Shown one piece after another: positions 1 to 64,000 of a DNA stretch of 64,000 nucleotides. This stretch comes from Clavelina lepadiformis (taxonomy: Eukaryota > Chordata > Ascidiacea > Aplousobranchia > Clavelinidae), in the NCBI RefSeq assembly GCF_947623445.1, contig NC_135242.1, positions 19,902,001 to 19,966,000 on the forward strand, written 5' to 3'. A model generated the notes under the pieces. That model searched no databases and was not told the DNA's origin. It saw only the letters and a program-made list of their open reading frames with translations. Position 1 is the first letter of the stretch, and the number at the start of each line of letters is the position of its first letter. Made by a program: the position numbers and the translations under genes.

Positions 1-1127
1 TTAATGTCAGCGAATTGAAATCTAGATTGCGAAAAGTTGAAGTGTTTTTATCGGCAAAGGAAACCGCGTGGAAAGTCGCAAACGTTCTTGTAAATAAACC
101 TACACGCTGCAATCTTTGACTCCTATTGGACACAGTAGACACGCTAGAAATTTATCGACCAATCAGACGTCGGTTTACTCTAGGGCAAACCTGCCATATG
201 ATCAACCACAGTGACATCACAATGGTAAACGTATGGCGGTAAACAAAGAGTTCTTGGAAGGAAGTTCAACACGCTTCAGTTGATTTGTGAAAACAGAATT
301 CACGGTTCTACACCACAAAGAAGTTCTGCAATGGGGCCCTGGTTTTCAAAAAATGAAGACAACGAAACCGATGTGTTTTGTGTTGCGCAATTCCGTTGCG
401 ATATCCGCTGTAAATCTGTTACGAATGATTTCAGACGGTGTGGCGAAATATTTTCAAAAATTACACACTGCTGAAAAGGTTAAGATATTCGCAAAATAAA
501 GTAAATAATCGATATTTACTTGGCCATTGTTGAAAGAGCTGGTTACGTAAAAGGTTAAAGTTTCACCATCGACAACAAATTTACCTTACATTTCTGTTAA
601 AGTGGTAGTTAAGTTCATGTAAACGAATGGGGCAAACAAATATTGTGAACCTGCAGAAAATGGACTAATTACAAAGAATTTAAATTCGAGTTATAAATCA
701 TTAAGGAAAAGTTCGTTCTTGATAAGGACATCGCTTGTACAACTGTCATGCAATCGATTTCAACGCGGTTACAGTATGTGCAGGAGACGAACTTACAACA
801 AATCAAGTCAACCTTGGTTAAATGAGCAACCACGAAAAAACGAGCGCCTCAACAAAACACTTTTCTAATTAACCCACAAGATAAAAGAATGTGTGCTGAA
901 GGATGTAACACTAGTAGAGCAAGTTTCTCGACGTCAACTTACGTCATGTTAAGCAACCGCAAATGGAAAATAAAAACCTGTAATTACTTCGATTTCAAAA
1001 TTGCACCTTGAGAATGGTATGTTTGCATTGTAAAGACAAATTTACGGCAAACAATCTAAATCCCATCATTCAACTTGCAACCCTGCACAGTTCTCATGTT
1101 CACAGTTCAGAGGTTTAGCTACACGCC

Positions 1128-1130
<3 letters not shown>
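1..1130. other. No gene recognised
   Basis: Only short, compositionally random open frames are visible on either strand. The two overlapping plus-strand frames at 280-499 have no splice context, no domain and no good start, so no gene is called. The stretch lies 3' of the Ig exon on its strand, so it may be intron or downstream exons of that gene that cannot be recognised. Confidence 0.5.

Positions 1131-1165
<35 letters not shown>
1131..1165. repeat. (CA)n microsatellite
   Basis: An uninterrupted dinucleotide run of about 35 bp. It begins just inside the intron that follows the Ig exon donor on the minus strand. Confidence 0.95.
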
Positions 1166-1167
<2 letters not shown>

Positions 1168-1174
1168 TACATAC

Positions 1175-1427
1175 TTGTTTTCCGCTCGACAATGATATAA
1201 CCCCTTCGTGTCCGGCGTGGAGTTTGGAAGGGTTAGTCTGGAGAATACCACGTCATCTTGATTTGAAACTTCATCAAACGCGCCTTCCATTGTAATGGGG
1301 TAGTCATTTTTTAACCAAGTTATGGTGGGTAGGGGATCTCCGGTAGCTTTACATTTGAGCAAGACTGCCTGTCCCACCGGAACCCGCATGGAGGAAACCG
1401 GGGATACCGTGATTGTTGGTGCTTTCC
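1175..1427 (-). CDS. Exon encoding an Ig I-set domain (partial gene)
   Basis: A single exon between an acceptor (…tttag|GG) and a donor (AACAA|GTATGT). It enters in phase 1 and leaves in phase 2. It encodes about 84 residues with the Ig hallmarks in order: PTITVSP on strand A, the first Cys in LLKCKATG, the core Trp in TITWLKND, and D-T-K-G-L-Y-H-C with the second Cys and the tyrosine-corner spacing. This is the I-set type found in cell-adhesion molecules, receptor tyrosine kinases and titin-like proteins. No other exon of the gene could be recognised on either side, so the parent protein is unknown. An isolated Ig exon of a large-intron gene is the simplest reading. A stranded pseudo-exon cannot be excluded, although the exon itself is intact. 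Confidence 0.75.
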
Positions 1428-1437
1428 CTAAACACAA

Positions 1438-2639
1438 AAATAATTAACGTTTGAGATCAAATCATTAATTTCAATGATACGCAAAGTTTGAATCGGCGTC
1501 GTTCTTGTACGGACAATGGCAGGTTGTGTTCGCCACAGTCAAGACCTTACAATAACATGCTTTCCGAGAAATATTACGGAACAATTCTATCACTAAATTT
1601 GTACATTTTCGATGGTTTTGATAACAACATAAGCACAAGTTTTAAACGTGTCTTTTCTTACATAATAACCTTTTATTGGTTTACACAGGAGTCAGATAAA
1701 ATACCAAATTTGACCTATCCCATTTAATCTTATGGGTCGAACATACGGTAGCTTTAATTTAGAATGGCCTACGGGGCGTTCTGTTGCCTCGTGGTAAATC
1801 TTACAAAGTGCAACTTTATTTAGTAAATCCGATTTGAGCCGGCGATAATGATTTTCCTGCAAAAGTTAACATCATTAACAAAGTGCAAAGTCTAGCTGCG
1901 CAAAAGCCAAAAAACGTTTTTTAGATAATAATCGGATGATTTACTCCATTTAAGGAAAACTATTATTTATCTGCAACATCCTTGATAACAATTGAACTGT
2001 TACGACGGTAGATAATATATAGGTATATATGTGCATGTAGATCTCCAGTCTATGACGAACATGCTATACGTGGAATTATGATTTTCCATGTCAAAGCAGT
2101 TGGCTTTATCTTGACAAAGTGGATTACGAAATACGAAGCATTGAATTTGGCTGTGCAATTCGTTTTTCTGTTCAAAGGTCATTTTATATCAATACGAGTC
2201 AATACGACGCTGGTTTCGTGGAAAGTGACGGGACGATTTGATCATTATCAACTGGTAGTCGAAATAATCACCTTGTTCTTGCGAAACAGTTTACGAGCAC
2301 AGAATCAGTGACAAAAAACATTACTATTACGTGGTTTATAGGTCTTAATGGCTGTTGTTGACAGCAATTAGGCGAATCGAATAAGTATTAAAGTTTTCAA
2401 TTCTTACGGTTTTAATTATGTGACTTTTGTGAGACACAGAGTAAAACTGTATAAAAAGATATAACTTATCGAAACTCTAAATCTAACCCTAATATTAAAT
2501 TCTATTGCATAATTCGGTTGAGTTTAATTAGCTGCATATCGTATAATATAGTTCCTTATATACAGATCGAAGCAAACCTCCTATAAACGTTAAATCTAAC
2601 CATATAATATCTCTCTTACATTAGTCAACACTAAAATGT
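1438..2639. other. No gene recognised; intron or intergenic
   Basis: The stretch between the Ig exon acceptor and the poly(A) signal of the next minus-strand gene. Frames at 1488-1727 and 2000-2311 are short, overlap on both strands and lack splice or domain support. Confidence 0.4.
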
Positions 2640-2645
2640 TTTATT
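2640..2645 (-). terminator. Poly(A) signal of the secreted Cys-rich gene at 2.7-6.1 kb
   Basis: AATAAA on the minus strand, 14 nt beyond the stop codon at 2659. This supports 2659 as the true end of the gene. Confidence 0.7.
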
Positions 2646-2658
2646 GATTCTATAACTT

Positions 2659-5600
2659 TTATCTCATATAGCCTGGCCTATTGCTTAGTCTGCAACTAGC
2701 TTTACATATAACCTGTAACATAACAAGTAATATATACAAGTGGCAATCACCAGGTATTATATCTCTGCAGCAAATAACGCCAGAAATCCAGGGCATATGT
2801 GAACATGGCGAATGGCCGTAGGTCGCCGAACAACATGACGCATCAATTTTTCCTTTTCCGAAACATGATTGGCTGGTTTCATCTACATGAGGACAGTCTG
2901 CGCCAATTGCGGCCATGTTGTCCTAAAATTGGACAAAGAAGTAGCTTTATACAGCAGTACGATCATGTAGAAGAACTGTTTCTTCATTTCTTTGAAATAG
3001 TTAGTAGACAATGACGTTATGGATTAAAGTGTTTATAGAAACGTTTATTTAACGTTTTTTATAGAAACTCATAAAACGAAACCGCAAACCGCAGGCCAAG
3101 TTATACCCAAATGTCCTATATCTACCCCACGCTGTCCCCAGAATACAAGGAGCCTGCGAGATTTGAATGATAACACGGCCCAGTGGCTGCTCGATTTCTA
3201 CCCCGACATTTAGTCTAGGTGGCCAAATAATCGTTATGGCTCACACGAAAAAGAAGATTTAAAAAAGAAGCAAAGTCCAGCTGATGTCCCTGTCTATGTA
3301 TAAACATTTCTTGATGATGTTAAATGCGGATAAAAATGCTTATGCGCTGATGGCTAAGTAGATTATACGGGAGAAGGTAGCAAGGTCGTGCTCATACCAT
3401 GGCTAATTTGTCTGGAAACTTGCAACATAATTGATGAATTTTAAGCGCATGTGGACTTTGCTACCGTTCGTCAAATTATCACGATTTTTTTTCATAGCTA
3501 CTATCGACTCGGGTTTGTGATAAAAAAAAAGAATCAAAAGTATTCAGAAAACGCCATACCGTGTCGGGAGTGCACTCTTGACAACTACCGGCATTGTAAG
3601 CAGCGTTGATGGCGTAACAACCGTCAACATGACTTGCTTCGTAAAAAGATATTGAAGAAAGCTGTTTCGTGTCGTTTCTAAAAAAAATGTAAAACCGATC
3701 ATAATGATAATTTTCCATTCCCGAAACATACTTTTCCAGCTTTTCGGAAACATGTATACTGTTCAGTGTTTGGTTATTATTCACAACTCACGATGTACAA
3801 ACGTGCCATCCTACACTGCAGAGATCAGACTTTTTAATATGTCCTTCCCAGGAACCTCCACAGGCAGATATGTCACGATGATGTAACAGATCGTCTTTTC
3901 GACCATTTGCGCAACCAAAATCTGGAATAAAACAAACGGACGAATTAAACAAAATTCTATTAAAATCTTATAATAGACTACCAAAGGGTAATTGAAGCTG
4001 TGACTAATTTTGCAAAAAAATGGAAAAATTTCGATTGTTTGTTGCACAGGTAGTGAGGCGCCGGAACAAGCCCAAAGTTCAGTTCTTACATACCTCTGAA
4101 GCCGAGTTTTGGTCGCTTTAAATGGTTCGTCGTGTTTTAAAGCTTTTTAAGATCACTTGAAAGGAATTTTTTTTTTAAAACACTCAAACATTTGGACTTT
4201 AAACTTTGAAAAATTCAGTAGCTTGCTTTTAATCTCGTTTCTAATAAGATTTGGTGCAGAAATGCTGAAATATCGTGTAATATATCTCCCCATGGTCGCT
4301 ACCGTAATTCATTTCACGTGGACTTTGTACCCACCCGTTGCATCATCGTTACGTTCCAGCTCGTTAAATTTGGCTTTACTTCTTGACGTCATAATGGAAA
4401 AATACGTCAAGGTTAACTGAACATACTGTGGCCGAATAAAATTAGAATTTACAGGTTATGGCCCGAACTACTATTTATACAAATAATATAAAAAACTTAA
4501 CTTTAATCTAAGTATTCTCTCTTTAATAAATATAATTGGAAATCACACAGACATTTTTTAATAAGCCATTTTAAATATTTGACAAAAATTATTCGTTATT
4601 AGACAAATAGTAGACGTTCACGCGCCTACTAATGAAAATGATAAAACCCTGTCACCAATGTAAACGTCGGATTTTATTGGACATCCAAACGATAAGTCAT
4701 TCAATACCGACGCATAAGTTCATTACAGCGTTGATATCTCCTTTACTACCATATATCGACAACGTCGTTCAGTAATTTGATTTTCAAATTCGACAATACC
4801 ATGAGGTTCAGATGCTATAGGTCTAATTTGAACGCTGTTAATACAATATTATGTATATCAGCTTGGCACAGACTTCTATTTATTATATTAATCGTCGTTT
4901 TGCGCGCAATAACTCGAGTTCAGCTGGTAAAGCTATCATGTCTGGAATATGAACAATCGATCGGAGTTGGGTATATGCTCGCAAAAAAAACGTAGCCCAA
5001 ATGGGCATACTTCATGACAAGTACGTATGTATACATATATATATATATATATATCGAAACGCAGTTGCCTGGGTTTTAAGGCAAAGCATAGTGTCAAAGG
5101 TTAAAAATTATCGCTTGACAAAATGCCCGCAGGTTTAGCTGTTTGATAACGAACGGTGATTTGTATGTTGACGCTGAGTAAAGAGTCAAAGGTCAACGAA
5201 ACAGCTCCTTGCTGCGCCCAGTGCACTTAAATATTTTTAGCAGCAAATATTGCGCAGCCAAAAGTCAACAAAATTTGTTGAATGTACGATAAGGTTCGAA
5301 TTCTTCGGGATCGGTCGCACAACGGTCTTGGAATTTGTGACGTCAAATCCAATTGCCGAAAAAATTACGAGAACTTGATTCAAGTCCATTTTGTCGCTCT
5401 CCCGTATCACATTTTGATATCCTTTATGAAAATGTTTTTCCAGGTACAACTTTCCCGAACAGAACTTTGACGGACGACCAAAAACTTTACTCCGAGCAAA
5501 TAATTGCTGAGAGAGAAGAAAACTTGGCGCGCACAACTAACCGCTTAACAAAGACGGCAAATTTTTGCAAAGAAATTACAGGCCTGGAAGAACAAAGGTT

Positions 5601-6121
5601 TAAGTATCGAGTGACAGCTGAAGTTACTTGTGGTGGCAAAAAAGAAAATTTAACATATAAGCCACTGCTACAACAAAATCGCCACATTTATGCAAGGACA
5701 ATTCAATGGAAAATACATCACGTCAGCACGCCTTCAGTTTGCTGGGCAGTACCAAATAACGCGCTTCGATTGCTTTTTCAGTTTAATTACAACTGTCAAC
5801 ACAAGCTCTACACGCCACAAAAGAGGTTTCCACTTAAACTTGCTTTATTGACTTTTTTAAATAGAACGTTATAAATAGAACGAAAACATTTCAATAAACC
5901 TGGGCTTTTGCAGATGCCATTGCCGCTACGCGAAGACTACAATTTAACAATAAATTACTTTAAAAGGTCAACCGGTCGACGCCATTTAAAGTAATTTGCG
6001 TTATCAAATCAAACAAAAATATACCTGGGGGAACTCGTAAACGAGTGATGCTGCCTTCAGTTGATTTATGAACGCTAGCAAAGATGGTTGCCAAGAGAAG
6101 AATTCGCACAACAGCCGCCAT
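2659..6121 (-). CDS. Secreted cysteine-rich protein with a C-terminal GWHVC-type module (gene A)
   Basis: Multi-exon minus-strand gene. Exon 1 (6121-6025) starts MAAVVRILLLATIFASV, a clear signal peptide, and ends at a phase-1 donor. Three C-terminal exons join cleanly: 3921-3792 (phase 1 to 2), 3677-3560 (2 to 0) and the terminal 2922-2659. Together they encode about 167 residues. Landmarks in order are ACGGSWEGHI, LCSVGWHVC, GCYAINAAYNAGSC, IGADC, GKIDASCC and PWISGVICC. The regular Cys spacing and the GW.VC and DASCC blocks mark one compact disulfide-bonded extracellular module. I recall similar sequence in other deuterostome secreted proteins but cannot name the family. A short exon at 4115-4094 (encoding RPKLGFR, phase 0 to 1) fits in front. 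The link between it and exon 1 is unresolved; a mini-exon near 5885-5915 would satisfy the phases but is weak. Secretion is well supported; function is unknown. Confidence 0.7.
5035..5054. repeat. (TA)n simple repeat
   Basis: A run of about ten TA units within the long intronic region of gene A. Confidence 0.8.
5444..5597 (+). CDS. Candidate plus-strand exon inside a gene A intron
   Basis: An open frame bounded by a strong acceptor (atgtttttccag|GT, phase 1) and a donor (CAAAG|GTTTAA, phase 2). It encodes about 51 charged residues including RTLTDDQKLYSEQ and EREENLART. The frame stays open beyond the donor to 5874. Composition looks protein-like and the minus-strand alternatives look worse. 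No start exon, partner exon or known domain was found, so it may be an unannotated nested gene, a mobile-element fragment or a chance frame. Confidence 0.3.
5952..5997. repeat. 13-bp perfect inverted repeat with 20-nt loop
   Basis: Arms 5952-5964 and 5985-5997 are exact reverse complements (AAATTACTTTAAA). The loop is GC-richer than its surroundings. The repeat lies within the first intron of gene A. Confidence 0.75.
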
Positions 6122-9100
6122 TGCGTGACCGGTCGTATTCCTTTAACTTGCAGTCAAATTTCAACAAAACTTAATAAATAACAATAACGCTTATAAAATA
6201 CTTTAGTACGCAGAATCTTTTTTGAAGTTCTTCACTAATTCACTTCTACAAAGATGTTTTCCATTAAGTTAAACTTGCAGTAATTGTTGCCAGTAGCTCG
6301 GTTGAAGCTTATTTACTGAGAGACACAGCCGTTTCTGAAGCTCATACGCTGCTTAGTGAAGCTGAACTATTACATAAAACAAACGTCCATTTCATTCAGT
6401 GTTTAAAAACGTGAACTGGGATCCTATGTTCTACCTAGTTGATGACTGAAAGTTGCAAACTTTTACACGTCAGACGTCTTACGCATTTGACAGTTCGCTC
6501 GCTGCCTGCTGTTGTTTTCATTCATCCGGGGTGAAATAAAAAGCGATTTGCCTTTTTCTCCTGCACGCTCTTAATAGAACACGTCGAAGCTGTTAACTGG
6601 AAGCCAATGTAAATATCTTATTTACATCCTGAGTGGGAAATTTACCAAACAGTGCTCTAACTTGTAAACATGGAAATACAGCGTGGGAAGATCCATCTTC
6701 TCGCAAACGAAATAAGAAAATGATAACCATTGTTATGTGAAAAGCTGATATCGTCAGATGCCCTATTAGTAAACAAATTGGCCTAAATCAGCAATCCTCA
6801 AGTAGGTCTGAAGTAGTGTAACCTTAACCTTTGAACTCTTATGTTTTCTTCATGACTTTATTATTTAACATTGACATACTGTAAGATACCTCAACAAACT
6901 TTTTATAACAAACTGATTCAACTTGAACTTAGCTCATGACTTAAATTTAAAAACATGGCTGTCTGACTAAGGATTTAAATATCGCTCAATGGTGAAGGCA
7001 TTGCCACAAACTTCACGTGTGGGAGCCTGTGCAAGTTAAAAATTGTCATTTGTTTTTGGCAACTATATCAAACCCACACGGCGTAGGCACAGTACCGGTG
7101 CCTTTATGTATTCTAGCTGCAGTTATTCCTACCCGATGACCGCAAACTTCTTTGGCATCACGGGAGGCAAATTATTGAATTATATATTTTCAAAAACCAG
7201 TACAAAATAATCTAACAACACTACTTTGAAGATTTAGGGAGGCCGCAAATTTTCCGAGGTTGCAGTTGTAAAGCTATTATATAATAGAAATGAGTTGACC
7301 AACTGACATTGTACTTGATTTAGTTCAACTTGATATTTTAAACCGATAACTTTACAAATTCCTGGTATGCTACAACGATAAATCAGACATTTTTAAATTC
7401 TCAAAGATTTTTGCAGGTTTGTTGAATTTTTTCTTGTGTTAGATGGGGACTGAATAAAAGAAAGCAAGAGCGCCATCTTATGCTTAAAAACGCATAGCAA
7501 CTAAACCTGCCCATGGGGCAATAAATTGATGAGAATTTGTGCGTCAGCAATGAACAATTGAGCATATACAACTGACAATACATGTTGACCGAAACTTTAC
7601 GCAGTTTTCGTGATGAAGAGCATGCAATATAAAGCCATTTGGATAATTCAAACATAGGAATCGAAGTATAGGAACCAGTTTGTTGACGTTTACAACGCGG
7701 AAGTTACGGAAGTTACGACTGATATAGAACAGTTCGTCGCTTTATCATTAATGTACAATCAATACTGTTGGTGCCGTAACAAAGTGTTATTTTGTTACGA
7801 ACATAAACAGGACAATGTCGTCACTTCCATAGCAGAAAAATTGCAAAACGTGTAACAGGCAATTCTTTCTGCATTTACTTTAAAACCTTACGAATGGCGA
7901 CGATTTTATCTTTAACGACTTCCTGCCGCAAAACAATGGCCCCTGTTTTAGATTTATAGACTATAATGTACATCACGTTTCGTAAGTTACGTCATCCCCC
8001 GCATAGATATCATATCGACAAGCTCTTTTACGGCGTTTAACGCAAATGTGTATTTCGGAGGCATATACCGGATGATTTTGTTTACACTTATTAATTTCAA
8101 AGCATTTATTACCGTCTATATAAGATGAAGGCAAGGCAATACACTATATTTAAACACTCATGATGTTTTAAAATAAAATAAGTTACTTTGTTGACGTGTG
8201 ACGCGTTTTGAAACAAATGCACGTTTTAAATTAGCTTCCGTATTTCTTTTTATAAAATCTGCATCGTAATTTCTCATATCTGGTAAAATATAACTGCCGT
8301 GTCTTAGAATAACCACGCGTTTGTTATTATTATTAGAAATTGGGTTATTGAAAATTTTAGGATACCTATTCCGGAGGTCATTGATCCGCATTAAAACGAT
8401 ATTTATGACAGGTTACCAACTTGTATTTGTAAACATTTAAAAGACGACTCTTGGCATGTTGGTTTGGTGTACCACTTAACTCGTATATATACGAAATTCC
8501 ATAGAAATCTCTTACTCTTTTCCATAGAAATCTCTATGCAATGGTATATAAGCAGGAGGCCGAATTGACGGAAAAAGAGCCAAAATCTCATGACACCTTC
8601 CATCAAGAAAGCGGTTGAATTGCATCCAAATATACTATCCTCATGCAGAAAAAAGAGTAGGCTTCTGAAACTACAAGCTTTAACCGGATTTTGTAACCCA
8701 AGAATTACCAACTTGTCTCCAAGTTGAATCGTCGTGAAGTTTCTTAACAACTTGATCGAAACGTCCCCAGCACACCTAAAAATTAATCAAATCCAAAAAT
8801 TACCCCCTTTTATAGTCCAATTTTTAGGTGCAAAATAATACTCCTATGACGCTTACATCTCCAACGTTTTGCAATATGGGTTTCAAAATTTCATGAGGAA
8901 ATATTTCTGGCTGCCATTTTTATTTAAGCAATTGCTATATCGAGCTTTATGGAATCACCAAGGCCAAATCAAAAGTGTTTTGGTTTGAGTATAAAGTAGA
9001 AACACACAATTTAAAAAACGCACAATACTACTTAAAGTATAACAACAGCTGAGTGTTGCAACAGCAACTTTTTCATAGAGTAAAGCAGCATAGTGGACCC

Positions 9101-10900
9101 TATTTTCATCAAAACGTTTGCCATAATATAAGCATTAAGCATGCGCCTTGGCGAGATCGCGTTTTCTTTTGTAGCAATGTAGCTACGTGAGAGGGTTTAA
9201 GTTGAGATCCTGGAAAGCTTACAGATACCGACATATATAGTGTAATCAGTATACCTTTCAATAAGATTTCTGTGTTTTTTACCGCATATATAACGAACCT
9301 AGTGTATTCGTAAGATAGAGATAAAAATAAGTGAACAAGACAGACAACCTCCCGTGAGAATATGAAAGGGCAAGTAAAGAAGTTTCATGACCTTCCAAAA
9401 AATAAAACAACAGCAGCAACAAACGGCAACTTAATATTTCGTGGATTAAGCACCTTCGAAAAAACCTGCAAGCGCAAACATTCTCCACTTTACAATTCTT
9501 TGTAATGTCCAAATAGCCAAAAGGTTCCAAGTGACGATAAATATTACTTTAATTTTAAACGGTTGCTTAAGGGGCAATTAGGTTTACCATTTTCGTTAAT
9601 TTATAGTACAGTATATATAGCTAGCATCAGGACAATAACATAAGTGGAGATTTTAGATCAAGAAGAAGTTCTAAGTAAAAACCATTAGTGAGAACACTGA
9701 CCACTTAAGATGGACAACGTCCATTTTAACTGCTTCACTACGGGTTAAAGTAATCCTTAATTGATCGTCACATAAGGCATTTAATTTGCAGCAGTGAAAG
9801 AAAACTTGAATTTTAAGCAGCGAGACCGTGTCGTTTTGTAAGGATCAGCCGTTTGCTTCCAACCGAAACATAACAACATTTTCGAAAGTTCGATGAAAGA
9901 TTTTGAGATTAGATTAGACAAAAATGGAGCACAATAGATCACGTGCAATTGTTCACTTGATAGATTACATGGACTGGTTTTTCAGGTAAATATTGTTAGC
10001 TTGTAGTCGCTTATTTGACTGCTGAATAGCTGTTTGTATAGCTCCTGTCTCTATTTAAAGAAAAATGTCAAGCATAAGGCGTAAACCCAACACAGCAAAC
10101 TCAGTTACAGTAGAGCGGATTCGCAGTTACCTCTGCTCTTCACAGTAATTACACATTTTAATGGATTGATGCGAACAAGTTTAAATGCAACGTTAGGCCA
10201 CTTTATGCTGCTGCCGTTTGTGCCGTATAGGAAGTCGTATCAGCCATGAATTATGCATTCTTTTATTTGCTCTTGACAGAAAGCACTTCGACGTTTTGCA
10301 TTTCAGATGTGTTTCCAATGTTTTCTTGAAATTTAATCACCACGGTAATTTCAGAATCTCTCTCAGGACTGTAGTTTGTTTTTGATGTCCAAATAAACTT
10401 AGTATTTTATTATGGAATTTTAACATAGAAATTGTCTCGACAGCAAGTTCTTTTTGTATCATTGGATTGCATCATTTTGCATCATTTTGTATCATTGGCG
10501 TTTTTTGACAGTATCATTGGATCTTTTCCATCTCTTGTATAAAAATAACTGACATCTTATAAAATGTTAATGAATATGTTATTGCAACGCACGTTGCATG
10601 AGTGCTAAAGAATTAACCCTTATTTATAGTCTGATAGAGTAGATGTAGTTCCATAGTAGGTTTACAAATAGACCTAGATAGTATATAAATCTATCACAGT
10701 TGTGACTTAAAGCTTGCGTGTCAATAAAACTTAAAATAATTTATTTTCAAATAGTCCTTTAGGTAGGCTATAGCCATAAACACATCCAGTTGTTCAAGTT
10801 AATTGAGATAATCGATACAGGTCTTACGTAGGTTATCGTATACTATAAATGAACAGGAGAAATGTGCTATATGAAAACTATATCTGAAAAAAATTAATTT
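6122..10900. other. Mostly no gene; intergenic between gene A and the EF-hand pair
   Basis: Scattered frames of 75-115 codons on the minus strand (7401-7655, 8158-8391, 8403-8750, 9279-9530). Only 8158-8391 has anything in its favour and it is listed separately. No RNA gene or repeat was recognised. Confidence 0.4.
8158..8391 (-). CDS. Doubtful small ORF, 77 aa, unrecognised
   Basis: An ATG-started frame with polar, protein-like composition (RVVILRHGSYIL near the middle, basic C-terminus). An AATAAA lies about 48 nt past the stop (minus strand, 8110-8105). There is no domain, signal peptide or splice site. It could be a small single-exon gene, a terminal exon or chance. Confidence 0.2.
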   Translation of the reverse strand: MRINDLRNRYPKIFNNPISNNNNKRVVILRHGSYILPDMRNYDADFIKRNTEANLKRAFVSKRVTRQQSNLFYFKTS

Positions 10901-11046
10901 CGTGTTTGTGCACGAAAAGGCAACAACTAATGGTTTTTCTACTTTTGAAAATGTTTTGTTTTTTTAGGGACATTCCCAGGCAGGTTCATAGCCGTGTCCG
11001 TAACATTTTCAGTAGCGAACAGGCGGAGGTTAAGAGATCTAACACT

Positions 11047-12306
11047 ATGGGAAAGAAGAAATTGCAAGAACAGTACCACATGAAACGAAAAACACATTTA
11101 TCCGACGGAGACTTGGATCAACTGCGTGAAACCTTTGATTTTTTTAATGTCAACAACACGAAATTCATGGAGCTCGGGTGAGAAAAGATTAAACTTGAAG
11201 CGTTTAATTGTAAGCGGTAAGAGCCATTTTCCTGTTAATTGGCCCTAAATGCTTTTCAAGGTCGCAAAACAAAGGCATGTTTGTTATGTTTTGTCTTTAG
11301 AAAACTAGATATTGCTCTACGGGCGCTAGGTTTTAATCCGCCAGACGACGAAATGCAGGAATTGAAAGTTTTGCTTGAAGTTGATGGGGACACGACCCTA
11401 GATTTTAGCGAATTTTGTATGGTTGTGGAGCATCTTAAAGATGTCAAAGGGAAGCAAGGAGAGCTGAGGTTTATCTTACTTATGAAAGCTGCATCACTTT
11501 ATAAAAATTAAACGCATATTCTAATTTTTCATCGACATCCTTTTTCTAGAGATGCTTTTAGACTCTTTGACAAGCTTTCTCCTGATGATGACGATGAACA
11601 TGTAAGCGCCGAATACCTGAGAGAAGTTTTAACTACTGAAGGTTCAAAAATGTCAGAGGAGGACGTAAAAGAGCTAATTAGGTAAATTATCATTTATTTA
11701 TGTTATTTTCCCGAAGAGTTTCTTATAAAAACAACAAATACACTATTACTACAGACACTCTATATGGCCAATATAATCGTAGATATGCTTACATTTAGCT
11801 TGGCTGATCCCAGCGGACACGGACGCATAAAGTATGATGACTTTATTGACATCTTAATAAACACAAACACAACTAAAAATATTGAAAACGAAAGCAATAC
11901 CCTTCAGCAAGTAAAATCTTGTGCATTGGCGACATCTAGCGAACGGGGAACCTGTTCCAAATCACTTCATCCCGAACATGTGAACGATCAACTTGAAAGA
12001 AAAAGTTTTTCTGAAGGTTCATTGCTTGGTACCTAAGAGATGACTTTTAAAGCGTATTTACTCTTCTAATCTATTTGAAATTTCTTGTCTAACGTGGTCG
12101 TTTTTTTTTCAGGTAACTCCCAGCCAAGCGAAGTAATTGACACAGTTGCGAAAGCCGTGGCAGGGCCAATGCTCCTTACTAGCGCCATTATTATAGCTAT
12201 GACAAAAGATCCTCCGTCTAGAAAGAAAATCGGCTGGCCTGCCATACAGAAGCATTTCCTGTCGAAGCAAGCTAGAGAAAGATTAGGCCACGAACAATCC
12301 AACTAA
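11047..12306 (+). CDS. Degenerate four-EF-hand protein, calmodulin/troponin C-like (copy 1)
   Basis: Five exons: 11047-11177, 11301-11468, 11550-11681, 11799-12028 and 12113-12306. They total 855 nt, or 284 aa, with phases 2, 2, 2 and 1. Four EF-hand-like units follow in order. Loop 1 (NVNNTKFMELGK) lacks acidic residues at positions 1 and 3. Loop 2 (EVDGDTTLDFSE) keeps D3, D5, D9 and E12 but has E at position 1. Unit 3 (after RLFDKLS) is distorted by an acidic insertion. Loop 4 (DPSGHGRIKYDD) has D at both ends. Most sites are therefore poor calcium binders, and the protein is probably a structural or weakly Ca-binding member of the calmodulin/centrin group. A C-terminal extension of about 110 residues ends in a basic segment and contains one hydrophobic stretch (MLLTSAIIIAM). 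Start choice is the first ATG after the acceptor at about 10967; upstream exon sequence may be 5' UTR. Confidence 0.8.
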
Positions 12307-12404
12307 ACCCTACTTTTAATCACGGTGTAAAGCGTTATTATATACGCCTTGTACTACGTGTCTGAATGAGAAAGTATTTCAATATAAACTTCCAAACAAC
12401 GATC

Positions 12405-12410
12405 AATAAA
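12405..12410 (+). terminator. Poly(A) signal of EF-hand copy 1
   Basis: AATAAA about 100 nt after the stop codon at 12306. Confidence 0.65.
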
Positions 12411-13943
12411 AGCAATAAACAATAAAACAATTAAAGTAATAAATCTATAGGTTTTGCAAATACAGAAACTGTAAATACTGTAGAAGTCAATCCGTTTTCA
12501 ATCTATTGCCTGATATCTTCCGCATTGTTTCAACATTGTTCTGCAGCGACCTGGATGGTATTTGTTAGTGCCATTACATCATTCCTTGCAAAAGTGTTTT
12601 TGGTTGAAGTTTATGAGTTTGCTTTTTGATAATTAATGATTCCAATTTTCGATTGATATTTGGAAACTTGATTTGAGTAACTTCATGTGAAGACTCCTTC
12701 TAGCAGATTCCCAGGTTGTTTTCCAGCATCTATTGTGATAAGAAATCGTTATTGGAAATACCCGCTTCTTAACCTTAACACTGATTAAATTAATTATTTA
12801 TCCCTGTCCCGATGAGTCAGCTTTAGCTATATGTATGTCCCATTGTCTAAACATTGTTTTGCTCGCTGCACCTGCTAGGACTCACAGCGTTTTTCATGTC
12901 GAACTTTTTAACTCCCCTCGCTTTCACGTTATATAAGCTCGCACTTCTACCAGCGAGCGCAGTTGGCCGAGTTAATCACCAAAAATAACCGATGAGCTAT
13001 CTAAGTTAGACATGGCGATTGCAATTCAATAGAAATCTTATATGCGTTAATATTACCTATGTTCTTGATTAAACATATTATTGGGAAAGTGTATTGAACC
13101 TATAATGAAAATATTTTCTTGTCAACTATTTCTGTTGTAATATTAAAACCTTTCGGCCGACAAAAGGTTAGTTAGAGTATTCTAACCGCACGCAACAATG
13201 GAGTCAGATGATTACATTCAACAGGTAAATTAAGTAAAGATACTCTCATATTTCTTCGGTTCTACCTCTGCGTTTGGTAAGGTTGCAATACAATCGAAAT
13301 TGGAAACCAATCAACAAGCAAAAAACACCAAGATGCCACAAAATCAATAAAATAGCTAAAGCCCAATTTGTAGACGTTTCTTTCAAATTTTTCCCATTCA
13401 TAAAGACAAAGTAGTTTTTTTATAGTTCAACCATTGCAAATCAACTTATCGTCATGAAATGCTACACTCTTAGTAAGCCAGTATTGGCGGCAGTCACCCA
13501 AACCTATTGTTTGCTTCGTTTCATTGTTTCCAGTTTGTAGAATTGTGAGTAGGCTTTATATTAAATTGTGAAACCCTATATAGCCTACGCTTCACAAGTA
13601 TGGTATTGTGTGGTGTATATCACCGTAGTCAACATTTCTAATTGATATTTAGCTATAGCTGAGCTCCCTTTTAACGTTGAGGCTTATAACTACTAGGCAG
13701 CGTGAAATTCGTTGACGAAGGAATCAAACATTGTTTGTTGTTCCTTTATACTGGGCAGTAAAAGAGATCAACAAACAGTAAGTAATTAGCCTATATGTTG
13801 ACATACATCTTAAAAAGCAAAATGTCAAGCCTTTGATGTTTAAAACCGATTTGCTTTAATTGTGTCGTGCACTGTTTGGCATATTGGTGCCCACAGGTAA
13901 TAAACCAGAAGCTATCAATTATTATAGATCAGGAGCAGCCTAA
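12411..13943. other. Spacer between the two EF-hand genes
   Basis: No independent gene is seen. A short exon-like piece at 13198-13224 (ATG, nine codons, then CAG|GTAAAT) could be an upstream exon of copy 2. It could join in frame only to 13953, whose acceptor is poor, so it is not included in the model. Confidence 0.4.
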
Positions 13944-14955
13944 ATGCAAAAGCAACCCAACATGGAGCGGAGGTCTACTTTTGCGGACTTGCATGAAATA
14001 TTTAATTACTTTGACGTCAATCGAACAAAAACTATAGATCTTGGGTAAGATTAGGTAACTACAATGTCAGTTTTTTTATTGAAGCTTTAACTTTGATCTT
14101 GACTTCTTATTTATTTCTAACATTACTGATGTTATAGAATATAACGCGCAAAAACATTTTCACGTTAAGCAATCTCAGGGTGGCTCTGCCAGCATTAGGA
14201 TTTAATCTCGAAGACGAAGAGTTAGAAGAATTGATAGACTTATTAGAGGTTCAAAATGACACGACACTGAACTTCCGCGAATTCGTTATGGTGGTTGAGC
14301 ATCTAAAAGATCTAAAAGGGGACGAAGAAGAATTGAGGTGAGGATGAGATCTATTTTAAATTGAAAAAACAATTATAATTGTCTGTATGTATATGCACGC
14401 TTGTATACATACATGCAAACATGAATGCATGACGATGAATATCAAAGTCATATTGGCTCTATACCCACCACAGAGATGCCTTCAAATTTCTCCAAGAAAA
14501 AGGTAAAGAAGGATACGTCAACTGCGACGATCTAAAGAAGCTATTAACCAGTGATGACGTAAACATGGACGAAGAAGAAGTTGTACAACTAATTCGGTAA
14601 GAGCTTCTTCTCTGTAATACTTTTAAGGAAAGACCATAATGGAATGTAAGCTTGTAACTACTGGATTGGAAACACTGTTACGCATGGTTATGGTTTTTTC
14701 TAATATCGCTTAAATTGTTGTTGAATCTATTTCATGTGTGCATCTAGTGCATTTGTAGCTTAAGCATAAATTTCAAACCTTTTGGAAACGATTTACATTT
14801 ATCTCGATCAAACTTATTTTTAACGTTTAAGCGTTGCTGATGCCCTTGACACCGGATTCATTAAGTATGATGAATTTATTCAAACTATAATGGGTAACCG
14901 GGACACCACTTCGACAGCATCTGCTGATCGGTCCGGACCATCCAGCGCACCATGA
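13944..14955 (+). CDS. Degenerate four-EF-hand protein, calmodulin/troponin C-like (copy 2)
   Basis: Four exons: 13944-14044, 14170-14337, 14474-14596 and 14832-14955. They total 516 nt, or 171 aa. It is a tandem paralogue of the gene at 11.0-12.3 kb: all three introns are phase 2 at the same places, exon 2 is 168 nt in both, and the blocks ALGFN and VMVVEHLKD or its close variant are shared. EF loops are degraded. Loop 1 is DVNRTKTIDLGN, loop 2 is EVQNDTTLNFRE with most ligands lost, unit 3 has KEGYVNCDD, and loop 4 is DALDTGFIKYDE. It lacks the long C-terminal extension of copy 1 and ends in a short Ser/Thr-rich tail. Few canonical Ca ligands remain, so weak or no calcium binding is inferred. 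Confidence 0.8.
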
Positions 14956-16106
14956 CACCAAGTGACCTCACGGAACAAAGCAATAATTATTTCCTGACTG
15001 GGAAAAGCCAATGAAAGTACTCAGTTTTCTTCTTGTCAGGGGTGAAATTTCTTTGTTGTCACGCAGATGATTAAGTTTTTACGTCTCAATACATGAAAAC
15101 TACTGGGCAGTCGCCGACCTCGACAAGAGTCTTTAGCCCATTGTCAGCAACTGTCACCGTCACAAAGCAATCTCTGTTTGCACCCTAACCACCTTCACAC
15201 TTCCTCATTGGTGACCAGCGACCTTGAGCGTGCAAGAACGTTTTCTTCCAGCAATGGGAAGATCCGGCAAGGCAAGCAAATCACGAGGTTCCTCAAGCTC
15301 TTTATGGATATGTCCAACTCTAACCAGCATCAATCTGTAACCCTACCGCCATTCTGGTATTTTAAAAAAGATTGCCTTTGTTAATATTGATATGAAGGCA
15401 GTTTTCTTAAAAAAAAGAAAACCATACGATGACTGCCTAGTGCCTCTACTATATTTTTGTCTTTGTGGTATAAAATTTTAATGTATTTTATGTAACCAAC
15501 AGTTATTTTTGGCGTTACTACCATATAACAATTATCCTGCAATACAGTAGTCTGTTGCATATATTCAAAAAAGTTATTAAGTTACTGCATCCTTGTTTTA
15601 TTACGATAAGCGTATACTGTAAACCGAAGCCTATAGCTGACGCGATAGTTAAAAAAATGTAAGTTTACTAAGAACAATATTTACGCTGGATAACAATTAC
15701 GGCTTTGATATGCGTTAACAAAATTTATTTCATAAATAATAAAGAGCATTCAGGATATTGTAAATACAGAAAAGGTCATTCATAACGAAGAAACAAGATT
15801 ACTGTCATGTGATGACAATTCTGTTCTATAATGAACATAAATTATTCTCTCTATAAGCCTGACTTGATTAGCTGTATAGATATAGGCCAAAGCATTAAAA
15901 ACACGATAACAGGCAAGCAACCAACAAAAAATTCATAAACATCTTTTATAGGAGACAGCAAGCAATAATATGAGATAGCACTTGATAATGAAAGTAACAC
16001 TGCATTTTTGCACATTAGAAAATAAATAATAAAAATAATTTCTTATTGCTAAAACTCAGTTTAAAAGCGTTAGTCTACACCTATTTCTAAGTTTCGAGTC
16101 TCAATT

Positions 16107-17863
16107 TCAATCCTGGGAATCCTTCAGTGTCTTCATAAAATTGTTGAATTGATTTTGCTCCAAAGTAGTCATTAACTTGTTTAAAGCGTATATCTGAAAA
16201 ATAATAACACGATAAAGACATTCGTTTTTACTAGTTTAGGCAAAGTTATGTCAAAACCCCAGAAAGGAAGTAAATATATTCGTGTTATATAAATATAAGT
16301 AAATATATCTGCAATCATATTGTCATTTACCCTTTTTCTTTGCTCTTGCTTTTGCTGGTCCAGTTGTTCTTTTTCCAAAACCTTAGCTGCCTGTTGCTTC
16401 CTAAATTCCGTTCGTTTTTGTTCCTTTTCGATTTGCTCGGTTATTAATTGATAATTATTGCCATAGTGATGAATTAAGTTAAGTCTGTCACTCAAAGTTT
16501 TTCCAGTCTGCTTGCAAAATAAAACATGTTTACTCCGACAAAGTAGGTGAGACAAAGTTGTTTATAATTTCAACAATCGATCACTTACCTTTTTCCATTC
16601 TTTTTCATTTACAACACCAAAGGTTTTGCCTAAAAAAGTATTAACAGATTAGCACATTACTACCTAGAATCGCGGTGCCTTATCTACTTGTTTTGCAGTT
16701 TTACATCTGCTACGTATTGTATATAGGCTACCTCCGTAAACTTGAATGATTGCTTTTCGTTGTTCCGCTTTGTTTAATTTGTCTGGCAGGGAAGTGATTT
16801 GTGACAGCTTAACTGTTGGCGTGGGAGGCAAAAGAATTCCCTCCTTTCGTTTCGTTGATGACATAATTGCACTTACTGTGGACTGTCTAGCATCGGGCAT
16901 GGACCAGCAGGCGTTCCTTTTAGGTTGCCGGTACGGAGATCGGTCAAGATTTCGGTAATTGTGCAAACGGTCAACGGCTGGTTTTAGCTGATTTTGGTTG
17001 ACCGATTCACCTATTCTAGGAGGAAGGGCAAGCTCAGCGGAACTTCTACGTTGATTGACATCACTTGTCTGGCGATAACCATACGAAGATCTACTTCCTT
17101 CAGTCCTATATCCCACGATGGTAGACGCAGTGCTTCGCAAATTGATGCAAGTTCCTGATTTATCAAGGTTAGGCTTATTGCTAGCTATCTCCGACGTGTA
17201 AACTGTAAAGCAAGAACTCAGTTCCTTTCTAACAGGTAACATCAAGTCATCGCGATGTTTGCAACCTTGTTTGCTTCCTTTTCGTTTGGATCCGCTTGAT
17301 TTATGCCGCTTTTTCTTCCTGGAATTCGTTCTACGTTTTCCGCTTCTTTTGTGTCGAGACTTAGAGAAGACTTCGTTGCTTTTTTCTAATAAACCTTCAT
17401 TTTCAGATGCAGGTGTACAAGATGTACTTTGCTGGGAGCTGGCATTACATCTTGCAACCTCAGAGTGGTGATGACGGTGCCGTGAAGCTTCTTTTAAAGT
17501 CAACAAGGAATTACTTTTTCGCTTTGATCCCGAAGAGTAGGCTTTTGTTGAGGCTTTTTCAGAGATATCCTCAGAATGAGGCTTAGCATTTGTAGCAGTA
17601 TAAAAGTGACTGGACGAAGCTGCTGCAAGCTCACTGTAACGTTTACTAAGGACACTGTCTTCCTGGATTTTCCTTGTAGAATTTTTCTTCGCAGGAGGCC
17701 TTTCCGTGATAAGCATTTTCGTCGCAACACAATGGTTGATACAGGTCTTGTTTAAAGCTGGTTCACATTTTGTTTTTAAAGCAAACGATGACGAAGAACG
17801 GTAAGTAGAAAACTTTGGAACTGAAACAAGTGGTTTGGTGTTTGTGAGAATCTTGACATCCAT
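16107..17863 (-). CDS. Basic Ser/Lys-rich protein with C-terminal coiled coil, 479 aa
   Basis: Four exons: 17863-16732, 16629-16589, 16510-16331 and 16193-16107. Phases are 1, 0 and 0, total 1440 nt. The large first exon encodes a low-complexity Ser/Arg/Lys-rich region with a strongly basic stretch around residues 165-200 (RHKRSGKRRTNSRKKKRHKS), a likely nuclear-localisation or nucleic-acid/microtubule-binding segment. The C-terminal 110 residues are different: after FGVVNEKEW comes LSDRLNLIHHYG and then a continuous Glu/Lys/Gln-rich helix (EQIEKEQKRTEFRKQQAAK) with coiled-coil character. The conserved look of the C-terminus suggests it carries the family-defining domain, but I do not recognise the family. 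Confidence 0.75.
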
Positions 17864-17899
17864 AAATGGCTGGAGGCTTTTTTATTTTTGCAGGAAGGA

Positions 17900-20800
17900 A
17901 GCTATTATAATACTTTTCATTAAAAGCAGGTAAATTTCTCTTAGCTTGAGTTCAGTATTTATAAACTTTTTTCAACGCAATATACCGGTAAGCACCAGTA
18001 TTATTGAAAAGCCAATATCTTGAAACAAAGATGGGAACATGTAAGATTGACAACGTGCAATTTTAACCTCAAACTACCGTTAAAATGATGTCATACATTC
18101 CCTAACTGCATTAAAATGTTGCTATATATAAACAAGTAAATCAAGCTTATAGGCTACCATAGCCTAACTAAATGAGAGTCCTTCAGACCTAGGCCTAGAA
18201 TAAAAGAGTCTAAACTAACCTAGGCTTAACCGAAGCTTGTTTTTAAACAACTCTGAAAGTTAAGTAAGTCAACTGAATCAAGGCAAAATAATGCTGTAAA
18301 AGTGTGCTATCAATCAAAGTTGAAGTCTTTGTAAAAACCCACATAGCCCGGCATGATCTTTGGCTTCAAGAGTTTGAAGTGGTAGTCATAGATACTTACT
18401 TATTAGCGTCTCTTAGTGACAAAAGTTTATTTTTTTATTGCCGGGTTTGTAAAAAATTATGATAATGTCAAAATATATTGGGACATGTATTTTAAATCAG
18501 TAAACTTATTGCTTGCAACTTATAATTTATTTTAGCCAAAAAATCCTCTAAATGTGAAATAACTTATTATGCTTAATCCTAACGTATTTAACGAAAATTT
18601 GTAATATAAACTGCATTGTAATTTCTTTTAGAATAAAAAATACGTTACAAAATTCTGGGTTATTAGTGTAACATCAAAGGTTTTGAGAATAAATGTGAAA
18701 AAAAGCAATACAAATTTTTTTTAAACCTAACATTCCAGTAAATACTGAGTGTGAATTTAAGAAACATGACAGCTAGGAGTCAGTCTGGACTTCTATACAT
18801 TCTGATAACCAGGTTAAGCAAATATCGATGTTTGTTGGAAAATGTTTTCAGAGTCAACTAGGAACAGGCCATATTCTATGCAGATCTCTCATGACATAAT
18901 GATTAAAAATTTTAGGCACTATAATGTTTGGTGCAAAAAGCAGTTTCAGTAACAATACAAAAATTGTTAGGCTATAGTGGAATTATCTAGTGAATGTTTT
19001 GTAAGCTGCGTAGAGCGTAGGATATCTTTTTTATTGTAAACTGATAAATTAACAACTTTATTAATACAGAAACTTAGGATTTTTTGTATCGTATTTAAAT
19101 CACTGATCGGTTTTATACTTTCCTTAACTGTCGATGAAACCACTGTAAATATAAATTTTAAACTGTGTTAATTGCTTTAATCACTATAAGCTCATCGCTG
19201 GGTCAATTGTGTAAGGCAGACACAATTTGATACTGGATTGGTTATATCTGTAGGCTACCGATACAAGTAATAACTGGTCTTAAATTCAACAAATTCAAAC
19301 GTTAAATTATCATCATATTTTTTCTCAAGTTAGGGTTATTCCCATCATCACAACATTGTTTTTTTTGTGTACATTATTGAGATTGCGACATATGCGCGTG
19401 AAATACTGGTCGTATTTACATGAATCACGCAGTATAATTGTACACTCCCTATCGTTCTGATTTTATATTTTTGCTGGCCATGGAAACAGTGACGTACTTG
19501 CATTAAATTCCTGTAAAAACAGGAAATATACAAACCAAGCTTTCGAAAACAAGTTTGCCAAATACAAATGTCCACAGTTGTAAAAATTAAGACATCTGTT
19601 TCTCTTGGCAACCAAAAAAAGATTTATACGTCAACGTTTTTATTATGGGTTTCGAGAATAATTTGGTTTGATAATTTTAGTCATAATTATCTGTGTTCGA
19701 AAATACTTTGGTTATAAATAGAATGTGTCATCAACAGCGAATGGGATATTTGAATAACTGTCAGCAAAAATCCCGTCTATGTTGTTCTGAATTGTTCTGA
19801 TCATTACCCAAAGTGCAGCAGGAGTTACGAATGCGAAGGAACTTAGCTGCAGATCCCCAGAACAAATTAAGTTAAGTCACACATTAAACAGTGTTTTTAG
19901 GTCAATAGACAAATAGGGGTTATCTTGCGATGTAGACGAGTTCACGCGTATGTTTGATTTTCGCGAGGAAAGCTTTGATGTCCCTGTGAAATGTGAATTC
20001 TAACTGCGTTACAACTGCTGCAGCCTGCCAGTGGTAATTGAGCAATTTTCTCATAGCAGTAAGTTTAGTGGACGTTTTAATTTGATTAGAGTGTTTGCTC
20101 TTTGAAAAAAAAAAACGTTTTAAACCTGAAGATTACAACGTGTCAGTTTCCTCATTTGAGTGTTTTTTATTGTTGGGTTTCAGGCTAGGCTACACCACTG
20201 TTCTTGAGGGCGGGATATCGATTTCATGCGAATTATAGCAAATTCTATCTAAAAGTGACTTTTATTAAGTCAATATCGTTGAAAGAAAACTAAATCCCTC
20301 GCGTAATAATAAATAACGAAGTCCAGTCATCTTCCTTCATAGGACGTTGTAATCATATTATTCCATCGCATATTTGATTACATATGAGCAAAAATTTAAC
20401 TGGACATAGTCAATCGTGCTTACGTCATGTCATACTCTTTTCTTACGTCATTCTTAAGTTTCGAATATTTCATAAACAATCTCATAATCTAAAACGTCGA
20501 TGGAAAATAATACCCAGGAGATGATTTTTTGCTTTGATTAAAACGGATTATTTAATCCTCAGATAACGGTCGCTTATTGTCTAACGTATATAAAATTCAT
20601 ATTCGTTCCATCTGCTTGCAAATATACAACTATAATAATAATAAATTAATTAGAACGCCAGGTTTATGAGCAGGTTGTATTAAGAAGAAAAATCTGACTT
20701 CCCAAAGGATTTCTGGCGTCGTACGATTGATTGTAGCGGTCTCCAGGGTTTTAAGATTCGAAAAGAAATAGAAAAACAAACGGTAAGTCGAACTAATAAA

Positions 20801-23800
20801 AAAACCACACATCTTGTATATGCTGCGTTTGCGTTTTATTCAAATAAGAAAAGAAATATTCCGCAAAAGGTTGAAAGTTCATCAAAATCGCACCAATTGT
20901 CTAATTATATATGTATATAGTAGTTTATATAATTTTACAGTCAGCATTTGCCAAGTTGGGAATTTACTTTCTGAAAAGGCGTGATACACTCCGAGTGTTT
21001 ATCCATATGTTATGGTATTTGTCATAATCGTTGTCACCTGTGTGTGTAGATCGTATATATCAGTTAGGATTTATACTTCAAACTGTTTACAGTTTACGCT
21101 CGTAATTTTCGTGTAACAGCATCGCGACACCCAGGAAATGAGTCTTTCGTTAGATAGCTTACCTTCTTATTTTTGAATTTGGTTCTAAACGGCAAAGACT
21201 GAAAAATAAGCCTTTCCCTATTTCTAAGAACGAATCTGTGCGTTTTATGACGTTGCTGGGACACAAGAAATATTTATTTGTTGTCAAAATGCAATTACTT
21301 TTGACCGGCATACGAACCACAGCGTCTCAAACAGATCTAAACACAAAGTAGTTTACAAACCTCGATAAACGTTGTGATGTCTGTGCACTTGTTTATGATT
21401 AGCCATTGTTTGTTTTAAAGTCCACACGTTTCTTATTTTTAGGCTGACCTCTCCCGAGCCGCGCTAACCAAGAAAGGGTTTCATCAGCAAAACATCTAAG
21501 CTATAATTAGAAAGGGATTACAGGCGTTGACCGTATTAGGGAAAGTCGTCACCAGGACTGGTCAAAAGTTGTGCTTCCTTTCTCCATTATTAAAGATTTT
21601 ACGATCGTGCTACAACTCAACGAAATTAACCGGATCTCTAACTTTAATTTCTTTACTCAATCCTGGTCATTGACCGCGTTGTGAGATTGTCAAAGTTGGT
21701 TCATATTTGAGAAAAGTGCTGGTGTGAGTTGAAGGATGGTTGGGACGGTAATTACCGCCCAGTCAAACGTCGGAAGCGTGCCTTCAAATTCAGTCAATGT
21801 AATATAATTTTAGATTACGATGATGAGCTTTTACTGATATGCGGTCTGAAAACGTGTCAAAATCGTGGATAACAAACCCATAACAAGTACAAGATACGAG
21901 AAATATTTCTAAAAGGAGAAGGTGACAATCTGCTTTTGATGCTGCATTTTGCGTGATTTTAGATTTCACAGCGCACCTTGGGCGCGAAATTTGATACCGA
22001 CAGAAACAAAAGCTTTTTCGCGTGTTAATTGCCCAAGCCCGAATAAAATATTAAACGCAAAAACAGCGGAAATCGTACCTAAACTAGAACTAGACTAAAG
22101 AGGACCTGGCGCTGAGATACTTTGAAAAGCGGCCTCATGATTGCTGCGAACTTCTGTTTTGAAGTTAAATGCCAGTAGAAACTTCATTGTTTCGGACGTC
22201 CGCGCAATAAAGGCAATCCAATCCCATAGCTATACAGGCAGTTAAATCAACACGCTCATTCTAATCAGGACGTTATAAGGTGAAAAAGGTATCAGTTGTA
22301 ACCAAAAACTATGCAGAGAATCGGCCCTTGATATTTGAGTGGAAATAATTGTCCTCATTATTGAGTAAGCTGTTTATCGTACCAAAGATAAGATTGCGAA
22401 CTGTCTTTGTGCGCGTGTGTGCCATGCAAGGAGAATATTTGGGCATCGCCGATAGCATGGCCAGCTATAACAACAGACAAAAAAGATTTACGTTTAAAAA
22501 CAATGATGTAATCAGGTGATGCAAGACTTTAAGTACACGACGCTTGCATAAGGATACTTGTCTGGTATTTAGCATAACACACAGGTAATACAAACGTTAG
22601 GATGACCTAATGATCGACTATAATGCTATTGTTTCATGAACAGTTTTTTGCCATGATGATCCGAAGAAGCAGGCAATCATTTTCGTGGAAACCTGCAGCC
22701 TTGATGTTTCGTATATTGATTTACGCTGACCCTATATATGCTCAGATGATGATGTTATCACTTTTGTATAGTTATTGAGTTAACATGTCAACCGTAGACA
22801 TGTTATTAGACCGGTCTAAGTTTTTCGGTCGTAATACGAGAGGTGATGTCACGTGGCATAATTCTAATAATGTTCCCTCCACCAAATCTTGAAACATATA
22901 AACACCAGTCTTAAAACTTTTCTTGTCTATATGTTAATTAAAGGACTGAAGATGACCGAAAGGGTAATTTCCAGTTAGAAGTCTAATAACGACGCTTACC
23001 TTTTGTGGCAGGGGACACAAGTTTCCTGCAATATAACAGTGACACCAATGTTTGCTAAATCCTATCTTTGGTTTTAAAATGCAAGATAATGTTTGTTGTT
23101 AACTGTCAAAACGCTTGCCATCCATACGTGGACATTTGTCGATTTTCAAATTGTTTTGATTACATATGCACTTCATTAATTTCTCAAATAGACATTTGTG
23201 ATAGCATAATACATATAAAGTGATCATAGGAACAGTATAACAGCCTGTCTGTTCTACAAAATTTAAAATTGCCTTGTTTGAAACGTTTCTATCACATTGA
23301 GTCGTTTTGTCGCTTTTCCAAAACAGTGCTTGTGACCTACCTTAAGATGAAACTTTTAATGCATCAAAATTGAACGTCACCTTTTTAGATCTTATCTTAG
23401 TAGCATATATATCATCTAAAGCCGACGAGTTGAAATTAAGGCTGCAAATACCCCAATATCCGCATATCCCAATAACGACCTGAAATATTAATGGCATTTC
23501 GTCCGGTTAAGCATGTCCTTCTCCATTAGCATTGGTATCATTAAAGATATTGAGCAGCTGCAAGATGCAGCAAAAGTTTTCTTTCTTGTATTGAAGTACT
23601 TCGAAGTTCTTCGTTTATGGAGTTTAGTGAAGTTCACTTCATGTGAGTCAGTGATTGTGGGTTTATACATCACGAATTAGACTACCGGTAGGTTAGAAGT
23701 TCAGATTTTGCTTGTCGTTGATCGAATTGGGCTTGTGAAACGTAACTTCAGACGTAAATAAAATTTTTCCGTTGTTCTACCTCAGGAAAGTGGTACGCAT

Positions 23801-26800
23801 TGAAGCTCAATCGCTGTAGATGCTCGCTTGTGTATGTCAGTGATTTTTTAAAACTCGATTGCCACACCTTTGTGTAATTTCATATTGCGACCGCTGATTC
23901 GTAGTACCATTATGAAAACACCTCTTTATTTATGGCGCATGGCATATGTGTTGCTTATCTTTTAGCCAGGGGCTAGAATTGTGGAAACTGCTGAGCAAAT
24001 GCACATATAATAAGTCAGCAAAAATTAAATCCCGTAATCTTGCGCAATTGCAATGTTGTAAGCTTTTTTCGACAAAAGATTTAGAACGCAACTGTGTTTG
24101 TACTGTCGTAAAATTCTGTTTTTGCCCAGTAAGGAAGATTTTGTTTTTGTGCGTGTTTGCATAAAAGCTTATGCACAGTTGTGTTCCATTCAGTATTCGC
24201 TGGTGAATGGAGGTTATTGGCTTGAAATCGACAGTAGCAGTTGAAGGTTTTGTCAATGAATTGGACACATTCATTGTACTTGAACTCTATAAAAAATATC
24301 ACGGAATTTTATTTATATGTAGGCTACTTCCGTTGTTGTCGTTGATACGTCGAAATTTTTGGGCTCAGGGCGATTACAAAATTATACTAAAATCCTATTT
24401 TTTTCCAAAGGCGTCATAGTATTTTTCGTGGTTTCGAGTTTTCGATAATATTTCCTGAAAATAATTAAGTTCAGACGATTTTTGTTTTGTATTTGGGAGC
24501 AAGAACATTGAGCCTATCTGTTAATTACAAAATATATAAGAAAAACTCCAACAAGTGTAGATCAACTTTAGATTTTGAGGTATAGTGTTTGCAACTCGGT
24601 TGTTGCAGTGTCAAGTACAACGTAGATATAGATACTAGTAATCAACTAGTAAAGCCTAGTTGAGTCTGTGCAGTATAGTTCTATGTAGTTTTTACGTTGT
24701 TACTGTTTACTTGACATTATTTGTCGCATAAACAATGTCATTTCGGCTTATGAAGCACTTTGTGCCCATATTCAGACACTAAACTGGAAAATAATTCTTT
24801 GGAAAATCGGTCAATTTTTATGTTGTTTTATTATTTATTAGCGTTTTATTGCGCTAGGGTTACGTTGAGTCATATTTCCATCATCGCCCTAACGCTTATT
24901 TACTCTTTGAACCGCTTTTTCTCTTTGAAGGGGCGCAAACAACGAAAGTTGCAAAAACGTTATTGATCACGTGAACTGTGTGAGTCAGTATATTAAGGCT
25001 TGTAATGTTCCATGAGGCTGGCCATTAACAAAGAGACTCCGTGGAAAATAATTATCTTTAAAACACTTACAGTGCCTAATTTGAACCACAGTCTTTATCT
25101 GAGTTTGTCTGGGAAAATTGCACATTGAATATCCGGAATTTCAGCTAGCAGTGATGTAGCAGTTTGAGTGATAACATTAAATTGTCCGGAGCGAACGTTT
25201 GAACATTGCGGTATAGCCGAGGACTTAATCATGGCATACAGAGTTAAAACGTTAAATGATATGGCTAATTGCAGGCTGGTGATAAAGAAACTAAATTTGC
25301 AGGTTTGGCAGGTTTCCTTTTTAAAATTACTTTCTCACGCGGCCTACAGGTCAAATATTCATCAAGATTTCACTTCGTGGTACACAGCTTATTATATTCG
25401 TATTCATTGCTTATTATAACTAGAACAATACATAAGTTCTGTTCGATGCAGGTGGCGAGCTTAGACGTGTCAGCTTGTTTGTGCCAAGTTTGACTTTCAT
25501 TTGTGAAAAGTTTTTAATTCAAAAATCCTTTGTTTTGCGGCGGCCCGCGAACCTACGCATTCGCACAAGGAACTTGGCAAACCGCAAACAACGCAGACCC
25601 TAGGACGGTTCTAGTTTGTGGTCAGTGGGGAAAAAATAAGACCGTTGACAAAGTCAAGAGAGCACGGTTTAATTTGTACGATCTTTCCTTACGGGTTACA
25701 CTTGTGTGGACGTCATCAACATCATAAAAGTATTAGAAAAAGTGGAGATGTATGTAAACAATTGCTTTTACAAGCGTGTTGCTAGCTTACAAAAGTGCAG
25801 TTGTGCAGTAAGCGTGCTGATGCACAGATAACAGTATAGTTCATGTAATTTAAGCAAATATGTTGAGCCTACAGTTTATAGCAGCTGCCTGTTGATTATA
25901 TTTGGTCCACAAATGCAAGAATGTCAGAGTAAAAACACAAAATTTCATTTGTAAGATAAACGTTAATTCCATTTTCCTCCGTTTTCAAGTAGCGAGGAGC
26001 AGAGGCTTCCCGTGTCGATGTAGAACAGCCGGGTAGCGGCTTACAGAGTTTATCACGTGTCGCAGCTGCCTCGTTTACATAGTTAGGCAAAAGCCGACTC
26101 ATTTACGATGTGCTGATTTATATCTGTAAGCCCGTAACTACGTAAATACTAAACAAAATATAGCGATAATGTACTGTTCGTCCACGAGCCAACGTTATTT
26201 AATTTGGCAAATGCTTGCTTTGTTTTGTAAACTGTAATAACAGGTCGGTGATTGCATTTTTATTGTCGTTTTGAATTTGATTTTGTTAACTGAGCACTTA
26301 CCATTTGTATGGTTTTTACAGGGTCAGACATGCTTGGAAACCACTATTTGTCAAAGGTCTTTTTCGTTTAGTCTCGTTAACCAGAAAATACCGCAAAAGT
26401 ACCATATGCTATACACTTATATAGTCTGGTGAACATCGCCATTGGGAATACACACAACCGCAAAATCTGCAATCACGGTTGTGTTGTTCATCTGCTTTGG
26501 CTTTTAGAGGTCTTGTATAGTGAAAAGTATAAATAAATCAACCGCGGTTCAAGGCTTTTCAGAATTCCGGTTTCTCGTCTTGATAAGTTATGGAGAATTT
26601 TGCCTCTGACAGAGCTCAGGTTTGGGAGAAAAATTACATGTATAGAATGCGGTGTGACCCATTTTAAATTAACGACCGCTTTACGACATTGTTCTGTATG
26701 GTAAAGGAAATCGTCTTCTGGAATCAAAATAGCTGGCTCGCACATCCTATTTTTATCTGACGAGTCACAAACAAAATTTTATTTAAGAATGGTCGCTGAA

Positions 26801-27588
26801 CAAATCGAAAGTTGTGGTCTAAGCAAATAGATAATCGAACATTAGTTTGAAACAACTTTACATCATGAATGGAGAGGAATGGATACTCACGGACCAAAAA
26901 ACATTCTTTTCAGTCTAGACGGGCGTCAAATAAACAAACTTTAAAAGATTTCCTTCAACAATTTTTAGTTGTTTTCATCACCAGCAAGATCGAAATGATT
27001 TTGTTTTGAGTAAATACTTGGTTTTACCCATTTGTACTTTTTCAATATCATGTCGTACCAATAACATGGCCTTGGATATCGTAAATACTCAGTGAGTTTC
27101 CCTATTAGCTATATTTCGTGCTTGACCAAATCAACTTGTGACGCTATAAGATAAATGCAAACGTCATAGTTGTTTCGAACTTGTTTTTATGATGTCCCGC
27201 TGCTATGTAAACAAGCCCGTTAGTCACGGGAATTGTTGTTTCAATTCATAAAGTCGGTTTAACTTGGTGGCCGTTCTTCAAATACGAATGTTGGTTCGTA
27301 CTTGGCGGGGTTGTCGATAGGACGGGGAAATTTCAATGAATTCCTAGTATCGTACTACGGACAACAGACGCTTTTACTAAAGCATATTGACATAAAGATA
27401 TAAGTTTATTTTTTGCTCGCCTAACTTAGAAATTTAAATGTGCTTTCAACAGCCGTATATTCAGACTTTTGAGTGCTATGAGTCTGGTTAAGGTTAATGG
27501 AAAAGTTTTACAAATTTTTTAGCATTTTATACCTTTGAAATCTTAGAGTCTTTTAATTTTTTTTTTTTGATTATTTCAGATTTGAAAT
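17900..27588. other. About 9.7 kb with no supportable gene
   Basis: AT-rich DNA. Open frames of 60-114 codons (for example 23930-24274 minus, 25168-25727 plus, 25896-26102 minus, 26488-26745 minus) are scattered over both strands without splice signals, domains or signal peptides. No tRNA, transposon termini or tandem repeats were seen. It may hold long introns or regulatory DNA. Confidence 0.4.
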
Positions 27589-27652
27589 TATCAAAATTAG
27601 TGATTATTATTAAAGGTAAAAAACTGTTCTTCTTCTACAACATTCAACAAAG

Positions 27653-29336
27653 ATGAACGATCCTTGCGAGGGTGACGTCAACTGCAGACAATTCAGAAAT
27701 GTCTTCGGCGACCTAATTTTATTCCCAACTACGACTCTACGCACCACCACAACTGACTTCATGGAGGATGAGATACTCTCCTCCGACTCTGCCATGAACA
27801 TCGTGCTCCCTATACTGATTGTGCTCGGTGTTTTAATCATTATTGCTATGGGTTTTCTATTTCACAGGTATGTTGAATATACGGTATAAAGTTAATAAAA
27901 TATACATGAATTTAACTTGTTTATCTGAGTTCCTTTACGGTAAAATCAGGCTAAATGGTACGGGAAAGCATAGAATAGATCAGGGCTTCCCAAACTGGGG
28001 GTCGCGACCCCGCAAGGGGTCGTGTAACGAACGTCAGGGGTCGCAGAGCGTATACCAATTTTACACGAAGTACAAAATACAATCAAAACAAAATATCGTT
28101 CCAGCCTAATCAACATTAAAACCGCCTTGAGACCAGCATTAGCAGATGTTGAGCCACGGCTGGACTTGCTTTGTAGCAGAAAGCAGTCGCACCAATCACA
28201 CTGAATAAATGTGTGTGCTTTTTTTGTTTCCAGTGGCCTACATATGTGTAAAGTAGTAAGTAGGCTTTGAGTACTGGTTGCTTGAATTCAGTCTTTGCAT
28301 CTCAATAAATGTCACTAATGACAAAGTTATATTTCGCACTGCTAATCAATTTAAACGTGAAGGGTCGCGGAAAACTTCAGAAGTTTGAAAGGGGTCGCGA
28401 GCAAAAAAGTTTGGGAAGCCCTGGAATAGATCATATGTGATAAATGCTTTTTAGTAAAAGTAAGAACTCCAAGAAGCTTATACAATCTATGTGAACGTTC
28501 TTCCGATTTGTACAACAGAATTATCGTCAGAGTTGTCAGAAAGCGAGAAGACCCCGAGATGGACATAACACCAGGAAGAAACGTCACCGGTGCTGAAGGA
28601 CATTCCGCTGTAAACACTGTCAGTGGCCGCTATTCAAGAAGTCCGCCGTCGTATGGACAAGTGATGGCCGCCATTGAAAGGCAAGAAATGCCACCGTCGT
28701 ATTACCAGGTATGATAAACGGTCTCTTAAGATAAATAAATGTGACGTGTACTTACACATATCAAGCTAATTTTACCAATGCTTGATGTGTAACTGGTACA
28801 TAAGCTAAGGTAATTATGCTTTTTTTTCTGCGTTGTAATTACAAGTTGTCTCTCCACCTTCAACCACAACGACCCAATTTACGTGTTTTATCTGCTTTTA
28901 GGTCGTTGATGGTGTTGTAAATTTGAGCTTTATAACCGATCTCGAGACTCACAGCACTCGCTTGCCTGCAAATGCGACTGAAGCGGATTCGTCCCAATCA
29001 ACAACCGACGCAAACCACACGCCAGATGTTCCCGAACAAGTCGCATCCGACATTCCGCCCTTAGAACTTCCGCAAACTCCGTCAGGCGACTTCGTCGCAC
29101 CCCAAGGTACCTCTACACAACGGGCACCCTCGGTACCTGCCCCTCCGTATAGAAGGAGCCCAATGCCACCCGTAGAAGAGCCGCTGCCGATAGTTATACA
29201 AGATATAGACGAGCTTGTTGATTCAATCTCTGTACCAAGTATTTTATCGACTTCACCAGCCGTCCATGCAAGCACATCCAGCGCTCAGAAAAAAGGACTT
29301 AGACGCGAAACTTTCATGTTTCGTACACCGTTATAA
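27653..29336 (+). CDS. Single-pass membrane protein with PPxY motifs, 279 aa
   Basis: Three exons: 27653-27867, 28519-28708 and 28902-29336. Phases are 2 and 0, total 840 nt. The N-terminus has no cleavable signal but has two cysteines and a Thr-rich stretch. One strong membrane segment lies at residues 48-71 (MNIVLPILIVLGVLIIIAMG), followed at once by a basic stop-transfer (HR, then VRVVRKRE). This predicts a type III topology with a long cytoplasmic tail. The tail has two PPxY motifs (SPPSYGQV and MPPSYYQV), the binding site for WW domains of NEDD4-family ubiquitin ligases, and Pro-rich segments (PAPPYRRSPMPP). An adaptor or trafficking role through WW-domain partners is inferred. An acceptor at about 27590 upstream indicates a 5' UTR exon or trans-splice site. 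Intron 1 hosts a hAT MITE. Confidence 0.8.
27981..28423. mobile_element. hAT-superfamily MITE (443 bp) with perfect 8-bp TSD
   Basis: Terminal inverted repeats start CAGGGCTTCCCAAACT on the left and end with its exact complement on the right. They are flanked by an identical 8-bp duplication, GAATAGAT (27973-27980 and 28424-28431). The TIR sequence and 8-bp TSD are diagnostic of hAT elements. Subterminal GGGGTCGCG-type blocks are also inverted. No transposase frame is present, so the copy is non-autonomous. The intact TSD and TIRs suggest a fairly recent insertion into intron 1 of the PPxY membrane-protein gene. Confidence 0.95.
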
Positions 29337-30063
29337 TGAATACGCGATTTGCAATATAAACAGAAACTTGAATGTTCTTCTAAGCCGAATGAAATTGAAA
29401 TAGTTTATGTATATCCATGACGAAGTAAGAAACCTCTGAAGTTTATAAATTCCAGAGCGTGACATACTGTAAAGGGCTGCGATTAATTTCTGAAGAGATG
29501 CGTCGATTCACTGTGACCCGACTCTTCAAACTTTACCTTTGTACGAAGACACTTGCTAAGATTGACGTATCGGCTTTTAATCACTGCTTATACTGTATTT
29601 ATTTGTCCTTTCCTGGACAATAGCGCTACGTTTATTGCAGTGTTAACTTGTTGTGTTTTTGTTATTACGTGTAGTACGTTTGTAACACCATCTGCGCAGT
29701 TTGACTATGGCTGACAGTTTACACTTTAGGCAAAATTGGTGTAATTTACTTTTGTGATTGTATTTTTGTTACTTTGTGTCTTAACAGCATTTCGGCCATA
29801 CTCATTTTCTACTTTACGGTTTTCTTCAAACTGATGTACTTTACTGTTCGTTTGTTCTCGGTTGTTTGTGTTTGTTTTTGGTTGCTGCCAAAATGGGGAA
29901 TGATGAACCTACAATTATTTTATTTTGAAAGTGAGCGCTGTTTGCTTAGAAAATTCTGTAGACACAATTCCTTACACTACAAGATGATGTAAAGGATATG
30001 TTTTCTGCTACCTCATCTAATGATTGTAATTCATTTACAAAATTGCTCTATGCAAACATTTTG

Positions 30064-30069
30064 AATAAA
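30064..30069 (+). terminator. Possible poly(A) signal of the PPxY gene
   Basis: AATAAA about 730 nt after the stop at 29336. It is the first canonical hexamer noticed downstream. Confidence 0.35.
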
Positions 30070-30603
30070 GTTGATATCTTAAGCCTGTCTTTTTACGTGT
30101 TTTGGTCCAACAGGACCCAAATTTCCCAAATTGCACTTTTCTGGATGACGAAATTTCGACCGACAGTATCTCGAACATATTCATATTTCCAAGCACAAAT
30201 ATGAAAACAAATTTAGGATTTTTGTCAAAATTTATGTTTTAGGGATATTGTCATATGGCACTAAAGGCTTACGACCTACATGCATGTATCGGCGTGAAGC
30301 TAGTTCCCGGTTCCCTGGTTACTTATTCGGTGATTTATTCAAAACGTGAAGCTGATTATTTATTCGCAGTTGAAGCTGCATGCGAGGTATTTCCGTTATG
30401 GAAAAAGAATTTTTGGAGCCGTCGCTTTTACGCATAGTAGGTAGTTGAAAACTCCATCATATAGATAAATACTCACATGCAGAATGGACAACATACATTA
30501 TAGGTTACACTTGGAACTTAAATCTGTCACCCACCATATAGTTAAATTGTGCAATATCGGCTGTAACATAATTTTTTGATAACTAATGAGTTTCAGTATT
30601 GTC

Positions 30604-30676
30604 GCCCCGGTGGCCTAATGGATAAGGCATTGGCCTCCTAAGCCAAGGATTGTGGGTTCGAGTCCCACCCGGGGTG
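30604..30676 (+). tRNA. tRNA-Arg (anticodon CCT)
   Basis: A 73-nt cloverleaf. Acceptor stem GCCCCGG pairs with CCGGGGT, with one G-U pair at the tip. A-box TGGCCTAATGG and B-box GGTTCGAGTCC are intact. The anticodon loop CTCCTAA gives anticodon CCT, reading AGG. There is no intron. A T-run lies at 30732-30737. Confidence 0.95.
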
Positions 30677-30889
30677 CTTATATTCGTTTGTTTGTATACA
30701 TTGGGTTTGGGTCACAGTTAACGCAAACGTCTTTTTTCTCATCTTTAGTTCATTTTTTCTCCAAACCCATACCAAAAGTCATACCATACAATGGCAACTA
30801 GCAACTTTATACAATTGCAAAATACACGTATGTGGACAACAAAGACGTTTGCCTTGACCCAATAATGTATACAAACAAAAGAATATAAG

Positions 30890-30962
30890 CACCCCGGGTG
30901 GGACTCGAACCCACAATCCTTGGCTTAGGAGGCCAATGCCTTATCCATTAGGCCACCGGGGC
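30890..30962 (-). tRNA. tRNA-Arg (anticodon CCT), inverted copy
   Basis: Same 73-nt sequence as the copy at 30604 but on the opposite strand, with all stems intact. About 65 bp of 3' flank (including GTATACATT and CAAACGTCTTT) is also shared in inverted orientation, so the two units form an imperfect palindrome with tails facing each other. Confidence 0.95.
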
Positions 30963-31848
30963 GACGAGCATTGGTTGAATTGTGGCAAATTACGAAAGGT
31001 AAAAGGTGTTATTAAACATTATTTGTAAATTACATAGTATTTAAACAGCCTAGTATATTAGCATTCACGTTCACACGTGACGTTCAACTATTAGAAAAAG
31101 CAACTACCGTAAGTATAAACCGTAATTCAGTATTTAACTTCAGTTAAATAAACGACGCTAAAATCAGTATTTGGCACCTTTGTTAAAATTCATATCAGTA
31201 AAGTGATCTCGCTGGTATTGCACAATGCAACTAAAACCAACTATATAGGCTACGCAATGATAAGGAAAAGGCGGTCATTAACTTCGGCTATACCTTGTAA
31301 TTATATGTTGTATAGCTTGTTATGACTTTATCCGTCTTATAGCTACTTCTACATGACATCAGCCACAGTTCTCATGCTGGCGTATCAGGTTTTCAGATAA
31401 TGATGTAAAATTAAGTTTCAATGCACGTTAAATGCATAGCAGTTTCTTATCGTTTCATTTAAGCCGAGGATGAACTGTTGCAATCGAAATTACACACGAT
31501 TATCATGAGAAGATGGTCTCATTGAATATTGGGCTTCCCGCTCAAAATTACTTCATAATGAGGTTATATTCACATCTATACCATAACAATTTGGACTACA
31601 AAAGAAAATACTGCAACCCTGTTGGGATGGAACGCGTACCACTAGTCCTTGTTTTGAATTGGAATGCTGTACGCGTTAGGCAAAGTCGCTTATGTATGAA
31701 TACGGAGAACAGCAGAAAAGGTTTTAATCAAAAGATACAGTATCAAAAACGAATTTGTCGTGGTCAACTTTGAATTATAGAGCTAAATAATAAAAAACAA
31801 AAACCGGTACTGGCAACGGCAAGACGTCTGAACTAGGTTGGTTTAAAC

Positions 31849-32061
31849 ATGTCAACCACCATAACACACAATCCAGTACCCCCAAGAGACTCAATCAAAG
31901 TCAAATGCAAAAGAGACCGCCCATGCAAGTGGTGGCAAGATATTATCAAGGAATGGACTAGACCACTAGAAATCCTAGGATTGACAGAGGACAGGCAAAG
32001 ATGGAAGGTTGTAAATGCCGAAGTCAGCATGATGCCCCTACCACGAAAGTCTCAAGAATGA
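31849..32061 (+). mobile_element. LINE (non-LTR retrotransposon) ORF2 3' remnant
   Basis: A 70-aa open frame that looks like the extreme C-terminus of a non-LTR reverse transcriptase ORF: basic linker, then RPCKWWQDIIKE, LGLTEDRQRW and a stop. This order (Trp-rich block, LGL, DR..W) is the usual end of such ORF2 proteins. Preceding bases from about 31825 read in another frame as similar sequence (LGWFKHV), so the 5' side is frame-shifted and truncated. The short GATGACGATGAC stretch after the stop resembles a simple 3' tail. Confidence 0.65.
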
Positions 32062-32433
32062 TGACGATGACTAGGATAATTACATTTCATATTGCATCAG
32101 GTTTCAATTTCTGTCATCGCAGAGTATTCTTTACAAGAATTTTTCAGATGTGACATTAAATGGTTGGTTTAATGTTTTTGCTCGCTTGATATTCTATATC
32201 CTATACAAACAATAAAAATCAAAGGGGCTACCCTTTGTGCAAACATATTTTATAAACTGTAGTTCGTTTAATCCTGGTGTTATTTTTTAATATTAAAATT
32301 TTATAATTAAATGCTATTATATGGAATTGTTGAATTAAGACTGAACGTTGTTAGCAGCACTCATATTAGTATCTACAGTGTTTGCATGTGTCATTATACC
32401 TTTGCATGTAACAATTGTTTACATAGCAGGTGT

Positions 32434-32472
32434 TTTAGGACGCCAATGCCTTATTAAGGCTACCGGGACTTC
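32434..32472 (-). pseudogene. tRNA-Arg fragment
   Basis: A short stretch retains the D-arm and anticodon-side sequence in recognisable form (GCCAATGCCTTATTAAGGC.ACCGG on the plus strand). It lacks the T-arm and one acceptor strand. Confidence 0.45.
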
Positions 32473-32709
32473 ACGATAACCTACATCCGCGTGCGTAGAA
32501 AATTTTTTTCAGAAAGTGTTACTTGTAATCAAATTTAAACTGAAAGTATCAGCTACGGTTGTAGCTATTTTAACATAACTATCAATAAAAACTTTGGAAA
32601 TAAAAGAAGTTAAAATGCTTTCCAAACTATTCAACTTCAGTCAAAGCAAGTTTCTTTTAAACGACAATGCCGCACATCAGGCTCTGTTTTAAGCAAAAAA
32701 CGGAAAGAA

Positions 32710-32782
32710 AGCCCCAGGTGGGACTCGAACTCACAATCCCTGGCTTAGGAGGCCAATGCCTTATCCATTAGGCCACCGGAGC
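32710..32782 (-). tRNA. tRNA-Arg (anticodon CCT), diverged copy
   Basis: 73 nt. The acceptor stem GCTCCGG/CTGGGGC pairs fully with two G-U wobbles, so changes on both sides are compensatory. Anticodon CCT is kept. One mismatch lies in the T-stem (A.C). It may be functional or in early decay. Confidence 0.75.
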
Positions 32783-34429
32783 CTGTTGTGTTTCACAAAC
32801 AAGTTATTTTTTGAAGATTTCAACAATTGTGTTATTATTAGATTGACCCATAAAGAGACGGGTACAAAAAGTTTATTTGTTGTATGACCTGTGTCACTTT
32901 GAATTGTATACAACTCGGTTTGTTAGCATCGACCAAGAATATTGTTTAATCTAAAACTTGTTATGTTGCCAACAAATGAAATAGAATTTGCAGCAATACC
33001 CGTTGAAACAAATGGAATAGCTGGAGGTGTAATTTTAACTATACCTTTGCCCGTAACACTTAAAAAGGTCCCATAATTTCGACGGCAAGTACCGAGATAA
33101 GGTGCTGGTTTAGGAAGATAATGTCTTCTCGTTCGGGCAACCGACTCGATCATACTTTGCTAAACTTGCTTAAAAAATCCGAGCTCGTTTTATATATCTT
33201 GTAATCTTAGATTAGTGCTTGGCAATGGTCTGGTAAATCCTGAAAGGTACGTGACCTAGGTGTAGATATCATGGAAAATGCAAGGAAAATCATGCTTTAT
33301 TGTGTAGTTTTGAAGTGATCATGTTCATAAATTTAAGACGTAGTTGATGCAGACATGTTAGTGTAATTTATGTTTTATTTCCTAGGAATAAAATGACAGT
33401 ACAGCAAACCGTTGATCCAAAAGCATCGTCTAAAAATAGGCACCTATGGTTTAAGCGGTTTTTGGAAGTGCAATACAGTCTGTTTTGTATATGCAGCCAT
33501 AATTGAATGCTGCATTATATGATAAGCGTTAAACAAAAAGCTAAATGTTGTCATCAGCTTTGTATATTGTGTACATGTGTCATTTCCTTTGCAAGTACTG
33601 TATATTGTTTACATATTGATATGTTTGATAACACAACGACGTAACCAACAAAGAAAGGTTTGCAGACTTGTGGATAGCCTGAAAAGCTTATGTTCGAGAT
33701 TACTAATCAAAAATGTGCAAAAAACAGTATTTCATAATTTCAAACCTTTTTTGTTGCAAAGAAAGTTGCATAAGTCGTTACGGTATATTCCATTCAAAGT
33801 GTTAGTGTTATTAGTTATCACTGCAGTTACAGGAACAAATCTAAAACTCAGTGGTTGGTGCATTTAGAATTTATTATGCGAAGCAGAACGCGCATTAACA
33901 GCAGCGCGTCATATAGTAAACATACTATAATATTATATGATCTAAATTGCTATGTTCAATTATATAGAACAGCTGCAACTACATACTGACACCAAACGGT
34001 AGGTTTAACATACACTTTTGCTTGAATAACAAACAAACAATAAAAATCGGCAGTGGTACCGCTTGTATAAGATTATTCTATAATCCTGTTTAAGGAGTCC
34101 AATGACCTGTTAAGGCGGTCGGGCATATGTGGTAAACGCGCCTGGGTAGAAACGTTTCGAAGAATTAAAATTAAAATTAAAATTAACAGTTAAGTTGAAG
34201 GTATCAATTGCGGTTGTGCTGGTTAAACTAATAACAAAGTTATCTAAGCAAACTTTTGTTAAAGCAAGCAGTGCCCTGTTTTTAAACATACAACAACGAC
34301 AAGTTGAAGTCAAAGCAAATAAATTTGAGTTGCTTTACAAACTATCCGTTTCTGTTGTAACAAACTTCTTCCAAAGGATAATGTTTCAATCAATATACTC
34401 GAGTGGGTGCCAAAAAGCAACAGAAGGAA

Positions 34430-34516
34430 AGCCCGAAGGATGACTCGAACCCAAGGACTCGAACCCAATCCCTTGCTTATGAGGCCAATGCCTTATACAT
34501 TAGGTCACAGGGGCCT
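34430..34516 (-). pseudogene. tRNA-Arg pseudogene with duplicated T-arm
   Basis: A tRNA-like sequence with a broken acceptor stem, an anticodon loop changed to CTCATAA, and the TTCGAGTC part of the T-arm present twice in tandem. It occupies the position in the second duplication unit that the tRNA at 32710 occupies in the first. Confidence 0.7.
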
Positions 34517-36088
34517 GTTGCATTGTTACAAACAGGTAAAGTTTACAAAGATGCGGATTTGTAGATAAGATGCCAGAACAATTCGACATTTGTAGCTTGA
34601 CGAACAAGTATAGACGATACTGCATAAGAGCTTCCATGATGTGAGCTGTGTTGTTATGATTTACGAATAAATTGGTTTGCTAACTCTGACCAAGAGTCTT
34701 GTTCAATCCAAAACTTGTTATATTGTCAGAAAACTAAATAGGACTTAAACCAACAAGCTTTGCAATAGAGGAATTGCTTAGCAAACAAATATAGCTACGC
34801 CATTACCGGTAACCTTTTAAAAAGAACCCAAACTCAATGACACATGCTGGCAAAAAGGCAGAAGGTACGTGACTCGCATCCACATACACGAGTGTTATAG
34901 GCGACCAATGTCTTGTCGATTGGGAGATACAAAGTCACTTAGTTGAACGTGTTTCGAAAATTCGAAGTCATCTCGAATTATTCACGATTCATGCCTTGCA
35001 ATGCACTGGTAAATTCTGGAAGGCATATGACATACGTATATTTTATTGCATGTACTGGACAAGTCAATGTATCTTTTATTGGGTAGCTCTGAAGAGGTCA
35101 TATTCGTGAATGTACGACGTATATAGACATGTGAGTGTAATTTATCTATAATTTCCTGAGGCTAGAAGTACAACAAACTGTTGAAGCTAAAGCAACGCTT
35201 AAAAATACTACATAGTCACCCTTAATTAAGCAGTTTTACAAGTGCAATAAAGCCTGATTTATATGCAGCAACAATAAAATGCTCTTTTTTATGTGCGGTT
35301 AAGCAAAAAGAAAATGTTGTCATTATGAAACAGTGTGTTCATCAGCATTTGTTTGTGTGAATGTGTCATTTCCTTTGCAAGTATATTGTTTACATATCGG
35401 TTTACGGAATAATGAACAAAGACCGCACGTTAGGTTTACAGACTTGTGGATGGCCTGAATAAGCTTATGTTTCAGCGGTAAATCAACTTGAACTAAAAAA
35501 ATAAGCGAGCCTGTTTTCAAGTTTGTTATAATTTTGCTTCTTATTTCAGAATACTAACAAAAATGCGCAAAAACTAACATTCTTTCGTAGTTTGAAAGCC
35601 TTCTTTGTTACGTGAAAGATAGAGTGTTACGGTATAAATTTATAAAAGTTTTATCCCAGCCACTGTTTTAGCGTTGTTAGTTATCAGCGCAGTGAGCGCA
35701 GGTATGTTGGGAAATCTATAATTTGATGGTTGATTGATATAACATTAATTATGCGGAACAGAATACGCATTAAGTCATAGAAAACATTCTATGATCTAAC
35801 ATTTTCAATCGTTGCGTTTAATGAGAAAAGAACAGATACGACAACATGTTGGTTGAAATGTTGTTGTGTTGTGGAAATTGCTGAAGGTGTAACGTTTTTG
35901 GATGTACTAAAAACACTTACAGAGAAAGCTTTAATGTGAGTAAAATGCAGGCATTTATTGCATCACAAAGGTCCTTTGTTTTAATAGTGAACTTGAAATC
36001 TTGTGAAATATTGTAACGCAAAAACTAATATGAATTTATTATGTATTTTAAAAACAAGAAAAAGCTAAGGCAAGCTATATAGGACAAA

Positions 36089-37626
36089 ATGCAATTGTTT
36101 TTGTATGTCCTTGTGTCGATCGTGACCGTTCAAAGTTCCGATGTTTGTTATATTTATGAACCTCTCGTGTGCAACACAACTCAGCAAACAACGGAATTAA
36201 GTGTGGTGCGCTTTTCGTCTTGGGAAATCTGCAAAATTTTAGAATCTTCCAAATTCTCCAATCGAGGCAGTAGTGCAGTGTCAAAAACAGCGTAAGAAAA
36301 CTTTTGTAATCTGATGACTAAAATGGGATACTGAAAGCTTATAGATTTGCTGTGGTTTTCAATTGCTCGATTTTTTCTCTAGCATACTCCCTATATGTCA
36401 GCTTCAGGACGATCGAAAATGGAAACTGCCAGCGTTCGAACAATCTAACGCTCTTCAACTGTGAGTGTAACATTTTCGAATGAAACTTTTTCATTGATTT
36501 GAATTCATTGATTGTTCTTTGTTTTCGAAGCAGGAAAGTTTATCTCACGCCGACCATTGTTCATTCTACGCCTTCGACGCTCAACTCTAGGTAACGGAGT
36601 TATAGGTGATGTCATCCGATATGCAAAATTGATTGAAACAAAATTGATTGTTTTTGAAAAGCAACAAGACTCCAGAAATGTGCTCTTATTCTGAAAGTGG
36701 AAGCGCTGCAACTTACAAAAAGATTAAGGCCAACAACTATTTCACCGATAACTACAACTTCGAACAAGCCAGAAATCTTAGCACCAAAGTGGTCGCAAAA
36801 AGTTTTACCGCTAGGTATATTACTGATATACTTATACAGATTAATATTTAACGCATTTTTCACAGCTCCTATTTCTTTGTTTTTTTTTCTCTGAATGCAT
36901 GGTTTTATTATCATTTAGGTCAACAGTTTTACGTAACAATCAAGCACTATTGCGTCTTAAAACAAAAAATGAAGGTTATTCTACAATGTGTTTGTTGGAT
37001 TTTGATTGGCCAAGCATGTGCCCAAATGGCGTCGACAAAACAAACAGGTACAGATTATAAAATCCGTAAAAAGTATACATCAGAAAACGTAAACGCTACA
37101 TGTTAAACTTCGTTTTAGTTCCCGTGAAAATCACCAATTCCACAGCGAGCCAGTCTGTTACGTAATGAAGAAGTCACGCGTTTCCACGTCATCGGGCATG
37201 TGTAATACTACCATGGCTCCAAAAGAGATTTACGACAGAATATGTGACAATGACGCAAATGCTGAAACGAGGTGAAAAAATAAGATCACGTAAAGATTAA
37301 TTTTAAGGTTGCTGTCAAAGTCAAACTTGTATTGCAATGCATAACTTTTCAGAATATCCAACAAAAGTTTGGTACTCTTCCCCTTCCACTCTCAGGAGGA
37401 GAAGGAGGAGGAGGAGGAGATGTGTTTCTTGAGTAAGTCCACCAGCCTGATGTTGAGTAGAGCAGGGATATGCTCTTTGGATGAAGGCCAATACATATCA
37501 ACTCATAACAAAGATGATCGACTGCATTGTACTCGGCCTGAATCCAATCATACAATAATTTCTCCGTTTTCCCTCTACCCGGTGTTTAATGATAACTTGA
37601 ACATTCAGCAATGTAGCATTAATTGA
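36089..37626 (+). CDS. Unrecognised secreted Cys-containing protein, 348 aa (gene S)
   Basis: Seven exons: 36089-36291, 36383-36460, 36534-36590, 36662-36814, 36919-37047, 37119-37271 and 37353-37626. They total 1047 nt, and all six introns are phase 2, which supports the model. The N-terminus MQLFLYVLVSIVTVQSS is a signal peptide. The mature chain has a loosely repeated pattern: VCYIYEPLVCNTT, later PVCYVMKKS then GMCNTT, then EMCFLSKS then AGICSLD. This suggests three or four divergent Cys repeats. Several N-x-T/S sites and a Glu run (residues about 274-280, from a GGA repeat) are present. There is no transmembrane segment after the signal, so it should be secreted. I recognise no family. 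Confidence 0.75.
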
Positions 37627-37713
37627 ACTACCAGTTCCAATCAACGTTTAAAGTGCGATGCAAGTAGAAGTGCTTATTTGAGGTTATTCCCTGCATAATT
37701 CTCGCATATCTCA

Positions 37714-37719
37714 AATAAA
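37714..37719 (+). terminator. Poly(A) signal of gene S
   Basis: AATAAA about 90 nt after the stop at 37626. Confidence 0.7.
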
Positions 37720-38202
37720 CCTGATGATCAAACATATATACGCTACTGTTGTGGCCACGGTGTTATGTTAACAAATCTTTACTAAAACATGATGAGAAGG
37801 TTCCGTTTTATGATTAAACAAGACTTAAAGAAAGATTGCCGTATTGACGTTCGAGTCTTATTATTGTCTTCATCATAAATAGTTAATAACAAATCACAGC
37901 AACAGTATAAATGGTACATCACAATAGGAATGAGGCAAGCATCGAAAAGAGCTTGAATATCATCAAACTAACTGATTTATACTAAATGAATTATTACGTT
38001 ATTACATTAGCCTTTTTCTCTAAAGTGATTCAAGAATATGCCGTGGTAAGTGCACGACTTAAACAAAGCTAGTAGTCACAATGTAATCGGTACAGCACAC
38101 TGAAATGTGGCGATAATGATGCTGCAAAGAACATAGAACAGCAATGCACAACAAAACATAGTTAACCACTTGGTGTTGAAAACGTCCAATTAAGATTGCA
38201 TT

Positions 38203-39011
38203 CTACACTCGGCGAATCAGCGCTTGCCACACTGTACATAACACATACCTGAATACGTTAAGGCTATATAGAATAGCTTGTTTTCGCAAATTGAAGTTTA
38301 AAGGGTTTACTAAGGTTATTTTATTTTAAGTAGTACAAAAACACATTAAACAGCGACACAAATTAACGCACTCAATAACAACGTATAACAATATAATGTC
38401 GTTCACTCTTTTTCGTCAGTGTGAAGCTAAAACTCTGAAAAAATTAAAAGAAACAAATGTGAAAGAAGCTAAATCCTTAGCCATATTTCGTAATTACATT
38501 GTGATTGCCCGCCATGCAGTAGACACAAGGTATGCACGTGAGCAGTATAAGCAGCATGAGCAGTTTTACCTATTTCATTGTCGGAAATGACTTCATCGTC
38601 AGCAGTTTTAATTATGGCGCGACATGTCCCGCACAAGTAGTTTACACAAGTGTCCCCATCACGTAGTAAAGCGAGTTTCGAGGCACAAGGTTCCTCTGCA
38701 CAAGACACTATGGGAACGCCTGGTGGGCAGTCGTCATCAATGACAACTGTTGGCCTACTTGCTGAAAGTTAAGTGGTTTATGCCGCGTGTTAACTGGCAA
38801 AATAAGTGAAAAATACCAATAAGCTTTAGTTTTAATTTGAATCACTTATCAAGTTTTTGCGTATTTATAAACGTTAGCTTGAAGCTGTTTTCATAATTGA
38901 AACTTACATTTAACGTTTATATCACAGAAAAATCTACGTAATTTTCTACTCACAAGCTGAATGCACTTCTACGATGATGATAAGACACATAAAGATGGCT
39001 ACAATCTTCAT
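38203..39011 (-). CDS. Short secreted protein with one degenerate eight-Cys module (gene U)
   Basis: Exon 1 (39011-38954, 58 bp) begins MKIVAIFMCLIIIVEVHS, a signal peptide, with a perfect GTGAGT donor in phase 1. Exon 2 (38761-38570) joins in frame and encodes a module that begins CPPGVPIVSC. Compared with relatives at 39.8-64 kb it lacks the fourth and eighth cysteines and the CP..P.A.C block. The proposed last exon (38231-38203, WQALIRRV, stop) is chosen only for phase and acceptor and is weak. The full model is 92 aa. A TATA-like element stands about 85 nt upstream. It may be a reduced working gene or a gene in decay; the frame is open throughout. Confidence 0.6.
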
Positions 39012-39093
39012 CTATGTATCTTGGCAAACGTTCTTGATATGAAAGATTTAATTTGGTTTACCAAATACCAGCAACTAACAGGCGATACGAGTC

Positions 39094-39103
39094 TTTATAT
39101 ATA
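39094..39103 (-). promoter_or_regulatory. TATA-like element of gene U
   Basis: TATATATAAA on the minus strand, about 85 nt before the start codon at 39011. This is the same distance as in genes W and X. Confidence 0.5.
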
Positions 39104-39368
39104 CTGCCTCTCTTATTGTATAGAGATACTACCGCTAATATATTTTATCAGTAACAAGTCTTCACGTCTTTATATTGCCCCCCCCTATAGGTAACCTTGA
39201 GAAAGCAAGAAGGTCGGTGGGTTGAGTGATCGCATAGAAATGAATGAATTAAATGTTTAACATTTGATAAGGGCATTATCGACCTACTACAACCTTCTTC
39301 TGCTTTCTCACTACTTCCGTCAATTAAAATCGGTGATTTTCCGCCAACGTATTATGTGCTGACGTAAG

Positions 39369-39394
39369 CTCACGTGAGGGTGGCGATGACGTCA
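39369..39394. promoter_or_regulatory. E-box palindrome and CRE upstream of gene U
   Basis: The perfect palindrome CTCACGTGAG (39369-39378, core CACGTG) is followed 8 bp later by the perfect CRE TGACGTCA (39387-39394). They lie about 360-380 bp upstream of the gene U start. These are consensus bHLH and CREB/ATF sites; use is inferred. Confidence 0.4.
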
Positions 39395-39854
39395 TTTGTA
39401 CAGCTTAAGGAGAAAATATCCATCAGTATCGCTTCACGTATGATAGAGCCTACTGCTCAGCGCGGGTAGCCCACTCATAGAACTAAAGAACAATTACTAC
39501 AAAGCTCGGTTAGATAATTTTGGCATTGCGAGCCTTTTGTGGTCATTGCTGAGTCTTTGCTACGAGTTTGACATCACGTCACATCACGAGACATGTTTGA
39601 CAAGTAGCACATAATGAGTAAAAGCCTATTTACTTCCAGCTTCATAATAATAGATATTTACTAATAAGGCGAAGTCTCTGATTTGTCGCAAAAACAAAAA
39701 TCTGTAGCTGCACCTTGTTCAAACTGAAGTCGTTTTCTCACAGTTGTATTTTTCTGACATTTATCAAGCATGAAAGCCCAAAGGAATTACGCATTTTCAA
39801 GCATAACACTTCTAGTCAATCGGTTTTGCAAACCACAGTCATGCGACTCAAACT

Positions 39855-42800
39855 TTAGGCGTTCTTATCTTTCCGACATCTACTTCGCGCAAAGGTAGAA
39901 GACCACTTGTAGATTTTTCCACTCTTTCGACAGGTCATGCGACTCGGTCCTCGTATGTCGTAATTTTGTGGACAAGTTGCTCGGCACGTCGATCCTTTCC
40001 GGTACTCGTCATCGCAGGAAATTGTTATCAGCGAAAAAATGAGAATATTTTCCAATGAAGGGCATACTTCTTCTACAAAATATTAATCCAATAAAAGATA
40101 ATTGATCTACAAAAATATGCTATAGATATCAAGCCTGACTATGAAGATTGCCCGAATTTGATTTGACGTCCTTTAACTAAATTTTGCTATTAACTACTAT
40201 TAACTAACTAATTACTATTAACTATATTTTTCAACCGGAATAAGATAATTGCAAAATACTCTTACTTATCAATCTACAGGAAAGTGATAGCTAGCACCTG
40301 GTTCACACTGAGATTCCAAAAGTTCATTTCCTGCTTTATCCACAAATGCTGCAGTACATGTTCCGCACCGGTTGACTTTGCATACAGCTTGTCGCACACC
40401 AGGACACCTGGCCACTTCACACGGATTATTGGCACAGTTTACAAGCGGAATGTTCGGCTCACATGTGCCTATGACAAAAATTAAGCCACAAGCAGTGATA
40501 TTAAATAAGTCTGTAGAGTTGGGTTTCGGTTCATTAGTTAGTTATCCGAAACGTGAAGTTACAGTTACCGGTTCTCTGATTACTTGTTTGCAGTACAAGT
40601 AAATTGCCTGTTAATTCACTTGTTACCTGTTGTAAAGGTAATGATTTACAATAGTTTCAATAAAGTTCAAGTAAATTTTAATAACGCCAATCAAATTTGA
40701 ATAAATTCATACAATTTGAAAAAAATTTAAACAAAAATAAATACATTCAAAAAAGTAAAAATAAATTCAAAAAGTTATAAACAAATTCATACAAAATGAA
40801 GTGAATCAGTTAAATTTAAACTTTGTCATAAAGACTTAAAGAAATTCAAATTAATTAATATCATCAATAATCTTCATATCAACTGGAAAACGTTTACTAA
40901 AATTAAAATAAAATCATATAAAGGTATATGCATACAAAAAAATGAAACTTAAATAATGTGAATAATTTAAAATATATTTAAGACACATAAATTCATATAA
41001 AATGAAACATATTCAAAACGAAAAGTATAGTTTTCAAAAATTTGTTTAATAAATCTAAATAAGAGTTTTGGTACTGAAAGCAGTGCAATACTACAAAAAA
41101 GATTCTGTAAATAACAATAAGAATAACATTAGAAGTGTGATATATTTAAATAATTGATTTTAATGATTTAAATTAAACTTGTTTTAAATTATTTTTACAT
41201 TTAAATTTTTTTAAATACTTATTTTAAATTATTTTTACATTTAAATTTTTTTAAATACTTATTTTAAATTACATAAACTTCATCAAATTTATATCAATTT
41301 ATTTAAATTTATATTAGAAGTGCATTGGGTATGCGAAATCTGTCAGTGTTGATTAATCAAAGCTTAATTAAACCAGTTTGCTATGAGAATATTGAGAAAA
41401 TTATTTATTATGAAAACCGATTTTTGCCAGAAACCGAAACCAGTTAGTCGGAGAAAATTACGCAGGACCAGTTATTGCTTATTATCTGCCAGATAATCTG
41501 TTCAACATTAAAAATATTTAAATCTAACTAAATTTAAATAAACTCGTATAAAGTTTTTTGAATTTATATAAAATAACTGGAATTCATATAAAATCGTTTT
41601 GTATAAACTCATTCAAATTACATTAATTTAGTACAAATTTCCAAATTTCCAAATTTCCAAATGTTTTATGACTTTATTTGAATTTGTCTAAATTTGTGGA
41701 ATTTTATATTTTTTGTAATTTATATTTACATTTTAAATTTCTATAATTTTATTCAGTTTTACGCAAAATGCTATGAATATTGTTTTAATCATGACTTTTA
41801 AATAAATAGCAAGTGGTTTAGTAAACAGCTTTTTTGAACTGCGAATAAGCAATTGAATACGTAACCAGGAAACAGGTAACAAATTTCATCTGCAAATAAA
41901 TAACTGATCAAGTACCTATGGAACCGGTAACTACCTTCACAGTTTGAATAAACAACTAAATAATTAACTAAGGAACCGGTAATCCAGTTCAGAGCTGTCT
42001 AATTTATAAGGCTATTATATGACTTTAAATTAAAAACATTTATTCTAAAGCAATCAAAAAATTCTAAAGTTCTACCAGTCAGTAAATTTGATGTCTTTAT
42101 TGTTCTCACAATTTTGTTTTGAAATAACGTTTCCGTCCCCGTCAGTGAATGTCGCAGTACAGGCTCCGCAGTAGTTTTCTGTGCACGTAGCTTCGGGATA
42201 ACGCGGGCACCTTTCAGAATCGCAAGGTCTTGGACGGCATTTAACCCTGGGTGCGTATGCTGGGCAGTTGTTGCCTGCAAGACAAATGCAGACTGCCGTT
42301 ATTTTGTTGATTCAGCTTTTGTTGTTTGAAGTCAAGAACTGTGTTCGGGAGTGACCGTCATGACATTGTTGTGCTGGCCGTTAAAATGTAAGGCTTGCTA
42401 TAAATTTTAGGCAAGGGGCGCACATTCTTTGAAAACTCGTAATCAAATAATACTCTCATAACCTTGAACGAATAAATTATTGCTTACAGATTTCATTTTG
42501 ACTAAATACTTGCGAACATGAACAAACAGTTAATTTAAAATAGAATCTTGTTATGTAGCCAGAGGCAGCATGATCAGTGTAAGCTTTTAATACAGTTTAG
42601 TGATTCATGTTTGCAAAAAGGGGAATTTGACTGCGGTGAACTAAAAACATTGCCTAACTAAAGCAAGCCAATAGATAGCGACATGATATTTCTTTGAATA
42701 ACATCGACAAGCAAGCGCTAAAATCAAAACACGATTTTGCTTTATTGAGCAGATTTGCAGCTGCAAGAGTACGTATGATGACAATAATTATGGTTTTCCG

Positions 42801-45101
42801 TAACCTCTTCTCTGTAGAACGCATTGTGTATGAGCAAATGATCCTGTCCACTGGTATCTTTTCCCACGCTTTCGACAATTGATACGTGACGGTCCACGCA
42901 AACTATGGTTCGCCGGACACTTTAGTTTGCAAGTTGATCCAACTCTGTTACCCTTGCTGCAGGTGATGCTTTTTACCGTTGAATGTAAGGTGCGGTAATC
43001 GAGGAGTTTACATGTCGATTCTGCAAGAAAAAAAAATCTAAAATTTCTGACATTCAGAAAGGGGTTTGTCTAAAACCAAGTTGTTAATTTGTTGTTACTT
43101 GTGACATCCGACTGACGATAAATCAACATTGCCTTGAGAAAAACGTGCGCGACCTGGTACCTGGAAGTCGACATTGCTCTTCGGTAAGGACATGTCCGAT
43201 TCTATCCGTAAAAATGGCGCTGCAACTTCCACAATAATTGTCTATACACCGAGCTTGTTTTACTCCAGGGCATGAGGCGGTATCGCAAGGAGCGGTTGTG
43301 CAGCTTACAAGTCTAACTCCTGGTTCGCATTTACCTGCAACGATCGGAAAACAATGTACACGGAAAAACACAAATTCGTTCATGGAGACTCTGTAAATAT
43401 GACCAATATTACCGATGACAGTAAATGATGCCGAAGGCTGAATAATACCAGTGACCGTATAAATACATCGTACATCGCATACATTATCTAACGCAGGTAG
43501 CAAATGAGCATCACATGATTTAAAAAACTTACACTTTTCTTCTGAAAGAATGTTGTCATCAGCGTCGGTAAAAATTGCGGTGCAAGCTCCGCAGTTGTCA
43601 TCAGTGCAAGTTGCGTTCGGGTATCGGGGGCATTCTGCATTCCTGCATGGACTCTTAGGACATTTGACTGCTGGTTTGCTGGGAGGGCATTCTTCCTCTA
43701 TAGACGCATATTTAAAGATCATTATCTGTTTGCAATATGAATCATTTGCTTATATACGCACTATATGTGCGCTGAACACTAATTTATCAAGTTCAATGGC
43801 CATTGCATTGAAACTAAGCAGAATATTTTACAAACAAAGGATTAGTTATAGGCCTACACCACTCTTGTTGCGAGTATGACAAATTTCTAAAGTGAACAAT
43901 TTTGCTATACGGCTCATTACAACTGTTATAGCTGTTGGGAAACACTCAACCTCTTAACGAGAAGATCTGTAGTGATCAAAAGTTAACTTAACAAAAAACT
44001 ACTTTCAGATCAAGTTTTTTACAAAATGCTTAAACCTAAATGGCGCTGCAGATATTTTCTTTTACCTACGGTTTCACATCGTGGTCTTCGTATCTTTGGT
44101 GTCCATTTGCCCTTTCTCCAGCATCGGACGACTGTAGGACCTTTTTCTAAATGTTGTCCGACAGGACATTGTAGGAAACACACCGACCCAATGTTGTTGC
44201 CCTTGGTGCAAAAATAAGTAAACGCACCTAGGGCAGCACGGTCGTCTAGCGATGGACATAATTTTCCTGCAAAAGGTTGAAACCACAATAACGGGAATGT
44301 GCGAAATGTGGAATGTTTAAATTTAAAAACAATAAAAATATTTTGTTAAAATATGAAGAACACAATTGTTCATATTTTTTTTAATGGAGCTTGTTTTATA
44401 ATCACATTAATCATTGCAAAAATATTAAGGTTTTACGTTGTGGGATTGAAGATGGTATTAAAATCAGATATACGAAACAAAATTAACATATTAACAATTT
44501 ACTACTAATTGTGTTGCATGTGCTTTACCTTCGTTACACTCTTTTTCAGTTAATTTCCTTCCTCTGCTGTCGGTAAACACGGCATTACAGCCCAAGCAAT
44601 AGTCATTTGTACAGGTAGCGTCAGGCACTGCTGGGCACTCGGCGAATTGACATGGTTCGTGGAAGCAAGTGAATATTGAAGACGGAGGACAAGTCTCTGA
44701 AAGAAATAAGCACATTTCACTTTTTATTTGTTAAACATTGCAGCTTTAAGCTTTATTAGTAACAGCTATGTCTTTTCAATCCAGAAATTTAGGAAATCGT
44801 GCTATACTCTATACACTGTATATATTATGTCACTTCTTTGTTATGTTGTGTACTTGACTGCTATGGCCTTTTATTGTCACACGTATCACAATACGCGTAA
44901 CAAGTTTTGATTTTACTAAACTATATGCCCATGAATTGCTATGGTTTACTAATTATGACACTCAGTCACTATATGAGACCAAGTCAAGCAGAAAACATAC
45001 CGGTATAGCCTGCTAGTAGTGTTAAAACAGTTTAAGGCCAATAGTATCACACCTTGGCATTTAACTGTCCAAATCAGAAGCAACAAAACTGAAAACTTCA
45101 T
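39855..45101 (-). CDS. Secreted modular protein, five eight-Cys modules and three CCP-like modules, 508 aa (gene V)
   Basis: Nine exons: 45101-45053 (signal peptide MKFSVLLLLIWTVKCQ), 44696-44529, 44266-44066, 43697-43533, 43334-43161, 43020-42805, 42274-42110, 40468-40298 and 40072-39855. All introns are phase 1; total 1527 nt. Order is 8C, CCP, 8C, 8C, CCP, 8C, 8C, CCP. Each 8C module follows C-x(6-8)-C-x3-PC-x4-CP..P.A.C-x4-C-x2-C then C, e.g. CPRYPNATC and GACTAIFTD. CCP modules have six cysteines with GS.C..(Q/K/T)CP.....(G)P...C, like selectin-type sushi. At both 8C-8C joins a Cys codon is split across the intron, T|GT and T|GC. The donor at 42805 is the weakest. The 1.6 kb intron at 40469-42109 holds an inverted-repeat element. 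Confidence 0.75.
40505..42005. mobile_element. TIR-flanked AT-rich element in gene V intron (non-autonomous DNA transposon, family uncertain)
   Basis: Long imperfect inverted terminal regions. The left end (from about 40516, GAGTTGGGTTTCGGTTC then TTAGTTAGTTAT) matches the complement of the right end (GAACTGGATTACCGGTTCC then TTAGTTAATTAT, ending about 41995). Both sides then have inner GTTACCGGTTC and TTTGCAG blocks. The core is about 1.2 kb of AT-rich sequence rich in AAATTCA/TTTGAA-type words, with no coding frame. The exact borders and any target duplication are unclear. A related sequence (GGTTACTTATTCGG, TTATTCGCAG) lies near 30310-30380. Confidence 0.55.
41181..41262. repeat. Two tandem copies of a 41-bp AT-rich unit
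   Basis: Exact duplication of a stretch beginning ATTTTAAATTATTTTTACA, inside the AT-rich core of the intronic element. Confidence 0.75.
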
Positions 45102-47100
45102 TTTTCCTTTAAGATGCTGTGAACCAATCTCTTGCTGTTTCTTGTAAATTAATTCACAATGTATAACTCCCTAAACCGACGTTCTCTACACAATAACATA
45201 GATAGATTGTCTTAAGCTACGAAAGTCGCTCTTACGAAACTCGTTTTCATCTTTTAACTCGCAGATGTGCATGATATGAACGTTAACACAGCCTGGAGGT
45301 AAAAATTTCCCTCAAAAAATGTTATCGGTTAGTTTCTCTCAGAAAAACTAATTTTAGCTGATTTCGATGTCTGCTACCTACCGACACACTTTTAAAATCT
45401 ATGAGGCAAATTCTATTTTAAACATCGATTGGTCGGTAAAATTACCTGTTTTATATCAAATTTATGTTGTTTATTGCATATATAGGGAATCTAGCAATAT
45501 CTACTTTGCAATAACATCACCAGTCCACCACACGAATAATAGATATGACTAAAAATGAAAACTTGCAGATATTATTCAAAATGTTTGAATAACTTTAGAA
45601 ATTTCGATTGGTCAGGGCGTTAGTGTTGACTAAAGTTGAAGCATTTGCCAAAAATGCTTTTATGCGGATTCTTATTAGGAAATTCTTGTTTTTCTAAGCC
45701 CAAGGAACTCATTGCATAGTTTATTCAAAAATGTTGTAACCATATGTCCATAAGGATTAGTTGAAAAAACTTATTGATTAAGTATTCTTTCACACAAAAC
45801 TCATCACTAATATTAATTTAATTACTTTTCCTTCAACTTTCAAACTTTGAACATACTTAAACCACTATATAGCACTTGATATAGCAATTTGAGACAACTG
45901 CTGGCTAGTTAGTTACGTACAAGGTTAAAGTTAGAAGTCGTTGTTTTATCCGATCCAAAATTTTGAATTAAATTGAATTAATTATTTCATTAATTGTCTT
46001 TTGCTGCATAAAAATTGTGGTTTGTAGTGACTTATAACTTTGCAACACTTAGATGCTATTTCGTTAGGAAATAGACATTTTTACAAAACTTTAGTGGTTG
46101 TGTTGTAAACGTTCTCATAAAGTCTTTAGGCTTTGAAATGAGCTTGTTTAATCTGTATATTCTTACCATAACGCTTTTAAGCGTGATGGTTATTTTGTCA
46201 TCAAATGAGACATCATAGACAGCATGTTACTGTTACAGTCTTTATTGAACTAAATTTCCTGCTAAGCTGCTTGTCGTAAATCAAGACAAGTCAGTGCCCT
46301 CAGCAGTGGTTACAACAAGTGGTGTCTATTAAATTATATCTACAATATTTATACAAGTCTTTACGTAACGAAATGATGTGTGACAATGTTTGTGGATTAC
46401 CGGATTATCAAACTTTGCCTATACTCAATAAGTGCTGTTAAAATGTAATCTGTAAATTTTTAATGTTGTTTCAAATTATCTGTTTTTTAGTTGCATTGAC
46501 TACGAATTACTGAAGAGCTGTATGTTTTGCCATAGCAATAACTTGCAATCTTTTTAAAACTTGACGATTTTTTTGTTTGTTTGTTTGTTTGTTTGTTTGT
46601 TTGTGCAAATGAAGTTGTATGCAAGCAAACAATCTCTATATTACCATTGTGTTACGGGCTCTTAACTGATATTACAAAGATAAATTATTTGTCTGGTGTG
46701 AAGGGCTAAGGCTAACCAAGTTATCCGAAATAACTTTCTCAGGCAACTTTCTTTTCCTTTTTAACAACTTTTAAAATCTTAGCGACGTTTGAAAATACAA
46801 CGGATTGTGCTTATTTTACAGAGCGAATATCTACAATTGCACGTTGTATAATATAACAAAGTGCAGGGTTCGAAATCTTTTAGACACGGTCTGGCTACAT
46901 TAGAAAAGTAGGCAGAACAGGTCTATCGTTACTGTGAGCTTGGAGAAGGTTTTTTCATGGCTGTTTCATGTTTTTGTTTCATTCATTGTCTTCATTAGTC
47001 TAAAATGTTAAGTAACGTTAGCACACGGATTTTCTATTACACAATTAGCAATAACGAGTCTGCTATCACAACACGTAACGAGCATAAGCTTCATGTTTAC
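45102..47100. other. Intergenic, no gene seen
   Basis: The region between gene V and gene W; promoter DNA of gene V should lie at its left end. No TATA-like element as clear as those of genes U, W and X was seen. It contains the (GTTT)n repeat listed separately. Confidence 0.5.
46571..46604. repeat. (GTTT)n microsatellite
   Basis: About eight consecutive GTTT units. Confidence 0.9.
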
Positions 47101-47123
47101 ATTAATAAGTGGCACAGTTGTGT

Positions 47124-47129
47124 TTTAAT
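47124..47129 (-). terminator. Possible poly(A) signal of gene W
   Basis: ATTAAA on the minus strand, 31 nt beyond the stop. Confidence 0.45.
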
Positions 47130-47159
47130 TTTTGTTTCTACCTTTTTCTTGCGAGGCGG

Positions 47160-48131
47160 CTATCCTTTGATGTAACCAACATTAACACATCCGGTCCCAC
47201 AAGCTGTCCGGCAACACATTTGTCCATGAGGGCAATATTTCGGGCAAACTGTTTGCATTATACAGAACTCCTTGGTTGGTGGTGGGCATTGAAAAGCTGA
47301 ATAAAAAGTTGTAGTTTAAGGTGGCATGTACGACATCTTTATAGTGCTAAGCCAAAGGTTATAGGCAACAACTTACCGTTGCACTCTTCCTTCGATATTA
47401 TTCCCTTGATCTTGTGGTGGAATATTGCGTGGCACCCGCCACAGTAGTTGTCAATGCAAGTTGCATCCGGCACGGCCGGGCATTTCGTGACTGAACATGG
47501 CCGAGCGAAACAGCGTACGAGTGGGATATGCGGCGGGCATTTTGCTGCGAATAAAAGTGACGGCGCTTTTCAGCATGAGATGATAACGACTTCGACACTG
47601 TTGTAAAAATCTTCTGCGTTTGGTATCTAGTTTTAAATTATAAATGTGCACATAATCCTACATTCACGTAATATTCGTTCCATTAATTCGCTTAACGTTT
47701 ACACAGGTTTAAATTTGTTGTTGACTGCTGCATACTAACTTGGCAAACAAACTGCCGCTTGTGGATTATTAATCCAGAGATAATTTTCGCATCTTGTCCA
47801 CTCTGGGCCGCGTAGGTAATAACCAGAAGGACAATAAAAGCGGCAAACCTTGTTGAAGCAAAAGTACTTCACTGGAATAGCGGGAGGGTCAAAGTCTGTT
47901 CGAATTGGCGGCCAAGAACATGTTGGAATTAAACCTGTAATTATAACACGTCGTTGAATGAGCTAACAAAATTTTGCATTACAGGTTATTTTTTTTTAAA
48001 ACTTTGGATACGCCAACTCTTTCAACGCTACATATAAACCAATAGCAGTGTAACACATTACAACTAGTCTTACCTTCGCCGAAAACGATGCTTGCCAGAA
48101 GTATTGTTAAAATAACCAACTTCATGATCAT
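47160..48131 (-). CDS. Secreted CCP / eight-Cys / WAP protein, 185 aa (gene W)
   Basis: Four exons: 48131-48074 (58 bp, signal peptide MIMKLVILTILLASIVFG), 47934-47740 (CCP-like, ending GPEWTRC then AVCLP), 47544-47377 (eight-Cys module with CPAVPDATC and GGCHAIF) and 47296-47160 (WAP-type core: VCPKYCPHGQMCC, RTACGTGC). All introns are phase 1; total 558 nt. Two in-frame ATGs stand two codons apart. The first is taken because it makes the exon 58 bp, as in genes U, X and Y. A TATA box lies about 80 nt upstream, and ATTAAA follows about 30 nt past the stop. This is the smallest complete three-cassette member. The WAP core suggests a protease-inhibitor or antimicrobial role, by family only. 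Confidence 0.85.
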
Positions 48132-48207
48132 TTTATTTAAGTCCAGTTCACGTTTTAGACTTGACACGACACAAGCATATGCGTGGTTTGCTGATCAAAT
48201 GCTTTCG

Positions 48208-48215
48208 TTTATATA
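48208..48215 (-). promoter_or_regulatory. TATA box of gene W
   Basis: TATATAAA on the minus strand, about 80 nt before the start codon. Confidence 0.6.
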
Positions 48216-48219
48216 CCTG

Positions 48220-50430
48220 AATCCGACCAAGAATTTCGCTCATTGGTGCCTGCTGAAAGTTTCAAGAAACTATGGCGATAAATTAATTACGGCCTAAGCA
48301 CGATTTGCTAAATTGGTGGGGTGGGTCAATACTTCCCGTATCCTAGTTGGAAAAGTGCTAATAACGCGGTCGAGAAAACGATTAAAGGAACAATTAGCTT
48401 ACTTATGTTCGCTTTTTGTTCGAAATTGAATGTATAATGATTGCTGGTGAAGTGAAAAACGTGCCACGAACATATGAACTAGTAATTGACTTGAAATATA
48501 AATTCCAATGCATTTGCCCGTATTGACGTCTTTGATTTATTAATTAGGCGTAATATATCTTTCATCACGTTCAATATCAGCATCAGTTGTGAAGATGGCA
48601 CCACGCCTAAAAGAGGCTTTTCTTAACGATCGTCACACCTTTGAAACGTTTTTCGTCGGCGTTATAAATTGCGAGCTCTGAAAGCACTTTATCATAATTA
48701 TAAACAAGTATTTTTTTAATTGCTCTACTTTTTGTATTATTTGATATTAATTTACTTATGCTTTCAGGTAACACACTTAGTTGTCATTTCTTGAAGTGAC
48801 TGGCCTTAAATCAGCAAAACGACCTGTTTATGATTTAAGTAATTGGCGTGACAGTTGCTTTTGCCGTTATATCATCTCCCTTGCACTGTTGCAATAGTTG
48901 CAAATGTCAAGCAGGGCAATAACTTTATTCACCATATATCGTCTTATTTTGTGTGCTGCTTTGTCAATTTACCTCGGAAATATAAGTTACTGCTAAATGT
49001 AAAAAAGTAAACTCATTTATTGGACGATTCTATTGAACGTGCTTCAAATCATGACGATAGTCCAAGCCCAATAACCGAGCGCATTTTGAAAAAAGCTACT
49101 GGGAACTGTCCTGCCTATACTGTGCATTGAATCACAATCTACTCTGTTAACGTATTGTTGTTGCTAGTTGTCACCAAACACTGGTTTGCATCGAGAATTA
49201 CTTTTGTCGTTTGTTGTAGGTTTCAAAAGTCTTCATAAGATCACTGATGAGTGATTTTGAACGCCACATCACTTGTTATGTTGCATGTAGAACATGTAAT
49301 AGTTTACATAGCATGAAGAATGACGCCGTAAAACTACTGCAAGAAACGTTTTGTCGAGTGAGAACACTATACTTATAATAAGACAAGTTAGTTAATCACG
49401 AAGAAAATGAAAAACGAAACCTTTCCCAGAGTTCACACTATCAAAAGAAAATGTGCATTTGCTACACGGACTTCGAAAATAACTATAAAATAGTTATATC
49501 CAAGAAGTGACAATGTAGTGACTTACTAGGGCATAGTACCAAGAGTTGGTATGGTGAAGTTTGGTCCCACACCAACTGGTACATAAGACAATCACATTTT
49601 TTGCCTTAAGTCTCGAGGCTGGAAGAGCAATATATCATATGTCACAGTAGGTTTACCATAAGTTGATTAACAGTCTACTGAACGCAACTCTATTCTGTGC
49701 TCTGACAACTTAAACCGCTTCCTTGAGAATCAATAATATATCAATATTCAAAACATTGACACTTTGGTTCTGGTACTGTGATGCTCAACTAGGCTATCAG
49801 GGGTTAATGAATGCGCTATCAATGGAGTCAGATTAGCGAACAATCGATCAAGCTATAACTAACAACAGTTCACAACCCCAATAACACGCTCAGTTAGCGC
49901 ACAAGTTTAGTAGGTTTCTGGTGATACTTTTCTTTTTCCCACTGCCCTCTGTATGCCAAACTTCAAGCGAAGAATATGAGAATTCCATTTTTAGTCATTG
50001 GTATTACACGGCCCGGGAATCGAACCCACGTCTACCAAGCCGTCAAACTGTATTAACCGTCATATTCCATTCAAGGATTTGTGAGTGTGTTTGATGAACA
50101 GAAACAAGTTGTTTCGATTGCTGGCTGACTATTTTGACAACGTCCCAGTCGTGCTAATCATCACTATTTTCTTCATTTTCATCTCTTTGCTCTGTCAGTA
50201 TACCTGTAGTTATACTTACATTTCGAAGGTTCAGTCTTTCACAAATTGTTTTTTATTCTCTTTACACGGTTGTCGTGATTGCATTCCTGTCTTAAAGTAG
50301 GTCTATCAAATGCACGGCTGTGTTACTTTTTGCTTTGCTGCTACACACAGCCTAGCGAAGTTGACTTTTGGTCATAGATTGATGTAGTTCGTACATTGAA
50401 GAAAAGGTTTGAAATTATTTGAATAAATTC
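48220..50430. other. Intergenic, no gene seen
   Basis: Upstream of gene W and downstream of gene X. Apart from a tRNA-like fragment at about 50.0 kb and a random plus-strand frame at 50085-50300, nothing could be recognised. Confidence 0.5.
50003..50065 (-). repeat. tRNA-like / tRNA-derived fragment
   Basis: The minus strand has a clean B-box context (ACGTGGGTTCGATTCCCGGG, then CCGTGT) and part of an anticodon side, but no full acceptor stem or D-arm. It could be a decayed tRNA or the head of a tRNA-derived SINE. Confidence 0.45.
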
Positions 50431-50434
50431 CAAA

Positions 50435-50440
50435 TTTATT
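50435..50440 (-). terminator. Poly(A) signal of gene X
   Basis: AATAAA on the minus strand, about 111 nt beyond the stop at 50551. Confidence 0.6.
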
Positions 50441-50550
50441 TTATTATAATTTTCTGAAGTACGTCTCACAATCCACAAAATTGAATACAAATCCTATTTC
50501 ATCTGATTGGCCGATTTTCCCTTGATGTGTTAGTACAATGTGTGTTTCTT

Positions 50551-52442
50551 TTAACCAGCTTGCGGTGTCGGTGGATCTATAAAAGAAAACAGTTTAACGC
50601 TGCATTTGATGGTGATTGCCGTTGTTATAAACTTAGAATGGATTATGCGCATATTTATTAAACACTAAGAACTAGATCATAGATATTGTCTAACCATAGC
50701 ATTGTTTGGAAGTTAAAACAACTTCGTTGAGCTTGAAGTAGAAATTGCAACCGGTGCAGAAGTCGGGAACACAGGTGGCAAGCGGGAAATTTGGGCATCT
50801 TGCCACGTATGTAGCGCAAGGATTCATAAAACAGGATGCTGGCCGCCTGCATCTCTCACACTTTGTGTGGACGAGGCTGGGCGGGTTCCACTTCAACATT
50901 CTGCCACTGCCCTCGCATTTGATGGTTGAAGGTTCTCCTATCAACCTTGCTCCTGGATCGCAGTAAGAGACGCACACTGACCCCAACATATAGTTCTTGG
51001 TGCATCGAACCTTCACGGAAGGTTGACGAATTACGCTTGGCGGACAAATTGGAACTAAATGTGAAAAGGTATGAAAAGAAAGGAACGTTGTAAAATAATT
51101 AAGTCTGTATGACAGAATTAAAGTACTTATATTTCATCTATAAGTTATCATCATCTGCAATGCATAAAAGCAAATACTCAAAACGTTTCCAAACGAGACT
51201 TCAGAAAAATAATAATGAACCACTGTAAAAACAAGCAGAATGTTTAAAGTGATGAATTTGCGTACCTGGTAACATTGGTCCGGGGTCATCTTGAATTAAT
51301 GGATGGACGCAGGTATAACCGCATCGGAACCTTGGACAGCAGATTTTCCCATCTGGGCACATCGAGGGACACTGGGAAGGACAATCATTGCCCGGCTCGT
51401 GTTCCAGATCTTGCGGAGGACACATGCGATTGACTATTTGGACTGGAAATTCACCATGAAAAACAAAGCATGTTACACTTCTTTCCAACCGCTTATGCTG
51501 GCCACTGTACGCTTGATGTTCATTACCTTTCTTTCTGCATTGATCGTGTGGTAGCGCGTTGCCTTTGTCGTCCAAGAAAATTGCTTTGCATCCATCACAG
51601 TAGTCATCAACACACTCAGCTGTAGGGACTGCCGGGCACCTCCTGATCTTACATGGTCTTATAAAGCACAAGTGGGGAGGCTTACTGCTTGGGCATTCGC
51701 GGGCTGGTGAAAATATTGAAATAAAATATCAAGGTTAGCCTAAATCGCTTAAAATCGCTCTTAATTTTGGTGTTACTTTCTACAGTACAAGCTTAGTTCA
51801 ACGTTAGATCCTTTCAATGTTTCTTTTCTCCTAGACCGTGCAGTGTACCTACGTGCGTTTATTCCTGAGCATTGCTGGCTGGTAAGCACGTTTTTCTCGC
51901 TGTCTACGAATTTGTACCCGCAGCGACAGCGCGTGGGTATACAGACTGCCTCCGGTCGTCCAGGGCATTTCGCCTCTTCGCAAGGATCTCCAATGCATGG
52001 AACATGATTTTGACCGTAACAGCACTCGTAGTCAGACAGCTGGTTTCCACTCTCATCCGTGAAAACGGCCATACAGCCACCGCAGTATTTGTTTGTGCAT
52101 TTGGCGTTTGGATAGGCCGGGCAGGTTTCGATGTCACAAGGCCTTGCCAAACAATTTTTTTTGTCCACTTCATTTGGACACTCTGTTTTGAAAAGTTTTA
52201 TTTTTTAAGATCTTATTTGTTCAATTTTAAAACAAAACCAAAAATGTGAAACAGCGTTGAAGCCTAATAACGTTGTAGTATGTAATAATAAAACTTAACA
52301 GTTACACTCAAAGGTACATAAGATTAAATACGTTTAAATAAGATTAAATAAGTTATACTACCAAACGCAGAAAATTCTTCTTACCGAGGGCAAGTGCTGT
52401 TTCTTCAAGAAAGCAGAAACTTAGCAGCAACACAAGCTTCAT
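50551..52442 (-). CDS. Secreted eight-Cys / WAP / CCP protein, 375 aa (gene X)
   Basis: Six exons: 52442-52385 (58 bp, signal peptide MKLVLLLSFCFLEETALA), 52182-51853 (two eight-Cys modules: CPAYPNAKC then CPGRPEAVC with CRCGYKF), 51703-51527 (one eight-Cys module, CPAVPTAEC), 51442-51266 (WAP-type: CPSMCPDGKICCP then CGYTC), 51054-50695 (CCP-like then an eight-Cys module, CPNFPLATC) and 50576-50551 (DPPTPQAG tail). All introns are phase 1; total 1128 nt. A TATA-like TATAAATA lies about 93 nt upstream and AATAAA follows about 110 nt past the stop. The last donor (GTTAGA) is not ideal, and without splicing the frame would stop one codon later, so the tail is the least certain part. Confidence 0.85.
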
Positions 52443-52534
52443 TTTCCCATAAATGTAAATCTTACTTAAGAATAATATTTTGCGTTATCAAGTCTGACAG
52501 CTAGTTGGTGTAAGGCCTACTTTGTCTTCCCAGA

Positions 52535-52542
52535 TATTTATA
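52535..52542 (-). promoter_or_regulatory. TATA box of gene X
   Basis: TATAAATA on the minus strand, about 93 nt before the start codon. Confidence 0.55.
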
Positions 52543-53397
52543 CCATAACGCCTTGATGAGCGAAGCGCAGTAAAATACCGATCTTTCATAAAGAACCTTT
52601 CAGTTTTGAAATCACCATCAGATCGTCCGTCACCCGCAGTCAGAGTACAACCCGTATAAACCTATTTGAACCTATAATGTTTTTTAACTTAAGTATTAGG
52701 CCAGTCTGCAACGCATGTTATAATTACGCACGTACACGTAGCTTGAGCATCTAATTCTGCGTACAGGACTTCAATTATGTAGTAACCTAGCAAATAGCCT
52801 AGCACTTTTAATTGTTGGTGCGGTTGAAAGTGCATTGGTTTTAAATTGACCTACTGTTATTCCTACAACATTTTCTTTACAAATAGGACCAAGTAATGCT
52901 TATAACGGTTTCCTTGGACCGTAGAAAAATTTTGCAATAGAACCAATCTGAATTTATTGCGGCTATGACCTTGAAAAACGGTTTTGTCTTATGGGATTAT
53001 TTTTTGTATAAGGGATATTCTCATGAACATTCAAGAATCAATTGAATTCGCAATTGTTAAACAGCATATATTGTTTGCTGTATATCGGTACCAGAACAAC
53101 CAATACTGCAGTTTGAAGAATTTAAATTATCAAAGCCACATTAGACAAGGCAAAGAGATTATACGTCCCTTTGTTTTTTAATTCCCACCAGGAAAATCAA
53201 TTACACGCTATACATTCCGGTCAGGAAAAGCACAACCACACATAAATCTGTGGTCTTGGAAAATTAATAGCATGGAAGTGTACTTGCTAATGTTAAAATT
53301 ATAAACACAGGATAATCAATATCAATGAACAGTTCGTAAAGAAATAGTCTGTATTCCGGTTTTAGATGATGGAAACTGCTTCTATTGAATTGTTCCC

Positions 53398-56300
53398 TCA
53401 TCGTCCTAGGAAGGAACTTAATAGCGATCCTGGAAAATAATTTTATCTTTAGAACAACTAAAATCTGCATCTTTAAATTACACGGTTCATAATTTTTTGA
53501 ATATCACATGTCGTCATACGTATACATAAGAACGCTCACTACACTTACCTGTGTTGAAAGAACTGGAGCTACAGAAATTTCGAGGTATTTTCAATCCACC
53601 GAAATAGAAGTTGTAGGAGCAGGTACAGGGGTCAGGTACACAAATGGCGCCTGGGAATGCTGAGCAAGTTCGGAGACCACACAAATTCGTGTTGCGAACA
53701 AGACAGTTCGCTAGGTTCGAGCACGACCTACTGGTTGTAGTTGGCCTAACTTCGCATTTTGCATTAGTTAATGTACCCTGTCTCCAAGTTGGCGCTCTGC
53801 GAGTGAAGAAACCAAAAGATCCCAGGCACTGCGTTCGTGCAGGTCCGCCAACGAGCGTTTGACCATCTGGACATTTTGCTATACATGTTGAACCTTGTCG
53901 GTCACCGTTACTGCAACTTAAGGTGAATTCGATATCTGCTTTTGGATCGACAACTGGTTCGCAAGTAGACACTGGCAAATAAATAAAATTGTTGAAATAA
54001 TTTAAGGATAGTTTGTTTGCTACAGCTTAGCAAAGGTAACAAAAACAAAGCATATAAAAACTAAATTATCCACAGGCACCAAGTCAGAATCTATTCCACT
54101 GTTACCTACCTGGGATGGCGCAGAATTGCTCGCAGTTCCTGGGGCAACAAATTCGGCCTCTTGGGCATTGCTGTGGACAAGTTTGTGAAATTCTAGTGCA
54201 GGCAATTGGGTAAGATGTTTGACTGCACCTCCGATCTGCAAACCAGCTAGTAATTATAAAAGCACTATTTGTTTTAAAGTTTATCCTCTGTAACGTTGCT
54301 CATTCAAAAGCAATAAAAAAGTTAATTTCATCACAAAATGTTGTTGTAAACAAATTACAGAAGCTTAATTTTTGGTAAAAAAACTGGTTCTAAAGATAAA
54401 GTTTTGCAAATGACGCCTTTGTTGCATCAATTGCTTTTAAAGCTGAGGGTTTACTTACCAACAGGGAAGCATTGTTGCATAGTTACTACATTTCCACTGC
54501 TGTCAACAAAAGTAACTCCACAGTCACATCGGTTAGGGAAGCATCGTGCATCAGGAACCCCTGGACAAGAAGCAGTTTGACACCTGTTAGCGGCACAAGT
54601 CAGTGCCGGTAGATTCGGACAACATTGAGAATCGCTCAAAACGATGCCCCTCCTGTCCCTGAAGACAGCACTGCAACCGCTACAGAAACTGTTAATACAA
54701 GTTGCGTCTGGCACTCCAGGGCACGATGCCAACAGGCACGGTAACGGAGAACATGATGCCTGTGGTTCATCTGGTCGACATTCTGTAAGCACAAATGGAT
54801 GGAAGCTTATGAAAGTTAGCTTATTGCATTCGCATTTTTTATTTTCTACAAAATATAAATCCCGTTATAACTTTGTATAAGAAACACTTTGTTTATTCGT
54901 ATGTTTTAACGTGTTTCTTTTGATTTCCCAATTCTGTTAATATTTTCCGTTGTCTACAAACTATATTCGTGTATAGTGTCTATATACCTGCATTATAAAA
55001 CAAACGTGTGCACGTGCACTATGCAATGTTCATTGTTTAACTATTAATTAATCGTGATTCTCACGTATGCGGTTGCATTGGTCATCGGTTAGTATGCTTC
55101 CTGCGCTGTTTACAAAAGTAACTCCACAGTCACACCGATTAGGAAAACATTGTGCTTCTAGCACCCCGGGGCATGACGCTCTTTGACACCTGTTCGAAGG
55201 GCATGAAAGAGCGGCTAGGTTGGGACAACATCGAGAATCATCAAGCTCATTTCCATTACTGTCTCTAAACACGGCGCTACAGCCATTGCAGAAGTTGTTG
55301 GTGCATGTAGCGCCAGGTACTCCAGGACACGTCGCCAGCAAGCAGGGTAACGGGCGGCAGGAAGCCACAGGCACGCCGGGTGGACATTCTACGTTAATTG
55401 AAAAAAAATCAAAAGTTAAAGCCTTAAATATGTGTATCCAAGACAATTTAAGTCAATTTTTGTAGCAAATAAATCTGTCGCACATATGATTATTGCAGTC
55501 CCTTTTGAGAGGACATACGTTTTCAAGATCTACATACACGGTATATTGCATATGTCGTACCGTATTACATGCAGACAAAAATACCTGATTGCGGTTCATC
55601 ATCACGGTTACATTCTTGTTCTGACAAGAATCGACCGGTTTCCACGTTGTAAAATCTAACTCCACAATCGCATCGATTCTGAACGCAAAGAGCGTTGGGT
55701 TCACCGGGACACGACGCTCTTTCGCACCGGTTTGCAAAGCAGGAAAGCGTCAGCAAATTGGGGCAACATTGAAAGTCGTTTAGTTCATTCCCTCTCCTAT
55801 CAATGAAACTGGTACTGCAACGTCCGCAGAAATTATTTCTACAAACTGCGTCAGGCCTACCAGGGCAGCTGGCTATCCGACAAGGCAGAGGTAGGCAGGT
55901 AGCCACTGGCGTTCCAGGAGGACAATCTGTGTAAAAAGTGGTTTTAGTTGGTGCGACAATATTGCATAATCTAAAGAAAAACAGCGATGTTTGATTTCCT
56001 AACATCGTTAGTAACTTCATTTTTTTTAATTCCCTTTAAATTGCAAGCGATTTTTCTCCTTTGTTGTTTTGGAAGCAGGATATATTAGAATTATTAGCTC
56101 CTTTGAAAAAGGACACCTCGTGGGCTTTGATTTCTTCTTATGACTGTAATGAATAAGTGTCACTATCGCTATAAAAAAAAACGGATAAAGAAAAAAGCCA
56201 ACATACACAGTCAAATTTTTTTTGACAAACTTTAGCAAGAAAAATAGTCTTCACTAAAATCTAAAGTTGGTTCGACTTTGCATTGAAACTGAGTACAGCT

Positions 56301-57059
56301 GCCACTCCAAACGTTTATGCATTTTAAATGTTTGCATCTATACGCTGGCTTTATGTAGTTACTCTGTTTCTTTTTATATTTGTCCTTAACATAAAGTAAC
56401 TGTACTTATTGTAAGTGCTTACCGGTACACGCAGCAAATGCTATGTTAATACAACCAAATTTTTCTTGCCATTTTGAAAAAAGACTAAGTTATACCATAT
56501 TGTCATATTTCATAAATCCGCTTGGGCAACATTTTGCGCTATTTTGCCGTTGGCGATTAGTAGACGATACTATTGTTACGTATGGGGAATGGGACTGAAT
56601 GGTGAATAGAACCGACGTTAAAATGCGGTGTGGCAGTTAAACTACTGCATACGCAGACCGCGTATTTTCACGATCGCTGATATCTCTTTGCTAAGATTTT
56701 CATTAAAGTAAAACCTTTATAGAAATTAATAAGATTTAGCCGGTAATCAATGACATAACTATATTTTGGAATTTCCTGTTGCGTGGGACAGTAGCGCCAG
56801 AGAGTGGACGAGTTGGTCAAATGTGTTTAAACTGAAGGATGTATTATTAGTTATTACGGAAGCCTAAATCCACATAAGGATCTTAAGATTACGGAAAATA
56901 TGATGAATTACTACGCTTAAATTTTTTCGCTGCTGTTATTGTCACATAATAAAAACTTAACACTTTTTTTCGCAGGCATACATTTACCCAAGTTGACTTA
57001 CTTTGTCCGAAGACTTTTACCACCAGCAAACTGCAACAAATGAAAAGCAGAAGATGCAT
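53398..57059 (-). CDS. Secreted modular protein with triplicated double eight-Cys exon, WAP and CCP, 542 aa (gene Y)
   Basis: Seven exons: 57059-57002 (58 bp, signal peptide MHLLLFICCSLLVVKVFG), 55926-55585 (342 nt), 55388-55065 (324 nt), 54782-54459 (324 nt), 54235-54110 (WAP: CPQQCPRGRICCP), 53971-53549 (CCP-like plus a divergent eight-Cys module) and 53429-53398 (short tail GSLLSSFLGR). All introns are phase 1; total 1629 nt. The three long exons each code for two modules: an a-type (CPPGVPVASC, then CNGCSAVFRD in exon 3) and a b-type (CPNLAALSC, then NRCDCGVTF). Exon 3 reads to a stop at 55048 if unspliced. A GTGAGA donor at 55064 gives it exactly the 324 nt of its paralogue, so splicing on is preferred. 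The terminal exon is chosen on acceptor strength and phase. Confidence 0.8.
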
Positions 57060-57099
57060 TTTTCCTGATTTTTTTGCAATTTATTACAAAACTAAACTT

Positions 57100-58768
57100 C
57101 TAATAGCTTTCTTTCGGCTTCTCGACCCATATAACTGAGTCTTATCAATAATCGTATCGGCAAAATTAACAAAAGACAACGCCCGAGGCAAAGAAAAGCG
57201 CTGAATGCTCTCTATAACTGGAGGGCCCGCTACCTTGAGGGTGGCGGTACTTGGAGCGCAAATCTTCGCAGCGTGAGAAATACTTTGCACGTCACTCGCT
57301 CGTCGTCATATAAAGTGTACGTATTATTGCAACGTAGTTTGAAAATTGATAATGCTGCTTATTTATATTAATGTTTAATTTTAATCTTTTTTGTTACAAC
57401 GTTTAATTATACTAACAATGTTTCACGTTGGGAGTGTTCCGGAAATTTGCAGAAGTTTGCATTCGTATTTCGCATATTTGTCTACATGTACTGTTCTCTG
57501 TATTCATATTTGTGAATAAGATTTTCAAAAAAGCTGCTTTTCGTAAAAGAACCACTTTGTTGTTTGATCTCCTTTTTATAAGTTCAGGATTTTCAAATAC
57601 AAAAATTGATTTGCCCTGCAGTCAAAACAACTAAGATAGTTTATTTTTTGAACTTTCTCTGCAAGGTTAGGTGGTATAGTCCAGTGGCCACTACTATGTT
57701 GTTATAGGCTACCGCAAAACCTGACCTGCGGACTGCGGTTGTGTTCGTTTTCCGGCTAAACCCGTATAATTATTACCTAATTAAGTGATGCAAAGTATTT
57801 TTAAGATCTTGAAGTTTTTCCGTGTTTATCAACTCGTTTAGTTAGTTAAGGCAGCAAAGAAGCATAACATGTAATTCTTGTGCAATTGCAGAAATTTGAT
57901 CGAAAAATGGTGACATAGTGTTGCTTTGCTTATATACTTGCAAGTAATCACGCTGGAAAAAGCATTTTAAAGTTATAATGCAGTATGTATATAAAGTAAC
58001 TTACAAAACACATTAAATTTTTACCGACATATTGAAGGTCCGATATTTGCGCCTAACGTACTGATACTTAAAATGCTGTAACGAGTCACCATATCCAACT
58101 GTTACCACAAATTAAGGCGGTTAGATGTAATATATACATACAGCATGGAAATCGATTTGTTGATGTCGGATATCGATTTCCGGTATTCTATTTTATTTTA
58201 ATAACCTTTCTTTTGTTCTATTGCGTTCTCAATTATTTTTTACCATCTCACAAACCTGATTACTATCAATTTGTTGAAACAGCTCAACCTACAATGAAAT
58301 TTTTTTTATTGATTTGCTTATATAGAGCATAATTATATTGTAAAAGCTATAATGTGAAAAAACTTTGTTTTCGATGATTTCCTATTTGGTCGACATAATT
58401 CGATCGTTTTTAGTATTGAAACACACGTTCTGGAATATTGAGAGCGACGACGTGACCAGAAGCACCACGACAATGATTTGTTTGTATATTTTAACAACTT
58501 TGATTATGTTTTTAGGTTTGCCGTTCTCACCTTTGCTTTGGCCTTCGGCACTCTTGCCTATTTAAGATTGATTTTGTGCTCCACACACACTTTGTGCGTA
58601 CATCTTTACGTCACTCATGACCACATTCCCAGCATTCCAGATTGCCGGTTTTTATTGTCCTGACTAGCGTCGTTCAGAAAAAGGAGAGGTTTTTAAGTTT
58701 CTTCTGACGTAGAGCGTCTTGCTGTCACGGCACCCTCTCTAGATTTCAGTTTACGTTTGTGTTGATTA
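57100..58768. other. Intergenic, no gene seen
   Basis: Upstream of gene Y. Plus-strand frames at 57428-57634 and 58365-58663 are hydrophobic but lack splice, start or domain support. Confidence 0.45.
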
Positions 58769-60592
58769 CACTACGTAACACAATTTTTGTTTGGCTACTT
58801 TTTTTAATGCCCCTTTATGTATTTTTGGGTGCTGAGTTCAAAAATCCAGTTAGTTTTTTCGTACCATCGTTACTTTTTGAGATATTCAAATTTTGATATA
58901 GCTGTAAGTACAGCAAATCGTGTTCTACTCTTGCAGTAGATTTTAGCTCCACATCAAGGTTCTGTTTGGTTTATTAAACGCAAAAACCAGTTTAAAAACG
59001 TTAATAAGGAAGGCTTGAAGATAAATGTAACATAGTTTTGTCAAACAGTAAGAGTCGTTCAAAAATGTACTTTTGAGCGAGTTTTTCTTTTATGACTACT
59101 CCTGTCTTGCCTTACTAAAGACCAAATGTAGTTTCCCATCATTACACTATCCCAGCGGCCTTTATATCGTTTTTCCATTGGCTCAATATCCTGATGAAGT
59201 CTCTCACCGCGCTCCTCACTGAAATCACGTAGATTTTCTTGAAAAAAATCCAGATGCGGACATAAAAAATGAAGTTTGACAGACATGCGACAACCCATGT
59301 TTTGGTAACTTTTGATCAGTTTCTCCACCAACTCTTTGTAATTTCTGTCCCTTTTATTTCCCAAAAATCCATCAACCACACCTCGAAATGCTTGCCACGC
59401 TTCTTTTTCTGTTTCATTCATTTTTTCTTCCAAGCTTTTACACTTTAACATTGTGTTTATCTGAGGACCAACAAATATTCCTCCTTTTATTTTGGTAAGT
59501 GATGGTCTGGGAAACATTGAACGGATTTCTTGAAAAACTTGTCCTTGAAAATCCAAAGCTTTGACAAACTGTTTTACCAGACCTAATTTGATATGAAGTG
59601 GAGGCAGTAAAACTATTTCCCGGCTTACAAGAGGTTCCCTAATAACGTTGTACATTCCTGGGTTTAGTTTTTCCCGTGTCGGCCATTAATTTTCTCATAG
59701 TGCTCACCGTCAGCTCTACTATTCCACAAGCACAGAAAGCAAGAGTATTTTGTGTAACCACCCTGCAGACCAAGCAAAACTCCCAACATTTTAAAGTCAT
59801 CACAAACATACCACTTAAACTGAGTGTAATTGATTTTAATGAGCAGTTGCTTGACGTTTTCATAATCTTCTTTCATCTGTAAGGAATAAGCAAGTGGAAT
59901 TGATGGGTATATGTTGCCATTGTGAAGTAACACTGCTTTAAGACTTTTGGTAGAACTGTCAATGAAACGCCGCCACTGAGTAGGATCATGAATTATTCCA
60001 ACAGCACAAAACAGGCCTTCCACATATTTGCAATAGCAAAGGTCTTCAAAAATGTCAAAGTAGACAGAAAACTCCAAGTGCCTATTCCTGTGGGGTAGGC
60101 AGTACTCTTACTTAAATTGTTTCACTCTCTACTAGACATTTTGATTTCTACTATTTAAAAGATGAACTGAATCTAAGATTTACACAATACTTAACTGTAC
60201 AAAATGTAATTATATGGCATACTTCTCTCTGTAAACACTAAACATGACTTTCTAATGAGACTATACTGAATTTAACATAAATAGATAAAATGAAAACTGA
60301 GATAAGAAATAAAAGCACATTCGTCTGCATTTCAAACTCCCACTCCCATTCACTTTCTCAAGTAAATAGGACGCCCATTTACAACATGATAGTGCTGACA
60401 GACACAGATCATAACCGCATAAAATACCTACAGTTAATGGAAAATCACAAAAAACGGAAATTTTTGTATTTTGAAAACGATCGATGATAGAAAAAAACTG
60501 ATAGCATTTTTGAAATCAGCGCTTGAAAATCATACAGTTACACTTAATAAATGTAGCCAAACAAAAATTTTTTTTAATTTTGTTACGTAGTG
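58769..60592 (-). mobile_element. TIR DNA transposon (about 1.82 kb) with decayed minus-strand gene
   Basis: The left end begins CACTACGTAACA then ATTTTTGTTTGGCTAC. The right end (60553-60592) is its inverted complement with one A/T-rich insertion, giving TIRs of about 30-40 bp. TTA flanks both sides, a possible 3-bp target duplication. Inside, on the minus strand, two open blocks in different frames (60077-59664, 59655-59059) encode one continuous-looking protein with LQGGYTKYSCFLCLWNSRAD, LLPPLHIKLGLVKQFVKAL, IKGGIFVGPQI and HLDFFQENLRDFSEERGERL. I recall this as a protein common in repeat-rich animal genomes but do not know its superfamily. No complete gene is left, so the copy looks inactive. 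Confidence 0.75.
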
Positions 60593-60931
60593 TTATCTCT
60601 TATCATTATTATTTGTCATCTCCTGTATATAGTAGCCGCGGCTCTATTTTTTGTGGTTATTTCTACCCACTTTTCTTTATAACTGATTAGTTTATCGCTG
60701 GGTTTCTACCGTTGTTTTTATTACATCTCTTTTAATCTTTGTGGTGCCACGACTCACCGTTAATGTGATAACGAACTTGGCAAAAATGAATGCAGTCATG
60801 AGGGCGCTCCTAAAGAACAGCGGTCGTGCCCAACTTTGCCTGTTATTATTTTTGAAATTTTTTTTATTCATAACCATCATTTAATTACCAGGATTGCGAT
60901 TCGCTTCTGTTTCCATTTTCATTTTTTCATG

Positions 60932-61078
60932 TCATTTAACATTTCCCTCCGCATCTTTAAAAATGACATTGCAACCACCGCAGTAGTTGTTTGTGCAGGG
61001 CGCATCGGGTCGTCTAGGACACTGAGCAACCGAGCAAGGTGCAATGACACAGTTAACCGACGGCTGAGCAACAGGACA
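60932..61078 (-). pseudogene. Orphan eight-Cys module fragment
   Basis: An open frame of 48 codons plus stop reads as the module (CSVAQCPRRPDAPCTNNYC, then GGCNVIFKDAEGN). It stops before the last Cys, has no acceptor at the expected position just before its first Cys, and has no neighbouring exons within 1.5 kb. It is best read as a relic of a lost gene of the array or a stray exon copy. Confidence 0.6.
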
Positions 61079-61401
61079 CAGAAAAGGCAAAAACAAGCTT
61101 GTTGAAATAGAATTATTTATTTATTTCGGTTAGTGGATTGCTTTTTTCTATACCGAATGTTGTTAAAATAACTTGATTTAAATCATGGCAAACAAAGCAA
61201 GATCATATTGCATAAACATTCTGAACCATTCACACCATTCATTAAACGTCCTTTGTCGCTATCTTAGGAAACATTTGTATTCAAACTTTCAATAATAACA
61301 TAAACACAATAAAAATTTAACTTAACACTCTCTGAACAGTCTAAAGTCTAAAGCTAAACCATGAAAGGTATTAGTTGATACTATATATTATATAATATAA
61401 G

Positions 61402-61782
61402 TTAGGTCGTTCTGACGTTTTCGCCACTAGAAGGCAGCAAATCATCAATACTATATTCATGATATGATATGTCATGATATGATGACTGTTGTAAAGATAT
61501 AAATGTGCTGGTTTGTATTGTAATATATATCCGCTTCATGTCACTTAGCATTGGCGGTTCTTGCTTTCTTTCACTTTTCGCAAAGTGATTATCATTTTCA
61601 CTGTACGCACCTATTGCTGGTCCCCAACCTGTAAGTAAGATGCCAGAAACTCTTCTATTGGCCTCTACTGCTTTGTTGTCTTGGCAGAGTAGCTTGAGTG
61701 CTTCGATGAACTTTCGAGCTACACCGGAGGAAACTTTGTTTTCAATGGGACACCCATACCAGGTCAGGTCGAAAATAAGAGG
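61402..61782 (-). CDS. Open frame of 126 codons without a start, unrecognised
   Basis: Open from just after a stop at 61783 to a stop at 61402, with no early ATG. Protein-like sequence includes WYGCPIENKVSSGVARKF, LLCQDNKAVEANRRV and GILLTGWGPAIGAYSE. Further on it becomes low-complexity. No good acceptor was identified before it. It may be an exon, a mobile-element piece or a pseudogene. Confidence 0.35.
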   Translation of the reverse strand, partial: PLIFDLTWYGCPIENKVSSGVARKFIEALKLLCQDNKAVEANRRVSGILLTGWGPAIGAYSENDNHFAKSERKQEPPMLSDMKRIYITIQTSTFISLQQSSYHDISYHEYSIDDLLPSSGENVRTT

Positions 61783-62632
61783 TCAGATTCGTCAGTCGTC
61801 AGAGATCAGTCGTTATGGGCGGTTAGCCAAACTCATGACACGTTTCATTTGGTACAAAAAAGATTTGAAATAAACGTGACAGAATGATGATGAAACGTTT
61901 TGAAGTATCCTTTCAATCTACCAACTATTAAATGCCAAACGACCTACAACGCCTTTCGTTGTGCCAAGCGGTTACTGGATCCTCGTTGACACACCAGCTT
62001 AATTTTTCCTTACCTGCTTAATTCATGACTCTTGGTGTTTCAGTCTTACTTAATATTTGTTTAAACCTAAACGTCTATATTTAGTATAGTTCCGACCATT
62101 TTTGCGAAATTCCTTGCACGCAGCCGAGGAAAACAACGAGGACGCTTTGTAGTGATCTTTCAAAACAAAATCAACAAAACATGATCAACATGATCAACAA
62201 AATTAAAGATATTGCTAATAAAGTTGTGTTAAAATTCGTATAACATGGAGTTTCGATTATTCCAGCGTTGGGATTATAAAGTTACAGAACTGCTGAGATT
62301 TTACGAAAATTGGTTTTAAATTACCACTGTGACCATATTGTGACCACTGTGACCGATTTTTTCATGCATGTTTTTTTGTTTGTTATGTTTGTCTGAGTAG
62401 ACCATACTTGCCTAACTGTTGCGCATGCACTGCAAGTTTTTCTTTCTTGCTTACCGCCTTTTTGTAGTTATTTGTTTTTAACTAGATCAACCACAGCATG
62501 ATTCCTGTTTCTCTTCTGTAATATTTTTGAACAACACAAGTAAACGCAACAACTATCTGAACATTGTTCATGAGATCATAATGAAACAACACAATATTTT
62601 ACACGAAGCCTGTTACGTCGGTGTTATGGCAG

Positions 62633-64000
62633 CTAGTGGCATTTCACCCTGCGCAGTGTGACGGGATCGTAAAACTTGGGTACACAAAAACAAGTTGGTT
62701 CACAGATGGCATCTGGATAAGCAGGGCACTTGGTATTGCGGCATGCCAACTTGCAGTTCTCGTTTGAGCATAACTCTGGAAAATGTGTACGAAATTAAGG
62801 GGTTTTTGTTAAGTAATTTGTAGGGTGTAACATTTTATGCCTTTGCTTTTCGAGCCTTGTTTTCCTGCCAAGTCTAGGAAAGGGCTTTAAGTATTACAGC
62901 AAATCAGGTTACGTATATGTACGTTTACAACAATTATAGCATAATCTGAAAGAATTTCTTACTTTCAATACAGTCTCTTCTTGACAATTTTCGAGGCTTT
63001 CCATTTTGCAAACGGTAAAAGTCAAAGTCGCATCCTCCGCAATAGTTATCTCTGCACACGGCATCGGGATAGGCCGGGCATCTTGCACCCCGACAAGGAG
63101 GATAAGCGCATCTCACCTGCGGCGATCCCGGAGGGCATTGGTCTATCTTGACACAGATGGAGTTTGTGAGGTCGCTTGGATTCCACATCTCGTTTCTACC
63201 GCAGACAATTTGCGACACTCCAACCAGCTGTAAACCTTTTCTACAAGTCGCAGTGCATTTTGAACCAACATAACTTCCGTGAGTGCATCGCACTCTAAAA
63301 TTTACAAAGGCTCTTGGATCTACCGGAGGAGGACATTCTGTAAATGTAAAAAGAATAACCTTGTAAGCTTGTTTATTATAGATATGGTAATTTTGGAATG
63401 TAAACTTACCTAACGGTTCAGTGCATATTGAACCACAGCCGGCTGGACAACATATCTGGCCAAGTTGACAATGGTCTGGATTACACATAGGACATCTTCC
63501 AACAAATCCGCGGCGAGGCGGACAGCGAGGATCTACGCAAGCATAAGTTAGCACATAGCATGCATTTAACACCATTGGAATGATTTTCTTTCAGTAATTG
63601 TTTCAAAACTCTTACCTGGTACACATTGAGTTGTCCCTAAACTTGGAACCCAGTGACCATTTTCTCTACATTTTGAACTGGCAGGACCTTTGACCACTTG
63701 ACCAGGTGGACAGTTGATTGTACAAACTGACCCGATGTTATTGCCATCGTTGCAGGTGTGTGGTAAATTTGTATTTAGTGGAACGCAGTGAGGAAATCCT
63801 ATAACCGTAGAAAGTTTATAAGATTATGATAAAATGACATATTTGTGTACAAGTATAATGTATCCATGTCCGAACCTAGCTTAAATAACATATTGCTCTT
63901 ATCTCTCTTAATATGCTATTCACAATTTCTTGGTTTAGCAAACATCAGTTTTACCTATTGGGTAAGAGCACGTTGAACCGCAGCCAGTCGGACAACATAT
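62633..64000 (-). CDS. Secreted WAP / CCP / eight-Cys protein, 5' part outside window (gene Z)
   Basis: Five exons seen: 64000-63955 (end of a WAP core: CCPTGCGSTC), 63798-63616 (CCP-like: NIGSVCTINCPPGQ), 63532-63410 (WAP core: MCNPDHCQLGQICCPAGCG), 63337-62963 (CCP-like then an eight-Cys module, CPAYPDAVC and GGCDFDF) and the terminal 62775-62633 (short eight-Cys variant ending VKCH, stop). All visible introns are phase 1. At least two WAP and two CCP units alternate here, and the two WAP ends are very similar, pointing to internal duplication of a WAP-CCP exon pair. The signal peptide must lie beyond 64000. Confidence 0.85.

What the first reader, a model, noticed from the sequence alone, without database searches (positions are those of the whole stretch)
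38203..64000. A one-strand array of secreted proteins built from three phase-1 Cys cassettes
At least six neighbouring minus-strand genes (U, V, W, X, Y, Z) mix the same three exon cassettes in different orders: an eight-Cys module, a six-Cys CCP-like module and a WAP core. All introns are phase 1, so any cassette can be added, lost or moved without breaking frame. I do not know a named domain for the eight-Cys module, although I recall similar sequence beside WAP and Kunitz domains in other invertebrates. This looks like a lineage-specific family expanding by exon shuffling. A defence or antiprotease role is inference from WAP only.
Basis: partly seen in the sequence, partly recalled or inferred. 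Interest (0 to 1): 0.8.

Follow-up and report, generated by a model that had tools for sequence, protein, structure and literature searches.

The report
Tandem secreted cysteine-mosaic gene array
An animal genome carries a row of about eleven neighbouring genes for secreted proteins, built by repeating three small cysteine-rich building blocks, one of which has no name in the domain library that was searched and may be distantly related to a marine-snail enzyme inhibitor.

Summary
From about 38.6 kb it runs 21 kb past the right edge: ten minus-strand signal-peptide exons, 41 eight-Cys modules (21 in the window; one relic and one degenerate copy included), 13 WAP-like and 14 sushi cassettes, plus a divergent plus-strand gene. 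Best-scoring flanking splice sites are phase 1 for 48 of 57 acceptors and 50 of 57 donors. The eight-Cys module has no usable Pfam match. AlphaFold2 folds it confidently (pLDDT 92); Foldseek finds no solved relative. Its best small extracellular sequence match is the snail carboxypeptidase inhibitor NvCI: Cys spacing, a CPxxPDAxC loop and an aromatic agree, but E is 1.1-1.6. This is a lead, not membership. Modules cluster by type, not by gene: ordered duplication with cassette gain and loss, rather than free shuffling. New: all 8 WAP cassettes preceding the 8Cc subtype have a ninth Cys, as do all 8 partners; 5 of 5 other WAPs have eight. A stapled WAP-8C unit is predicted. Function is inferred: secreted multi-headed inhibitory or binding proteins.

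The parts
38571..39011 (-). Gene G0: signal-peptide exon 39011-38954 and a degenerate eight-Cys module 38729-38571 without Cys4 and without a Cys at the place of Cys8
39858..40468 (-). G1: 8Ca module 40463-40305 and terminal sushi 40064-39876; no signal exon found in 40.5-42.1 kb
42072..45101 (-). G2: signal peptide, 8Ca, Sushi, 8Ca, 8Ca, Sushi, 8Ca; ends ...QNC-ENNKDIKFTDW-stop; 397 aa model
47160..48131 (-). G3: signal peptide, Sushi, 8Ca, WAP-like; 185 aa model
50690..52442 (-). G4: signal peptide, 8Ca-8Cb doublet, 8Ca, WAP-like, Sushi-8Ce; C-terminus ...SKQC-Y-G-stop; 368 aa model
53514..57059 (-). G5: signal peptide, three 8Ca-8Cb doublets, WAP-like, Sushi-8Ce; strong donor at 53549 suggests one more 3' exon
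60935..61475 (-). G6 relic: signal-peptide-like ATG with no donor found and a truncated 8C module (61078-60938) lacking Cys8
62633..64000 (-). G7, 3' part (the gene starts beyond the window, at 65878 in window coordinates): Sushi, WAP-like, Sushi-8Ca, terminal 8Cd ending ...RVKC-H-stop
43171..43329 (-). A typical eight-Cys module (8Ca), acceptor 5 bases before Cys1
62970..63137 (-). 8Ca module in one exon with a sushi module (63335-62970)

Best explanation
A tandem multigene family for secreted proteins made almost wholly of small disulfide domains. Shown from sequence: a signal peptide followed in the models by 3 to 13 domains of three kinds (8C, six-Cys sushi, WAP-like) bounded by phase-1 introns, ordered duplication of whole genes and of two-exon units, and degeneration at the left end. 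Inferred: they are released at an epithelial surface as multi-headed binding or inhibitory proteins. Inferred with less certainty: the 8C module is a distant relative of the mollusc metallocarboxypeptidase inhibitor NvCI (predicted pairs C3-C5, C4-C8, C6-C7, with C1-C2 added), so that a C-terminal 8C module with a very short tail after its last Cys could plug a carboxypeptidase as NvCI does, while internal modules serve as spacers or bind other targets. In the right-hand genes each WAP-like cassette and the next 8Cc module are predicted to be joined by a disulfide.
For: Array and genome counts. Phase. Signal exons. Full-length models. Sushi named by Pfam in 5 of 8 array cassettes tested. WAP-like: (the only PDB match of the WAP profile is the WAP protein nawaprin, E 0.069). 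NvCI lead: listed in the PDB by three module profiles; hhalign score 26.3 with the 47-module profile against at most 20.7 in 600 shuffles of NvCI; 7 residues between C4 and C5 in 48 of 48 rows with C4, as in NvCI; F four residues after Cys7 in every row of A2 and A3 where NvCI has W42; the degenerate G0 module lacks C4 and C8, the pair predicted from NvCI C15-C51; in the model one strand spans Cys5 and the next starts after Cys7, as described for NvCI. Tails: G4 ends C-Y-G, NvCI ends C-Y-A.
Against: NvCI E-values are 1.1-1.6, i.e. about one such match expected by chance per search; it ranks third of 3, fifth of 6 and first of 2, and the alignments cover 19-28 residues. The A6 profile scores lower by hhalign (22.4, no shuffles run with it). 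Three single queries do not find NvCI. Foldseek with the pLDDT-92 model does not list NvCI among 50 matches with E up to 10; the second, weaker model lists Trop2, EpCAM and follistatin at E 6-10 instead. The C6-C7 loop is 0-4 residues against 10 in NvCI. The aromatic is Y in G11's 8Cc and is replaced by I in G0. Other terminal tails are 11 (G2), 4 (L036) and 4 with a further Cys (L039) residues. Two 8C modules lie near EGF and VWC exons elsewhere in the genome, which suits a matrix role. No expression data.
Confidence: 0.4

Rival explanations
1. Structural extracellular-matrix, cuticle, mucus or adhesive proteins: the cysteine-dense domains act as rigid cross-linkable beads and the resemblance to inhibitors is incidental.
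For: Very high Cys content and few glycosylation sites (0-2 NxS/T per model); purifying pattern in the pairs that could be scored; 8C modules near VWC and EGF exons on another chromosome-scale contig; WAP and sushi domains occur in limpet adhesive proteins (PMC7333891, passages); a limpet shell-matrix paper that holds the word WAP was seen in a listing only (PMC3374290).
Against: The models are ordered strings of distinct domains without low-complexity stretches that I noticed (read by eye); composition was not tested.
Confidence: 0.3
2. The 8C module is a new animal domain unrelated to NvCI; the shared CPxxPDAxC is convergence in a short loop, and its function is unknown ligand binding.
For: Chance-level E-values and no NvCI in the Foldseek lists.
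Against: Six-Cys register, aromatic, strand positions and the joint absence of C4 and C8 in G0 agree with NvCI.
Confidence: 0.4
3. Innate-immune effectors (crustin-like antimicrobial or pathogen-binding proteins) expanding under an arms race.
For: WAP-like plus sushi domains, tandem array.
Against: dN below dS in the 5 of 12 pairs that gave a value by either method (for example 0.239/0.897) and no dS by NG86 in 10 of 12; an antimicrobial signature was not sought.
Confidence: 0.15
4. Growth-factor or BMP modulators, 8C acting like the VWC domains it sits near on contig C1.
For: VWC and EGF exons within 10 kb of two 8C modules.
Against: No VWC or EGF match in the array proteins that were given to Pfam.
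Confidence: 0.08

Closest known systems
NvCI, Nerita versicolor metallocarboxypeptidase inhibitor (PDB 4a94, 5mrv)
   Same: C3-C8 match its six Cys in order; 7 residues between the second and third Cys; CPxxPDAxC loop; aromatic four residues after the fifth Cys; strands either side of the fourth and fifth Cys; very short C-terminal tail in G4 and G7
   Different: Two extra N-terminal Cys, C6-C7 loop shortened, tandem in mosaics, no significant sequence or fold score
WAP four-disulfide core domain (PF00095)
   Same: Central CC pair and, in 5 of 13, eight Cys; nawaprin is the only PDB match of the profile
   Different: Below the Pfam cut-off; short C2-C3 loop in most; ninth Cys in 8 of 13
Sushi/CCP domain (PF00084)
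   Same: Pfam score at or above cut-off in 5 of 8 array cassettes tested
   Different: Six Cys rather than four (counted: six in 12 of 14; in the other two my end coordinate stopped just before the last Cys seen); selectin sushi domains also have six (recalled)
SCREPs, secreted cysteine-rich repeat proteins (PMC6262176, passages)
   Same: Secreted proteins of several disulfide domains in a row
   Different: That survey assigned its domains with InterProScan, and the passages name known domain types; here the main unit has no Pfam name

Membership tests
NvCI family of metallocarboxypeptidase inhibitors | Significant sequence similarity | tested here: not met
   E 1.6, 1.1, 1.4 for three profiles; hhalign above 600 shuffles with one profile, but for a single chosen comparison
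NvCI family of metallocarboxypeptidase inhibitors | Same fold | tested here: inconclusive
   Strand positions agree but Foldseek lists no NvCI; the finer aligner was not available; no direct superposition was made
NvCI family of metallocarboxypeptidase inhibitors | Three disulfides C9-C23, C15-C51, C27-C38 | tested here: inconclusive
   Order and spacing fit except the C6-C7 loop; one degenerate module lacks both members of the predicted C4-C8 pair
NvCI family of metallocarboxypeptidase inhibitors | Two-residue C-terminal tail that enters the active site | tested here: inconclusive
   Apparently terminal 8C modules: tails of 11 (G2), 2 (G4), 1 (G7), 4 (L036) and 4 including a Cys (L039) residues; in G4 a weak donor is also present
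NvCI family of metallocarboxypeptidase inhibitors | Inhibits M14 carboxypeptidases | not testable with these tools
   needs protein
WAP four-disulfide core | Pfam PF00095 above cut-off | tested here: not met
   0 of 5 cassettes above cut-off, 3 of 5 listed at E 0.041-0.18 over profile positions 5-38; the genome search with PF00095 lists 2 places, none in the array
WAP four-disulfide core | Eight Cys with CC pair | tested here: inconclusive
   CC pair in 13 of 13; exactly eight Cys in 5 of 13, nine in 8 of 13
WAP serine-protease inhibitors | Inhibitory loop of SLPI/elafin length between C2 and C3 (8 residues, recalled) | tested here: not met
   Of 13 cassettes: 2 residues in 8, 3 in 2, and 5, 6 and 7 in one each
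Sushi/CCP | Pfam PF00084 at cut-off | tested here: met
   5 of 8 array cassettes: 31.1, 25.1, 20.7, 22.5, 26.4 against a cut-off of 20.7; the 43.0 kb cassette 20.3; no match for those at 54.0 and 51.0 kb; one cassette of the plus-strand gene 29.9
Any named Pfam domain for the 8C module | A Pfam model above cut-off | tested here: not met
   20 members of A2 scanned, four families with one member each, best E 0.093

The most novel reading that the evidence does not exclude
The eight-Cys module is an unnamed animal domain family homologous to NvCI, and this array encodes multi-headed, two-class inhibitors in which C-terminal 8C modules block metallocarboxypeptidases and repeated WAP-8Cc pairs are locked by an inter-domain disulfide made from the odd ninth Cys of each partner.
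Probability: 0.22. Interest if true: 0.75.

Novelty: new variant of a known kind. Interest (0 to 1): 0.48.

Why it matters
The main building block of a large secreted gene family has no Pfam model, yet is predicted with high confidence to be a compact domain that Foldseek does not match in the PDB. If the NvCI link holds, an inhibitor described, in the papers seen here, from two species of one snail genus (PMC5511257, PMC9966942) would belong to a modular family, and the C-tail mechanism could be tested on terminal modules. The paired ninth cysteines give a concrete, testable inter-domain disulfide.

Tried and rejected
Rejected: chance ORFs (profile E-values); Kunitz or other named domains besides sushi and WAP in the array (none matched by Pfam above cut-off among the array proteins given); viral or prokaryotic relatives (close-relative scans with one module found none; tblastn of one doublet against phages, no match); chemokine-like fold (Foldseek E 1.5 or more, TM about 0.3); Trop2/EpCAM/follistatin likeness of the weaker model (E 6-10), kept only as a remote lead; ribosomal S12, RNA polymerase subunit P, zinc-finger and antifreeze-protein matches of the module profiles, judged Cys-composition matches although some of them outscore NvCI. 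A conserved 3' exon was sought by comparing seven downstream regions pairwise, without a match. Motif strings were sought in paper texts without result. PHROGs gave only matches of E 0.04 or more for 2 proteins. Papers: PMC6780499 (passages and part 1 of section 11), PMC5511257, PMC9966942, PMC6262176 and PMC7333891 (passages); all others only as search listings. Literature searches made; in their listings I recognised no named domain that is this module, which is no proof of absence.
Full report
WHAT IS THERE. The window is part of a 25.7-Mb contig (C3:19902001-19966000) of a 209-Mb genome held without a name; its small-subunit rRNA is eukaryotic, and animal is my inference from the domains. 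On the minus strand from about 38.6 kb to the right edge lie cysteine-rich exons that searches list as open frames. A regular expression for the eight-Cys module gives 17 minus-strand hits and none on the plus strand; 16 are modules (aligned as A1) and one is a WAP cassette. I fetched the next 39 kb and scanned the joined stretch with a profile of those 16. In window coordinates the minus-strand array runs from 38.6 to about 84.7 kb. My module list has 49 rows: 41 on the minus strand of the array (21 of them inside the window, a relic and a degenerate copy included), 1 in a divergent plus-strand gene starting at 85469, and 7 elsewhere in the genome. A whole-genome search with one module gives 38 matches at E up to 10, 31 in this cluster and 7 on C1, C2, C6 and a second place on C3; other module queries give no further clusters. 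The tool calls such counts lower bounds.

GENES. One search lists, on the minus strand, signal-like ATGs with a phase-1 donor; ten stand before cassettes and are used (39011, 45101, 48131, 52442, 57059, 65878, 71346, 77959, 82110, 84674). Two others (82296, 91291) were set aside, the first because 82110 lies nearer and looks the better signal, the second because no module follows. Of three plus-strand candidates only 85469 precedes cassettes. Joining each of nine to the following cassettes at the best phase-1 sites gives frames without internal stops: G2 397 aa, G3 185, G4 368, G5 543, G7 615, G8 at least 527 (open), G9 763, G10 204, G11 259 (G0 was not joined). Architectures: G2 8Ca-Sushi-8Ca-8Ca-Sushi-8Ca; G3 Sushi-8Ca-WAP; G4 (8Ca8Cb)-8Ca-WAP-Sushi8Ce; G5 three (8Ca8Cb)-WAP-Sushi8Ce; G7 WAP-8Cc-8Ca-8Ce-Sushi-WAP-Sushi-WAP-Sushi8Ca-8Cd; G8 WAP-8Cc-(WAP8Cc)-8Ca-8Ce-Sushi8Ca-8Cd; G9 three WAP-8Cc pairs-8Ca-8Ce-Sushi8Ca-Sushi8Ca-8Cd; G10 WAP-8Cc-Sushi; G11 WAP-8Cc-Sushi8Ca. 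Run-together names mean one exon. The models hold 3 to 13 domains. In G8 the second WAP and 8Cc are continuous where the other seven pairs have an intron in the models, as if the intron had been lost precisely. The joins are predictions; some sites are weak (for example the 43697 acceptor and several donors), and the G9 model carries one doubtful donor (76621). A sushi-like frame at 89675 has no good splice sites and is not counted among the 14 sushi cassettes.

PHASE. For 57 cassettes I asked which phase holds the best-scoring splice site within 75 bases: phase 1 for 48 acceptors (7 phase 2, 1 phase 0, 1 none) and 50 donors (3 phase 0, 2 phase 2, 2 none), p about 3e-15 and 2e-17 against one third.

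SUSHI AND WAP. Of eight array sushi cassettes given to Pfam, five score at or above the cut-off, one just under it, and two (in G4 and G5) are not matched. All appear to have six Cys: one search counts six in 12 of 14, and in the other two my end coordinate stopped just short of the last Cys seen. No WAP cassette tested passes the Pfam cut-off (0 of 5), and the genome-wide Pfam WAP search at E 0.001 lists only two places on C8; still, the only PDB match of a ten-cassette profile is a WAP protein (E 0.069). The loop between their second and third Cys is 2 residues in 8, 3 in 2, and 5, 6 and 7 in one each of 13; SLPI and elafin have 8 as I recall.

HOW THE ARRAY GREW. On a tree of the 49 modules the type labels (8Ca, b, c, d, e, sushi-linked, dispersed; assigned by me before the tree) need 9 changes (least possible 6, shuffled mean 29.5, reached in 0 of 200 shuffles). 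Gene labels, 17 of them, need 35, no better than shuffled (mean 36.7, as low in 31 of 200). The tree has 53 columns, few supported forks and warned of long branches, so only the clustering is used. Types c and d are each one side of a supported branch; a, b, e and sushi-linked are not. Thus whole genes were probably copied with their order, and two-exon units (WAP-8Cc) and doublets were copied within genes. Twelve pairs were compared for dN and dS: NG86 gives no dS in 10 of 12, which I read as saturation; the G7 sushi pair has dS 0.115 and dN 0.016, the G7 WAP pair dS 1.3 and dN 0.27. YN00 failed for 8 of 12; the three doublet pairs gave dN/dS of about 0.27, 0.46 and 0.34. The two sushi exons of G7 are 96 percent identical although the neighbouring intron and WAP exon are far more diverged, which looks like local gene conversion. 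Expansion is therefore mostly old.

THE EIGHT-CYS MODULE. No Pfam family at a useful E-value, none in NCBIfam for the four proteins given. AlphaFold2 on the window alignment A2 (20 rows) gives mean pLDDT 92.2 and pTM 0.67, with strands at 29-33, 39-44 and 48-50. Foldseek against the PDB returns 50 matches, none with E below 1.5 and none NvCI; against viral models none below 1.9. A second model, of the shorter 8Cd type, is weaker (77.7; the five models range from 52 to 78) and returns five matches with E 6-10, from Trop2, EpCAM and follistatin.

THE NvCI LEAD. Profiles A2, A3 and A6 list NvCI (4a94_C) at E 1.6 (third of 3), 1.1 (fifth of 6) and 1.4 (first of 2); the entries above it are ribosomal, polymerase and zinc-finger proteins, which I set aside as Cys-composition matches. 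As a yardstick, the WAP cassettes reach their PDB relative only at E 0.069, so short Cys-rich profiles score low in general. The NvCI sequence scores 26.3 by hhalign against the 47-module profile, the best of 600 shuffles 20.7; with A2, A3 and A6 it scores 25.1, 24.7 and 22.4 (no shuffles). NvCI was picked from a large library, so this is no independent proof. In NvCI the disulfides are C9-C23, C15-C51 and C27-C38, W42 packs between two of them, and C27-C38 links the end of strand 1 to the start of strand 2 (PMC5511257, passages). Mapped on the module this predicts C3-C5, C4-C8 and C6-C7, with C1-C2 additional. Agreements: exactly 7 residues between C4 and C5 in 48 of 48 rows that have both; an F four residues after C7 in all rows of A2 and A3, where NvCI has W42, though G11's 8Cc has Y and G0 has I there; the degenerate G0 module lacks C4 and has no Cys at the place of C8, if its predicted donor at 38570 is used. 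Disagreement: 0 to 4 residues between C6 and C7 against 10. NvCI acts through a two-residue tail Tyr-Ala after the last Cys (PMC6780499, part 1 of section 11). Five apparently last exons end in an 8C module: tails are 11 (G2), 2 (Tyr-Gly, G4, though a weak donor scoring 0.5 exists), 1 (His, G7), 4 (L036) and 4 with a further Cys (L039) residues. In G8 and G9 a donor follows two residues after the last Cys and the end is unknown; in G5 and G11 a donor also follows.

PAIRED NINTH CYSTEINES. Every WAP cassette that precedes an 8Cc module has nine cysteines (8 of 8) and every 8Cc module has nine (8 of 8, counting the 77.5 kb copy from its second Cys, where an acceptor TTTAG lies directly before the exon); the five other WAP cassettes of the array have eight. 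The extra WAP Cys splits the C4-CC loop at a fixed place and the extra 8Cc Cys is also fixed. The pairs are related by duplication, so this is one inherited arrangement, not eight independent events, and all eight lie beyond the right edge of the window. Odd numbers on both sides make an inter-domain disulfide the simple expectation; pairing between molecules is the alternative.

FUNCTION. Signal peptides and all-disulfide domains make secretion likely. An inhibitory or binding role at a body surface is my best guess; NvCI itself is found on the surface and gut-facing regions of its snail. The WAP argument is weak here. Matrix or adhesive roles remain close rivals, and two 8C modules lie within 10 kb of VWC and EGF exons on C1, though whether they share a gene was not shown.

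Noticed in passing
window 59059-60107 (-): Open frames of a mobile element inside the array, between G5 and G7; the 147-aa frame has 150 scored matches across the genome (910 candidates), more than twenty of them at 90 percent identity or above.
   Followed up: partly
window 63623-64373, G7 sushi exons (- strand, partly beyond the window): Two sushi exons 96 percent identical while the adjacent introns and WAP exons are strongly diverged: local gene conversion likely.
   Followed up: partly
L036 4189-5390 (+) (C3:15.83 Mb): A dispersed compact member 4 Mb away: signal peptide, WAP-like, 8Ca, Sushi-8C, tail of four residues.
   Followed up: partly
L038 (C1:20.74 Mb): Two 8C modules near VWC and EGF exons, possibly one large matrix gene.
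   Followed up: partly
window coordinates 85469-87600 (+), beyond the right edge: Divergent plus-strand gene: signal peptide, 8C, three sushi-like cassettes (one tested with Pfam); it breaks the one-strand rule.
   Followed up: partly
L001, L002 (C8:17.03 and 17.31 Mb): The only two places that the genome search with Pfam WAP lists at E 0.001, both over its cut-off; similar to each other, one with a canonical-looking sushi stretch.
   Followed up: no
window 30604-30676 (+), 30890-30962 (-), 32710-32782 (-): Three tRNA genes, two of them an inverted pair with equal scores.
   Followed up: no
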